In this document: positions 1 through 64,000 of the stretch, one piece after another | Layout: the number at the start of each line of letters is the position of its first letter | Numbering within the stretch: the stretch's first letter is position 1 | Assembly (NCBI GenBank): GCA_022606425.2 | Contig: JAHDVF020000074.1 | Location: 186,001-250,000 of the forward strand | Length of the DNA: 64,000 bases | Origin: Lepidostoma basale | Taxonomy: Eukaryota; Arthropoda; Insecta; Trichoptera; Lepidostomatidae | Direction: 5' to 3' | Notes under the pieces: generated by a model | What the model was told of the DNA's origin: nothing | Database searches by the model: none | The model's input: the letters and a program-made list of their open reading frames with translations, nothing else | Position numbers and translations under genes: made by a program

Positions 1-676
1 AGTGCAGTGGCAGTTTGTGATATTTTATTGTATTTTGAAAAAGGCAAAACACGAAATACTCAATATATTAGGAAAAAATATATTATATTTACGATACAAT
101 ATCGGAGTTCAATTTCAAAGGATATGAAATATATTGATAATTTAGCCGGTATTTAATTCAAACTTTAATTATTGTATATTTATATTAGGTCCTTACATAC
201 GAAATTGGCGTTTTGTATGGGAGGAACATAAAGTTGATTTTTTTTAATATAATCTATTTATTTAATCAAAGTATGCACCATTGCTATCTATGCACTTTTG
301 CCATCTCATAGGTAGTTCATCGATCCCTTTACTAAAAAAACCATTCGGACGGGAATCAATAAAATCTTTGAAGTCGGTTTGGACTGCCCCATCGGAGTTG
401 AATTTTTCCCTTGCAAGAAGTTATACAAATTTCGAAAAAAAATAGTAATCTATTGGGACAAGGTCCGGAGAGTACGGTGGATGTATTAGACATGTTGGGG
501 TTAAATGCATAACCCAGATAAACATATTTCATGAAGAAATATATGACACGAATAAACACAAAAACGCTGACCCAAGACCTAATTATCAAATTTGATGATT
601 GGTGAGCCCCGAATTCTTCAGGTTGGGCACTAGGTCAGGTCATCGGATCAGGTCATCAGATGACGAAACCAAAGCA

Positions 677-683
677 TATAAAA
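677..683 (+). promoter_or_regulatory. TATA box of the solo LTR
   Basis: TATAAAA lies 185 bp into the LTR and about 35 bp before a run of CAGTC motifs, where a retroelement RNA would start. Confidence 0.5.
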
Positions 684-963
684 GCAGTACTCCCGAGCAC
701 CCAAATCACTCAGTCCACTCTAAACGTCAGTCAACTCTAAACGTCAGTCAGTATCGCGATCTCGAAGAGACACGAGTCCCCACTACCCAGTCTACGTACG
801 AGAAACCTCCGACGACTCCTCGCTCCAGCCACTCGACGATACCGCCCAGTGAGCCCTCATCCTCTACGACTCACCACCCGGACTCCGCCCCGCTGCTATC
901 GACATCCAGCCACGCTCCATCACGAGTGTATCATACAGTTACGTGTAATTACTCGTGATCCGC

Positions 964-969
964 AATAAA
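964..969 (+). promoter_or_regulatory. polyadenylation signal of the solo LTR
   Basis: AATAAA about 50 bp before the LTR end, downstream of the TATA box, in the expected order. Confidence 0.45.
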
Positions 970-2175
970 CGCTGAAACCTCCGCCGTCTTTCAACTCTCA
1001 CCACCAAAACCCCCACAGACATTCCAATTGAAGCTCTTCTAATTTGGTAGCCGTCTGTTGTGCAGTGTGTGGTCTAGCGTTATCATGAAGCAGCAGTGGC
1101 CTAGAGCGATTAACCAGCCTCGGTTGTTTAGCAGCTAGCTTTTCCATCATGGTTTGCAGTTGCTGACAATAGACATCTGCCGTAATCGTCTGGCCAGATT
1201 TAAGAAAGCTGTAGTGAACGACACCAGCACTAGTCCACCAAACGCTCACAAGTAACTTTTTTGGAGTCAATTTTCGCTTGGGGCATGGTTTGGCTGGTTC
1301 GGCAGGGTTCAGCCATTGCGATGAGCGCTTCCGATGATCATACAGGATCCACTTTTCATCACAGGTAATGATTCGATTCAAAATCCCTTCATTATTGTGC
1401 CGGTTGAGTAATGCAACGCAGCAGTCAACGCGCGTTTGTTGATTTGCTTCACTCAATTCGTGAGGTACCCACCTTTCAAGCTTTTTCACCTTCCCAATTT
1501 GCTTCAAGTGGATTAAAACAGTTTTATCACTAACACCGCAGCCTGCAGCTAACTTGGACGTGGTTTGCGATGGATCCGCTTCCACAATAGCCTTCAAGTC
1601 TTCATTATCAACTTGGTCTCCGGCCGTCCACGGGGCTTGTTCTGCAGGTCGAAATTTCCAGAACGAAAACGTTGGAACCAAAAACGCACTGTGTTTTCTT
1701 TTGCGGCACCGTCGCCATACACATCATTAATCCTTCGAGCCGTTTCTGCAGCACTGGTGCCACGGTGGAACTCGTACTCGTAAATAACGCGATATTTCAA
1801 GTTTTCCATTTTGTAAACTGAGTGACGCAAAGAAAAAAAACAATTAAGGAAAAAACAAATGAATTATAATTTTCGAAACACAAATACTTGAGTAAATAGC
1901 TGTATAAATTTGAATTGGGAATTCCTAACCAAAGAGAAGATATTTGAGATCAAAGTTGCCAGTACGGCAAAACACCAATTTCATATGTAAGGACCTCATA
2001 TAAGTTTTTTGTTAAAACCATTATTTTCCAAACTACTTCGAAGCACCAGAAAAACACTGTCTTCGTCATTAGACTCTAAAGAGTAGCATGATACAAATAA
2101 AACACAAAGTATTTTAATCAATGAACTGGGTTGTTCAAGCTTGAACTTATGTCTCAGATTACAAGAGCCATGCAG

Positions 2176-2366
2176 TCTCTTCCCTGGACTACTAGAGTAC
2201 TAGTTTATTTTATTTATTTTTTTTATCAAGCACATGTAATAGGCAGCTATTCTATCGCCATTTTATTGTCGCGTGAATATTTCGAGAATTGTTTTTTTTT
2301 CACACTGTCATCGCCGAGGATGGAACCCGGGACCTTAGGCGAAGCAGCCATAGCATGTATACAAGT
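2176..2366 (-). mobile_element. tRNA-like SINE
   Basis: Read on the minus strand it has a Pol III B-box-like GGGTTCCATCC (2319-2329), then CGGCGATGACAGTGTG and the shared body with AATAAAATGGCGATAG and CTACCTAT-like motifs seen in eight other copies. It ends in an A/T-rich tail near 2176. Confidence 0.7.
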
Positions 2367-2372
2367 ATTACC

Positions 2373-2759
2373 ATACAATTTCCTCATTAAATAATAAATC
2401 GTAAGAGATTATGCATAGATTTACTAAATGTGTCTACAATTAATTAAAGACCCGGCAAAATACAATAGAGTGAGAATTAAACGAGCGTGTATCGGGTAAA
2501 AGGTACATTGACATTGCGACCTTTTGTTTTAGTTTATTTCACAAAAAATCCACGGACAGCACTGCTGCCGAGTCTAGACGATGTCTGCTCCCCCCTGAGT
2601 TGCTGTCGATAATATCGGGTGACACTAACAAGAACTTCACGTTGTAAATTTTAATTAATTTTTATTTTCAGATTAGTACGTATCCACATAAAAAATCATC
2701 GACTTAAAAACAAAAATTTTGTTCTAAACGCAATTAACAATTAGATCGATTTTTGAAGG
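2373..2759. other. unique AT-rich stretch
   Basis: No gene or known repeat seen. A GC-richer patch at about 2540-2620 has no open frame or splice signals I trust. Confidence 0.4.
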
Positions 2760-3334
2760 GGTTGAAATATTTTCTTTTAAAGTTCTTGCTGGGGTGGGTT
2801 GGTTTTAAGTGCCTAATTACTGCTAATTAAAAAAATAGGGATACGTTTATACAATAATATGAATAATTTATACAATATTATTTTAAAGTTCTTGCTGGTT
2901 AAGTGCCTTATGACAGATAATTTGAAAAATGGTGGATACGTCCATGTCAACATGTGCAACATCGAAAAAAACATTATGTGTTATTACATTATGTTATAAA
3001 TTAAAAAAAACAGTGGATACGTGGAACATAAATTAAATAGACAATATGTGCACCGTCTAAAAATAATATTTTGTGTTAAATTATTTTTATTTTGTTATTT
3101 TATTTTATATCATTGTATTTTATATTATTTGTTTTAGATTTATTGTGGATGTTGGAAGATCGAAGTGTGCGCGGGAGATGCCTATTGGTGGCGATGAAGT
3201 TCGCAACCCATCACACCGCGTCTCCCGCGGGGCGAAAAGAGAAGGATGGAGTGCCGCATCGATTGAAGTGTGACAGTCCATTATTTCTGCCTACCCTTTC
3301 GGGGAGACGGCGTGATGGTTAGTTAGTTAGTTTT
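2760..3334 (+). mobile_element. SINE carrying the LINE-1f 3' end
   Basis: Shares with 35275-35735 and 54880-55262 a 5' body (TTAAAGTTCTTGCTGG, GTGGATACGT repeats), a GC-rich box with GGAGATGCC...GTTCGCAACCC and a hairpin GCGGGAGA/TCTCCCGC. It ends in about 60 bp that match the LINE-1f end (CAGTCCATT..TTCTGCCTACC..GGGGAGACGGCGTGATGG) plus (TTAG)n. The 5' limit is uncertain, and an internal duplication starts near 2880. Open frames at 3073-3322 are by-products. Confidence 0.75.
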
Positions 3335-3699
3335 TGAAATATTTTTGATGATTTTCATTTCACGAATAATTAATGAATTTTTTATATTTAAATATCATAG
3401 GTAACATTGACGGTTAAGATAACGTAGGTAGTGCACTAACCCTATAACCTTATTATAAATTAAATTTATAACCTCATTTTATTGGATAAAAATATTACTA
3501 ATAATTCTTAATTTTTCGAAGATTACAAGGATAATGAATAATAATAATGTAACTGTTTATATAAATATTTTTTATTCTGCTCATTTGAAATAACAACGAG
3601 GAAAACCTAGTAGTATAACCGGAATTAATTAAAATTTTATATATATTTATATAAAATCCTGTCAGCGAATATAAACTTAAAAAATATATATTTTTTATT
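3335..3699. other. unique AT-rich stretch
   Basis: Nothing recognised; very A/T rich without a coding-like frame. Confidence 0.4.
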
Positions 3700-3921
3700 A
3701 AGAGTCGAAGTAGACTGAGGAAAACATGGCATGACCAAATTAATCAAATGTTGGTCATGTCAGAAGCCGGAAGAATCGACGTGCGTGTATGACTCGATGT
3801 ATGAATGTGGAGGAATCTAGAGAAGGTATGTCAGGATAAAGTGGTGTGGCGGTCCATTCTCTCTGCCTACCCATGCGGGGAGACGGCGTGATGGTTTGTT
3901 GTTGTTGTTGTTGTTGTTGTT
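3700..3921 (+). mobile_element. LINE-1f 3' end, (GTT)n tail
   Basis: 5'-truncated copy coding the last part of the LINE-1f ORF (RGRPRKTWHDQIN-like, then RRACMTRCMN and SILSAYP). The stop TGA at 3889-3891 is followed at once by TGGTTTG and (GTT)n to 3921. Small indels break the frame. Confidence 0.85.
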
Positions 3922-4764
3922 ATTATTAAATACGCGTACATATCTCGATGTTCGTTCAACTTACTTAAACCTTTATTTGAATGTCAGAATGAAGATATCT
4001 ATTTTTTCAAAATTTCTATTTTTTAAATCATTTTGTATTTTTCTAAAATATTTGCATTGCTTTTTTGTATAATATTTTATGGGTAAATTTATACTAATTT
4101 TGCTCTACAGGAAAATGGATAATAACAAGTTGGATATATTTTCCTTGTTTTTCTTCATCTCAAATAAGCTTTATTATATTTGACTTGGAAGAGAGTGGCC
4201 CGATAGCGATATTTTTAGATTATAATATTATAAATTAAATAACTTATTATGTAGAAGTATTTTAAAGTAAAAACTACAATACTTTAAATTGAATCATCTC
4301 CTTTAATATGTTTTGATACCAAAAAAATGCTTTTTGCGAATGGTAAACAACGTGGTTGAAATGATTTTAAATGTGAAAGCAACAAACATTTTGGTGTAAT
4401 AAAGCATTAAAAGTTTATTTATTGCCGTCATTCTCATATAAAAATTTCTGTATTTTATGTGAAACTTTCCTTATCTAAAATTCCAAAAGTGGGAACAGTC
4501 GCCTCGGTGAATCATTAGTGGAACACATTACCCCGTTTTAAGAAAAGGGAACAAATTAAATGAAACGTACTTGATAAATTCACAGATCCCAGAAAACATT
4601 GTTTAATGTCAAGAAACATTCTACGGTTATTGCCATATTCAAATTTCTTTAATAGCCTCAAGCACAGTGCCGGATTAAGCTAGCGCGGGACCCCTAGCAA
4701 ATGATAACAAAATTCCAAGATTTTGCGTTTTAAAATAACTTTATCATCAACACTTTTAATAATT
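3922..4764. other. unique AT-rich stretch
   Basis: No gene seen. At 4667-4710 a CAGTGCCGGATTAAG...GACCCCTAGC segment resembles the end of a hAT-type element, but no partner end could be placed. Confidence 0.4.
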
Positions 4765-4950
4765 TTTGACGACCATTGTGGCAGATTGGCAAGAGGTCTG
4801 ACTGCAATATCGTAGGACCCGGATTCGATTCTCGGCGATAGCAGCGTGATTGTTACACTGTCATTAGTCTTGTATAGAATTCACGAGACAATAAGATGGC
4901 GATAGATAAGCTACCTTTCACCTGTCATGAGAATCAATGAAATAATCTAA
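4765..4950 (+). mobile_element. tRNA-like SINE
   Basis: Head has an A-box-like TGGCAGATTGG and a B-box-like GGATTCGATTC about 50 bp apart, then CGGCGATAGCAG, GTGTTACACTGTC-like, AATTCACGAGACAATAAGATGG and GATAGATAAGCTACCT, the body common to the family. Confidence 0.75.
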
Positions 4951-5004
4951 AAAACAAATTGTTAACAGTAATTGAATTAAAGGGATCTGTTGTAAAAAAA
5001 CATT

Positions 5005-5690
5005 GTTCTTTCCTGATATATTTCTCTCGATTCCTTAACATTCAACATCGTGGCATGTATGCACTTCGATATCTTCGACTACTCACGTGACCGACATTTA
5101 ACATTTGATTGATTTGATCGTCCCATGTTTTTCTGTGTCTTCCTATATTTCTTGTTCCGTTTACATCAATAACAATAAATTAATTTACCATTATTTTTTA
5201 TTCACTATTTCCATGTGTACCTACAAACCATCTTATAAAATCATCATTATTTTGTTTAAAACACTTTAATTCACACTGCATTCATCACTTATTATATTTA
5301 CATTTGACACTATCGTGTATCCTGATACTATACATATTTACGATACACATTCGTCTAAGAGATCTTATTTCTCCTGGACTTGGACTTGGACTTGGATCTT
5401 CTGGCTTACAGAGGTTCAGCTGTAATGGCTATTCGTCTTAGGTCTCTAGGAAACATTGTTGGAATGTAATTTGGTAGTTGTTTTATGATGGGGCTAAATG
5501 TATGGCCCGGAGTGTCTCTCCGAAAGAGGGCGAGGGGGGATTTAGGGTTTATGATAAAGTCTTAAATTATTGTCAAGGAATGGAATATCAGTTAGGGTTG
5601 GGATTGTATTTATAAAAAAAGTCTCATTTAATCTACTTTCACATTTTTTTTACCAACTCCATGCTTCACTTCCATACATGAGTTTATAGT
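5005..5690 (-). mobile_element. LINE-1f copy, interrupted by a Jockey-like piece
   Basis: Minus-strand copy lacking its 3' tail. It runs from the RRACMTRCMN region (5020-5090) back through DQINQ and HMER and ends near MYGSEAWN (5650-5680). The block 5384-5612 is foreign. Many frameshifts; no protein expected. Confidence 0.78.
5384..5612 (-). mobile_element. Jockey-like LINE 3' fragment inside LINE-1f
   Basis: Matches, on the opposite strand, the 3' part of the element at 62365-62791 (shared GATCTTCTGGCTTACAGAGG, TGGCCCGGAGTGT). It carries the tail (CCAAGT)n, seen here as repeated GGACTT at 5384-5402. It splits the LINE-1f copy, so it is the younger insertion. Confidence 0.78.
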
Positions 5691-5692
5691 TG

Positions 5693-5720
5693 CGGGCCCC
5701 CAGAATCGCTGGGCCCGCAG
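5693..5720. repeat. GC-rich hairpin
   Basis: GCGGGCCC..CAG / CTG..GGGCCCGC inverted repeat with a 5-base loop, at the edge of the LINE-1f copy. Function unknown; could be the tip of a small element. Confidence 0.5.
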
Positions 5721-6886
5721 TACTCGCTATTTCTGCTATATGGCTAAGCTGGCACTGCTTTAGCCGAACAAACCGTCAGCCATATGGCTAATGTTCTCGA
5801 TATAAATATGTCGTAAGAGGAATGAGAAAACAAATCTGAAATCTGAATACTCTCAAGTACCTTTCTGGCGACAGAGATGTAACGTTTATAGCGGAGAAAA
5901 TGAGAATATTTACTTTTCATTATGTGGGACGAGAAGGTAGGTAAACAAATGTTTATTTTATACTGGGAGACTTTTTTATATGTTGTTAATATATTGATAT
6001 ACAATTTACATATTATTGAATCATTATCTGAATGTAAAGTTAATATGTAAACAAAATATATAGGTATGAACATAAAGTTGAATGCATTGTTTCTTAAAAT
6101 AGTATATTGATACTGTTAACATTTATTATTTATTTTATTTTGTTGAATCGCTCATTACATCATGACAGCATGAGCCATTATTATTTGCACCACATATTAT
6201 TTATATGTCTAAAAATATTCATTTTAAATTATTCTGATTGTAAAACGTAGATCATGAACATAATCATGCATTAATTGATCCCTTGATTGGCTATTTATTG
6301 TTTCTTGAACAATGATGTAAAACTGATGAATGAGAATTCACCTTAATTAGCTACTGAATATTTTCTTCAGTTTCTGAAAGTGTGTTATTGAAAGAATTTT
6401 GAAAAAATAATCATTGCTATAAATGGTTTATGAATTCTTCTCTATTCAAAAATATTTATACGGTGTTCATAAAATTACTTCATTTTGTATTCACACGTAT
6501 TCCGACTAACTCCAAAAGTGAAACGTTCAACCGCGAATTACCAATCGAAAGTAATTCATTGTCGGCAGGCATCGATTGAGCCGCCGACAAAAAAGCGAAT
6601 AACGCTGTCGGAATGCTTGTCAGAGTAATGATAAATTCATAAATATCCGACAGCGCCAAAGTCAGTTGTAACAAGAAGCGTTTATTATTTGGCAACGTGA
6701 TTTATCACCTCCACAGATACACGACAAGACGAAAGCTCGGGGCGAATTTTCTTTTAGCTACTTGGAAATTATTTTAACTTGCTTAAATTTTCCAGAAAAT
6801 GACATTAACGAAATTCTTAACACTTTGTACACGACGATTTTTTTTTGTTAATATGGAAACATGCTTATATAATACGTAAGATCCTT
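5721..6886. other. unique stretch with a GC-richer island at 6480-6770
   Basis: 5735-5800 holds diverged inverted copies of CCATATGGCTAA. A 71-residue minus frame at 6480-6695 has an even codon look but no recognisable domain and no convincing splice sites; I do not call it a gene. 6290-6340 carries GTTTCTTGAACAATGATGTAAAACT, the outer flank of palindrome family P1 without its core. Confidence 0.4.
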
Positions 6887-7022
6887 TATTAATACGAATG
6901 AAAACGATAGTTTTCTAGAAGTTTTATTATATTCTCAGGCATTATCAAACATTTGATAATGCCTTAGAATAAAATATAATTAAACTTCTAGAAAACTAAC
7001 GTTTTCATTCGTATTAATTATT
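6887..7022. repeat. P1 palindrome, core deleted
   Basis: Long inverted repeat: both arms run from the centre CATTTGATAATGCCT outward through ACTTCTAGAAAACT and GTTTTCATTCGTATTAAT. Compared with 59481-59652 and 62852-63043, both arms lack the 20-26 bp that include the GAAACATGTC box. Confidence 0.85.
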
Positions 7023-7139
7023 TAATGTGGAGTTTTACATAATTGTTCAATAAAAAAACGTCAGATTCTTAATACATTTTTACAGAGAAATCAGTTGAAC
7101 CTAATGTATATAATTAGAAAATTATTAAAAATAATATTT

Positions 7140-7328
7140 AACATTTTTCCACTTAGTATAAAACACTTAATTTGAGTAAGTATAGCCAACTGGTTTCACT
7201 CTATAGCGAGCTTCCTTGGGGATTTAAATAGAGTGTTTATGTATAACTCTGAGAAAGCTAGCTACAGAGTGAAACCGGTTAACCTTCATACTCAAATAAA
7301 GTGGTTTATACTAAGGGGGAAAGTGTTA
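7140..7328. repeat. P3 palindrome with hammerhead-like boxes in both arms
   Basis: Inverted repeat with outer arms AACA(C/T)TTTCC..TTAGTATAAA. Plus arm: CTGAGAA (7249-7255), short stem-loop, GAAACCGGTT (7271-7280). Minus arm: CCAAGGA (7213-7219) and GAAACCAGTT (7188-7197). Stem I is weak (1-2 bp), so probably decayed. Confidence 0.8.
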
Positions 7329-8082
7329 AATTTTATTTTAAAATTTGTCAAACCACCAAGTAAAGTTATTATTTACATTTTGATTTGAAATTATTAATAA
7401 TGATAAAATAAAAACAAATATAAAATAAAAACATATATAACAGTCACATAATTACGGAAGAAAAATTTGATCTCACAGATGAATAATACATTATTAAAAT
7501 TATACATAAAAATAATCTTACAGTATAAGGAAATCTTAGAATTATGAAAATATTGCAGAACAGATGGATTCGTAATGCGAAATATATTCTTTAAACGTGG
7601 TTTATGACAATATATCAAGTTTATATAGAATTATAAGTTAAATATAAGTCGGTAGAAACAAAAATATGTTTGGAATAGTCACAAAGTGATCCAATCTCCA
7701 GAACTTAACACAACGTAAAAATAAATTAACTATTATTATCATTCTAAACGTATTTTATATTTTGATTTTCATTAACCGTTCACTTTGAAGCTTGTTATTG
7801 TGATCAAATTTATATGCTAATGTCGTTGAAAATTGTCCTTTGTGTTACAGGATGCGAATTTCTGATCCTTGAGCAAGTCTAGTCTACACCCCATTCCTCT
7901 TTTTGGCTTTTAAATTAAAATATATCTAAAAAGATACGTAATTAATTTTTTTATTACTTTATATATTTGCCCTGAGAATAACGCTTACATAAGATGTGAT
8001 TATTTTCATCTGTTTTTGTAAAAGCTTGCAGAAGAATTTTAAAGAAATAAGAATCAGTATGCTATGTATTTTTTTTAACAAA
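7329..8082. other. unique AT-rich stretch
   Basis: Nothing recognised. The open frame 7394-7618 is low-complexity. Confidence 0.4.
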
Positions 8083-8177
8083 GCGAGAGAAATTTGTCAG
8101 GAAAGAAAAGTGTGGCAGTCCATTATTTCTGTCTACCTCTTCAGGGAGTAGGTGTGATAATGAGTAAGTGAGTTAGT
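8083..8177 (+). mobile_element. LINE-1f 3' end, (TTAG)n type
   Basis: Only the last 90 bp (CAGGAAAGAAAAGTGTGGCA..., then GTGATAATGAGT) with a diverged TTAG tail; abuts the next copy. Confidence 0.8.
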
Positions 8178-8699
8178 TTTTGTACTGGACTGAGGTCCAA
8201 GAAATGGCCGTTCACAATGGAGTTCTGGTCCCAACACTTATGTATGGAAGCAAAGCATGGAACTGGCAGAAGACGGATAAGAGCAGAATAAATGCGGTAG
8301 AGATGAGGTCCCCAAGACGTACGTGTAGTAGAACGATGTGCAACAGAATCTCAAATGCTGATATTAGAAAGGAATGTAGAGCGAAATAAGGTATTATGAA
8401 CAAAATTATGATAGAATCGCTACATGGGTGAAGAAAGAATGGTTAAAAAAAATATACGTAAACGATGTAAATGGAGTGCGGAGTTAAGGTAGACCGAGGA
8501 AAACATGGCATGACCAAATTAATCAAATTTTAAAGGTTGGTAATGTTAGAAGCCGGAAGAATCGACGTGCGTGTATGACTCGCTGTATGAATGTAGAGGA
8601 ATCTAGAGAGGTATGTCAGGATAGAGTAGTGTGGCGGTCCATTCTCTCTGCCTACCCCTGCATCGAAACGGTGTAATGGTTTGTTGTTCTTGTTGTTGT
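8178..8699 (+). mobile_element. LINE-1f copy, (GTT)n tail
   Basis: Codes AVHNGVLVPTLMYGSKAWNWQK, NAVEMRSPRR, SNADIRKECR and on to the C-terminal RSRKNRRACMTRCMN motif, in shifted frames (an in-frame stop ends the first block at 8389). Ends GTAATGGTTTGTTGTTCTTGTTGTTG. Confidence 0.87.
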
Positions 8700-9599
8700 C
8701 TGAACTCCAAAGGTAGGGGTACAGTTATTTATTAAGGATTTTGAGGATAATTGGAACAAATTTAGCAGATCATTTAAAATGTGGCTTGTATACATTATAT
8801 ATACAAAATGATTTTGATTTAATATTAAGGAAACTTTCGTTACAAAAGAATACTTGTTAAGTTATTGGGAATTCGAAATATCAGTTATGATGATGTGTAA
8901 CATAAAAAGCATGTCTTGTAAACTGAAAAAACTTATTGCGATATCAAACACTTTTCATTTCTCGTGTAACCATAATGAAGATTTTGATGAACAGATTTAA
9001 ATGAAGATTTGCGCTTTTGAGGTGATTTCATCACCAAAACTAACCCTAAAAATTAGTATATTATTACTGTTATTATTATTTTTAAAGAAGCTTATCCTCT
9101 TAAATTTATTGCGAAATTGGTAAAATTAAAGACAGCGAAGTGTCGTAAATAATTAATTAGCTCTCGGAAGGTTTGTCTCGCATATCTCGCCCAATGTGTA
9201 CCGATACCAACCCTTCATAGATCTACCCTTTCTGATTTATTTGCCTGAGCCCCCGGGGAGGGGCGGGTGATTGGATCGCTCTCACTCGAGCGGAGATGTC
9301 CGTAGGTACACTCGAGGAACATTGCGTCATCGATCATTGAGGGTTAATTCTAATTATAAAACCAATTCGGCTTAAAATAGACAAGATAATCGTAGCACTG
9401 TTACAAGGATTTTAATTTACGCAAATCCCGACCAAATAGTTAATCTGTTTAAACAGACGACATTTTGAAATTCACAAGTCACGTAAAACAGTTAAGTTTT
9501 TTTTAAATAAGTGTTTATGAAAACTTTAAGATCAACAACAAACATTTCTTTACACAAAAATAACTATAGTTGACGCATTAAGTCATTTTGACACCATAA
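8700..9599. other. unique stretch with GC-richer island at 9180-9360
   Basis: AT-rich on both sides. The island (about 180 bp, with CCCCCGGGGAGGGGCGGG) has no coding frame and may be a regulatory or conserved non-coding segment. Confidence 0.4.
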
Positions 9600-9862
9600 A
9601 TTGGTGTTCTTGTACCGAACGTTATGTGTGGAAGAGAAACATGGAACTAGCAAAAGAAGGATGAAAGTAGAATATATGCATTAAAAAAGCAATCTCTAAG
9701 ACGAATATGTAGATCATCGAATGAATTTACTATTAAGTGAATACAGTGATTGAAAGTAGTTTTAACAAAATAATGCAAGGAACACTAAGATAATTTTGAC
9801 ACATGGAAATAATGAATGAAGGAAGAAAGGATAGTAAAGAAAGTAACTGTTAATGATTGTCG
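9600..9862 (+). mobile_element. LINE-1f remnant
   Basis: Heavily mutated copy (GGTGTTCTTGTACCGAACG, CATGGAACTAGCAAAAGAAGG, ACACATGGAAATAATGAATG) lacking the 3' end and tail; no open frame. Confidence 0.75.
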
Positions 9863-10151
9863 TTTTACGGCAATTGTAATACGATGAAAAAACAGATACT
9901 ATTAAACGTTAACAATGTGACAGGAATGAAATCTTTGGAGATATAAACCTTCGAAATATGCCCAAAAATTTTTACTCGTAATTGGAAAATACAATCGCTT
10001 AATTAATTTAAAATTAATCATTCAGGAATTCTATAGTGATAATGACTTATTTCTTCTATGTTCGCCATACTTTGTGTTGTAGATATTTTATATATTTCTT
10101 TATTTTATATACTTTGATAAAACACTCACTTTTTTAACAAATTAAAATTAA

Positions 10152-10195
10152 ATATCAAACATGTTTCGGACAACCCAACCCTACCTCAGTGATAT
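10152..10195 (-). ncRNA. hammerhead-like ribozyme motif (P4, minus arm)
   Basis: Minus strand order: ATATCA, CTGAGGT, A, stem-loop GGG..GTCC, GAAACATGT, T, then TGATAT. ATATCA and TGATAT pair perfectly (stem I, 6 bp); ACA/TGT forms stem III with no loop; predicted cleavage after GTT. Deviation: A9 of the core is T. Layout is that of a type I hammerhead; activity untested. Confidence 0.6.
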
Positions 10196-10216
10196 GATAT
10201 AGATATTTAAAATAAA

Positions 10217-10264
10217 GAATATCAATGAGGAAGGGCTGGGTAGTCCGAAACATGTTTGATGTTT
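10217..10264 (+). ncRNA. hammerhead-like ribozyme motif (P4, plus arm)
   Basis: GAATATCA, ATGAGGA, A, stem II GGGCT/AGTCC with a GGGT loop, GAAACATGT, T, then TGATGTTT. Stem I is 8 bp with two G-T pairs. C3 of the core is A, which would normally abolish cleavage. The stem I changes between the two arms (ATATCA/TGATAT and GAATATCA/TGATGTTT) keep pairing. Confidence 0.6.
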
Positions 10265-10316
10265 AATTTTAATTTTTTTTTAAAAGTGAGTGTTGTATAC
10301 AAAGTACATAAAAAAA

Positions 10317-10939
10317 GAAAAATGTAATGACTCATGTTTATCAAATTAATTTATTTTAACTCCAGAATACAGAATTATAATTGAATACAATAGGATAGCA
10401 GAAGCAAAAAAAAAACTTATAAAGAGTGCGAATGATAGGGGTATTTCACGCACGCCGGGTCTTACCTACAAGTTACACACAACGTTTATTAAGATCTTCC
10501 TTTAACAATTTTTCTTCAAAATGCTAGGATCCAACCTTTATTCAAATACGTCCTTAAGGCCTATTCACACGGGGTCACCGAACTGGTCGCAATCCTTTAC
10601 GACCGATAACGTTTATTCCCGCGCACAAAACAGTGTCTATCCAAGATTTAACTGAATAAAGAATCTGAAGGGAACCCCTTATTTTCTTTTTTACAGATAT
10701 ACTCAGCACACTTATCTCGGTATGATCATGACCGGAGTCATCATATGCAAAGAGCACAAATTTCAGGACTACGAGCAGCTGCTTCCATGAAGAAGCTCAT
10801 ACAGTCCAAACATAATTTTGAACAATTACAACACTATCACCAAGACTGTCAGAGCCATACAATGACTTTCTTAGAAATACGAAGAATCTACTGAAATGGT
10901 CCATTCTTTTGGCCGAAACACTATGATACTTAAACATTA
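10317..10939. other. unique stretch
   Basis: No gene recognised. 10440-10780 is somewhat GC-richer; the frame 10575-10757 has no domain. Confidence 0.35.
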
Positions 10940-11173
10940 TTACTGTTAATTTTTTTAAAACACTGTTATAATATCACAATTTCTGGTGATTCACCTAGAG
11001 TGTCGCGACAGATCTTTCGCCAACTGATGTTGGCATCATCAGGTGTTACAATAAACAGTTTATTGGAACGCCTGATGATGCCAACATCGGTTGGCGAAAC
11101 AGCTATTGCGACACCCTCGGTGAATAAAAAGAAATTGTAATATTATAAGTGTTTTAAATTTTAACAGTAATAT
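10940..11173. repeat. P2 palindrome with hammerhead-like boxes in both arms
   Basis: Arms read outward from AACA(G/C)..ACACCTGATGATGCCAAC to GACAC(C/T)CT..GGTGAAT and AACACTGTTATAATATC. Plus arm: CTGATGA (11072-11078), T, GCCAAC/GTTGGC stem II, GAAACAGCT (11096-11104). Minus arm: CTGATGA (11036-11042), stem II, GAAAGATCTGTC (end at 11007). Confidence 0.85.
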
Positions 11174-11403
11174 GAATCTACTTTAAAATAATATTGGACA
11201 GAGTGGGACCTTTAAAAATCTATACAACGTTTTATGTGTAATACTCGTGTTCTGATAAGGCTAAGCTGGACAAAAGAAACTGGTGAGAGCAAAAAGCGTA
11301 AGATTAAGGAGATTGAAACAATATCATCAAGGAATCCATACTCTACATGAAGTATTCGGCCATCTAAAGTAAATATAACATTTGAATATTTTTTTAATTA
11401 ACA

Positions 11404-11567
11404 TTATTTTTTCGCAACATTTTTTACACTTTTCAAAATCATATTTGGGAACACAGACGCCTTTCCTGAGTGGAGATTTTTTTTAAATTTCTACACTGAG
11501 GAAGCTCGTCTGTGTCCCGAAACATGTTTGTAAAAGTGCTATTTTTTTTATGAAAAAACAATGTTTT
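11404..11567. repeat. P5 palindrome
   Basis: Inverted repeat about a T-rich centre (11478-11490); arms share ACAGACG, ACACTTTT/AAAAGTG and AACATT.. ends. Followed to 11620 by the CACAAAGTGATGGCGA flank also seen near 34805 and, inverted, near 48890. Only the plus arm keeps the ribozyme-like boxes. Confidence 0.75.
11492..11532 (+). ncRNA. hammerhead-like motif (P5)
   Basis: TACA, CTGAGGA, A, weak stem II, GAAACATGT, T, TGTA. Stem I TACA/TGTA (4 bp) is kept in two diverged relatives near 57600 and 58530, although the cores there have decayed. Stem II is the weak point. Confidence 0.45.
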
Positions 11568-11689
11568 GGAAAAAGCTCTTCAAATATAATCCACAGCACA
11601 AAGTGATGGCGATTAAAGAAATAATGAGTATAATACTTTGGTATATAATTTCTAATTTCAACGTTTAAACATACAAAGATATGATAATT

Positions 11690-11936
11690 TCTTATTTTAC
11701 GTGGCTGAGTGTTAAGTACTTTAACTGCCACCCCGAAGGACCCGGGTTCGATTCTCGGCGATGTTAGTGTGATTGTCACACTGCCTTTGGTCTAGTGCAG
11801 AATTCATATGATCATAAAATGGTGATAGATTAGCTACCTATCTCATATCACGAGAATCATTATGATATCTTTACCCTATATATCGGTTTGGCTTGCGCTG
11901 TAATGATGTAAAGAGCGATTCAACAAGATTCAACAA
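11690..11936 (+). mobile_element. tRNA-like SINE, near full length
   Basis: A-box-like GTGGCTGAGTG, B-box GGGTTCGATTC (11742-11752), CGGCGATGTTAGTGTG, then body with AAAATGGTGATAGATTAGCTACC and the 3' part TTGGCTTGCGCTGTAATGATGTAAAGAGCGATTCAACA. The best-preserved copy in the window. Confidence 0.82.
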
Positions 11937-11939
11937 AAA

Positions 11940-12085
11940 CAAGCAGTGTGATGTCACACTGTTTTGGTCTGGTGTAAAATTCACGTGACAATAAAATGGC
12001 GATAGATTGGCTACCTATCACGTGTCATGAGAATTAATGTAATAGCTAAAATAAACTGTATACAGTAATATGATTCAAACCACCT
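11940..12085 (+). mobile_element. tRNA-like SINE, body only
   Basis: Starts at GCAGTGTGATGTCACACTG and keeps ACAATAAAATGGCGATAGATT; lacks the tRNA-like head. Lies directly after the previous copy. Confidence 0.72.
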
Positions 12086-12153
12086 GTTGTATACAACGAA
12101 AATATAATAATATGGTATGTGCATTTTTTTCTACTATATCTCATTTTTTCTAG

Positions 12154-12247
12154 GCGAAAAGAGAAGAATGGAGTGCCGCATCGGTTAAAGTGTGACAGTC
12201 CATTCGTTCTGCTACCCTTTTGGGGAGACGGCATGATGGTTAGTTAG
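12154..12247 (+). mobile_element. SINE with LINE-1f tail, 5'-truncated, with target duplication
   Basis: 94-bp insertion (GCGAAAAGAGAAGAATGG to GGTTAGTTAG) flanked by the direct repeat TTTTTTCTAG at 12144-12153 and 12248-12257. It keeps only the GC-rich box end and the 60-bp LINE-1f 3' end. Confidence 0.85.
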
Positions 12248-12257
12248 TTTTTTCTAG

Positions 12258-13224
12258 AAAGAAAATAATCATGCAAAATAAGACAAATCTTTCTCAAATT
12301 ACCGCTGCATTTTTGAGGCGTTTGTTTGGCTAGTTGTTTGTTTTTTGTATCACTTCCTGCTTATTACTTCTTCGTGGCAAGATTCTCATAAATATCTGGC
12401 CTTATCTCGGACGGCCCCGCATACAGTTTACTCTGCGCTGAAAGGATTCGTTGAATATGTAGGCAAATGGCGGCAATCCATTGCGAATGACAAAAAAGGG
12501 TGCCCAAGAAAGATTGACAAATGGGGCTGTGTCAGCCATGCCAACACACACTATATTTAGGACCTTAAAGTGGATGAGACGAAACAGCGATGTGACTTCT
12601 TGACCGCAAACTATTTTAGGTTTCTCATTATAGGAGCTTGATACATACAGTCTGTTAATTTGCTTGAGAAATGTATATCTCATATACAGAGCCCTAGAAA
12701 TGATTTATTCAAACTTATAACAGTAAACGTATAAACATTACTCGCTACTTTCAATCTAAGGGATTGGGTGTGCTAACATTTTTATTGGACACTGACCTCA
12801 TTTTAGTTTGGTTGTTTCCCGTTGCTTTCCACATTTGTTACATTGCGTTTACACATGGAATAAATGAATTATTATTATTTTGTGGAAAAAAACTCCTTCC
12901 ATCATTATAGCGCGAGCCAAATCGATGTAAAGGGTGAAAAAAATAGAATATCAAAGGAAATATACATAGAACCATATGAATATGAATATGCAGGTTATTT
13001 CCGTGCTGCCTTTTCCGTAAGGGTATTGACGAGTTCGCAGTAATTCCATCCATAGAGGTCAATCTCTTTTGCAACCTCATTTTATAAGACGAATCGCTTT
13101 CAATACAGGAGAACTTCGAAGGGCCTCTGTGCGGCAATTTGGGGCATAAACTAATATATGTCCCCTTGCTCTGCTATATCTATAGGGAACGTATAGATTT
13201 AGTTCATTCAGTATTCCTGGATTG
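12258..13224. other. unique stretch
   Basis: GC-richer at 12380-12560 and 12990-13150. Open frames there (60-99 residues) overlap on both strands and show no domain; no gene called. Confidence 0.35.
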
Positions 13225-13471
13225 TAAATATCGTGTGATGAAAAATGAACAAAGAATAGTCAGAAAAAGCATACGTTAATGATGTCAATGGGACTTCGAC
13301 GAAGGAAAACGTGACCCGATCAAATAAATCAAATATTAAAGTCGGCCACGTGAGAAGTCGGAGAAATCGACGTGTGTGCAAGACACGATGCGTGAATGAA
13401 AAAAAAAAGGGTGGCAGTCCATTCATTCTGACTATCCCTTCGGGGAGACGGCGTGATGGTTAGTTAGTTAG
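13225..13471 (+). mobile_element. LINE-1f 3' end, (TTAG)n tail
   Basis: From the KAYVNDVNGT region to CTTCGGGGAGACGGCGTGATGGTTAGTTAGTTAG; several indels. Confidence 0.83.
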
Positions 13472-13504
13472 GTTATTTGATCCCAAATACTGTATACAAC
13501 ATTC

Positions 13505-13665
13505 TAGATATTGATTCACATCACATGTGACAGCTAACTAATCTATTGCCATGTTATTGTTACGTCAATTCTACATCAGATCAAACAAAGTATGATAATC
13601 TCAATGCCATCGTTGATATCGAACCCGGGACCTTAAGTGCGGCAATCATAGCTCTAGTCACTGTT
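13505..13665 (-). mobile_element. tRNA-like SINE
   Basis: Minus-strand B-box-like GGGTTCGATATC (13617-13628), then body with AATAACATGGCAATAGATTAG and CACATGTGATGTGAATC. Confidence 0.7.
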
Positions 13666-13724
13666 CCACGTTGTTTGTCGTGAAGATTCAAAGTAATAAC
13701 GCTTAATGTAAGAATACTATTATT

Positions 13725-13985
13725 GTTGTTGCGTTGGCAGTATATAATGGAGTTCCATTGCCAACCTTTATGGAAGTAAAGCTTGGACCTGACAAATGAA
13801 GGAGAAAAGTGTGATAAATGCCGTAGAAATAAGATCACTGAAAACAATGTGCGGGAAAACGATATATGATAAAATACCAAACAATAAACTAAGAAAGAAA
13901 TATAACGCAGGTGATTGCATCATAAGTAATATTAAAAAAAGATTTCCGAGATTTTTTGGACATGACAGAACGAATGGACCGGTTT
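13725..13985 (+). mobile_element. LINE-1f internal remnant
   Basis: Codes NAVEIRSLKTMCGKTIYDKIPNN and FFGHDRTNG, the mid-C-terminal block of LINE-1f, without the 3' end. Part of an open frame at 13796-14068. Confidence 0.75.
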
Positions 13986-14084
13986 TTCGATGCCAGCTAG
14001 CTTGGCGAAATAGGTTGCTTCCGAAAAAAATAGAAAAAGTGGAAGTAGTTAAAAACTTATATGATTAAATATTTACAAGAATTT

Positions 14085-14593
14085 ATCAATGAAAGCGAAA
14101 ATAGCCTTTCACAATGGAGTTCTGGTCCCAACTCTAATGCATGGAAGCGAAGCATGGAACTGGCAGAAGAAAGATGAGCAGAAAAAATGCGGTAGGTAAA
14201 AAAGTGCGGCTAAGACGTATGTGTGGTAGAACGATATACGACAGAATCTCAAATGCTGATATAAGAAAGGAACGTAGAGCGGAAGAAGGTATTATGAACA
14301 AAATTATGAAAGGATCGCTGCGTTGGTTCTGACATATGGAGCGCATGGATGGAGAAAAAATGGTTAAGAAAGTAAACGTTAATGCTGTAAATGGAGTGCA
14401 GAGTCGAGGCAGACCAAGGAAAACATGGCAAGAGTCATGTTAGAAGTCGGAATAATCGACGTGCGTGTATGACTCGCTGTATGAATGTGGAGGAATCTAG
14501 AGAGGTATGCCAGGATAGAGTAGTGTGGCGGTCTATTCTTTCTGCCTACCCTTACGGTGAAACGGCGTAATGGTTTGTTGTTGTCGTGGTTGT
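14085..14593 (+). mobile_element. LINE-1f copy, (GTT)n tail
   Basis: Starts AKIAFHNGVLVPTLMHGSEAWN and runs to CGTAATGGTTTGTTGTTGTCG; frames shift several times (open 14141-14332). A 30-bp deletion removes part of the DQINQILNVGHVR block. Confidence 0.85.
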
Positions 14594-15185
14594 ATTATTT
14601 AAAATGAACTTCTCATTATTGAAAATGATTTAATTATTGTTCAAAATGATAATCTTAAAAAAACATTTTATTTTGACACATTTACCGTGGAGTTGGCCAT
14701 AAAGTTATGTTTTCATAACATACTTAGCAATTGTTTCATAAAAAAACTTATGAAACGTGAACTACTGCTTAAGGAATCGATAGTTATGTATTATTTAAGT
14801 ATTCCTATGCTTTACATTTAAAGCGACCATATCACTATAGGAATTCCTTTGAACAGAATGAAAACGAAATAAGGTAAGAACAACATAAAAAGTTATCGTT
14901 CCAGTTGTAAAATCCAATCCAATGTTGATACAGCAGGCAATTTGACTATACAGAAATACAGTTAAATAAAATTCCAGTCGTTTGAATGCATGAGCGAATA
15001 GCAAAGAGCCCCCTAAAACAAAGGAATCTCCTATAATAAGGAGGGTATTTGTAGGACTGTAAACGAAAATCAGAAACTCTAAATAAGGATACTAATCAGT
15101 TTAATACGGGAGATGATTGGAGATTATTCTGGGCATTTTAATGAAAAAATGCCTTTTAATACGTCTTAAAAACATTTATTAAATT
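14594..15185. other. unique AT-rich stretch
   Basis: Nothing recognised. Confidence 0.4.
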
Positions 15186-15916
15186 TTAACTAACTAACAT
15201 CAAGCTGTCTCCCCGAAGGGGTAGGCTGAAATAATGCACCGCCACACTGCTATTTCCAGAAATACTACTGTTACTTCCACAATATTCATACATAATGTCA
15301 TGCACGCATGTAAATTTCTCCGATTCCTCGCGTGGCTACCGTTAAACATTTTTTGAGATAATCAAATGATACTGAAATCTCTTGATGGAAGTTCATTTTA
15401 AATAATAATTATATAACACGATGTTTTTTTTTAACTATTTCCACTTTTGTCTATATTTCGACAGCGACCGGTTTCGCTAGGCTCGCTGGCATCGACAGAC
15501 TGGTCTAATCGGAAACCAGTCTGTTGATGCCAGCGATACTGGCGAAACCGGTCCCTATCAAAATAAAGACAAAATTGGAAGTTGTTTAAAAAAACATCGT
15601 TTTATTTAATTATTAATTAAATATTTGATTTATTTGATCGTGCCACGTATTCCTCGATCTTCATCTATTTCCAGTTCCGTTAACATCGTAAACATATACT
15701 TTTTTACCATTCTTTCCATTTATCCCAAACCATTTCAATTATCCTTTCATTATTTCGTTCATAACACTATCATTCGAATTGCATTCATATATATTTTCGA
15801 ACGACATTATCATGGACAGATTTTCCACACATTCGTCTAAAAGATCTAATTTGTACTGCATTTATTCTACTTTCATCTTTTTTCCAGTTTCATGCGTCAC
15901 TTGAATACATAAGGGT
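15186..15916 (-). mobile_element. LINE-1f copy split by a P6 palindrome
   Basis: (TTAG)n tail at the left (15186-15200), stop and C-terminal block to about 15352, then foreign DNA 15353-15617. The copy resumes at ATATTTGATTTATTTGATCG (DQINQIL region) and continues to MYSSDA-like sequence near 15916. Confidence 0.85.
15353..15617. repeat. P6 palindrome inserted in LINE-1f
   Basis: Inverted repeat with arms AACGATGTTTTTTT..AACTA..TTCCA(C/A)TTTTGTCT. Plus arm: CTGTTGA (15521-15527), T, GCCAG/CTGGC stem II, GAAACCGGTC (15544-15553). Minus arm: CTGTCGA (15492-15498), GAAACCGGTC (15466-15475). A6 of the core is T in both arms. A second copy lies at 57640-57885 and shares the left flank GATAATCAAATGAT..CTGAAATCTCTTG, which therefore belongs to the element. 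Confidence 0.85.
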
Positions 15917-15959
15917 AATTAAATAATAATGGAATGAACATTAAAAACGGATAAAAAAT

Positions 15960-16125
15960 AAAACCTTTAATTTATGTATCACAATTGTATTTTTATTTAA
16001 CGCGACAGCTGTTTCGTCAACCCATGTTGACATCATCAGGTGTTACAAATAAATACAATTGTAAAAGTAATACAATTGTGATACATCAAAAAAAGTTTTG
16101 TTCAATTTAACAGTTTATAAATAAT
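15960..16125. repeat. P2 element, one ribozyme-like arm
   Basis: Outer arms TGTATCACAATTG / CAATTGTGATACA are inverted, but only the minus arm keeps the core; the plus arm has lost it. Confidence 0.78.
15999..16044 (-). ncRNA. hammerhead-like motif (P2)
   Basis: Minus strand: AACAC, CTGATGA, T, GTCAAC-ATGG-GTTGAC, GAAACAGCTGTC, then GCGTT. Core boxes intact, stem II 6 bp perfect, stem III ACAG/CTGT, cleavage triplet GTC; stem I 4 of 5 pairs (one A-C). Confidence 0.6.
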
Positions 16126-16140
16126 ATTGTAATTAATATT

Positions 16141-16794
16141 AACATTTTGAAATTCTGTTCTTAAATTATACATATCGCAATTTATTTTTATTAGAATTGT
16201 TTTATTACTTTATAGCTATAAGTTTAAAATCTCTAATCATAAAGTGAGTGCTATATTATGATAATTTAAAATTGGATGCTATATCAAATACCTAAACACA
16301 TATTTATAATGTGTAATAAAATAAATAAAGTGTAAAGAAATCGGAGTATTTGCTTATAATTAAACGCTCTGCCATCAATGAAAAATGTACAATTTTGTAA
16401 AGTGTCAATCTACTTGACTGATATTACGGATGCTTCGAGATAAACCCTTTGTGTTTGGTTTGTTCGGGAGAGTCCGCTCGGGTGTGCGAAAAAAAAACTG
16501 TGCGTCCCATCTAGGACGATCAATCTTCCGTTCAGACATTGACGGGATATTTGTTTTGCGGTCAGGCTGCGTCTACAAACACTCCACGCTCCGTCTCTTG
16601 ACCAACAGATGAGGTCCTGTGGCGCTAAGCTGTTATTTCATATCACGAGTAAAGTTTACGCATTTTCGTAATAATATTTTTGTTATTGTACCCCCCAAGC
16701 GAACAAGAGTTCTCTACAATTTACTTGAGTATTGTGTATGAAAGTTGAGTATTATTTTACTTGTTTTTTATTTGACTATTTTTTAAGTTTATTT
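16141..16794. other. unique stretch with GC-richer island 16425-16640
   Basis: The island has an open frame (16430-16612) but no domain or splice support; possibly conserved non-coding. Confidence 0.4.
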
Positions 16795-17285
16795 ATACAA
16801 TCATAATAAAATAGACGAAAAACCCGCATGTCGTCAGGAAAGAGTACAAGAATACTTTGAATGCAAGGGAGCGAATAATTCGAATGTACACGATGCACGT
16901 GCCCGAGAACGTTTCTGGATCATTTTTAATTTTGTTCTGATTATGTTTGAATGACAGTAGTGTAAAAAAAAACACAGGTGAACAATTTGGTGTTGTTTAT
17001 TGTGAATTTTTTAACGCTTAAAAACGGGTAACATTAAGTTTAAACTTATTACTGATTGTACCGTGAGCTACGTTTTTACAAACTAACTAACTAATTATAA
17101 CGCCGTCTCCCCGAAGGGGTAGGCAGAAAAAATGGACTGCCACACCTTTCTTTCCTGATATATTTCTCTCGCTTCCTCAACATTCATACATCGTGTCATG
17201 CACGTTTTTACAAGGTTAGATAATCTTTACTTCCGTGAATATTTCACGGGTTGCAACTTGTAAATATTACCCATTTAAACATGAA
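16795..17285. repeat. unclassified dispersed repeat, copy 1
   Basis: Related to 56840-57130: shared AAAAACCCG..AT.TC.TCA(G/A)GAAA, AATTTTGTTCTGATT, TGACAG(T/A)AGTGTA and a right end with CCGTGAATA.TTCACGGGTTGC (itself an inverted repeat). Copy 1 is split by the LINE-1f insertion 17082-17201. Strand and class unknown. Confidence 0.6.
17082..17201 (-). mobile_element. LINE-1f 3' end with 12-bp target duplication
   Basis: 120-bp 5'-truncated copy, tail (TTAG)n at 17082-17095, flanked by ACGTTTTTACAA at 17070-17081 and 17202-17213. The duplicated target lies in the dispersed repeat above. Confidence 0.92.
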
Positions 17286-17359
17286 CGTAAGTAAGTTGTC
17301 ACGGTTAGCAGCAATAATTATTTATCTTATGGAGTTTGGCAAGTTCTTTATCTCATGGT

Positions 17360-17455
17360 ATTCTTTTATTTTATTTTTTATGTACTTTGTATACAACACT
17401 TACTTAAACTTAAAGTAAGTAAGTGTATACAAAGTAGGTATATAAAAATACAATA
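17360..17455. repeat. P4 palindrome reduced to outer arms
   Basis: TACTTTGTATACAACACTTACTT / AAGTAAGTGTATACAAAGTA with a short AT centre. No ribozyme boxes remain. Confidence 0.75.
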
Positions 17456-17658
17456 AAACATCTAGAACACAAAGTATGACAACGTAGAAGAAAATTATGG
17501 TATCCTCTTCGCTCGTCGGTTTTTTTTATAAATCATTGCAGACTCCATTATTAACTGAGATGATATACCTGTATTATTCTACTATCTTATGAATATCGGT
17601 TGCCGAAGAAGATACCATCAGACCTAGCATTTCCAAGAACTCTTAAATGATTAAATGA

Positions 17659-17790
17659 TTGACTGACTGACTAACTGACTAACCATCACACCGTCTCTCC
17701 GAGAGGGTAGGCAGAAATAATGGTTTGCCACACTTTAATCGATGCGGCACTCCATCCTTCGATTTTCGTCCCCGCGAGAGACGCGGTTGA
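17659..17790 (-). mobile_element. SINE with LINE-1f tail
   Basis: Tail (TTAG/TCAG)n at 17659-17683, LINE-1f end (CCATCACACCGTCTCTCC..GGGTAGGCAG), then the SINE box GATGCGGCACTCCATCCTTC and CCCGCGAGAGACGCGG. Confidence 0.8.
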
Positions 17791-18303
17791 CATTTCACAA
17801 TTATGAATAAATTAGAGACATAATTACAAATTCATTTTTATTTTTAAAATATCATGTCTAATTTAACACACAGGTACTAAATGATGATTCATTAAAGTCT
17901 TATTTCTAGAAGATTCTTATGGAAGATTCGAAACTTCAGACCAACACTCCCAAACATTACAGGCTAAGCATTAACAAGTATATATTTTCTCCAAACAGTC
18001 AATTCAGAAATAAGTGAATCAGTCTAGCACTTTTGCGAATTACTTCTATCACACAAGTTTTCAATTTCCTAGATGCATTCCTTCACAATATATGTATTAG
18101 TCACTGCCTCGAGTAAAACTTGCTTCAACCTCTTCAATCTAACTTTGAAGTAATTGAATTGGAACCGTAAAATAGACATACAACATTTGACCTAAATTTA
18201 CTAGAATAGGGCTGAAACGAATGTTGGAAAAATAAAGAATTACTAAATAATAATATTAAATAGTCCATTGTTTTGTCTGAAACACTATGATACTTCAACA
18301 TTA
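17791..18303. other. unique AT-rich stretch
   Basis: Nothing recognised apart from the P2 outer-flank motif TTGTCTGAAACACTATGATACTTCAACA at 18270-18300. Confidence 0.4.
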
Positions 18304-18538
18304 TAACTGTTAAAATTTAACACGCTGTTATAATATCAATATTTCTTTGTATTCACCGAGTGTCGAGACAGCTGTTTCGTCAACCGATGTTGGCATCATC
18401 AGGTATTACAATAAACTTGTTTATTGTAAGTAACACCTGATGATGCCAACATCGGTTGGCGAAACAGCTGTCGCGACACTCTCAGTGAATAATAAGAAAT
18501 TGTGATATCATAACAGTGTTTTAGATTTTAACAGAAAT
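18304..18538. repeat. P2 palindrome with two intact hammerhead-like cores
   Basis: Plus arm: CTGATGA (18437-18443), T, GCCAAC-ATCG-GTTGGC, GAAACAGCTGTC (18461-18472). Minus arm: CTGATGA (18396-18402), T, GCCAAC..GTTGAC, GAAACAGCTGTC (18367-18378). All core boxes are canonical, but stem I pairing is poor (1 bp plus scattered). The LINE-1f copy 18541-19083 landed at its right edge. Confidence 0.85.
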
Positions 18539-18540
18539 TA

Positions 18541-19083
18541 TAACTAACTAACTAACTAACTAACCATCACGCCGTCTCCCCGTAGGGGTAGGCAGAAAGA
18601 ATGGACTGCCACACCTTTCTTTCCTGACATATTTCTCTCGCTTCCTCAACATTCATACATCGTGTCATGCACGCGCGTCGATTTCTCTGACTCCTCACAT
18701 GGCCGACATTCAATATTTGATTTATTTGATCGTGCCACGTTTTCCTCGGTCTTCCGAATTTTTTTTACCATTCTTTCTTCATTCATTCTTTCCATATGTC
18801 CAAACCATCTTAATGATCCTTTCATTATTTTGTTCATGACGCCATCATTCGCACCGCATTCACTTCTTATATTTTCATTCGACACTCTATCATACACAGA
18901 ATATCACACATTCGTCTAAGAGATCTTATTTCTACTGCATTTATTCTACTTTCATCCTTCCTTTGCCAGTTCCATGCTTCGCTTCCATACATAAGGGTCG
19001 GTAGAAGAACACCATTGTGCACTGCCATTCTAGCTTTTTTGGATAGGTTTTTGTTTGCGATGACAACTTTAAGTGCACCATTC
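18541..19083 (-). mobile_element. LINE-1f copy with 10-bp target duplication
   Basis: (TTAG)n tail at 18541-18565. Codes the block from VNGALKVVIANKNLSKKARM through HNGVLLPTLMYGSEAWNWQ and IRSECGANDGVMNKIMKGSL to the C-terminus, with frameshifts. Flanked by ACAGAAATTA at 18531-18540 and 19084-19093. Confidence 0.92.
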
Positions 19084-19149
19084 ACAGAAATTACATATTT
19101 TTAAACATAAAATTTATTGTTGTGTTTAAATTTGAAGCACTGTTGTTGT

Positions 19150-19225
19150 GAGTATCGCTATTTGCATTATTGAGTTTGTCGTGTTAAATGTTTCGCCAAC
19201 GTACGTTGGCTTCATTAGGTATTAA
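19150..19225 (-). repeat. P2 single arm, hammerhead-like
   Basis: CTAATGA (19212-19218, G5 changed to A), A, an 8-bp perfect stem GCCAACGT/ACGTTGGC, GAAACATTT. Flanks carry AACACTATGATACTTG-like P2 sequence to 19250. Confidence 0.6.
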
Positions 19226-19384
19226 AAATAACAAGTATCATAGTGTTTCAGTCAAAACAATTGACTATCTAAGAATTTATTGCATTAATAGAGTGAATGC
19301 CAATCTAATCAGATAAAAATCAAATGAATACAACATTTGTTTTTTCACTGTGTTATAAAATTATATTTTTAAAACTTAATACTA

Positions 19385-20010
19385 ACTAATGAGCGATCAT
19401 ATCGTTTCTCCGGAGGGGTTGGCATAGAGAATTGATAGCTTTATAGGCATATTCTCAAGCACCTTACGAGATTCCTATATTATATTTATTCAATGTGACA
19501 ATCTGACAAATTGACGAGCGTATGTATAAATTTTTAAAGTTACAAAAATGGCTGGTTATTTAGCTAATTTAATTAGTAGTTTCACGTTTTTCACAAAGCC
19601 TCTTAACGATCACTTAATGAATAAATTATGGACCTTAAATATTTTATTATGCCAGCTCTAAGCTTCACTAGCATATACAAAGGATTATACTAGAATTCCA
19701 CTGTAATATGTCTTATTTGCTTTGATTTAAAATCTTTATTTTATTAGTTATAATTTTATAAGCTACAAAAATAATAACAAACTATGACGCTGTTTCCCGA
19801 GGAGGGTAGGAAGAGATAAAAATAAGGATAATAATAATAATAATAATATGCTAACTTTTAAAGCACCGTTTTTATGATGTGATCACCTCAAGGGCGCAAG
19901 ACGTGTTTTAAATCTAAATGTGAACGCTGCATCTGATTGATATTCGCTGTTACACTACACTTTTTTAGATTCCTCCACATTAACACAGCGAGTCATAATT
20001 TTATCATTAT
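19385..20010 (-). mobile_element. decayed LINE-1f 3' pieces
   Basis: ACTAACTAATGAGCGATCAT..GTTTCTCCGGAGGGGTTGGC (19385-19430), TATGACGCTGTTTCCCGAGGAGGGTAGG (19783-19810) and TTAGATTCCTCCACATTAACACAGCGAGTCAT (19965-19995) are diverged minus-strand LINE-1f ends. AT-rich DNA lies between. Confidence 0.5.
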
Positions 20011-20345
20011 ACTCGTATTTCCTTTCGTTCAACACCACTTACTTATATTTTTCTTCTTTGATGACCCTTTAGCCCACATTAAGCTTTGACCTTATCAATT
20101 CTGGCCTCAAACTTCTCTTATCAGTTGTCTAATATGGTTAAATGAGATGACAGTGCAATTAGAATTATTAATAAAGCGTTTGACCCGAATATTCAAATAA
20201 AACGTAATATTTAAGTTTCACGTAGTGCATTTTAATTTAATGAAAACCTTATTTTGCAACGATAATCCTAACCTGAAAATCTGACAAATAATGGTTAAAT
20301 GCAGAATACAGTATGTTCTACTACATGGCTGTAAAACTTAGACTG

Positions 20346-20383
20346 TGAATTAATCATCTCAGTGCCCTTGAGATGATTAATTT
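20346..20383. repeat. inverted repeat
   Basis: AATTAATCATCTCA / TGAGATGATTAATT with a 7-bp centre; arises inside the LINE-2f remnant, unexplained. Confidence 0.6.
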
Positions 20384-20424
20384 ATAAAAATAGCCCTTTA
20401 TAAATAATGCAAATTATTATAACA

Positions 20425-20884
20425 ACAACAACAACAAACCATCACAGCGTTTCCCCGTAGGGGTAGGCAAAGAGATTGGACCACCACACTACTCTATCCT
20501 GGCACACCTTTCTAGCTTCCTCCACATTCACACAGCGAGTCATACACGCAAGTTGATTCTTCCGATTATTTGATTAATTTGGTCATGCCATGTTTTCCTC
20601 GGTCTGCCTCGACTCCGAACTTCATTTACATCATTAAAGTATACTTTCTAAACCACTCTTTCTCCATCCATGCGCTCCATATGTCCGGACCAACGCAGCG
20701 ATCCTTTCATAATTTTGTTCATAATACTTTCCTCCGCTCTACTTCGCTTTCTTGTATCAGCATTTGAGATTTTGTCATATATCATTTTACCACACATACG
20801 TCTAAGGGGCCTCATCTCTACCGCATTTATTCTGCTCTCATCCTTCTTCTGCCAGTTCCATGCTTCGCTTCCATACATTAGGTT
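20425..20884 (-). mobile_element. LINE-1f copy, (GTT)n tail
   Basis: Tail (AAC)n at 20425-20440 on the plus strand; stop, C-terminal block, then MYGSEAWNWQKKDESRINAV at the 5' end (open 20648-20878). Inserted in LINE-2f. Confidence 0.88.
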
Positions 20885-21312
20885 AATTAACTATTATTAT
20901 TTTATAGGCGGTTCTGAAAGTGAATGTAATGAACCGGTTGAAGGCCTTTGAGATGTGGATATATCGAAGAATGATCCGTGAGCTGTGGACCGATGAGGTC
21001 AGTAATGCAGACGTACTACAGAGCGCCGGAGTTGTTGTCGAGTGTAATGGCTAGAAAGATTTCATATTTAGATCATATGCTATGGGGAAAAAAATATCAC
21101 CTTGTTCAGCTGATAATCATGTGAACGATGGAGGGACAGCGGGGAGTTAGCAGAAGGCACTTAATCTGGCTGCAGAATACAAGAAATTGGACGGAAATCA
21201 CAAGAAATTGGATTTGAGAACCTGTTCTAAGTAGCGCAAGACAGGGATGCTTTTGCTTCAGCAGTTACTGACTTTGAGGAGACTTGACACGGCGCCAGAA
21301 GTAAAAGAAGAT

Positions 21313-21847
21313 AGTTCAATTAGTTGTTGTATTTCACTGCACAATATTTAATAAAACAAATGAATTATTTTCAATGAAACTGAGGGTACAAGTATATAAA
21401 TATGTGTTGGTGCCTTTATATTTCCCAATGCCATTGTCCAGTCCAACTAAATCCCGTGCGATTGTGTTTACCTCGTTGAGCTTGAAAAATACTTACCGCC
21501 CTTTAAGGATAACATTTTCTATTTTCAGCTGTAATATGGCGACCCATTTCGGGCTTACAACGATATTATTTTTGAACCATTTTGCCGATACAATATTCTC
21601 ATTTTTTTTCTAAAAACTATTCTCAAGAGAACTGTAGTAAAGTGAAGGCAAAATAGAAGCAGAAAGCTTATTTTTAGATACGTTATTTGTAATATTAAAT
21701 GAATGAAAATTATTCATTCTCCAAATATATAAACACATTTGTTTTGTTTAACCTATGTTAATACCACATTATGGACAATCGATTATAAATATTTTAAATT
21801 TTCGTATGAAGCATTCACTTCGTAGAAAGACTTTTTTAATTTTTTAA
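21313..21847. other. unique AT-rich stretch
   Basis: Frame 21374-21613 has no domain; nothing else seen. Confidence 0.35.
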
Positions 21848-22072
21848 ATATTTGTATTTAAAATAAAAACACTGTACTTAGTTTTTTACCACTATGCGGT
21901 TATTTTAATTGCCGACTAGTTTCGCTTGTACCCAAGCTTCCTCAGGGTTTTGTAATAACTTTATTACGAAGCCCTGAGGAAGCTTGGGTACAAGCGAAAC
22001 TAGTCGGGAATTAAAAACACCGCATAGTGGTGAAAAACAAAGCACAGTGTTTTTATTTTTTTTATTTTAAAT
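21848..22072. repeat. P3 palindrome with two intact hammerhead-like cores
   Basis: Near-perfect arms (AAATAAAAACACTGT..CTTTGTTTTTCACCACTATGCGGT and its complement). Plus arm: CTGAGGA (21974-21980), A, GCTTG-GGTA-CAAGC, GAAACTAGTC (21996-22005). Minus arm has the same boxes at 21914-21945. Confidence 0.9.
21899..21960 (-). ncRNA. hammerhead-like motif (P3)
   Basis: Minus strand: GTTATT, ACAAAA, CC, CTGAGGA, A, GCTTG/CAAGC stem II, GAAACTAGTC, GG, CAATTAA, AATAAC. Inner stem I CC/GG and outer stem I GTTATT/AATAAC flank an internal loop, the stem I style known from natural type I hammerheads. Core boxes canonical. Confidence 0.6.
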
Positions 22073-23282
22073 AAAAATAATAAAAAAAATTATAAATATT
22101 ACAGTCCTAGGTTTTGGTTGCATTATTACTTTTCCATATTTATAACATTTAAATGAATAAGCAGTGCTTGTTCTAGAAAATAATATAAAAGTAATATAAG
22201 AAATCAGGTTTTTAATAATTATAAGATTTATTTACAGTTCTTGCTAGTATTTTAATGGATTGATTCACAATGATATCTAAAATTTAAATATAAACGCTGC
22301 AACTAATATTCGCGATCGATTCGAAAAAAATATGAAACAAGAAAGTAACTCTATAAGTTGGGTTTTAATTTGAATTATAAAATACGAAAAATATGGGTTT
22401 TCTGCTTAGATTTTAAATCTGTCGGAACATTTATGCACTTACGTCGCTGGTAGTTGTTAAGTCGAAATACGATATAGATTATTCAGCAACTAAAACCTAA
22501 GATTAGCAATTAAATAAACATAAATGGTGACCTTTTATGTTAACAAGAGTCGTAATCCTAAATATATAAACTTGATTGGAAATTTCTTAACCAAAACACA
22601 CATAATTTTTTTTTTTAATGTCGTTATTCTGTCTTCATAGTTATTAAAAATCTCGTCAAGTTTCCGTGAGATTAGGAAATATACAAGGGTGTTAATGGGA
22701 ATCGCACTTAACCCTTTTAATTTGCTAGGATGTTGAAGTATTTATTTGGTAACAGAATCTGTGAAGAGTCATATTAACACCGCCACTTAAAACTTCAACA
22801 CCCTCCTAATGGATACTTATTGATGAGCTGATAATTGTTGGAACATGTGGTTTGTGACAAAAAAATACTAGACAAACTACACTTAAAATGGATGGGTTCG
22901 TGAACCACGATTATATTTGAGATTATTTAAGTGCTTAAAAATATACCAGATGATTTATTATCTCTTGTGGGAATGACATATTTCGCCATGCTAAGGCTTT
23001 ATAATTTTTTTTATGTGCTACGTCATACCCCTTTGACATTGACTATTACTTGAGAGTACGCGTCTCTGTCTCTGGCAGCTCGAAACAGCTCCTTAAAGTT
23101 TTTTTAAACCAATCCAGTCCTTTTATTGTGGAGCCTGGAGATTCGTTTCCTGCCAGGACCATTATCTTTATAATTACGAAGGCAAAACTATACGTTTTCA
23201 TTTGCATGAATGATTTATTGATGTAAGGGTGGTGGCTTAGCTCAACTGATAATTTGCGAACTGGTAGATCAAACATGTATCA
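22073..23282. other. unique AT-rich stretch
   Basis: No gene. 22970-23005 is a P1 fragment on the minus strand (GGCGAAATATGTCATTCCCAC). Frame 23046-23276 shows no domain. Confidence 0.4.
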
Positions 23283-23455
23283 GAAAGGCAATGAGAATAT
23301 AATAATAAGATGGAGAACTCCCATGCGATGATCTGACGACATTAGAAAAATGTCTGATGACTGGATGCGAATAGCACAAGATTGGAATATGTGGAGAAAT
23401 AGGGGGAGGCATAAGTCCAGCAGTACACGACATAGGCTGTATAAGAAAATTGAGT
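23283..23455 (+). mobile_element. LINE-4f 3' end
   Basis: Reads RWRTPM, DDIRKM, DWMRIAQDWNMWRN then, one frame over, GEAYVQQYTT-like. Same C-terminal motif at 50655-50911 and 63440-63770. Confidence 0.65.
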
Positions 23456-23515
23456 TATGATTTAATGTGGAGTTATACAAACTTGATCCAGTAGAGTAAA
23501 GAATATTATAATATT

Positions 23516-24105
23516 CTTCTTCTTCTTCTTCCCTTTTTGTAGACTCAGGAGTCTGTTATTTCAGGCGGGTCCTCTTGAGATGCTGAACTCCAGCTTTCTC
23601 TCCACCGTTTCGGGGGTCTTCCTGGTCGGCGTTGTCCGTTTGGCGTTCCATGGAGAGCTATGTGTGGTATTCTATTTGAGCTCATCCTTTCTACGTGTTC
23701 ATGCCAGTATCGCCGTCTTTGACGTCCCCATCTGACCACATCTTTGACCTCGCAGATTTCTCGGATTGCTGTATTCCTAACTCGATCACGTAGGGTCTTG
23801 CCAGCTATAGCGCGGAGCGTTTTCATCTCGGTTGTCCTGAGCATGCTCTTTGTCTTGACAGTATCTGCCCTCGATTCAATGCCATATGTGAGGATTGGTC
23901 GCACACAGGTCTTGTAGATGCGTACCTTGCTGTCAGTCCTCATGTCCCTGTTTCTCCATATGACATCTTTCAGGCAGCCTGCAACTGCTGCAGCCCTATC
24001 CACCTGTGACCTTACTTCTCTGGGGAGGTCATTAGAGCTGGTTACTTCGCTTCCGAGATATCTGAATAGGTCCACCTGTTCGATTTCCTCCTGGCGTACG
24101 GGATA
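23516..24105 (-). mobile_element. LINE-3f 3' end, (AAG)n tail
   Basis: An open minus frame (24075-23545, continuing upstream of its first Met) reads VDLFRYLGSEVTSSNDL, KVRIYKTCVRPILTYGIESR, TTEMKTLRAIAGKTLRDR, RYWHEHVERMSS and RRPGRPPKRWRESW, the C-terminal part of a LINE ORF after the reverse transcriptase. The stop is near 23545 and the (AAG)n tail at 23516-23530 follows after about 15 bp. The best open LINE frame in the window (176+ residues), so relatively young; 5'-truncated. Clade uncertain. Confidence 0.85.
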
Positions 24106-24207
24106 TAATATTATAAATAAAAAAACTTATTTTGGAGAAAAATGTACGAATTTTATTGATGGTCGGGGTAATAATTTTGTAAAACTTCATTATTAATTTT
24201 AAAAAAC

Positions 24208-24258
24208 TAACTAACCATCACGCCGTGTTCCCGGAGGTGTAGGCAGAAAGAATGGAAA
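24208..24258 (-). mobile_element. LINE-1f, last 50 bp only
   Basis: ACTAACTAACCATCACGCCGTG..AGGTGTAGGCAGAAAGAATGG; a very short 5'-truncated end. Confidence 0.75.
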
Positions 24259-24274
24259 AATAATTTAAATTAGT

Positions 24275-24675
24275 AAATACGATTGTTAAGTGGTTTTAAT
24301 TGGATTTAATTGATATACATAATATAAATTATTACAAATTTGTTTCGCCTTGTGAGGGAATTCTCAAAATGAACCTAATCGCCAAACAGTTAAATGTTAC
24401 TGTTTATCATTATGTATTGAACCTCGAAAATTCCTAGAAATTCAGTTGTAAATTTACTCATATTAATTGTAAGAAAAACATTTATACTGTTTTATTAAAC
24501 AACTCAAAAATTTGCATTACACAATTTCCCCCCATCCTCAATTTTCTAAAATCAATATAAGGACACACTGATTTGCGATTAGGTACAGTTTGTGAATACC
24601 CTCGCAAGACGAAACAAGTCACAATTTCTATAATTTATGTAAATTAAATCCAAATTAAACCACTAAACAATCGTG
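24275..24675. repeat. P8 palindrome with decayed ribozyme-like boxes
   Basis: Outer arms GTAAATACGATTGTTAAGTGGTTTTAATTGGATTTAA and their inverse. Minus arm: TTGAGAA..CCCTCACAAGGC, GAAACAAAT (24326-24365). Plus arm: TTGTGAATACCCTCGCAAGAC, GAAACAAGTC (24590-24622). About 210 bp separate the arms. Second member at 33438-33640. Confidence 0.7.
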
Positions 24676-24679
24676 TTTA

Positions 24680-25785
24680 CTATTATAAAAAAAATATGTA
24701 CTAATTTTATGTATTTGAAAATTCTACTTTTATTTTCCACAGTAAAAACAGACACGTCAATTTTACAAAACCGAACAGCACAGTTCCACCATGACGTCCA
24801 AACCATTTAACTGACAGGGAATATTGTATCATTCGTTTGACGTCGGATATCCGTTCTGTCGGGAGCCGTGGAGCGGGGCAATTAATAACTTCACCTGCAC
24901 ATCCGCTCCTCGTTCCAGTTTGTTCGTAATTACGTGTTATACTGCTACTTTAATGCTAAATTTAAATTATTTTTCACTGAAGCACTGAAATTTAAAGTTT
25001 TAAACATGGTCATATAAAAATCGTGCTGGTAAATGACATTTAAGTTTGAATGTTTTTAATGATTTTCTAGGTGTTTTTTAATGTTTTTTAATGGTGGTTT
25101 TCTAGGTGATTTTCTAGGTGATTTTCTAGATGTTTTTTAATAAATTTTAGGTAGTTTTTAATGATTTTCTAGGTGTTCTTTAATGATGTTCGTAAATACG
25201 TGATGTTTTTCCACCCTAAAATTACTTGTTATACTGAACTCTACATTTAAATTTCACAATAAAAGAAATTGTTTATTAACACGTGCATATATTTCAACTT
25301 TCATTCGCTGCTTCAGTTAAATTTAACTACATAATTCTGGAATAAATATGTATCTAATGAGACTTTCTTGGAAAGGACTTTAATCAAATGAAATCAGAGC
25401 TTATTCTGGTAGAGTTTCGAATCCAATTTTGAGATAATTTTGTTCCACTTGCTAAGATCAGTCTTAAATATGGTAGAAATTTCAAAGTTTCCAATGAAAA
25501 AAAAAATCTTATTTTCCAACCGAGCGAATCTGGTAAACAAACTTGAGTGCCTGTGAGGTTCAATGGCTTTCAATTTTATATCTCCAATTTTGTATCCCAG
25601 CGGAACGTTTCAAGGTTTTTTTTTATGATTAATAATGCAAAGATTCGTTTCATTCATAAACTTATTTAAAGACCAATTACAATCAATGTCTTGTTCACAT
25701 CACAGATATGATTAACATAAAATAAATTGTCTATAGAATAAGACGCAAATCATTTTGTAGAACAAATTTAAAACTCAGTAGACGG
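24680..25785. other. unique stretch
   Basis: GC-richer island at 24770-24935 without a coding frame; 25046-25195 is the degenerate tandem repeat listed separately; remainder AT-rich. Confidence 0.4.
25046..25195. repeat. degenerate tandem repeat
   Basis: Repeated variants of TTTTTAATGATTTTCTAGGTG and GATTTTCTAGGTG, unit about 13-21 bp. Confidence 0.65.
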
Positions 25786-25970
25786 CTAGTGAGTAGTAAG
25801 TGCTACGACTTCCACACCGATTGTGATTATCACACTGTCTTTGGGATTGTATATAATTCACGTTACAATAAAATGGCGATATATGAGCTACCTATCACAT
25901 ATCGTAATCAATGTGACCCTTTACTTTGATTTGGCTCGCGTTATAATGATGTAATGACCGATTCAACACA
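25786..25970 (+). mobile_element. tRNA-like SINE
   Basis: GGCTAGTGAGTAGTAAGTGC head (B box lost), GTGATTATCACACTG, CAATAAAATGGCGATA, CTACCTATCACATATC and TTGGCTCGCGTTATAATGATGTAA end. Confidence 0.75.
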
Positions 25971-26508
25971 TATAATAACATATCTTTATTTTTTATTAAT
26001 TTCATAGCTGTTCATGATAAAATAGTGACAATATTCATCTATGTCCGAAAAATCGAAATCGGCTACATTAAACCTGTAGAAAAATAATTAAAAAAATTTA
26101 ACTATTATTTTATACAAATTTATAATGAGTTTCGTTTCTTGCCTACGTTGATTTTACATGTAATAAAATTCGTTTAACATTATTAAAACGGTGGCAGTGA
26201 TAGAATACAGATTCTCCCACGCACGGAATAGCTGTCATTTCGCGATATCTTTCGCATCATGTCATTCAGTATGGTCACGCATATGTTATACGCTCCATAT
26301 AATGGGTATACTGCGAATTAAAATAATTACACTTTTTGAATATTTCCATAAATATTCGAAAACGCGTATAAAGATTTAATTCTATTCTTAAAGATAACAT
26401 AAATTATACATTTATTGTTTTCCAAACGAATTCTATGAAATCCATAATACTTTCATATGAAGCGCTTTATTTGTAGTGCGACATTTTTTAAATAATTTAA
26501 AACACTTT
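25971..26508. other. unique stretch
   Basis: GC-richer at 26190-26310 with one short open frame and no domain. Confidence 0.35.
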
Positions 26509-26668
26509 AATATTTAGTTTTTAAACCACTTTATTTTGTTTTAACGAACTAACCGATTTCTCCCTTCGTCGGGGTTAACATTTTGTTTTTGTAACCCTGA
26601 AGAAACTACGGTGGGAGCAAAACCGGTTGGTTCGATAAAACAAAATAAAGTGACCTTAAAACAAAGTA
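26509..26668. repeat. P3 palindrome
   Basis: Arms CACTTTATTTTGTTTTA(A/T)CGAAC and inverse around GTTTTTGTAACCCTGAAG. The minus arm has lost stem II; the plus arm keeps the layout. Confidence 0.8.
26593..26632 (+). ncRNA. hammerhead-like motif (P3)
   Basis: AACC, CTGAAGA (canonical), A, stem-loop, then AAAACCGGT, T, GGTT. Stem I AACC/GGTT 4 bp; stem III ACC/GGT; G12 of the core is A, so likely inactive. Confidence 0.5.
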
Positions 26669-27287
26669 TACAAGTGATTTATATTACTATATAATCATAT
26701 AAAATCCAAAATTTTATTTTTGGGGTTTTCTAGTAAAATCGCACAACTACTTGTGTTGTATTCAAAAATATTAATATTTAGGTTATCTTTACTTAATATT
26801 TTTTTAATTTTGCTAATTTATTTTATTATAAATGATGTCCTTCTATACAGATTTAAACAATATAATTCTTATAGATATTTTAAATACGTTAAAAACCCTG
26901 TATAATTAAAATGTTTATAAAATAAAACAAACAATTAAAATTATGTGTAGTATTGTGAAGCAAGTATAGCAAACAACTGATATTACAGCATATCAAAATC
27001 CAAGTATTTCTTAAAATCCAATAAAATCTAAACAATCGATATCTAATTGCTTGTGTTAGATGCAGCTCCCGTGACAAATTTGTGTATTGATATTTTTAAA
27101 TACAAATTAATTATAACTAATACAAAATAATATAAAATCAATGGAAAAACTTATAATAAAAATACTTTGAGGATATTTTAAAAAGTTGGGAATTAAATAT
27201 TATATAAAAGTTGGTAATGGTAATGTATTATTATTATGTATAAAAGTTGGCAATTATACATGTTTTATAAACTTATATCTATTAAAT

Positions 27288-27840
27288 ATTACATTGTTTT
27301 GGCCGAAACACTATGATACTTCAACATTATTAATATTAAAATTTAAAACACTGTATTAATAATTAATAATACCTTTCACTTGTGTTCCATTTTCTTAGTA
27401 ATGTAATATACTTCCTTCTAATGTTTATCGTCCCTAATTTATTTTATGACTCATCGCACTTGAATTAATTCCATGTATTATTGTACTTTATAATTACTGG
27501 TTTTCCCACATTTATTATGTTTGCTTATAATAATATTATTTAAGTTTCTTCACCTAATTGACAATACCCTTTCATTTCTTGTATGTATAATTGTCCCTTC
27601 TAATCGCTGTTTTCTCCACCTTTGTTGTATTATACTTAATTTAAACTATCCACTAACCATACTAATGAGTTTTTTACCCTATAAATAGTAAATTTTATTA
27701 ATTTGTTACTTTAGTTTATTGTAACACCTAATGATGCCAACATCGGTTGGCGAAACAGCTGTCGCGACACTCTCACTGAATAAAAAAAAAATTGTGATAT
27801 TATAACAGTGATTTAAATTTTAACAGTAATAAACTTGTAT
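27288..27840. repeat. P2 element with spread arms
   Basis: Left outer arm 27288-27355 (GGCCGAAACACTATGATACTTC, AACACTGTATTAAT) and right arm 27715-27840 with CTAATGA (27728-27734), T, GCCAAC-ATCG-GTTGGC, GAAACAGCTGTC (27752-27763) are separated by about 360 bp of AT-rich DNA that replaces the centre and left core. Confidence 0.7.
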
Positions 27841-28936
27841 TTTTCTCATAGAATAGAGTGTTCTATTATCACTGAGGAATTTGATTTTATTTTAAAAATG
27901 CAATATATTTTTATTTAGATTATTCTTCGTGCATTAAATAAATGAAATAATACATCATAAATTCCTAGATTGAAACATCTCAAGCAAAGTTACTAAGAAA
28001 CACAATATTGTTTATTCCTGGAGTGTTTTCTCTCATACAAAGTTTTCTTTGTTGTTTTTTCTTTAGAAAAATTCGTTGTTTGAAGTCTACGTGATATGAG
28101 CGAGGTTATTCCAAACAACCACCTCGAAATTTGTAAAAGTTTTATTATAATTTTAGCCTTAAGAGCATTTTAAATTCCTCCTTTGCTCAGAAAATATGTT
28201 AGATGCTGGCTTTACGATCTTAAAAGTATAAACTTACAATGCTCTAAGCGCTTCTTTTCACGAAAAATGTTATTTTATTATACACACTATGCATTAGAGA
28301 TTATTTCGTTCAAAACACACTGTTCATTTCTTATGATATTTAACTACTGAAAAACAAATTTCTCCGTTAAAATAAACTGGTATGTAGAAAAACATATTGA
28401 CATATTTTTTTACTCGGTCTTGAGCTTTTATGTGATTATTGTAATAAGTAAGTGTTGTTGATTATCCAAAATAATATAAATACGTTAGATTTTTTAGTAA
28501 AAATATTAAATTGCATTTTTATCTTAAAACCATAATTAGCTCATTTCTTTAAAAGGCCTGAATATAAATTTTAATATCCACTGTATTCGATTTTTTTAAA
28601 TTATTTTTTTTTTTTAGTAGAAATGTATTAATAACACATCAATATAAAAAAGGAACAAGATCGTATTCAGAATTATAACCAAAACCCCTAGATCAAGAGC
28701 TAAGCGTTCCGTCCCTTATGGGTTATTTGATTATATAGAATATTGATTTGATATTGCTATGTTTTCCTCCATATTTTACACTCTGTAACGCAAAACCAAT
28801 CTACCTTCGGTGATACCAGTAGGAAGAACAATTCGGATATAGAATTTAATCTTGAATTTGTCCATTATTGGGTCAGTGAGACAATGTTCATAAACAATAT
28901 ATTTCCACTTCTGGGAAGAGTACTGAAAAATGCTCG
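27841..28936. other. unique AT-rich stretch
   Basis: Nothing recognised; 28080-28260 slightly less AT-rich. Confidence 0.4.
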
Positions 28937-28946
28937 TTCTAGTTAC

Positions 28947-29069
28947 TAACTAACTAACTAACCATCACGACATTTCCCCGGAGGGATAGGCAGAAAGGAT
29001 GGATCGCCCCAATGCTCTGTCCTGGCATACCTCTCTGGCTTCCTCTACATTCATACATCGTACCATATA
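28947..29069 (-). mobile_element. LINE-1f 3' end with 10-bp target duplication
   Basis: (TTAG)n tail then CCATCACGACATTTCCCCGGAGGGATAGGCAG to CATACATCGTACCATATA; flanked by TTCTAGTTAC at 28937-28946 and 29070-29079. Confidence 0.9.
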
Positions 29070-29079
29070 TTCTAGTTAC

Positions 29080-29823
29080 TTATTATGTAAATATATTGTT
29101 TGTATGTCCAAATGAGTTATATAATTATAGCTCGTTTGTTATGTCATATTTGTGTAAAAGAAAAATAAATACTCGTTTATTCAAAAAAAATATATAAAAA
29201 ATTATTTCAACAAATAAATTAACACGTCCAATTTAGCTCTATCATATTTTCACTATTTTATTCTTTGTATTTTTTCCACATTTAATTCGCTTCTTAAAAT
29301 ACATATTATTGTTATGTTGTTTTTGGAGCTTGGTTTTTCCTAAACAAATGTACCAATTCATCCAAAAGAAAGTTATTTTTCATTCAAAAAGTTTTATTAA
29401 CTGAAACAACAAAAAATTAAGGTAAATAATAAAAATCAAGATATTGTTTAACTTGTAACAGGCTTCAGAAAAAAGGTTATGAAAATAAATAATGTACGTC
29501 TCTACTTCCGCGTGTGTATTCAATGCCTCGCATAAACATATTTGTTTTGCTTTCATTTATGCCCCGCATTCAAGTCAAACGTACGGAAGGCTGTTGATAA
29601 AATATACATTCTCGCAGAGGCAGACATAAAAAATAAATGAGAGCTAGGGAAATCCTCAAATCCTTGCTTTCTCACATACAAAGGTAGGCTATGAATATTT
29701 TCGTGTTTTGACTCCAACCTCGTAATTTTACGATGAACATATAATCCATATTAATTATCTTAGTGTGAAGATTTTATCTTCGTTTTTTCTACTTTTATGT
29801 CAGCGTGATCTAATCCCTTTACT
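29080..29823. other. unique AT-rich stretch
   Basis: Nothing recognised; 29510-29650 is less AT-rich. Confidence 0.4.
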
Positions 29824-30002
29824 TCATTGTTTCTTGAACAATGATGTAAAACTCCACATAAAATAATTAATAAGAATAATAACGTCCGTTTTCTAGAAGT
29901 CATATTATATTTTATGTAAATTACATGTTTTGCCTGTCTGTCATTCACATAAAATGTAATAAAACTTCTAGGAAACAGACGTTTTCATTCGTATTAATTA
30001 AG
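29824..30002. repeat. P1 palindrome, decayed centre
   Basis: Arms GTTTCTTGAACAATGATG..AATTAATA, CTAGAAGT..ATTATATTTTATGT and inverse ACATAAAATGTAATAAAACTTCTAG..GTTTTCATTCGTATTAAT. The centre is scrambled; no complete ribozyme box. Confidence 0.75.
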
Positions 30003-30119
30003 CCCAATACGTTTTTACTCATAATAATGGGCAAGATTGAAGTACATTGTGAATTTGCAGATGGTAAGCGTGTTGACAGCACTAAAAATATTAGTACAAA
30101 ACGCACCAACGCGTGATAA

Positions 30120-30815
30120 AAATAAACATTTTAATCCAAAAATGTTATGACCAAAGAAGGGACATCTACTCGTATACTTGTTTTATTGATAACGAAAAGC
30201 GTTTGACAGGGTTAAACACAAAAATTTAATTGAGATACTATTGAGATGTGGTATAGATGAAAAGGATGTGAGAATAATCAAGAACCTGTACTGGGACCAA
30301 AACGCTATCATTAAATTGGAAAATGGGAAAACCTCACAAGTTATTTCCATTCAGCAAGGAATCCGACAGGGGTGTGTTCTCTCATCATTTTTTTTTAATC
30401 TGTACTCTGACTTGAAAGAAGCGTTGACTGTACAAAATCTAGGTGTGAAGGTCAATGAAGTAGCCATCAATTATATCAGATATACAGAAGATACCGTTTT
30501 TATTGCAGATAGTTTAAAATACCTTCAAGAACTGCTTGATAAAATTAACTTCGCTGGTGAACGTTTTGGTTTGAACATTAAAGTGAACAAAACTAAAATG
30601 ATGGTTTTTCATCATGTCCATCCTGCACGAAAGGCTGTTGGTATAGAGAGGGTAAAACAGTTCAGGTACTTGATAAGCACGATTAATGAGAAATTGGACC
30701 CTGACACTGAGATAAAATGCAGAATAGAAGCGAATATTAATTGTGAACAAGCAGCATATCGTTTATTTAACGCTATTCACATATATTATTCTTATTTAGT
30801 TAAAACATGAAAAGT
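30120..30815 (+). pseudogene. LINE-2f reverse transcriptase remnant
   Basis: Open 30241-30810 (189 residues) with IRQGCVLSSFFFNLYSDL (RT motif B/4 region), RYTEDTVFIADSL where YADD is expected (motif C), INVKVNKTKMMV-like and VKQFRYLISTINEKLDPDTEI. Upstream, FIDNEK then a frameshift and AFDRVKHKN (motif A) at 30182-30215. The first catalytic Asp of YADD is Glu, so the enzyme is dead even apart from the frameshift and truncation. Relatives at 20150-21312 and 40600-40985. Confidence 0.85.
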
Positions 30816-31721
30816 CTTAACAAAGAGAGCATGAAAAGAAAAGATTTCATCTTAGTCAATAAGGCAAATGAGTGTTAGAAGAACTAAAAAAACGAAAAAT
30901 ATAAAGTTATATTTTGTATAAGTAGCAATGCTGAAATTTAACAATGAAGGAGTCCCAAATTATAGTAGCTGATTACAATATGAATTTAAAAATAATTATT
31001 TCAACCTGGGATAATTCTAAGTTTTAATTAATATACGCAATTGCGTAGTGATTATATATTATATATAATACACAAATATTTAAATGTGTGTGATATTTTT
31101 GTGGCCTATATAATATGTAGAGATGTTGAACTCTCGCAGCAACTACGGCGTAGCAGCGTAGACGCTCCCCTCGGTTTGGCGCATGCATTGTTAACTGGTG
31201 ATAATTTATTTATACACCCACAGGCACCCGCGCCGTAGGCCGATATGAAGAACACGCGGTGGGTGACGCAAGCGTGACAGTGATGTTTTCAAGGCATTTC
31301 TGCTTACAGGAATACATTTCCAAATGTTCTTAGATGGATGGCATAATAAAGTCAGTTTCTTCAAGTGCTATGTAGCGAAAAAGTTGATCTTATACTATCA
31401 AAGCTTTTGTGAAATTCGTTATAATATTGTTAAAATAAGTTTTTATCATATTATTGTGGTTATTTTTATACGTTAAAAACGAGTACGGATGTACAGATAC
31501 GAGACTTGGATATACGAGTATATCACGAACGCAATTGGAAAATTCCTGATACATATATATTAAATATGTAGGTCTACTTAAAGTCCACGCATGGCAGAAA
31601 AATATTTAAATGCTTAAATATTTAAATATATTATAATTCGAATGTTTTCAGTCTTTAATTTGTAAATAATACGTTTTTTTATATTCGAACAACTAAGTGT
31701 CCTTCCGATTTGTATATATTT
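30816..31721. other. unique stretch with GC-richer island 31115-31285
   Basis: The island contains a possible splice acceptor (ACACCCACAG at about 31213-31222) but no long frame after it; could be an untranslated exon or a regulatory element. Rest AT-rich. Confidence 0.35.
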
Positions 31722-31795
31722 CTTCTTCTTTCTTTTTGTAGACCTAAATGGTCTGTCCAGCTGTCCTTCCATTTTTAGGAGGTCTTTTAATTTAT
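31722..31795 (-). mobile_element. LINE-3f 3' fragment
   Basis: (AAG)n tail, CTTTTTGTAGACC..GGTCTGT as at 23530-23560, then decayed coding sequence. Confidence 0.5.
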
Positions 31796-31854
31796 ATTCC
31801 TTGTATAATTTATATTATTTTTCTGATTTATAGAACGTCAAATAAAATGGTTAA

Positions 31855-31975
31855 TTGAAACACCTGATGATGTCAACATAGGTTGACGAAACAGCTGTCG
31901 TGTAAAATAAAAATGCAATTGTGATATATAAAACAAAGTTTTTTTAATTTAACAATATATAATTATGTGTTTGTA
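31855..31975 (+). repeat. P2 element, single arm (not palindromic)
   Basis: From GAAACACCTGATGATG through GCAATTGTGATATATAAAAC to AAGTTTTTTTAATTTAAC; same subtype as 15960-16125 but with one arm only. Confidence 0.75.
31860..31903 (+). ncRNA. complete hammerhead-like motif (P2)
   Basis: ACAC, CTGATGA, T, GTCAAC-ATAG-GTTGAC, GAAACAGCTGTC, GTGT. Stem I ACAC/GTGT 4 bp, stem II 6 bp, stem III ACAG/CTGT, cleavage triplet GTC, all core residues canonical except one extra T before stem II. The most complete single copy in the window. Confidence 0.65.
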
Positions 31976-32029
31976 GATAATCCATCGTTTGGGCGAAAAA
32001 CTATCGATATTTCAAAATTATGTTACAAA

Positions 32030-32270
32030 ATGTTTCAGTTTGAAACACCGTTTAATTTTTTTTTTTTTTTCATTTTTTGTATCCACTAATTATTTTATTT
32101 GTTTTTACGTATCCCAATTTATTTACACGAGTTTATTGTGACACCAGCTTTGCCAAATTATGTTAACATTATCAGGTGCTACTGTTTGAATTACGGATGT
32201 GACTATATTCATGATGATACTATATTAATGATGATACTATCATCATGAATATAAGTCACACCCGTAATTG
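32030..32270. repeat. decayed ribozyme-like arm plus inverted repeat
   Basis: Minus strand CTGATAA, T, GTTAACATAATTTGGC, AAAGCTGGTGTC (about 32135-32175), followed by an inverted repeat ATTACGG.TGTGACT..ATTCATGATGATA at 32190-32268. Confidence 0.55.
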
Positions 32271-32509
32271 ATTTTTAATTATAGAGAATAAAAATAATTT
32301 TATTTAAAAATAAATAAAAATAAAACTTTTCGAGGCTCCTGACGCTATTGGATTATATGGAATCGTTAAACTTCAACCCCCTTCTCCGCATTTTCATTTC
32401 ATATATTGTAAGAGTAGCAAAAATTGATATAGGTACCAGAAGATAACAGCGAACTGCCAAAACCGGTCGACAACATAAACATAAGTGGATTTTAACTAAA
32501 TATATTATA

Positions 32510-32729
32510 ATACTTAGGAAATTGAAAATAACTTTGTTTAATCCACTAATTATTTCAAAAATATTTAAAAACACGATACCTCCATCTACAGGTGTAAAAA
32601 TATAATATGATTATTATATTTTTACACCCGAAGATGGAGGAGAAGTATCCTCCGAAACGTGTCGTGGTTTTTAATATTTTTTTTAATAATTAGTGGATTA
32701 AACAAAGTTATATTCAATTTCCTAAGTAT
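32510..32729. repeat. P7 palindrome
   Basis: Long arms (ATACTTAGGAAATTGAA..AACTTTGTTTAATCCACTAATTATT and inverse) around TGTAAAAATATAATATG. Plus arm: CAC, CCGAAGA (32628-32634), T, GGAGGA/TCCTCC stem II, GAAACGTGTC (32654-32663), GTG. Minus arm reads CTGTAGA and has lost the GAAAC half. The two arms together imply an ancestral CTGAAGA. A related right flank is at 60590-60695. Confidence 0.85.
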
Positions 32730-32779
32730 GTTACTTTGTAATTCCACAGTGTTAATGCCTTAGTATTCAATAAATATAT

Positions 32780-33437
32780 TATAAATAATTTTATTTTTTC
32801 ATTGTTTGAAATAGGTAAAATAAAATAACATTAAAAATATCATCTAACTTCCATTTTTAAACATGTTGCGGAGTGCAACCTGAATGCAAGGAAACCTGCA
32901 TAGTAACATCTTACAACTCATTTATCAAAGCAATATTTTAGTGTTCGCCTTGTGCAATTTCCTATATTATTAAATCACCTACATTTAGTTCAGATATTCG
33001 TGTTCATAATGTACTCCTTAGGGCGGCATTCTGCCTGGGCGGGACGAGGGCGGCGCCGGTGGGCGGAATAATAATTATTCCATTTGCTTGATAGCCACTA
33101 TCTACTCGGTAATTTGGGCAGGTTAAGGAATTTTCCTCACCCAAAATGTCAGATTTTTTTAAAACTTAACCTCTATATTGCTATACTGGTAAGAATAAAT
33201 ATAGGTCAGGTATTTTTTCTCTCAATATATAAATAATAACATGAACACGAATACTTATGTTTTATTCTATTATCTTTATAGTTTTTTTTTAGATGTATAC
33301 ATAGTTAAATCGACAATTTATGGATGATTTATTTGTACTTGTTTTAAATGTACAAATATTTAAAAAAAATTACACCATGAATAACTGAATCAACAAAATA
33401 AATAAAAATGGTTTTATCAGAAAACCAGTTACATTAT
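32780..33437. other. unique stretch with GC-rich island 33015-33125
   Basis: Island contains GGGCGGGACGAGGGCGGCGCCGG, no frame. Rest AT-rich. Confidence 0.4.
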
Positions 33438-33640
33438 AATATATAATTTATAATAGTAAACACGATTGTTTAGTGGTTTTACTTGGATTTAATTTATATA
33501 ATTTATGTAAATTCTGAACAATTTCTTTCGCCTTGCGAGGACATTTTCAAACTGCGATGCCCTCGCAAAGCGAACCTATTTTGTCACAATTTATATAAAT
33601 TAAATCAAAGTTAAACCACTTAACATGATTGTAAGTAAAT
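33438..33640. repeat. P8 palindrome
   Basis: GTAAACACGATTGTTTAGTGGTTTTACTTGGATTTAA and inverse; centre with CTTTCGCCTTGCGAGGACATTTTC and GATGCCCTCGCAAAGCGAAC. Ribozyme-like boxes decayed. Confidence 0.72.
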
Positions 33641-33954
33641 AAATTAATATTGGAAATTTACAAAATAATACCTCAACCATCAAGAAATAACATTACCATA
33701 TTCATAAGAAGTTAAAAGTTTGATTTTTTTTTAATTAAATTTAATTTTTATAAAATAGTTATTTTTAGAAAGCATATTTGATAAAATTAATTTAAAAAAA
33801 TATATTGTAACAAATTATGTTCAAAACTAAAAAGGTTCGAATCATAATATTTTATTAGTTTTTTTCATTTTTACCAATTATCGGTAGATTTTTATTTTAG
33901 TTTTAATCGTTATATTAAAAGTATTCTGTTGAATATATTAAAATAATACAATTC

Positions 33955-34146
33955 TAGAAGATCATGAAACCAGAATTGACAGTGTCAGATATGTTTAACA
34001 TCCGCTCATGATATATGACGCTCTCTAGACACCGTCAACTTGGAAAACCACCAAAGACATGGAGGTTGGATGGTTGGACCTCACCAACTCAGGAGACATA
34101 ATTTATTTGATCTGACGATCTATTAAAAGAAAAAGAAGAAGAAAGA
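33955..34146 (+). mobile_element. LINE-3f 3' fragment
   Basis: Ends KPPKTWRLDGWTSP-like then GATCTATTAAAAGAAAAAGAAGAAGAAAG, the (AAG)n tail. Confidence 0.6.
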
Positions 34147-35274
34147 AATACAAAATTTAAAATCTATAATCTTGTATGTATTGTATATAGACACCTTGAT
34201 AGTGTTATTTATTTTAGTAAAAGTTTTCAAGAGAAAAAATAATGTACATTTCTATTTTCATTATTAGAAGGGCTCCTAATGGCACCCCGCCATACATTTT
34301 CCGATAGATCGATTAACGCTAATCGCAAACACGAGTCTTACGAGTATATCTCAGGGCACATCCGAGTAGCCTCGCCCAGTTGTCAGCATAGCGCCATAAC
34401 ACATTAATTTTCATTTTACTTTAATACAGCTTTATTATTGAGACAAAATAAAAATAAAAAACATGTTTATTTTTCTTTACGTTATGTGTTACGCTGCTGT
34501 ATATTCGCATTAAAATAAATTCTCTGAATTAATTATTATGACTTAAGTAGATTTTTTGATGAGCATTAAATTTTTAAAATATAATAATAATATATAATAG
34601 AAGTAGAATACCTAATTCTTTGGCAACCTAAAGAATAAACGTTTTCATTTTGTATTTAGATTAAAAAAATAGATGTACAATTTAAATTTATATTTGTTAA
34701 TGCTTTAGACAGACAAAACATGACATTCTCATAAAATATAAGAAAACGTTTAAGTCTCAAAACTCTCTGTCTTAACGTCTCATTCGGATTAATTATTAAG
34801 ATTTTCCACAACACAAAGTGATGGCGAATATATGAGAAATTAAAAAAATCGTATTTTTTGTTTTTAAATATCTTGTAAGGTATTCAGAAGAAATAAATTT
34901 CACGCGCCGCATCTGTGCCTTGGAGACCAAGGTGAAGACTAATGCGAAGCTAATAAATTTAACTCCACATCCAATCTGGGGATAGTTTAAGGTCTTAATC
35001 TCTATGGAATGAAAGGAAGATGGCGGCGGATAGGGAAATAAAAGCAATCTCCCCGATTAAGTCCGGCAATCTGGAAGTTATGCCGCGAGACGAGAGGGTA
35101 CCGGCTTTGACATTGTGTGCCACATTATGTAAATAAGACGCATTGATAGCGAGACGTGTGCTTGGTCTACGTGCACGCATATGTGTATAAAGAATCAAGC
35201 GTACCCTTTCTGTTTTAAACAAGCGAAACCGAGACACGAGATAGTAATTAACTTTAGAATCGGATTTTGCATGA
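34147..35274. other. unique stretch
   Basis: GC-richer at 34270-34410 and 34900-35260. Two overlapping minus frames (34995-35467) run into the neighbouring SINE and show no domain. 34800-34835 carries the CACAAAGTGATGGCGAATATA motif found beside P4 and P5. Confidence 0.35.
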
Positions 35275-35735
35275 TTGTAGTACTTCCAAAACGGTGGATA
35301 CGTGTAACATAAATTAAATAAACACAAAAGTCCGGATCGTCCATGTCAACATGTGCAACATCGAAAAAAACATTATGTGTTATTACATTATGTGCTAAAT
35401 TAAAACAACGGTGGATTAGTGGAACATAAATTAAATAGTCAATATGTGCACCATCTAAAAAGAACATTTTTGTCTTAAATTATTTTTATTTTGTTATTTT
35501 ATTTTATATCATTGTATTTTATATTATTTGTTTTAGATTTATTTTGTGGGTGTCAGACGATTGAAGTGTGCGCAGGAGATGCCTATTGGTGGCGATGAGG
35601 TTCGCAACCCATCACACCGCGTCTCCCGCGGGGCGAAAAGAGAAGGTAGGAGTGCCGCATCAGTAAAAGTGTGACAGTCCATTCTTTCTGCCTACCCTTT
35701 TAGGGAGACGGCGTGATGGTTAGTTAGTTAGTTAG
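35275..35735 (+). mobile_element. SINE with LINE-1f tail
   Basis: Internal duplication of GTGGAT(A/T).GTG(T/G)AACATAAATTAAATA at 35293 and 35411, then GGAGATGCC..GGTTCGCAACCC, hairpin GGAGA/TCTCC, and the LINE-1f end TTAGGGAGACGGCGTGATGG plus (TTAG)4. Confidence 0.82.
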
Positions 35736-36967
35736 TAGTACTACCTAACAGTCGTCAATATTCAAAGTAAGTAAATGCAATGGGCACCCATTTTCTATAA
35801 AAAATCCCGTGATGTTTTCACCATTACTTAAATTATACTCGTACTCGTATGTTCGAAATAAAATAAAAATAAAAAAACGATTGCATGACACTCGGGGACC
35901 CAGTCAGTCAGCAGAATAGAGAAGAAAGGTAAGCCATCCGCTCAGCCACGTTAAAACCGGTAGCGAATTTTCTAATATAATAATTTGAAAACTCTTTTCT
36001 AGAAATTGGCTGGTTATTGCGCTTTCTTACTTTGACTATGAACTACTCTACGATCTTAGGGGGAACTATAATCCTGCAAAATCCCATTCCAAAGTCAATT
36101 TCCTATATCATGCTCTCCCCTTGTAAAAGCTTTCGATAAACTTTCGGCGCATATTTTATTTTGAAAATATTTTATATTCAATTAAAGAACTAGTTTGGTA
36201 TGAAATTAATTCTATATTCAAATTCGTTGAACTTGGACAATAATGTTATAATACTTGAATATTTTGGTAATAACCTCTCTCACCAAGCATATGATATTTA
36301 ATGTTGTGATACCACCGTTTTATATAATAACAAAATATTATATGTTATTTATTATTGTACAATATACAAAAAAGGATGACATAATGAATACACAAATTCT
36401 TACATTCATTTTCTTTCTCAACTTTTCAATTTTATATTAAATATCTAGATAATAATAAAAAAATAGTATGCCAGTCAATTTCAGTAGAAATGGGTGAGCA
36501 ATCGATACAATGAAAAACTCGTATTTAATAAGTTCGATACATTATTTATATTGACAAATGTAATATAGAAATATATCTTATTCATTTGAATTACGAGTAG
36601 ACGCAATTGATTAAATGTATGAAAGTCAATTCATAATGTGTGTGTATTAAATTCGAAATGTTTTTTTTTATGTTTTCTCGAAATGTTTATTATTTTTATG
36701 CAAAATAAATAATTCGACAAACTTAAGGCATTAACGTTGTGTAATTAAAAAAAGAAAAAAATATTTTATAACTTTAAACACTGTTTTTTATACTTTTAAG
36801 GTTATATTTTTTGATATATTTCGAAAGTTTTAAACGAAAGTTTATGTAGTACTTCCGATGGTTAAGATGTGAATCCTTTGAAAACTGTCGAGAAAATAAA
36901 CTCAAAATTGGAAGAGAGTTGTTTTAAATCACACAAAAAAGTCATATTAATAGTTACGCACACGTAA
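35736..36967. other. unique AT-rich stretch
   Basis: Nothing recognised. Confidence 0.4.
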
Positions 36968-37092
36968 TCAAACTAACGTACTAAGCATCACGCCGTCTCC
37001 CCAAAGGGATAGGTAGAAACAATGAACTGCCACGTTATTCTTTCCTGACATACTTCTCGCACTTTATTAACATTCATACATCGTGTCATAAG
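36968..37092 (-). mobile_element. LINE-1f 3' end
   Basis: Diverged TTAG tail, CATCACGCCGTCTCCCCAAAGGG, then CATACATCGTGTCATAAG. Confidence 0.82.
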
Positions 37093-39539
37093 CTTTCGTT
37101 AATAAATATTTGTTCAATAAAATAATTTACTTTCTTTACGGTATGTATTTAAAAGAATGTAATTACGTGGAAAATATGATCAAATCAAATTGCACATTTC
37201 TAATCGTTTGCAAAACTAATTCAATGATATTTTTTTAAATAATTGTGCAACCCCTTTCGTGAATGATAACTGACCTTATTCAATCGGCGATTATTTAACC
37301 GTCGCGTTGCCATGTGGTAAATTGAGTTTCCACTGCCAATTTAAAGTTGATTTTCTTAAAACCTATGGACCCTAATATTATAAAAAAAATTGTAATCCTC
37401 CATTGAAGTGTTTTCAATATTTCGTAATAAAAAAAAAAGCAAAAAATTACTTCCTTCATCCCAAAAAAAAATATTTTCTAAGATGCCCTCACCTTCATTC
37501 GTGTTAAGGTAGAATTTGTTTTGCTAATATTTACAACTTTATCAAAAGTGACAAATACTTACTCGCTGTTTTGAACGTATTATAAATTATATCTTTGACC
37601 TTTTCAATATGTACGTAATAATACCACTGTGGACGGAAACGCAGGACGCAACTTAATAATATCAGAACTGTGAAAATATTAACACTTTACCAAAAGGGAA
37701 AAATATTAATACGTACTCGTTGTCTTGAACGTACTATACATTTTGCCTAGGTGCCTTTATCCCCGCCCCGCCGGCCGCTGCGCGCAGACAAGTTTATACC
37801 CGATGTCCCAGTCGCCCGTATGCTATGACGCATTACATATCAGAAATCGCATGGTTCCAGAAAAAAATTAATAATGATATGTTTTTCAAATAATCCATGT
37901 ATGTTATAGATATCGATCTATTCCTAATGAAATTCCCTACAAGATGACATAAATTAAATTTTGATTCATCTAGTCATATGCTTGATATTTAGATAAAGTT
38001 AGCGGTAAACTGAACTTACCACATGGGAGCGAGCGTTTTGTTTTGAACACGGTACGTTAAGGGTTAAAGAAATATATCACAATGCTAGTTAAATTAAAAC
38101 TAACTCCACAAGTTGTAGAAAAATCCACAAAAAGTTAAATAAATCTTGGAACCTAATTATCACGAAAATTTGGTATCGTTTATCGCGTCGCTTTCACGTT
38201 TCATTACAGTTGTCACTCGGTGCTTGTGGTGACGGTGCACAGTGCACGGTTTCCTACAAAGCCGATGCACAAATTTTGTAGATTATTTGTAGCTTATTAT
38301 AGATTACTTTTAAACTATTATTGATTTTTTTTAACTATGTTTTAATATTCGACACACTTCTTCAATAAGTTAATACCATTTGTAATATAAATATTATGCT
38401 TATTCTTCTTCTTTTTCTTAGTCAATAATTTAGAGACATTTGTAATATAATTCATGACACATTTAATTTAATTACTAAAATAACATATTTTTAGGCTTTT
38501 ATACTTTAGAATTTTTTTATATAATTATTAATTAACTCATTATTTCATCTGAATTTAAAATTTGCAAAAAATACAGTAATAATAAAATAAAAGAATACAA
38601 GGTAAAGTTATTGTAAAACCGTGAAAGTTATTGCATTAATGTTAAATATTTTTTTAAAAATGGTAGAAATTCATTTAAAATTATGATAAAATATGTTCAA
38701 TAGTATTATTACACGTGTTCTTTAGTTTCGACCGATTTCGTCAGCTCGTTAGTGGTATAAAAATATAAATATCTTTTAAAATAATTATTATCGTTTTTTT
38801 TTATTTTATTATTATTTAAAGTAAAAAGTTATTTTAACAATGCAATTGGTATTTTGATAAAAAAAAATTCATAATTTATTAATACCATGGTTTGTTATTA
38901 CACCTAGGTTATGATTTCGATACAAGTTATATCGTGGTTTAATACAAAATATTATAATATATTATTTTTTATCTTTATAAATTTAAAATGTCTAAGCTTA
39001 AAATTAGTGCTTATGAAAATATGTTTATTTTCATTATGGAAATACGCTCTTGAATTTAGTTAATACAAGGGTAAGAATTTCGTTGAGCTTTGAGGTAAAA
39101 TCAATGATACATTCAAAGGATATGTCAACCTTTGAATGTCAAATAAAATCAATATCATTTTTGTGTCGTGCTTTTATGAAACGTAGCACTGTGCTAGGAC
39201 CGTTGCGCCGTAATGAAATATTCCCACTTCGTCCTTCTGCCGTAATCTCCCCGTGATGGCCGCTATAAACTTGTGGAGCGGTCCGGAAAAACATATTTAG
39301 ATAAAAAAAATAATCCTCTTTAGCTGACCATTACGTCCTATCCCTCTGTTATCTGACTCTCGCCCATTTCACCCCCTCCAGACTAAACGAAACGCTCACG
39401 CCACCCCAGAATACGTCACCACGGCTTTATTGTACAACTATAAACACACGTACTTGCGAATATGAGCTGTCGTATACTGTTCTAATTAAACTTTATATCG
39501 TGTTAAAAGCGGGATTTATTAATTAAAAATCAGGAATTA
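37093..39539. other. unique stretch with GC-richer islands
   Basis: Islands at 37740-37860 (CCCCGCCCCGCCGGCCGCTG), 38180-38285 and 39170-39450, no credible exons. 38715-38770 has a doubtful hammerhead-like pattern on the minus strand (CTAACGA..GAAAC). Rest very AT-rich. Confidence 0.4.
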
Positions 39540-39655
39540 TTTAAAACACTTGATAATTTAAGACATCTGATAATGCCTTAAACAGGTGGTAATATTCATT
39601 TACATAAAATATAATAAAATTTCTAGAAAACAGATGTTTTTATTCGTATTAATTT
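39540..39655 (+). repeat. P1 single arm
   Basis: CTGATAATGCCTTAAACAGG then TACATAAAATATAATAAAATTTCTAGAAAACAGA and TTATTCGTATTAAT. It shows that the P1 first box can begin with C, as CTGATAA. Confidence 0.65.
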
Positions 39656-39659
39656 CAAA

Positions 39660-39770
39660 CACTTTTATTTGGTTTTACACCATTTTATTTTGATTAATTA
39701 AACCAACCGGTTTCACTCGCGCCGAAGCTTCCTCGGGGTTTCGAAAACTGAGTTTTTTCTTATTATTATT
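39660..39770 (-). repeat. P3 element, one arm
   Basis: Outer sequence CACCATTTTATTTTGATTAATTAAACC then the ribozyme-like core; the second arm is missing after 39770. Confidence 0.7.
39700..39741 (-). ncRNA. hammerhead-like motif (P3)
   Basis: AAACC, CCGAGGA, A, stem II GCTT/GAGT with two G-T pairs, GAAACCGGT, T, GGTTT. Stem I AAACC/GGTTT 5 bp perfect; stem III ACC/GGT. U4 of the core is C. Confidence 0.58.
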
Positions 39771-39865
39771 TATAATGCCACATCATAAATTAAGTGTTTC
39801 ATACAAAAGCATAATTTGTTTATCATAACAACTTATATTTATTTCGCGTACTAAAGTTTTACACA

Positions 39866-40093
39866 AGCAGCGTGAGTGGGAAAAGAAGCCGAGGACGACC
39901 GAGGAAAACATGGCATGACCAAATCAATCAATTACAAAAAGGCGGCCACATTCGAAGTCGGAATAATCGACGTGCGTGCATGGTACGATGTATAGAGGAA
40001 GCCCGAGAGGTATGCCAGGACAGGGTATTGTGGCGATCCATCCTCTCTGCCTACCTCTCCGGGGAAATGGCGTGATGGTTAGTTAGTTAGTTA
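39866..40093 (+). mobile_element. LINE-1f 3' end, open frame, TTAG tail
   Basis: Open 39872-40075: KRSRGRPRKTWHDQINQLQ, NNRRACMVRCIEEAREVCQ, SILSAYLSGEMA-stop. The TGA at 40073-40075 is followed by TGGTTAGTTAGTTAGTTA. A distinct subfamily (also 44069-44325 and 28947-29069). Confidence 0.88.
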
Positions 40094-40109
40094 TTTTTTT
40101 TTACTCTCA

Positions 40110-40215
40110 TGCCTTCCTCAATGTGGAAACCATTACCTTGGACATAACCACACTTTCGTCATCAGGTTTTTACGCATTCAATACCCTTGTATAGCGAAAC
40201 ATGTCACAATATTGT
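40110..40215 (+). repeat. palindrome remnant with GAAACATGTC box
   Basis: CTTGTATAGCGAAACATGTCAC near 40190-40210 preceded by a GGTTTTTACGCATTC segment; first box lost. Confidence 0.4.
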
Positions 40216-40599
40216 TTTATCATAATTCTTCAAGATATTTTTTTCTTAATATTCAATAATTGATATAGATTATTCCATCCAACGAGTAGTTATAATAACA
40301 ATTAATAAAGATAATATTTGTTCTTGTTCGTTGATCGATTTCAGATATTTTAATTATGTTTATAATGGTAAATTTACGAAAATACATTTTTAATAAATAT
40401 AATTTATAGAAGATATTTAAACTAGACTGTATTCCAAACAATAGAGATAATTTGAGTGTCCGGAGGTTGCATCCAATGCAATTTACACACTGCCCAGTTA
40501 ATAATGAAATTTCCCATGCAAGTGCTTTCAAATCTGAGTGCGTGACCTTCAGAGGCGGTTCGTCAAATATATGTAAAACTTAACATATATAACAAAGGG
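40216..40599. other. unique AT-rich stretch
   Basis: Minus frame 40253-40531 has no domain. Confidence 0.35.
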
Positions 40600-40985
40600 T
40601 TAGATAGATAACTTGGAAAAAAAATCACTGTTTCGAAAACCAAATGGATGATATTTGGGCAACTTGATTATTATGCATCTACTCGACAAGTGAATGGTGT
40701 TAATGCCAAAATGTTTAACGAATAAAAATACATTGACAGCTTTATAACTGAAGCACTTGATTTATATTGAAATAAATTTTAGAATTGAAGTTGCACGTGC
40801 TGCATTTAATAAACTAAAAGCTTTCTTTTGCAACGATAATCTATAATGGTATAATAATGGTTAAATGCTATTTTGGTATGTTCTACTATATAGCTGTAAA
40901 ACTTGGTTTCAGAAAATGAATGTTATGAACCAGTTGCAGTCGTTCGAGATGTAGATAGAGAATAAGATACCCAAATCAGTAAGGT
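40600..40985 (+). mobile_element. LINE-2f remnant
   Basis: Reads TVSKTKWMIFGQ, then EVARAAFNKLKAFFCND-like, WYVLLYSCKTW-like and MNQLQSFEM in several frames; same region as 20150-21312. No tail. Confidence 0.7.
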
Positions 40986-41042
40986 GCACATATTGTCGCA
41001 TTCCTTAAAAAAAATTATGAAGAAAACACGATGAGAAAGGAA

Positions 41043-41400
41043 GATTAGATTTTTTACACTTATAGATACTTTTTTTGTTCATTTGACACACAAAATGTGC
41101 ATATAAAAAACTGTTTTTACATTCATTCTAAGCTCTCAAGAGTAACAAAAGAAAAATCTTGATTCACTACCCTTGCATGAACTTTTCTCTTTCATATTAA
41201 TTATCTACACTAGACACACCAAATCTACATATAAAAAAACTGTTTTTACATTCATTCCAAGCTCTCTTCTAGAGTAAAGAAGGAAAAAAACTCGATTTTT
41301 TACCCTTATTTTAACACTATTTTCTCGTTTGTATTAATAAGTTACACTAGACACACCAAATCTACATAAAAAATGGTTTTACATTCAATCCATGCCTCTT
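41043..41400. repeat. tandem repeat, unit about 128-137 bp, 2.6 copies
   Basis: Recurring ACACTAGACACACCAAATCTACAT (41207, 41344; diverged at 41080), CTGTTTTTACATTCATT and GATTTTTTACCCTTA. Array ends in a GC-richer island at 41395-41520. Confidence 0.8.
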
Positions 41401-42613
41401 CTACATTCGCGCAGCGACAGGTGAGAAATAGACGTATACGAATACACGTCGCGCGTCGTTTCTTTTGTATGACCGTATCACCTAAGACAATAAAATTGTT
41501 CATTCCCATACAAGGAGGCCCTTGCTTCTCTTAATAGTTCTAATATTTTAATACGTGTTTCAGTTAATAAAAATGAAAAATATAACTTACCAGATTTAAT
41601 AAGCGTCCAAATAAAAATCACGATATATCCCTGATTCGAACTATAGTATATGCAACATACCGAGTATATTCATTCGATTTGTCTACAATCAGTGGCGCTT
41701 CATGTCGGAATCTAATAAGCCCCCTAGCCGGGTAGCGGATGACCTCCCTTCCTCCTCATTCACTCTACATCCTTATTACCGGCTCTTCCTGCCGGGGTAA
41801 GTACCACCCCCATTACAGGGGTAGGTAGGCACTCAAACAGTTAACAAAGCGGAAGAAAGACGAACCTAAATAATAAAATCATCTTAATTGTATTCATTTT
41901 TATTATCCGTGGAAAATAATTCTTTTCAAAATTTAACACTGACATTTTATTGCGACGTTCGAATTTGGTCTAAAATATTTGTCACAAGACACTGATTTCT
42001 CACTGAATTATAAAATATATTTATAATGACTGTAAATATAGGTTTACAGAGAAAAAAATAATTGAGTTGAAATGAATCGAGTTGTTTATGAATACTTTTG
42101 CAATTAGATTGAATAACAGAAACAATGTTCTTATTTAATAAAAAAAATGCACCTCAGAAAGATGACAATCATCCAAAACACTGCGTTTTTACAACATTTT
42201 ATTGTTTTTATAAGGATTAATTGTATCTCAATAGAGACGAAGATGTAAATTGTTTTCCTGGGAACAGAATGCGGTGGTCGAGGCGCTTACAGGACTTATG
42301 ACATGTCATTGGTTGGGTTGAGCGATCGCTTTATGTTTAACAACTTTTCCCATTCCGCCCTTCTTATGACCACCACATCTGACAATTTTTTTGGAACTTA
42401 TATATATGCTAGCATCTTGCGCTTATCTTTACATATTTTAGTTCACTCTACACTAGCGTCATCTATTGGACGTTTTATTGGACGATCCACAATCATGTTT
42501 TTGATTATAATCATTATTCTTATGTGTACTTTTGTTGTTAAATAAAACCCTTCTCTGTTAAAGAAATTATGAACAGACAGGTTATAATATCCCTATGTAT
42601 TTTTCTATTATAG
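41401..42613. other. unique stretch
   Basis: GC-richer patches at 41395-41520 and 41690-41870. Frame 42303-42545 is hydrophobic at the end but has no recognisable features; not called. Confidence 0.35.
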
Positions 42614-42790
42614 ATCCATAACGATACAAACTCCAGCAGCAGACCAGCAAGAGACTACCAAAAAGGCCGCCGAAGGGATAGAGGGATTGCTGGACGTCAT
42701 TATCCCAGGACAACCCACCGTCATACACAGGTCAAACGATCTAAAGAGGATGACAAAGTTGCGCAACATACATGCAGCAATCCCGCTCAG
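42614..42790 (+). CDS. possible coding exon or retroelement remnant
   Basis: Follows an acceptor-like CTATGTATTTTTCTATTATAG. Frame from 42615 reads SITIQTPAADQQETTKKA, EGIEGLLDVIIPGQPTVIHR, SNDLKRMTKLRNIHAAIPLR with balanced codon use, and then runs into a SINE. No donor is obvious except a weak CAG/GTCAAA near 42730. I do not recognise the protein; both other plus frames are also partly open, so this is tentative. Confidence 0.35.
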
Positions 42791-42962
42791 AGATGGCAGT
42801 GTAATTGACACACTCCCTTTGGTCTGGCGTAGAATTTACGTGACATTAAAATAGCGATAGATTAGCTACCTATCACATGTCACGAGAATCAATATGATAG
42901 CTATACCCTTTACATCGATTTGGCTCGCGCTGTAATGCTGTAAAGAGCGATTCAACAAAATA
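42791..42962 (+). mobile_element. tRNA-like SINE, body
   Basis: GATGGCAGTGTAATTGACACACTCCC, AAAATAGCGATAGATTAGCTACC and TTGGCTCGCGCTGTAATGCTGTAAAGAGCGATTCAACA; head missing. Confidence 0.78.
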
Positions 42963-44068
42963 ATTAATGAAATATACAGATACATTCATTATTTTTTTTA
43001 AATATGGTTATCAATCCGACACATCTAAAAAATCAGTAAAGTCTTGAACTTGACATAATGAAATCCTTGAAGTGTATATAACATATATGAGATTATTTAA
43101 AAAATATATTATTATTATTATTTTTTTAAATATTTTATTTCGGTTTTTCAACGTGTTGATATTACGCCTTTTTTGCTACAAAATTTTAGTTTCTTGTTTT
43201 ATAAGTTTCTATAGTCTTGAAATTTAAATTAATTTTTGTTTTATAAAGATTTCTCAAAATGAATATATAAAAAAATAAACAAATTATCTCTTTTCATAAA
43301 CAAACCCACAAACTGCAAATTTAAATTTTCAAAAATGAAATAAAAACTTTTAATAGGAAATTAAAAAACAAGTTTATTTAAGCGAAACGTTCAATAAAAG
43401 GTTAGCCACAATCACTTTCTCTACTCTGAGAATCGTTTAAGTAAAACTACCAAGTATTTATAGTACTCGTGTATACGTTCGAAATTTACTTCTTGTAACG
43501 GTGAGCGAAAGCGAATGAAATTGCTGAATGTAAATCATTTTTCCCGAAGAGATAAAGTAAAAAGAAAAATAAACACATTTAAAATACACTTTAGCGTTAT
43601 TTGTCCACAAGTAATTCAACCGTCAGCACCCCATTTCACATGTTCGCGCGACCCCGAATATTACTTCCCCCACCCCCGCAATGGAAGCGCAATACAAACG
43701 GGGGTAGCGGCGAAATTCCCCACTTTTTTGCGATAAATAAATAATGCCCAACAGCAAATAGAAAACTGCATATGTCTGGTATTTATGACGTATAAAAGAT
43801 GAGATGTCGAAAAAATGTATTGGCACTGTTACAAGGGCGGGATTGGTGATCCAAATACGCGGGTGCTCCACTCCTATGAAGAAAGCTTATAGGATAACAT
43901 TGTGTCATACAATGTATTGATGTTATTTTTCAACACAAGTTATGCTTGCGAAAAAATTTCTTTAGGTTTCCTGGATATAGATAAACGAATGCATGTATAC
44001 ATCAAGATAAACATGTTAATAAGATAAACCAACTGAAGTCTGGTTAATACTTAGGTGCTTTGAACATG
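42963..44068. other. unique stretch
   Basis: GC-richer at 43610-43730 with overlapping frames on both strands and no domain. Rest AT-rich. Confidence 0.35.
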
Positions 44069-44325
44069 AACTAACTAACCATCACGCCGTTTCTCCGCAG
44101 GGCTAAGCAGAGAGGATGGACGTTTTAATAGCACATTTTAATAGCACGCCCGTCAATTTTTTTCGACTGAATGTGACTGCCCTTAAATACTTGATTAATT
44201 TGGTCATGCTATGCATTTCTTAGTCTTTCACGGCTACTTTTCCACTTACACTGATTGTATCAAGGTACATTTTAACAATTTTCTCTCGTCCATTAGTTTT
44301 TTTATGTCCAAACCATCAAGGAAAA
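44069..44325 (-). mobile_element. LINE-1f 3' end, decayed
   Basis: ACTAACTAACCATCACGCCGTTTCTCC at the left; CTTGATTAATTTGGTCATGC and CACGGCTACTTTTCCACTTAC mirror the 39866-40093 subfamily. Confidence 0.75.
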
Positions 44326-47031
44326 ACATTTAACAAAGAAAAAGAGGAGGAAAAACAAACGGTTCAATTTTAGATACGTCATGTTAAATGTTTTTCCTAG
44401 CTATACTACCTAGCGATACCTAGCGATACCACATGTGGCATCTTTAGGGTCACGTTTGAGATACACTATATTATTCAATCAAATACGATTTTCTACTTTC
44501 TTCTAGTATGATTTTGATTTATCTGTAATCTTAAAACCGATGTTTAGTCTAAATGCCTCGTTGGTAAGTTCAAATTATGGAGATGTTTTTTGAAATAATC
44601 TGAACGAAAAAATTTTAGGTAATTTTTTTTTAGTTTGTCAATAAAAATAATTAAAATGGATGATATTTCCGTCTGGTATTTCCTAATGTGGAGAGACAGT
44701 TTAAATTTTTGTATTGATAATGAATGCCTGTTATCATCAATAATTAAGAAAAAAAAAATTGTTTGATTATGACCAACGAAAAAACTTAAATTCGTTTTAT
44801 CTCAAAACCGGTTCACTTTTGTATAATGCCTTACATGAAATAATTAATTCTTCGGAAATAACCTCCCCGACAAACTCCTAGAAGGAATGTATTCAATAAC
44901 CAATAACCCTCTATATTTTTTTAATCATTGAACGATTTTGTATGTTATATTTGATAAATAGATTTTGCATTGTTTTATATGTTTACAACTCTACGTAGAG
45001 CACTTTGATGCATCAAATAACGAAACAAACCTCGATATAAATGAGTAATGGTGCAAAATGCACTTTATCACACGTTTATCCGACATGCTTTTGTCTCCAG
45101 GGACCCACTATTGAGCGAGGGAAGAAATAAACTGATAAAATATAATAATTACTGTGTAAGAACATGAAATTTTGTGGGAGAATAAGAGACGATAAGAGTT
45201 TGCAACATAAACACGATTACAGTATACGGTAACGATACAATTCACAGCTACAATTGCATTAATGAGACCCCGAGTTCAGGAGTGGACGACTTTAGGCTGA
45301 TTTAAAATAATGATTGTGTTTGAAACTCTATGTGTCATTTTTGGGTGCACCGGGAGTTCTATTTTGAATAACAACCATCTGTTAAGATATGGTTTTAACA
45401 TTGTCAAAGCGCCCTTGAGATGAGTTACTTACGATAGCTGTGATATAAAAAAGTCTAATTATTGTTTAAAAATTATTACTATTATCACTTCGCATATTTT
45501 CTACAAGATAAGCTGAAAAAATCTAACTATGTAGTTTATTTGATTACTTTTTGACGTCTTTGAAAACGCAAAAAGTATTCGCGTGTACGTTAAAGAAAAT
45601 CGAAAAAAAGAACTATAGATATTTCTAGATATAATACTTCAAGATTGTTAGAAAACCTTGCTAATTTTTAGAGTATTCATCTTTATTTTCTGTAGCAAAT
45701 TAGATTTCTTCTATCCCCATGCAGACCTAATCTGTCTGCAATATGTCAATTAAGAGAACAATTAAATAATGCTGATCATGATTATTTTGATGACTGACCT
45801 TTCCACTAAAATGAAACAATATTTGCGGTGCCAAACATGCTAAATATAATAATGTGTCTCATCGATTTTAGGAAGTTTATACACTAGCATACTAAGAAAT
45901 GGCGCTGTCTGCAGCCAAGGATATACTACGTACTCTATCATCTCAAACGTTAGATAAAATTGAGACTTATGTCAACTTTATATCACGGCACCTTACTTAA
46001 GCCTGCTTCTAACAAAAGAGTTACGGGTATATAGAGTTCTTAGGACACGCGTGTCTCTTAAAAAATCTTTGGACTGTTCCAAGAACAAAACCCGGCATAT
46101 TTAATAAAACGTACAATACCCTATCTATAAAATATGACATTAATTGTTAGTCGCATTCATATTGTTCATCTCTAGAATATATTTTTTTTAATTCTTCCTT
46201 CATTAATGATATCTTAGGCTTAATTTTTAATGTAACTGTATTAAAATGTTCTTATATTTTTGTCTATTATCTGTATCCGCAAAAAATGGAATGTTAAAAA
46301 TTCCGTTATATCAATATAAATAAATCTATCTGTGGACAAAGTTAAACATTTATTGCCACAAGTGCAATGGTTTTTAAAGGTGATTTAATGCATTAATTGT
46401 TTTATTTTCAAACCTGATTAATCAAAATTTATTTCCAAAACTGCAAACATCTTCAAACATAACACTTTATCATTTTCGTATTGCCTTCTTTGGAATCAAG
46501 AAATACATTATAACCGACTCCCATGGAAACTGATCTCGAACAAACTGTTTCAATTTAACTTTTAATACTGGGAGTAAAGTTTTAGAATGAAATTTGCCTT
46601 CAATACCACTTTTTCGCGCCCTTCAATTAACTAAACAAAAAAACAGCAAAGAAGCTATTCTCTTATCATTTTATATTCTGTTTAAATAACCGCAATAAAA
46701 ACAAAACTTGATAAAGCAAAGTCCTTTAACTTTTCCCATTTACAAATTGCCGTTCTCAGCTAACCGAAGCCCTTCCGCAGACCTAACGGGAAAGCGCAAG
46801 ATTATTATTTTTAAGCAACCCTACAGAACAAAATTAAACATTAGCTTAATAAATTGGAGCGATTTCGATACTTCGGTTTTCATAACGAATACTTCCCAAT
46901 TAACATCAACAGTTTGATGTAAGACTCATCAATTTAACAGTGAAAAAAACCTTTGAATTTGGTAATTTGTAACAAAAGTCTATACGAAAAATTCCAGATT
47001 GCAGTGCACTGTTACCTAATCATTTTCTACC
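44326..47031. other. 2.7 kb unique AT-rich stretch
   Basis: The longest repeat-poor stretch. No gene, no island over 100 bp. Frame 46708-46917 has no domain. A small duplication CTAGCGATACC lies at 44410-44430. Confidence 0.4.
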
Positions 47032-47250
47032 AAACTTTACGTAGGAAAGTGAAGCATGAAACTGCCAAAATAAGGATGAAAATATAATGAGTGCAGTATA
47101 AATAAGATATTTAAGGCAAATACGTAGTAAGTCAGCATTTGATAGAGTCTCAAATGCATACATACATATAATAAGAAGTAAATGCAGTGCAAATGAAAGT
47201 ACTCAAAACTAAATATTTGGAAAATGATAAATTTGATTCAACAATAATTA
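47032..47250 (+). mobile_element. LINE-1f remnant
   Basis: TTTACGTAGGAAAGTGAAGC, CCAAAATAAGGATGAAAATATAATG, TTGATAGAGTCTCAAATGC and AGAAGTAAATGCAGTGCAAATGA: the MYGSEAWN to SECGAND block, heavily mutated. Confidence 0.7.
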
Positions 47251-47278
47251 TTGTCCATAATCTATAGTACGTAAATGT

Positions 47279-47331
47279 GTATATAAATGAACATTTAAAA
47301 AAAAATTGACAGGTGTTCATTTATATTTAAA
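47279..47331. repeat. inverted repeat
   Basis: TATAAATGAACA / TGTTCATTTATA with a 25-bp A-rich centre. Confidence 0.6.
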
Positions 47332-47619
47332 AAAAACATGGAATTAATTAAGTATGGGAAAAGTATTTAGAATAATACTAATTACATTCTTAAGCTCTAG
47401 AGTGGATCATCGTTTTTTTATAAAAACAATTTCTTTTATGTCTCAAATATCATGAATCAAATCAAATCAGTTTATTTCATCAATAGACATTACAAAATTA
47501 AGGTTTAGGACATCTATTGAGATCAGGCAAAATAATATATTGTATATAATATACTACCAGAAACGCATGAGAGATGGTTCGATTTTGGAGAGTATTAATG
47601 TACTTTTACTGTTGGAATG

Positions 47620-47935
47620 CTAAATTTATATTCCTAGGTAAAATAAAACCTTCCATTTGATTTGGTAAAATCATTTAATTTATTTTGGTGCATGCTTTTA
47701 TATACATAATTATATTCTTCATCTTCTGACATATCAAGGGATTCTTTGAGATTTCCGTCGTCTAGGAGGCTAACCATCTTTATGTTCAGGATGGTCATCT
47801 TCGACAGCGTCAGCACAGACCGTTTTATCTCCCAACACGCAGAACCAACCAGTGTCTACTGATGCCGGTGTGAAGAGCAATAAAACTGCTGAACATGATA
47901 GCTTCGTAGATCGAAGTCTTTTATATTCGTGAAAG
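47620..47935. other. coding-like segment on both strands, unidentified
   Basis: Minus frame (47816-47634, open upstream) reads LSKMTILNIKMVSLLDDGN and LKESLDMSEDEEYNYVYK, acidic and coding-like. An overlapping plus frame (47776-47934) reads CSGWSSSTASAQTVLSPNT and SKTAEHDSF-like. Only one can be real; the minus one looks more protein-like. Possibly a transposase or retroelement fragment. Confidence 0.3.
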
Positions 47936-48879
47936 TACGTTCAGAAGACTCTTGACTTTGGAAAGTATCTTGTATTGCTAACGACAAATCATCTTTCGTG
48001 CGTTCCTGGTATTATATATTTATTATATTTTACCTGTTTTCAATAGACGGCTTAAACTATATTGTGTTTTGTAATATATTTTGTGATTTAAAAAAAATAT
48101 ATACAATAAACTACGATATAATGATACTTTTGATATAATTAATATTCACCTAAACGTGATATCGCCTGCGTATTTTTAATTACTTCCCACCTTTGAAATG
48201 CGTATATGGGCTATGACGCGAAAAAAAAAGCTCATAAACATCATTATTAATTATCGTGTTTGGTCCCTCACACCCAGCGCCCACGTACGTGATAAAAATA
48301 AACATGGTATTTTATCCCATAGGAAGGCGGTGATGAGTACACAATCGCATATTTCAAGCGAAATTATCGCCTCTTCGATAGCGAAACTATGCGGAATATA
48401 CGGGGCAAGGCGCATTCCCGATTCAGTACTGCTCCAATAAATTATTTATTAAGAATTTTGGCTTTGGTCCACAAAAATATTATTGGATAAGAAGAACTAT
48501 AACTCTATGCTATAATATTTTATATATGTATAACTTATTTTATGTACAAATCGTCGAAGACAAAGAAATCATTTTCGTATACTCGGACTACGAGTATGTA
48601 TTTGCGTACAGAATAATCTTTTAATATTGAATACATATAGCAACGTTTAAAGAAATTTACTTTGACTGACTTTTTTTGACGTAAGCGGTTCAAAAAACAA
48701 CAAATAAAATTGTGGAAGATATTAAAAATCTTCATGTGAAGCACTCACTTTATAGTTTTTTCTTTGATTTATGATTATAGAACCTTAAACACACCAGTCT
48801 AATGTCTCTTGTAAGCCTACAACTACAGAAAGTTTTGTTTTGTTATTTGATTTTCCTAATATGGTAGGGTAAAATTTCC
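47936..48879. other. unique stretch with GC-richer island 48190-48440
   Basis: Island has an 80-residue frame with no domain; looks more like conserved non-coding DNA. Rest AT-rich. Confidence 0.35.
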
Positions 48880-49140
48880 ATTTCTTCTATGTTCGCCTTC
48901 ACTTTGTGTCGTGGATTCATATTTGAATAAAAATAATTATACTTTGTATTACAACACTTTTTATTTTCACTGAACTCCTACTCATTTCAAGTAACCTTTA
49001 TCAATGTATACAATTTTAACGTTAATTTTAACGTCAAAAATGTATACATTGATAAAGGTTACGCGTAACCGAAACATGTCTGATTTCAGTGAAAATAAAG
49101 TGTTGTAATACAAAGTATAATTATATTTATTCAAATGCAA
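48880..49140. repeat. P4-type palindrome
   Basis: Arms with ACTTTGTATTACAACACTTT..ATTTTCACTGAA and inverse. Plus arm: TTGATAA (49038-49044), A, GGTTAC/GTAACC, GAAACATGTC. The minus arm has lost GAAAC. Left flank TTCGCCTTCACTTTGTGTCGTGG is the P4/P5 flank motif inverted. Confidence 0.8.
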
Positions 49141-49203
49141 ATTCTATTACTAAACGACTTTGCTATTATTAGTCTAAGGAAAATCAAAATAATGAATCCA
49201 TTC

Positions 49204-49497
49204 TAGTTCGGTCACATGGAACGCATGGATTTACAAATAATGGTTAAGAAAGTATACGTTAACGATGTGAATGAAGTACGGAGTCGAGGAAAACTGAGAA
49301 AAACATTGCATGTCCAAATCAATCAGATTTTAAATGTCGGCCATGTTAGAAGTCGGAAGAATCGACGTGCGTGTATGACTCGCTGTATGAATGTGAAGAA
49401 AGCTATAGAGTTATGTCAAGATAGAGTAGTGTGAGGGTCCATTCTCTCTGCCTACCCTTTCGGAGAAACGGCGTAATGGTTTGTTGTTGGTGTTGTT
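49204..49497 (+). mobile_element. LINE-1f 3' end with 11-bp target duplication, (GTT)n tail
   Basis: Open 49216-49434 (MERMDLQIMVKKVYVNDVNE, RSRKNRRACMTRCMN). Ends CGTAATGGTTTGTTGTTGGTGTTG. Flanked by TGAATCCATTC at 49193-49203 and 49498-49508. Confidence 0.92.
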
Positions 49498-49508
49498 TGA
49501 ATCCATTC

Positions 49509-50654
49509 ATTACATAAAAAAAATGCATATTATTATGAACAAACTACACTTGGCTTGATGCTATATATTCAACTAGACATTCAATTAGACAAAGATTTTT
49601 AGAAATATATACGTTTTCTATTTCCAACTAAATAAAAATATTTTCTTCCTCATAATTATGAAAATGTTTTCAGCTAGAGAAACCTCAAAAATCCACTTTC
49701 TCATCTGTTTAAAAACTAAACTTTACAGACATATTAACTTGAATCCGTGAAATTTGTAAATTTTCAATGAGTAAAACTGGATACATGTTAGATTGTTTAT
49801 ATGAATATTTCTATAAATAAGAATGTTACCTTTGTTTCCTACCGCTAGTAAAAGATAAAATGGTATACCGAGTGGTTTATAAATAATAATCTTATTTACA
49901 AATGTGCCTAGAAATAAAACAAAATATAACATAAATGGTTGCGAAATAATGTAATTCCAACATCAGATTTCACCAAAATAGAACATTGTTTTCCCCCTTC
50001 ATTCGAATGTAAATTTTAAATATCTGGATTTAAAAAAGGAAGATTTATGTCCCGAGCGAATTGAGGGTGCGACATTATTAGTGGAATTCCGCGATGCCAC
50101 CTCGCGCCTCCGAATAGTTTAATCTTTAACGTAGGCGAGTGCCGAACTCTCGAACTCTGTTTAGAGCCGTGTACCATTCAATGTTTCCATAATGTCGGTA
50201 GCGATCCCAGCGCCAATAAAACGGACGAAAAATGAGACAAGATTGCCAGTTTATCGCGTGACTTGAGCGCTGAGCGCGAACGGAGAATATGAATGCAAAT
50301 ACGGGGGCGTTGAAAAAGTTAATACTACTCGCCGTAAACTTAAACGCCGTCGTTTTCTATACGGCTGATAAATGGCATCATTTTCCTGTTTATTGATTCT
50401 ATTTTTATCTTCTCATTGTCGTCATTTTATTTCAGAAAACGAATTTATATCCATTAGCCAGGCAATTTCTAATAAAACTGTATGATTAAATGGGTCTAAA
50501 CGTATTACGAATACGTATCATCCCTGCATGTACCAAGTTTGAGAAAAAATAGTACTAGTATGTAAATACTGATTTGTCTGGTGAATAAGTTTCTAGTCGC
50601 CCAGCGCACCATGGAATGAACCATGCATGGAATTACTTTATAAGACAGAATCAG
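49509..50654. other. unique stretch with GC-richer region 50040-50400
   Basis: The 360-bp region is unusually GC-rich for this window and has no credible frame; candidate conserved non-coding element. Confidence 0.4.
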
Positions 50655-50911
50655 AAGTTAATTTATTCGACGGAAGACAGAAGATAAGCGGACTGAAGTG
50701 GCGGTGAGCTGGCCATATTTGTCCGAGAACCGACAGCCGAGAGGGAAGATGGGATCTGGAGTAGAAACCGAGCGCAAGATTCCGTAGAGTTGGATGTCCC
50801 CCTGCCCGCTGGACCGACGATATTATAACGATTGCTGGACTTGGATGAAGGAGAGTGGCAATGGATAGGGGGCAGTGGCCTACGTTCAGCAGTGGACGAC
50901 TGATAAAAAGA
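50655..50911 (+). mobile_element. LINE-4f 3' end
   Basis: In shifted frames: GELAIFVREPTAER-like, PPCPLDRRYYNDCWTWMKE-like, then AYVQQWTTDKK-like, followed directly by a 22-bp tandem repeat. Confidence 0.7.
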
Positions 50912-50990
50912 AGTACTAGTATTGATAGAAATCAGTACTAGTATTGATAGAAACCAGTACTAGTATTGATAGAAATCAGTACTAGTACCT
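50912..50990. repeat. 22-bp tandem repeat, 3.5 units
   Basis: Unit AGTACTAGTATTGATAGAAATC, units starting at 50912, 50934, 50956 and 50978, immediately after the LINE-4f end. Confidence 0.9.
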
Positions 50991-50999
50991 ACATACCGG

Positions 51000-51430
51000 T
51001 GTCTTCTTCATTTTCTACAGCCTTTTCCCATCCAATCTTTCCAAATAAAGGCCTTCTTCATTAGCTAACGCGTCACTCTTTCTTATGTAAACTGCATTCA
51101 GATAATGCCCACGTGTCAGCTTAGTTGCGGTCGCTCTGTGTTTCTCTTTGCGGTCATGGTCTCCAAGTCCACAGTTTTCATTTTTCGTCAAGACTTCTGG
51201 CTACTAGACCGGCACATTCGCCTATGCTTACATCGTTCTCCCGACGATGAAAGTGTAAAACCTTCAAAACATCCCGCGAAAAATCAGCTCAAAAGTGGAA
51301 AAAGCAGTGTTTTTAAAAAAATTATTATTATGATCAATGTACGAGTACTTCTTCTTCTACAGCCTTCTTCCCTCCGCTGCTGGATATAGGTCTCTTATAT
51401 TTTCTTCCACTCGTCCCTGTCTTGTCCCTT
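51000..51430 (-). mobile_element. two LINE 3' fragments, minus strand
   Basis: 51340-51430 reads on the minus strand DRDEWKKI then TYIQQRREEGCRRR-like with a GAAGAAG tail. 51005-51065 is a shorter similar end (AAGGCTGTAGAAAATGAAG). Between them 51100-51290 is GC-richer and unassigned. Confidence 0.5.
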
Positions 51431-52159
51431 CCTTATCCAGGTAGTACTTATTTTTCATTCAATATCGTCAAACCATCTTTTGGATAAAATGTACTTCTAC
51501 CAAGAAAGATCTATTACCAACGTTTATTCCTCGTCTATTAAATTTGAGACAAAAATATGTTTTTTAAAATTGTATCTCATAACATTCTAAATTCAAAGTA
51601 ATATTTTGATTATCTTATAAAAGGAGCATTTTGCTATTCGCCACATTTTACTTAAACGTTTCAATATAAGATATTTACTAAACAAGCACTCACAAGAAAC
51701 ACTGAATATGTGATCGCGGGTAAGAAAACAAGCAGGCCGATCTTACATAACATTTTACTCTCGAGTTGCGAACAGCGTCATGCGAATTTTGAACGATCGT
51801 TTTTATCGGGGGCCGCTCCGTGGTGGGGGTGCGGCAAGGGAGGGGGTGTCGTCTGAACCCACCCCAAGGTGTGGAAAAAGCACTCTATATTAAAAGATGT
51901 TAAACAGGCTATGAATATGCGAGAGCACGGACAAGCCGTACGTAGCAAATATTCTGTCGTGTGCTTTAAGTACAGATATGCTCTTTGCGGTTCTTTTGAG
52001 TTTGACATATTCGATCTTCGTGAATTCAATAGAATTTTATTTGCCTACCAATTTTATAATTCGTTCTATTTATTAATTATCTATTTTGTTATTCATTATT
52101 ACTGTTAAGCTTTTGTATAATTGCATACATATAAGAATATATTTTACGAATATATTGTA
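51431..52159. other. unique stretch
   Basis: GC-rich patch at 51775-51870 (CCCCCTCCCT on the minus strand) without a gene; frame 51869-52108 not credible. Confidence 0.35.
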
Positions 52160-52870
52160 TAAGAACATATAAGGATCATAAAGATCATTTGGACACATGG
52201 AAAGAACGAATAAAGGAAGAGTCATAAAATTAGTATACTTGTATAATAACAATGTAAATGGAACTAGAAACAGAGAAAAAAAACGTGGCAGGATCAAATT
52301 AATCAAATATTAAATGTCTGTTACGAAAAGCGAAAATGGCCGTTTACAGTGGAACATGTGGAATGTACAATATATGGAAGCAAAGCATGAAACTGGTAGA
52401 AGAAAGATGAGAGAGGAATTAATGCAGTAGAGACGAGGTCCCTAAGACGTATGTATGGTAGAACGATGTAAGACAGAATCTCAAATGCTGATATTAGAAA
52501 GGAATGTAGAGCGAAAGAAGGTATTATGAACAAAATTATGAAAGGATCGCTGCGTTGGTTCGGACATGTGGAGCGCATAGGTAAAGAAAGATTGGTCAAA
52601 TATTTATACGTTAAGGATGTAAATGGAGTACGGAGTCGAGGTAGATCGAGGTAAACATGGCATGACCAAATTTATAAAATTTTAAAGGTTGGTCATGATA
52701 GAAGCCAGAAGAATCGACTGCGTGAATGACTCGCTGTATGAATGTGGAGGAAGCTAAAGAGGTATGTCAAGATAGAGTATTGTGGCGGTCCATTCTCTCT
52801 GCCTTACCCTGCGTAGAAACTGCGTGATGGTTTGTTGTTGTCGGTCACGTGAGAAAAAATCAACTCGTCA
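52160..52870 (+). mobile_element. LINE-1f copy A, split by copy B
   Basis: Left part GGACACATGGAAAGAACGAATAAAGG to AATATTAAATGTCTGT (52322); right part GTCGGTCACGTGAGAAAAAATCAACTCG (52839-52870) is the next LINE-1f segment, so copy B sits inside copy A. Confidence 0.78.
52322..52838 (+). mobile_element. LINE-1f copy B, (GTT)n tail
   Basis: Starts KAKMAVYSGT, includes SNADIRKECRAKEGIMNKIM and RSRRNRLRE-like, ends GCGTGATGGTTTGTTGTTG. Frames broken. Confidence 0.85.
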
Positions 52871-52934
52871 TTACAAGGCAAAACTAGATTCAAGTAAACG
52901 GCATTTTTTTAAAGAGAACTTTTCATAAACGAAT

Positions 52935-53100
52935 TTACATAATAAAGTGACTGCCACACCGAAGGTCCTGGGTTCAATTCCCGGCGATGACAGTGTGAAA
53001 AAAAAATCACGCCGTCTTTACTCTGGTAGAATTATCATGACAATAAAAATGGTGATAAACTTGCTAGTTATCACATGTCATGAGAATCTATAGCTCAATA
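52935..53100 (+). mobile_element. tRNA-like SINE
   Basis: GTGACTGCCACACCGAAGGTCC, B-box-like GGGTTCAATTC, CGGCGATGACAGTGTG, AATAAAAATGGTGATAAACTTGCTA and CACATGTCATGAGAATC. Confidence 0.78.
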
Positions 53101-53392
53101 ATTGTATACAAAAATGGGGCTCGAATATCTTGCTATTTACAAAAATGTGGAAAGAAACTAGAAACTACCACATTAAAAGATTAAGTTGAATCCCGAGAAT
53201 CAGCAAACATGTTTACATACAGGTTGCTGCAAAACAAACCCAAGGATTAAAACTAGAAAAATAGAAAAAGTGCGATTATTAAAAAAAGGTATTATTTTTT
53301 TATTCCCAAGATATATTAGTGTATCTTAATTTTATTACAAGAATCTATGAAAATTCGGTAGGTGTGGCATTATTGATTTTTCAAACTAAAAA

Positions 53393-54167
53393 TGCGAAAT
53401 GATCTGATGATGAATGTTAATAAGTCCAAGGTAATGATTTTTGAAAAGGAAGAAACCACGACAGTCTGCAATATTAGCGTGAATGGTGAAAATTTGGAGC
53501 AAGTAGTTGAGTTCGTGTATTTAGATAGTATGTTTACAAGAGATGGGCGAGTGGAGAGGGATATTGAAAGAAGGGTTGGGGCAGGCAACAAAGTGAATGG
53601 TGCACTTAAAGTTGTCATCGCAAACAAAAACCTATCAAAAAAAGCTAGAATGGCAGTGCACAATGGTGTTCTTCTACCGACCCTTATGTATGGAAGCGAA
53701 GCATGGAACTGGCAAAAGAAGGATGAAAGTAGAATAAATGCAGTTGAAATGAGATCTCTTAGAAGAATGTGTGGATACTCTGTGTATGATAGAGTGTCGA
53801 ATGAAAAATATAAGAAGTGAATGCGGTGCGAATGATGGTGTCATGAACAAAATAATGAAAGGATCATTAAGATGGTTTGGACATATCGAAAGAATGAATG
53901 AAGAAAGAATGGTAAAAAAATATATGTTAATGATGTTAATGGAACCAGAAATAGACGAAGACCGAGGAAAACGTGGCACGATCAAATAAATCAAACATTG
54001 AATGTCGGCCATGTGAGGAGTCAGAGAAATCGACGCGCGTGCATGACACGATGTATGAATGTTGGGGAAGCGAGAGAAATATGTCAGGAAAGAAAAGTGT
54101 GGCAGTCCATTCTTTCTGCCTACCCCTTCGGGGAGACGGCGTGATGGTTAGTTAGTTAGTTAGTTAG
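53393..54167 (+). mobile_element. LINE-1f, longest copy, with 14-bp target duplication
   Basis: 775 bp. Open 53392-53820 (MRNDLMMNVNKSKVMIFEKE, EFVYLDSMFTRDGRVERDI, NKVNGALKVVIANKNLSKK, MYGSEAWNWQKKDESRINAV); a 1-bp loss near 53808 shifts to SECGANDGVMNKIMKGSLRW, then GRRPRKTWHDQ- and RRACMTRCMN-like blocks. TGA at 54141-54143 is followed by TGGTTAG and five TTAG. Flanked by TTTCAAACTAAAAA at 53379-53392 and 54168-54181. The N-terminal part resembles the segment after RT motif C. Clade unassigned (RTE- or CR1-like). Confidence 0.93.
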
Positions 54168-54181
54168 TTTCAAACTAAAAA

Positions 54182-54415
54182 AATTCATCGTTAACTTATG
54201 AATAGCAAAAACATTCAGATTATCGAAAACAATCGGAATAGTATTACAAAAATAAATAAAATATTACGATTCCATTACGTCTATCCGATATCACAGTATA
54301 AAACAAAGCTCCAGAATCAGAAATAAACTTTGACTATTTAAGAACAACTACGATAATAATAATATCAATTCATAGAAGATGACATACAAACACTGTTACA
54401 TACTATCATCTACGC
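54182..54415. other. unique AT-rich stretch
   Basis: Nothing recognised. Confidence 0.4.
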
Positions 54416-55340
54416 CAGCGTTTTCCAACCTGGGAGGCGCGGACTATCGCCAGTGGAGGCGCGAACAATTAAAAAAAAATTATACCATAATATCTACAAA
54501 AAAAACTCCATGCCCAAACCGTTGCTATATGAAGTTTTATTTATATTAATACGATGTAACGTTACAGTAGTGAAAAACCAAATATCGAGACATGTTAATA
54601 GCCAAAAAGGAGATAGGTACTAGTGGCGCTCTCCACATACATAGCTCCCAAGATTTGATAAACTTTGTACCAATAAACAACAACAACCCTTGAATTTAAT
54701 GTTGATTTCAACGTTGGTATGTAGTTGGTTTCAACGATTAAAAATAATTTAATATTAAAATAAATAAATATGAACGTATATATTATAGCAAAACCTTGTT
54801 ATTATTCTGTTAATTGTGGTTTACGTTTTTTTCTGTTGTTGTAAGATTTTTATTATTTAAAACGTTTTTAACTATTAAAAATATTAAAATAATATTTTAA
54901 AGTTCTTGCTAGAGTTGGATTGTTTTAAATGCCTAATTACAGTTATTTAAAAAAACAGTGGATACGTGGAATATAAATTTAATAAACACAAAAGACCTGA
55001 TCCTCCAGCCTACAACATGTGAACCATCTAAAAGAACATTAGGTGTAATATTATTTTAATTTTGTTATTTTATTTTAAATGGACGTTGGACTATCGATTG
55101 TGCGTGGGAGATGCCTATTGGTGGCGATGAGGTTCGCAACCCATCACACCGCATCTCCCGCGGGGGCGAAAAGAGGACGATGGAGTGCCGCAACGTTTAA
55201 AGTGTAGCAGTCCATTATTTCTGCCTACCCCTTCGGAGAGACGGCGTGATGGTTATTAGGTAAGTAAATAATAAAATATAGGGTGGTACGGAATTTTTTT
55301 TTTCGGGAAGGCGTAGTAGCATAAAGATTGGAAACCGCTG
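54416..55340. mobile_element. hAT-like non-autonomous transposon
   Basis: Ends CAGCGTTTTCCAACC and, inverted, CAGCGGTTTCCAATC (12 of 14), flanked by 8-bp near-identical duplications ATCTACGC (54408-54415) and ACCTACGC (55341-55348), the hAT signature. No transposase. It contains the SINE at 54880-55262; without it the element is about 540 bp. Confidence 0.75.
54880..55262 (+). mobile_element. SINE with LINE-1f tail, inside the hAT-like element
   Basis: TTTTAAAGTTCTTGCTAG, CAGTGGATACGTGGAATATAAA, GGAGATGCC..GGTTCGCAACCC, hairpin GGGAGATG/CATCTCCC, then LINE-1f end GGAGAGACGGCGTGATGGTTATTAGG. The hairpin base change relative to 2760-3334 keeps pairing. Confidence 0.82.
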
Positions 55341-55583
55341 ACCTACGCGTAAGCTTTCGCTCTAGCAGTTACAACTCTTATATTCGAACTTCTGTACTAA
55401 GATAACTAACCGAATTGCTTATCATATTTTAATACCGAGATATAATTTTGCTACATGTTTTCATTGCAAGTTCGTGGATTACGAAATGTAAATTTATTTT
55501 GAGATCTTGTTTTCAAGACTTTTAGAACATAATCCCGACCTTGTTTATGTGATTGTAATCAGATATAGGAACTGTTAATTAAA

Positions 55584-55882
55584 GAAGCGAAGCATAGAAC
55601 TAGCAGATGAAGGATGAGAACAGAATAGGTGCGGTAGAGATGAGGTCCCTAAGACGTATGTATGGTAGAACGATATATGACAGAATCTCAAATGCTGATA
55701 TAAATAAGAAAGGAATGTAGAGCGAAAGAAGGTATTATGAAAAAAATTATGAAAGGATCGCTGCGTTGGTTCGGACACTTGGAGAAAAAATGTTTAAGAA
55801 AGTATAAGTTAACGATGTAAATGGAGCACGGAGTCGAGGCAGACCGAGGAAAACATGGCATGACCAAATTAATCAAATTTTA
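55584..55882 (+). mobile_element. LINE-1f internal fragment
   Basis: GAAGCGAAGCATAGAACTAGCAG to GACCAAATTAATCAAATTTTAG; truncated at both ends. Confidence 0.8.
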
Positions 55883-55932
55883 GTATAATTAGATTCAAAG
55901 AACTCTTGATTCTGTACTGTATTTATTTTCAG

Positions 55933-55978
55933 ATGCAGAAGAGAAGATTACATCAATGGAGTCTACGCACACAGGATG
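55933..55978 (+). CDS. putative small host exon
   Basis: 46 bp between an acceptor-like TGTACTGTATTTATTTTCAG and a donor ATG/GTGATT. In the frame compatible with the next segment it reads AEEKITSMESTHTG plus two bases at each end. Splicing 55978 to 56532 keeps the frame (codon TG+T = Cys). No homologue recognised. Confidence 0.35.
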
Positions 55979-56329
55979 GTGATTTTATTTTATATATAAT
56001 ACTTTATTTTATATATAATCATTAGTCATCTTGAAATATGTAAAATCATTAGTAAACAATTTGTAAAAATATGTTTTTCTTAGAAACACTTTATTTCGTC
56101 TAGCTCAAAACACTTATTTTTAATTTTACATAAAATCATTTAGTATACCCTAACTATGTTGTAATCATTGTAATAAAATTTCTTAATGAGTTCCAAGAAA
56201 CAATTTCTAATATTTCTGGACCTGCCCTAATAATTCTTTGTTAAAAATGTAAAAGGTCACATCAATTTTCGTTAATTACCATAGTCTGCTTCATTTACTA
56301 GTGTATATAATCTGCAACGAGTTGAAGTT

Positions 56330-56432
56330 TCGTCACATTTGATAATGCCTTAGAAGGGCAAAACATGTCATTCCTATAAAATATAATAAAACTTTTAGAA
56401 AACTGACGTTTTCATTCGTATTAATTAAGAAT
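56330..56432 (+). repeat. P1 single arm
   Basis: CAT, TTGATAA (56339-56345), T, GCC..GGC, AAAACATGTC, ATTCCTATAAAATATAATAAAACTT and GTTTTCATTCGTATTAAT. The first base of the GAAAC box is A. Lies in the putative intron. Confidence 0.8.
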
Positions 56433-56531
56433 ATATGACAAATATCCTATTTTAGTTGCTTCGTATCCCAATTTCAATTATAAATTACACTACCGATCAC
56501 CGCAACCCATCAGGTTTCTTCTAATACACAG

Positions 56532-56701
56532 TTTAGACACGGGAATACGAATGTTCGATCATTTATCTTCTGAAGAACTTATATATGGACCCTCTCAAAT
56601 CACAGTTCTGAAACACAGCAATCAATTTACTGCATCCAGCCACTACCACCGCGCAGATGAGAAATTGCTACAAGATGATGCAGGAAACTATTCAATTCAC
56701 G
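56532..56701 (+). CDS. putative host exon
   Basis: 170 bp preceded by an acceptor-like TTTCTTCTAATACACAG and ending at a good donor CACG/GTGAGAT. The only long frame reads LDTGIRMFDHLSSEELIYG, PSQITVLKHSNQFTASSHY, HRADEKLLQDDAGNYSIH (56 codons plus one base at each end), with non-repetitive, soluble-protein composition and ordinary codon use, unlike the low-complexity frames elsewhere. Begins one base into a codon and ends after one base. I do not recognise the family; no other exon of the gene is evident. Confidence 0.5.
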
Positions 56702-56839
56702 GTGAGATCTTTCAGAGAACTAAAATGCAGTGGAAAATAACTTATCTTATTTTAAGATAACACAATTTTTAATACTGAAAATAAATGTTGTCTACATGTG
56801 TATATAATATATGTTCGTTGTGTAATATTGAAAAGTATG

Positions 56840-57130
56840 TATATCATAATATTAATAGGCAAAAACCCGAATATCATCAAGAAATAGTACGAGAATATTT
56901 TGAATAAAAGAGAGCGAGAAAGGAATATTACTTTGAATTTTGTTCTGATTCTGAATCTCATTTAGAATTGTGTACTGATTATTGTTGTATGACGGAAGTG
57001 TAGAAAACAAAAGTATAACAATTTGTGGAAAAAAACTTATTATTGATTACGGTTGTACAGTGAACAAGTTTTTAAACGGAATTTTTTTTCCGTGAATAAT
57101 TCACGGGTTGCCATTAGTTTAGTTTTAAAT
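56840..57130. repeat. unclassified dispersed repeat, copy 2
   Basis: Uninterrupted relative of 16795-17285, ending GTGAATAATTCACGGGTTGCC. Diverged by many small changes. Confidence 0.6.
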
Positions 57131-57309
57131 ACGTAGACGTAAAAAATATAGGATTCGATGTAATGCTATAATAAAATGAACTGCAATACAAAACCAAAGA
57201 TAATGATCAAATTTTGAACAAAAAAGGGCTAATGCCTATTTTCGACACCAATGCATAATATAATCGAATGCGTAATCATATATGTAGTTATAATAACATT
57301 CACATTTGA

Positions 57310-57470
57310 TTTACAGATTTACATAAATAAGCCTGCCACGTTTTCCTCTTAAATAGTTTACATATCTTATGTATGCTCTCTTTACCATTATTTCTTCGTC
57401 TTTTCATTCCATGTGTCCAAACCAATATAATCCTTCCATTATTTTGTTCATAACACAAATAATTCTAATT
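57310..57470 (-). mobile_element. LINE-1f remnant
   Basis: GCCACGTTTTCCTC, TTCTTCGTCTTTTCATTCCATGTGTCCAAACCA, TCCATTATTTTGTTCATAACAC: the GHMER to RKTWR block, no tail. Confidence 0.72.
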
Positions 57471-57534
57471 TATTAAAATTAATACTTTTGAATAAGGTTC
57501 CGGAAAACGCATTTCTATAAACATTAAAACAATC

Positions 57535-57640
57535 AGAAATATTTGAATATTTTTTTGATAACACCGTATTTTTTGCATTCTTTACAAACATTTTTCGGGA
57601 AACAGACATCTTTCATTGATGTAGAAAAAAATAATCAAAT
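57535..57640 (-). repeat. P5 fragment
   Basis: Minus strand TACA, TCAATGAAAG.., CCCGAAAAATGTTTGTAAAG; stem I TACA/TGTA preserved though the core is decayed. Confidence 0.55.
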
Positions 57641-57885
57641 GATTTTACTGAAATCTCTTGAGAAGTTCATTTAAAATAATAATTAAATAAAACGATTTTT
57701 TTTAACTACTTCCACTTTTACCTTTATTTCGATAACAGACTGGTGCCAGTAAGCCTGGCAAAACCGATGCCAGCGAGCCAGCGAGCCAGCGAGCTTGGAG
57801 AAAGCGGTTGCTCTCAAAATAAAGACAAAAGTGAAGGTAGTTAAAAAAACACCGTTTTATTTAATTATTATTAAATAAAATGATG
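57641..57885. repeat. P6 palindrome, copy 2
   Basis: Same flank (AATCAAATGATT..CTGAAATCTCTTGA) and outer arms as 15353-15617. The centre has an expanded GCCAGCGA x3 (57769-57792); the GAAAC boxes are altered (GCAAAACC, GAGAAAGCGG). Confidence 0.78.
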
Positions 57886-57889
57886 TTAT

Positions 57890-58285
57890 TTTTATAATGC
57901 AGTAGAAACGAGATGATAGAGTGTCGAATGAAAATGTAAGAAGTGAATGTGGTGCGAATGATAGTGTTATGAACAAAATAATGAAACGATCATTAAATGG
58001 TTTGGACATATGGAAAGAATGAATGAAGAAAGAATGGTAAAAAATATATATGTTTACGATGTAAATGGAACCAGAAATAGAGGTAGACCGAGGAAAACGT
58101 GGCGCGATCAAATAAATCAAATATTGAATGTCGGTCATGTGAGGAGTCAGAAAAATCGACGCGCGTGCATGAGACGATGTATGAATGGTGAGGGAGCGAG
58201 AGAAATATGTCCGAAAAGAAAAGTGTGGCGGTCCATTCATTCTGCCTACTCTTTCGAGGAGACGGCGTGATGGTTAGTTAGTTTA
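57890..58285 (+). mobile_element. LINE-1f copy, (TTAG)n tail
   Basis: Open 58010-58270: MERMNEERMVKNIYVYDVNG, RGRPRKTWRDQINQILNVGH, RRACMRRCMNGEGAREIC and SIHSAYSFEETA-stop, the best C-terminal frame of the family; TGA (58268-58270) directly followed by TGGTTAGTTAG. Confidence 0.92.
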
Positions 58286-58287
58286 GT

Positions 58288-59454
58288 TATGAAAATTAAA
58301 CAAAATTAATAGAATGTTACTAATAATTATTCAATAAAAACTCTTGTCATATGCATATATTCTCGTATATTATTTTAGTCACAACCAGTTTTGGCAGATC
58401 GCATAATACAAAAATACAAAATACAAAAATATAAATATAAAAACGTGCCCTCGTTGTCCAAAGCATGCTGCGGTAATAATGTTTGCCTTTAAAGGCGGCT
58501 ACGAGTACAGATTTAAATGGCTACACCGAAGGAAGGTTGTCAAACATGTTTGTAAAAAGTGTAAGAAAGTATTATGAAAATACAATATTTAAAAAAAATG
58601 TATTCAAAAATGAATCGATAACACGTCAGTGATGGTGAATATATTATAGAAGAAAATCATAATTATAAGTAAATAAAGTTAGGATTTGAACAAGTACTGT
58701 GTCCGTTGAGCTATGATTATATTTTGTTTATATATTATAAGTCAGTGTTGTATCGTAAAAGCTCGTTTTAAAACTTGGTAAATGCGCTCGCACCTCTGCC
58801 AAAAAGGCCGCGTCACGTGGTGTTGGCCAAATTTACATTCGGACCGTCCTCCTCCGTTCATCCCGTCCGTCCGCCAAACAGTCGATTAAGTGCGGGAATC
58901 AGCTAGAGGGGCGATGTATTCACCAAACGCCGCGAGGGTAAACAGAGGCCGAATGTATGATTTAGTATGCGGATGCCTTACACAGAGGCCGCCAACGTGA
59001 AAACATCAGCATTTTTATTCGCTACAATCATTTCGTTTGAAATATAAATCTACCTTTATACAGATCAATAATGCATCTGAACAAAAGAGGATTCAAAAAT
59101 CGAATACTTCATAAAATTTAATCAGTCTTTAAAACAAAGCATCATTATTTATTGTTTCTTTCCAATCACCATAGAAGTATTATTGTCATCACAATCAAAA
59201 CTTGTAATTATATCATTAAATCATTTTCTCTCTGTTAATAATTTAAAATTATAGGAATTTCACGATTTTATAATGTAATTAATCTATAAGTTAGTTTTCC
59301 ATACTCCCTATTCACATAATTATTAAGAATATAATAAATATTCGTTAGTTTAAACTGTTCAATTATGTTAGGCAATGATGTTATTTTTAAATTTAAAAAT
59401 TGTTTGTTTATAAATATGTTTATAAATATAAAAAAAAAATGTTTCTTGATCAAT
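58288..59454. other. unique stretch
   Basis: 58520-58640 is a decayed P5 arm (TACA, CCGAAGG.., AAACATGTTTGTA and flank AGTGATGGTGAATATA). GC-rich island 58790-58990 without a frame. Rest AT-rich. Confidence 0.4.
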
Positions 59455-59655
59455 GATGTAAAACTCCATATTTAAATAATTAATACGAATGAAAACATCC
59501 GTTTTCATTTTATGGGAATGACATGTTTCGCCCTTCTAAGGCATTATCAAATGTATCAACATTTGATAATGTCTTAGAAGGGCGAAACATGTCATTACCA
59601 TAAAATATTATAAAACTTCTAGAAAACTGACGTTTTCATTCGTATTAATTAATCA
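59455..59655. repeat. P1 palindrome with both arms
   Basis: Plus arm: TTGATAA (59563-59569), T, short stem, GAAACATGTC (59584-59593). Minus arm: TTGATAA (59544-59550), GCC..GGGC, GAAACATGTC (59520-59529). Outer arms GTTTTCATTCGTATTAAT. Left flank GTTTCTTGATCAATGATGTAAAACT. The left arm lacks the TTATAAAACTTCTAG part. Confidence 0.87.
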
Positions 59656-59714
59656 AAGCATCATTTTTGTATAGAACAAGTCGCTCGAACCCAATAATTG
59701 CATACAATTTGTTT

Positions 59715-59890
59715 TAGCTATTATATTGATTTTCATGACGTGTGATAGGTAGCTTATCCATTTTAAAATTTATTGTTACGTGAATTCTCCACCAAAAGAA
59801 ATACAATGTGACTATCACACTGCCATCGCCGTCAATCGAAACAGGGACCTTCGGTGTAGCAGTCATAGCTGTTTCCACTCTACCACGAGA
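59715..59890 (-). mobile_element. tRNA-like SINE
   Basis: Minus strand GTGGAAACAGCTATGACTGC, B-box-like GTTTCGATTG, CGGCGATGGCAGTGTG, GAATTCACGTAACAATAAA and CACGTCATGAAAATCAATATAAT. Confidence 0.75.
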
Positions 59891-61290
59891 ATCGTCAATA
59901 TTACGAACTACACCTATAAACGTAATAACGAAGTCAAAATTTGACAACAGTTTTTTTTTATTTAAACAGAAAAGTAATCTCGCATTCATTTGTTTTCTTA
60001 TGTTTATAAATAACGTGTGATTTTAATTGACTTATAATCTTAATAAATTAATAAAATTCTCTGAATTAATTCTCAATAAATATCTTAATTATTACTAGAT
60101 ATAATTAAAAGCAAAATAACCTTTCTACGAATATTTTGATAAAAAATAAAAAATCAAATAAATAAATAAAAAATATATAATCAAATTATTTTTAAGTAAT
60201 TAACAACGTAAATGTTTTATCGATATGCGTTTTGCAACATTGTATTTCTTAACAATTTTTTTATTGTGGAATATGCCCTTGCATCTTAATTATTGTTTAG
60301 AATAAATAAAAATAGGACCCCTTTATCGCGTTAATTATTTTATTCTGCTCCAATTATCATGGTATACAAACGAAAACGTGTTTAATTCTCGATATATATG
60401 ATAATACCCGAGCAACATGAAACACGTCACTCCAATGTATTACTACAATTTCATCGACATTAAATATAAACCCTGTGTGTGTATTAAAGTTCTCAGTTAA
60501 ATTGTATTTTTTAAACATAAAATTTATTGCACTATGAAATTGAAAAATAACCCTCTATATTTTCCGCTTAATTAAATATTAAATATTAACGACTTGTCGT
60601 GGTATTAAATATTTATGTGGAAAATAAACAGCGTTATCATTCAATTACAAAGTATAATACAATGGAATTTCCACAGTGTTCATGCCTTAACTTTTAGTAA
60701 AATGATATTTATTTATAAGAAATGATCAAATGTTTAATAAAATAATGATTTAAAATAAATTTAAAATTATTTACGTACATATGTATGCTTAAGGGAAGAT
60801 GAAGTCTATTTCACGAATGTATACTCGTAGATACCTAATAATATTATAGAGAGGCATTTGGCTAATCCCCCTCATATATTAATCACCCTTTGGACATTGA
60901 TAAATATAAGGGTTGAACCTGGATCCTCAACCAAAGGATTTGAAAAAGTATCCCATCAATTGATGAGGGACTTTTTCAGGAGAAAGTGGTCCAGCTTACA
61001 GCGGACAGGCGAGTCGGTAGGGATTAGCCGATATTACCTCCTGCTGCTCTATATTGAGGGCTCAGAAAAAGATCCTGGTATCAGTTGATAAAAAGTCCTC
61101 CTAACGTTCCATTCAAAGACTCTTGACCGTAATTACCACTGGGCAACCAACACGTGATATATAGTATAAATGATAAACCCGATCCAAAGGACATCATCCT
61201 TTTTAATATTCTAAATTAATCAAACGCATATAAATTTTAGACACATTAAAATATATATAAAAAATCGCACGTGTGAGATTATTTATATGT
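59891..61290. other. unique AT-rich stretch with palindrome remnants
   Basis: 60365-60445 has ATGATAA, T, stem, GAAACACGTC, a possible decayed hammerhead-like arm. 60590-60695 matches the P7 right flank. 60930-60985 is a hairpin AAAAAGT..CCATCAA / TTGATGAGG.ACTTTTT; the frame 60858-61088 over it is not convincing. Confidence 0.45.
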
Positions 61291-61450
61291 ATCACTAACT
61301 AACTAATTAACTAAACATCACGACGTCTCTCTTAAGGGATATGCAGAAATATTTGATCGTCCAAATCGTAATCTTCTGACGTACTCTCGTGTCTTCATAT
61401 TCATACAACGTGTCAGGTCCCACGTGGATTTCTCTGACTCTTTTCATCAA
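61291..61450 (-). mobile_element. LINE-1f 3' end
   Basis: ACTAACTAACTAATTAACTAAACATCACGACGTCTC to CACGTGGATTTCTCTGACTC; diverged. Confidence 0.8.
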
Positions 61451-61669
61451 ACCTTCGAAACATGACGGAAAACATTAACTCGTGTAGAAAATGTGGAAAA
61501 ACACTGTTATTTTTATTAACTGTTTAAATTAAAAAAGGGTTATAATATAATATCATAATTTAATTATATGAAAATGTCGCGATTGCAGTTTCATCATCAT
61601 GTGTTGCAAACAACTGTTTGTAATGTAAGCGTTAAAAACCACAAAAAAGTTCGTCAATAAAATATTACG

Positions 61670-61840
61670 CAAAAGAATAGCAATGAAAACGTCTGTTTTA
61701 GAAGTTTGATTATGATTTATGGGAACGACATATTTCGCCTTTCTAAGGCATTCTTAAATTTCAATTAACATAACAATCCTATAAAGCATAATTTAACTTC
61801 AAGAAAACAGACGTTTATTGAAACGTATTAATAATCTAAT
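61670..61840. repeat. P1 palindrome, decayed
   Basis: AATGAAAACGTCTGTTTTAGAAG and inverse CTTCAAGAAAACAGACG; minus arm GGCGAAATATGTCGTTCCC. First box lost in both arms. Confidence 0.72.
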
Positions 61841-61845
61841 AAGGA

Positions 61846-62353
61846 GCTTTATATAAAAAAATAAGTCTCGAACAAATTTGGTATCTATTACAAAAATGAA
61901 TATATTCTTAAGTACGAGTACTTATTCACATTACGAATTTCTAACCAGATACACGTGATAATCTATGCAAAACGCTTTGAAATTATAGGCTACGCGAATC
62001 ACGTTTATAAGAAACAACGCTTATAAAAATAAAACATTTCACAATCATGTTAAAAAAAAACTTATTGCCAGGCAGCGAAAATTAAACAAAAAGGGGAAAT
62101 TAACATCAGTAAAATATGCAAATGAATCGTTTCGAATTCCGCGGCATTAACTAAACACATATTAATAGGAACAATTAAGCCGGTAAAACACCTTTTCAGA
62201 TTACGTGACTACCCCAATGAGGAAGTAATCGGAGGGGAACTGCGAAAAAAATGAAGTCTCTCTCTGTAACAGGATGCGAGTAAAATTGTTTACAATTATT
62301 TTGGATAAAATTAGGTCTCTTTCTTATCATTTTTTCTGTAGATCGGGCGATCT
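61846..62353. other. unique stretch
   Basis: Slightly GC-richer at 62180-62280; no gene. Confidence 0.4.
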
Positions 62354-62364
62354 GTTAAGAAAAT

Positions 62365-62791
62365 AGCCCCAATCTGGGGCTATGCAGCTTCGAGTCACAT
62401 ACAAAAACTCCAAATCCTGCAAAATAAGGCTATCCGTTTATCGCTTGGTGCGCCTTCATGGACCAGGATTACACAACTGCACCTAGAATCGGGAATCCCG
62501 ATGATAGATGAATTCATTCTGAAACTTGCCGAACGTTTTTACAAAGGACTCCCTTCACATCCCAACCCCACAATAAAAGACCTCTCTAATTACGACCCAA
62601 ACACTTCCAGCCGCCACAAGCGCCCAAAATCGATTCTCCTTCAGAGGAACACTCCGGGCCACACAAATCATGCCCCCGAATAAACTAACAACCCACCAAA
62701 TCACCTTCCAACAATGTTCCCATCAGACGTAAGAGGAATAGCCACATGAGCTGAACCTCTGTAAGCCAGAAGATCCAAGTCCCAAGTCCAA
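62365..62791 (+). mobile_element. Jockey-like LINE 3' end with 11-bp target duplication
   Basis: Open from 62366 to the TAA at 62682-62684: PIWGYAASSHIQKLQILQNK, IRLSLGAPSWTRITQLHLES, IPMIDEFILKLAERF, KRPKSILLQRN. WGYA followed by LQ..QNK..R...GAP and L.IP...EFI is the C-terminal pattern of Jockey-clade LINEs. A short 3' UTR then ends GATCCAAGTCCCAAGTCCAA. Flanked by GTTAAGAAAAT at 62354-62364 and 62792-62802. 5'-truncated, frame intact, so relatively recent. A second piece is at 5384-5612. Confidence 0.9.
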
Positions 62792-62814
62792 GTTAAGAAA
62801 ATGTATCAATTAAT

Positions 62815-63047
62815 TGTTTCTTGAACAATGATGTAAAACTCTATATTAAATAATTAATACGAATTAAAACGTTAGTTTTCTAGAAGTTTTATTATATTTT
62901 ATGGGAATGACATGTTTCGCCCTTCTAGGACATTATCAAATGTCATTTTTGAAATTGATAATGCCTTCCTTAGAAGGGCGAAACATGTCATTCCCATAAA
63001 ATATAATAAAACTTTTAGAAATTTGACGTTTTCATTCGTAATAATTT
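62815..63047. repeat. P1 palindrome, best-preserved member
   Basis: Plus arm: TTGATAA (62955-62961), T, GCCTTCCTTAGAAGGGC, GAAACATGTC (62980-62989). Minus arm: TTGATAA replaced by TTGATAA with a variant stem (62933-62939), GAAACATGTC (62909-62918). Arms continue ATTCCCATAAAATATAATAAAACTT, CTAGAAA, GTTTTCATTCGTA. Left flank GTTTCTTGAACAATGATG. Confidence 0.88.
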
Positions 63048-63439
63048 TCTTTAATATATCAAGATTTGAGTATATAAGTCGTCTCTGCTGATATGTTATA
63101 TCCCAAAGCTCTAAGGCGTCAGTGTTTTGAACCAGAATTGTTTCACGTTTGACATCGTTTTCCTGAAATACTTCCATTTAATTCATATGTTCCAGGCTCT
63201 CGTTAATAATGTACCGGTACAGTAGGCATGGGTTTTATCAACTTGTTATGGATTCTCTGTCTAGTCGTACGATTGATTTGTTTTGTAAAGCCTCCTTGCT
63301 TACATTATATACTGACACTATGTGTGATTATAAATGTATTAATTTATGCGTTTTTGAGGTGAATCGGTCATGGATGGGCAGCATATGGCAAGCCAACGTT
63401 AACTCTCATCAAGTCGACTATAAGGAAACTCCGTGTAGC
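63048..63439. other. unique stretch
   Basis: Short overlapping frames on both strands; no domain recognised. Confidence 0.35.
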
Positions 63440-63770
63440 ACAAAAGAAACACGTAGGAGCTATGCTATATGTAAGACAATCAGACCAGATAAGAAATACT
63501 GAAATGCGTAGAAGGTCAGCATTAACAGATGTCGTCAAAAGAGTAGCTAAGCTTAAATGATCATTTGCATATTGGTAGTCGAAAGATGGGTCAGAAAGGT
63601 GGTGGATTGGAGACCTCGAGAGGACAGAAGAAAAAAGCGGGACACCCCCCACGATGGTTCGATGACATTCGAAAAATTACTAAAAGGCATGGATGAATAC
63701 GTGAAGAAGTATGGGGGAGGCCTATGTCCAGCAGCGGACGACATCGGATGTTTCAAGTAATAAAAGTAAA
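63440..63770 (+). mobile_element. LINE-4f 3' end
   Basis: In shifted frames RRKRWTDVVKRVAKLKWSFA-like, RPPTMVR/WFDDIRKI-like, and GEAYVQQRTTSDVSS-like before AATAAAAGTAAAG. Open 63557-63760 in a neighbouring frame. Confidence 0.72.
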
Positions 63771-63776
63771 GTATTT

Positions 63777-64000
63777 CTAACTAACCATCGCGCCGCCTCC
63801 TAGGAGGAATAGGCAGAAATAATTGGCTAGGTATATACATATTTACCACAAATTAATTTAAAAGGTCTCAGTTATACTGCATTTATTCTATTTTCATGCT
63901 TCTTGTGCCAGTTCCATGCTTTACTTCCATACATAAGGGTAGGTTGAAGAACACCATTAGGCACTGCCATTTTAGCTTTTTTGGATAGGTAGTCGATTTC
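63777..64000 (-). mobile_element. LINE-1f copy running off the window
   Basis: CTAACTAACCATCGCGCCGCCTCC, then an internal deletion to the GAGATCTTATTTCTACTGC-like region at 63860, TTCCATGCTTTACTTCCATACATAAGGGT (MYGSEAWN) and GCCATTTTAGCTTTTTTGGATAGG. The 5' part lies beyond 64000. Confidence 0.85.

What the first reader, a model, noticed from the sequence alone, without database searches (positions are those of the whole stretch)
6887..63047. About twenty palindromic loci share a hammerhead-ribozyme-like core
Loci with unrelated outer arms (P1-P8) repeat one order of boxes: CTGANGA-like, one extra base, stem-loop, GAAAC, a short self-complementary run, then T or C. That is the conserved core order of a type I hammerhead (CUGANGA, stem II, GAAA, stem III, NUH). 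Stem II pairs in most loci although its sequence differs between families (GCCAAC/GTTGGC, GCTTG/CAAGC, GGAGGA/TCCTCC, GTCAAC/GTTGAC). Hammerheads are known from Penelope-like elements and retrozymes (established); membership of these loci is my inference.
Basis: partly seen in the sequence, partly recalled or inferred. Interest (0 to 1): 0.88.

Follow-up and report, generated by a model that had tools for sequence, protein, structure and literature searches.

The report
Paired retrotransposon ends carrying hammerhead-ribozyme motifs
The palindromes are tiny head-to-head insertions of Penelope-like jumping genes, each arm carrying the start of the element's RNA with a hammerhead-ribozyme-like fold, and their regular ends record how this poorly understood class of element inserts itself.

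Summary
The window has 38 scored core copies at about 25 loci, 10 with both arms. Genome-wide, a family-independent core pattern gives 24,155 hits against 1 in the reversed control. Stems I and II covary between families, stem III is mostly self-complementary (dimeric hammerhead), and the C3-G8 pair switches to U3-A8 (17,930 copies) with far fewer mixtures. The loci belong to Penelope-like elements (PLEs): GIY-YIG/reverse-transcriptase elements in the same unnamed 769-Mb genome sit head-to-head and their arms end in the same motif plus a "tail". In 17 of 18 loci of one family (F8) one arm has the long tail and the other the short one; 16 of 18 share a flanking string of at least 10 nt. Short F8 arms begin 28-30 nt downstream of a TATA box: they look like cDNA of the 5' end of PLE mRNA, made once per target strand and joined. 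PLE hammerheads, inverted copies, tails and two-strand priming are published, so the kind is known. The one-long-one-short pattern, the start-site boundary and a young family with a broken core (A6 to U) are the informative additions. Cleavage is untested; no Rfam threshold is reached.

The parts
6888..7018 (.). F4 palindrome (U3-A8 class); both arms lack the stretch holding GAAAC and stem III
7152..7315 (.). F7 palindrome, cores at 7219(-) and 7249(+)
10121..10294 (.). F6 palindrome, cores 10189(-)/10225(+); family with 7-bp stem I
10938..11172 (.). F1 palindrome, cores 11042(-)/11072(+); left arm long tail, right arm short tail
11402..11570 (.). F6-like palindrome, core at 11496(+), weak
13984..14060 (+). 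single F8-like arm
15418..15600 (.). F8 palindrome, cores 15498(-)/15521(+); both arms start at ACCAGT; same family as the elements L034, L037, L038
15974..16086 (-). F2 arm, core 16039(-)
18307..18534 (.). F1 palindrome, cores 18402(-)/18437(+); left long tail, right short tail
21783..22145 (.). F3 palindrome, cores 21945(-)/21974(+), candidate 12-nt flanking repeat at 21782 and 22089
27728..27820 (+). single F1 arm
31860..31903 (+). F2 hammerhead core; sub-threshold match to Rfam RF00163 Hammerhead_1
32510..32729 (.). F9 palindrome, core 32628(+); family found downstream of GIY-YIG domains elsewhere in the genome
33360..33734 (.). F10-like palindrome (TTGANAA type), read by eye against L039
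39600..39800 (-). F7 arm, core 39736(-)
48846..49188 (.). F5 palindrome (U3-A8 class), cores 49004(-)/49049(+)
56339..56430 (+). F4 arm extending upstream past the usual 5' boundary, with a TATATAAT stretch
57675..57872 (.). degenerate F8 palindrome with an internal GCCAGCGA repeat
59477..59651 (.). F4 palindrome (U3-A8 class), cores 59550(-)/59563(+)
62884..63014 (.). F4 palindrome, cores 62939(-)/62955(+)

Best explanation
The loci are short insertions of several families of Penelope-like retroelements. Each arm, read outward, is the 5' end of a PLE mRNA: a few to about 20 nt, a minimal type I (dimeric) hammerhead, then a tail of roughly 60-110 nt. I infer that the PLE protein cut both target strands and started reverse transcription on each from one of two internal sites (about 98 and 141 nt from C3), usually one site per strand. 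Both cDNAs ran to the 5' end of the RNA, just before the hammerhead, and their 3' ends were joined with filler, giving a head-to-head palindrome flanked by a short target repeat. Longer copies (up to a full RT-EN ORF) would arise the same way from RNAs that contain a downstream copy of the same region. Shown here: the motif and its covariation; the link of four families to GIY-YIG ORFs (for F8 with RT); head-to-head order; for F8 the flanking repeats, tail asymmetry and sharp 5' boundary. Inferred: the transcription start site, two-strand priming in this genome, self-cleavage, and the extension to families without a seen ORF.
For: Core excess over the reversed control, genome-wide. Stem I, 11 families: pairs 1.1, 1.2, 1.3 formed in 11, 9, 8, against permutation means 6.8, 3.7, 3.6; the sum was not reached in 20,000 permutations. 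Stem II pairs 10.2-10.4: 70 of 75, 68 of 73, 59 of 72, shuffle means 39.4, 37.9, 37.0; stem III hexamer self-complementary in 64 of 75 (76 of the 100 strings listed were typed). C3/G8: CG 24,155, UA 17,930, CA 1,990, UG 1,836. PLE link: L037 ORF of 758 aa has RVT_1 and GIY-YIG; L034 arms 989 nt, 99%; motif on the EN strand downstream of GIY-YIG in 13 of the 23 loci examined. Tail asymmetry 17 of 18 and flanking repeat 16 of 18 F8 loci. 5' boundary: 17 of 41 F8 arms start at -6, 28-30 nt after TATA(TA)AA in long copies. Published precedents: PMC3846280 (passages), PMC11167929 (section 3).
Against: No hammerhead family reaches Rfam's gathering score. F8, a young family, has A6 changed to U. Stem II pair 10.5 shows little excess (36 of 70, shuffle mean 29.2). 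The minimum-energy fold shows the double hammerhead for 1 of 5 arms tried (F6). F1 locus L007 has two long tails. 8 of 23 GIY-YIG loci showed no motif in the stretch held. Arms of one locus are no more alike than arms of different F8 loci. The ORF link was found for F4, F8, F9 and an F7 relative, not for F1, F2, F3, F5, F6, F10.
Confidence: 0.82

Rival explanations
1. Same PLEs, but the palindrome forms by self-priming: one cDNA folds back and copies itself (the reading offered for Adineta vaga PLEs in PMC3846280), not by priming on both target strands.
For: Many centres hold short inverted or iterated filler; the A. vaga authors favour self-priming.
Against: A copied second arm should repeat the first arm's tail; instead the two tails differ in 17 of 18 F8 loci and end at two narrow points. 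A purified PLE protein cuts and extends both strands in vitro (PMC11167929).
Confidence: 0.15
2. Foldback/MITE-like DNA transposons: the palindrome itself is the mobile unit with terminal inverted repeats moved by a transposase.
For: Short palindromes, thousands of copies, variable families; F1, F2, F3, F5, F6 and F10 were not directly linked to an RT here.
Against: F8 arms continue into RT/GIY-YIG ORFs and F9, F4 and an F7 relative lie downstream of GIY-YIG domains; centres differ between copies of one family; arm ends are unequal; stems covary as an RNA.
Confidence: 0.04
3. The motif is a protein-binding RNA stem-loop or DNA signal with only a chance likeness to a hammerhead.
For: F8 keeps the stems but has lost A6; insertion in vitro does not need a catalytic hammerhead (PMC11167929); no Rfam match over threshold.
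Against: The invariant residues are those of the hammerhead core, N7 is free (A 30, T 19, C 13, G 13 of 75), C3-G8 switches to U3-A8, and that switch is known from natural hammerheads and active in vitro (PMC3088659 section 8).
Confidence: 0.12

Closest known systems
PLE-associated minimal type I hammerheads (Cervera & de la Pena 2014; Lunse et al. 2017; neither text held; seen as described and cited in PMC7761336, passages)
   Same: Minimal type I core with a weak or missing helix III, thought to act as dimers, located in PLE pseudo-LTRs
   Different: Here one extra base between A9 and stem II is usual (38 of 41); there is a large U3-A8 class and a numerous family with A6 to U. An extra core base is known from a viroid hammerhead (JBC 2001 276:34586, title only, in the reference list of PMC6155905); its position there is recalled
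Adineta vaga Penelope elements with inverted pLTRs (PMC3846280, passages)
   Same: Head-to-head inverted pLTRs, optional 31-bp tail on one of them, 8-10 bp TSDs, palindromes at the junction
   Different: Here many copies are reduced to arms of about 100-150 nt, cores run to tens of thousands, and one long plus one short tail was seen in 17 of 18 F8 loci
Poseidon of Anolis carolinensis, PAc (PMC11167929, section 3)
   Same: RT + GIY-YIG, hammerhead at the pLTR-ORF junction, two internal RT start sites whose interval is the tail, cleavage and extension of both strands
   Different: PAc copies are described as tandem; in vitro no start-site difference between strands was seen, whereas in F8 the two sites are used once each per insertion in 17 of 18 loci
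Metazoan type I hammerhead retrozymes (PMC7229834, passages)
   Same: Type I hammerheads, dimeric action where helix III is weak
   Different: Retrozymes are described as short tandem repeats with canonical hammerheads; these loci are inverted pairs, four families of them tied to PLE ORFs

Membership tests
Hammerhead ribozyme (type I, dimeric/minimal) | Core order CUGANGA - stem II - GAAA - stem III - NUH | tested here: met
   F8 deviates at A6, F4/F5/F10 carry U3-A8, and an extra base follows A9
Hammerhead ribozyme (type I, dimeric/minimal) | Stems I and II supported by compensatory change | tested here: met
   some families are related (F1/F2, F7/F7b), so the 11 are not fully independent
Hammerhead ribozyme (type I, dimeric/minimal) | C3-G8 tertiary base pair | tested here: met
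   copies are not independent; families: 7 CG, 3 UA, 1 CA (F7, by majority of 3 arms)
Hammerhead ribozyme (type I, dimeric/minimal) | Score over Rfam gathering threshold | tested here: not met
   best seen 15.2 bits vs 34. The extra base and the lack of a monomer stem III would be expected to cost score
Hammerhead ribozyme (type I, dimeric/minimal) | Self-cleavage 3' of H17 | not testable with these tools
   -
Penelope-like element | One ORF with RT and GIY-YIG endonuclease | tested here: met
   L037 758 aa, RVT_1 1.4e-13 and GIY-YIG 6.6e-5; for window loci by family identity (F8), no such ORF in the window (tblastn)
Penelope-like element | Inverted pLTR, tail on one side, TSD | tested here: met
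   17 of 18 (tails) and 16 of 18 (flank string of at least 10 nt) F8 loci (no shuffled control for the flank strings there; L034 and L038 were controlled)
Penelope-like element | Phylogenetic placement of the RT among PLEs | not tested
   no tree built
Retrozyme | Direct tandem repeats of 150-450 bp with hammerheads | tested here: not met
   same-family neighbours within 1.5 kb: 27 head-to-head pairs (1 spurious), 5 tail-to-tail, 4 direct
MITE / foldback DNA transposon | Transposase partner, fixed palindrome moved as a unit | tested here: not met
   for F8: variable centres, unequal arm ends, RT-EN continuation; F1 centres vary too; a partner protein was not sought for F1, F2, F3, F5, F6

The most novel reading that the evidence does not exclude
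The self-complementary hammerhead is first of all a template-dimerising device. Two PLE mRNAs held together by stem III (double hammerhead), bound by a dimeric PLE protein, offer two RT start sites, one to each cut target strand, so that an insertion is as a rule a head-to-head pair with one long and one short tail. Catalysis is dispensable: a young family with about 14,000 copies (F8) has lost A6 but kept stems I, II and the self-complementary stem III.
Probability: 0.2. Interest if true: 0.8.

Novelty: new member of a known kind. Interest (0 to 1): 0.55.

Why it matters
The role of hammerheads in Penelope-like elements and the way PLEs insert are open questions in the papers seen (PMC7761336 calls the role a mystery; PMC11167929 leaves later steps unvalidated). 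This genome holds tens of thousands of copies, many of them short insertions with both ends, the joint and the target repeat readable, so models of PLE integration can be tested by counting. The one-long-one-short tail pattern, the start-site boundary and the A6-to-U family are sharp constraints. The palindromes also drew sub-threshold microRNA matches, a warning for annotation.

Tried and rejected
Rfam at E up to 10 over the whole window gave 23 sub-gathering matches, mostly microRNA families lying on the palindromes, and no hammerhead; with 131 nt given, RF00163 appeared at 15.2 bits, E 0.36; 301 nt of the F6 locus L026 gave 33 matches, none a hammerhead. The GIY-YIG hits L029 and L031 are, by my reading, UvrC-like proteins in bacterial-looking contigs, not PLEs. 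The direct-repeat search for TSDs beat its control clearly at L034, L038, L028 and, in the window, only at 21945/21974; L037 lies in a TA repeat; the other window and sample loci did not. Arms within a locus are no more alike than arms between F8 loci (0.981 vs 0.979), so common templating could not be shown that way. Folding gives the double hammerhead for F6 only, of five arms. Literature searches for a PLE start site at the hammerhead and for template dimerisation showed no title or abstract stating them; only the open library was searched and the listed papers were not all read.
Full report
What was checked. The window is an AT-rich stretch (GC 28-37% in 4-kb steps) of an unnamed 768,829,600-base, 1572-contig genome (C1359:186001-250000) with a mariner-type transposase and a reverse transcriptase fragment. 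Palindromes were listed by script (26 raw regions) and printed. Reading outward from a centre, an arm carries [C/T]TGAN[G/A]A, one extra base (A or T), stem II, GAAAC, a self-complementary run ending in T, then usually T or C. With nine seed cores, the window + 20 evenly spaced 10-kb stretches of three contigs gave 100 hits against 1 in reversed DNA; 38 are in the window. 53 of the 100 fall into 27 head-to-head same-family pairs within 1.5 kb, one of them (61757/62955) spurious; 5 neighbours are tail-to-tail and 4 direct.

Is it a hammerhead? Stem I was tested by permuting 3' flanks among 11 families: positions 1.1-1.3 are paired in 11, 9 and 8 families against means of 6.8, 3.7 and 3.6, and the summed score was never reached in 20,000 permutations. 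Three rows (F9, F7b, F10) were typed from loci; F9's own majority string also pairs at 1.1-1.3. Some families are related, so the 11 are not fully independent. Stem II and stem III were tested on 75 distinct strings, from 76 typed of the 100 listed: 70 of 75, 68 of 73 and 59 of 72 pairs at 10.2-10.4 against shuffle maxima of 54, 51 and 47; 10.5 shows little (36 of 70, mean 29.2, maximum 41); 64 of 75 hexamers are self-complementary. These strings are related, so the numbers overstate independence. The pattern YTGANRAWGN{6,20}CGAAACNNGTH gives CG 24,155 (reversed control 1), UA 17,930 (4), CA 1,990 (0), UG 1,836 (7). In the lists shown, most C-A and U-G strings look like single changes from CG or UA families; a U-G family (TTGATGAAGG...CCTTC) may exist. 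U3-A8 is a known natural variant, active in vitro (PMC3088659 section 8).

Against. No Rfam hammerhead passes the gathering score; at 31860-31903 RF00163 scores 15.2 of 34. Family F8, 14,221 places within 3 mismatches of a 39-mer, reads CTGTCGA, that is A6 to U; A6C is reported as slow. No activity was tested.

What the loci are. Of 62 scored GIY-YIG matches in the genome (150 of 541 candidates were scored), 10 lie in five close outward-facing pairs. L034 holds two 989-nt arms, 99% alike, 66 nt apart, each with the GIY-YIG end of an ORF, then the F8 core and a tail. L037 has a 758-aa ORF with RVT_1 and GIY-YIG and an opposite, shorter arm; L038 has arms alike at 99.8% over 1.43 kb that start at different ORF positions (residue 137 and 441 of the L037 frame). 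L035 and L036 are head-to-head too. In 23 further GIY-YIG loci examined (L035 and L036 among them), the motif lies downstream on the endonuclease strand in 13 (nine F9, two F8, one F4, one F7 relative); 8 show none, L039 only a weak partial one and L033 a separate F1 palindrome; on the other strand, apart from second arms, motifs of other families occur in L039, L042 and L044. F8 is the family of window loci 15418-15600 and 57675-57872, F9 of 32510-32729, F4 of 59477-59651 and 62884-63014. No PLE ORF was found in the window itself.

Ends. For 18 F8 loci (5 found by GIY-YIG, 13 of the 17 pairs I read from the list), one arm ends at position 138-141 from C3 and the other at 91-103 in 17 of 18; L068 gives 123 and 101. 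The reference stops at 141, so longer matches could not show. A common flank string of at least 10 nt is present in 16 of 18 (L037 lies in a TA repeat, L066 in an A-rich stretch; L065 has 6, L068 none). For F1 the same two end points appear: L005, L076 and both window loci have one end at 98-102 and one at 138-141, L006 90 and 137, L003 73 and 139; L007 has two long tails; other F1 or F2 loci in that run are truncated or diverged.

5' boundary. Of 41 F8 arms, 17 match the long copy for exactly 6 nt before C3 (ACCAGT), 7 for 1-11 other lengths, and 17 for 26 to 380 nt. In long copies TATATAAA begins 30 nt (TATAAA 28 nt) upstream of that point; in F4 (L054) TATAAA is 29 nt upstream of ACAT, and 13 of 17 F4 arms match for 0-6 nt; in F10 (L039) TATAAG is 31 nt upstream of the A of TCAGT. 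The base before ACCAGT, where it is not the long-copy T, is G in 12 of 19, as a copied cap would give, but centres are partly palindromic so this is only a hint. Of the 17 F8 pairs read, 9 have less than 50 nt between cores. A genome-wide count of the boundary was planned: 3,815 exact places reach ACCAGT; the matching count for longer arms did not complete.

Mechanism. In PAc (PMC11167929, section 3) the protein cuts and extends both strands, starts internally at two sites whose interval is the tail, is predicted to be a dimer, and inserts RNA without a catalytic hammerhead. Put onto these loci: start near the 5' end of an mRNA, copy about 100-140 nt to its end, do this on both strands, join. 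That yields the observed minimal palindromes, which would lack the TATA box and so be dead on arrival (inference). A. vaga PLEs show the same head-to-head order with self-priming as the authors' preferred cause (PMC3846280, passages). Unequal tails speak for two primings, not conclusively. The bolder reading, that the self-complementary stem III pairs two templates for the two strands, rests on the same facts plus the loss of A6 in F8.

Limits. Only part of the genome could be read; 13 of the 18 F8 loci were picked from exact core matches, so they are young; single-armed copies were not inspected; no tree, no expression data, no named host.

Noticed in passing
L029, L031 (G000:C102, C729): Contigs of the assembly carry long UvrC-like ORFs (my reading) with bacterial-looking neighbours, so the assembly probably contains bacterial (symbiont or contaminant) DNA.
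   Followed up: no
window 6888-7018: Both arms of this F4 palindrome lack the stretch holding GAAAC and stem III, as if both were copied from one already deleted RNA; insertion then did not need the core.
   Followed up: partly
window 17383-17436, 27286-27409: Tail-only palindrome or fragment resembling, by eye, the outer arms of F5/F6 and F1, as expected for reverse transcripts that stopped before the hammerhead.
   Followed up: no
L065 (G000:C16:385700-386130): Centre filler is built of several short direct and inverted copies of the arm start (ACTGGT/ACCAGT), suggesting repeated template switching at the joint.
   Followed up: no
window 998-1723, minus strand: Mariner-type transposase fragment (PF01359, 8.4e-26).
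   Followed up: no
window 18534-18919, 35480-35875; L004: LINE-like 3' ends with a GTTAGTTAG tail; some PLE arms (18307-18534, L004) end directly at such a tail.
   Followed up: no
one search list, e.g. G000:C31:1153803, C36:129693: A possible further family TTGATGA-A-GGTNTAAGCCTTC with a U3-G8 wobble in the core.
   Followed up: no
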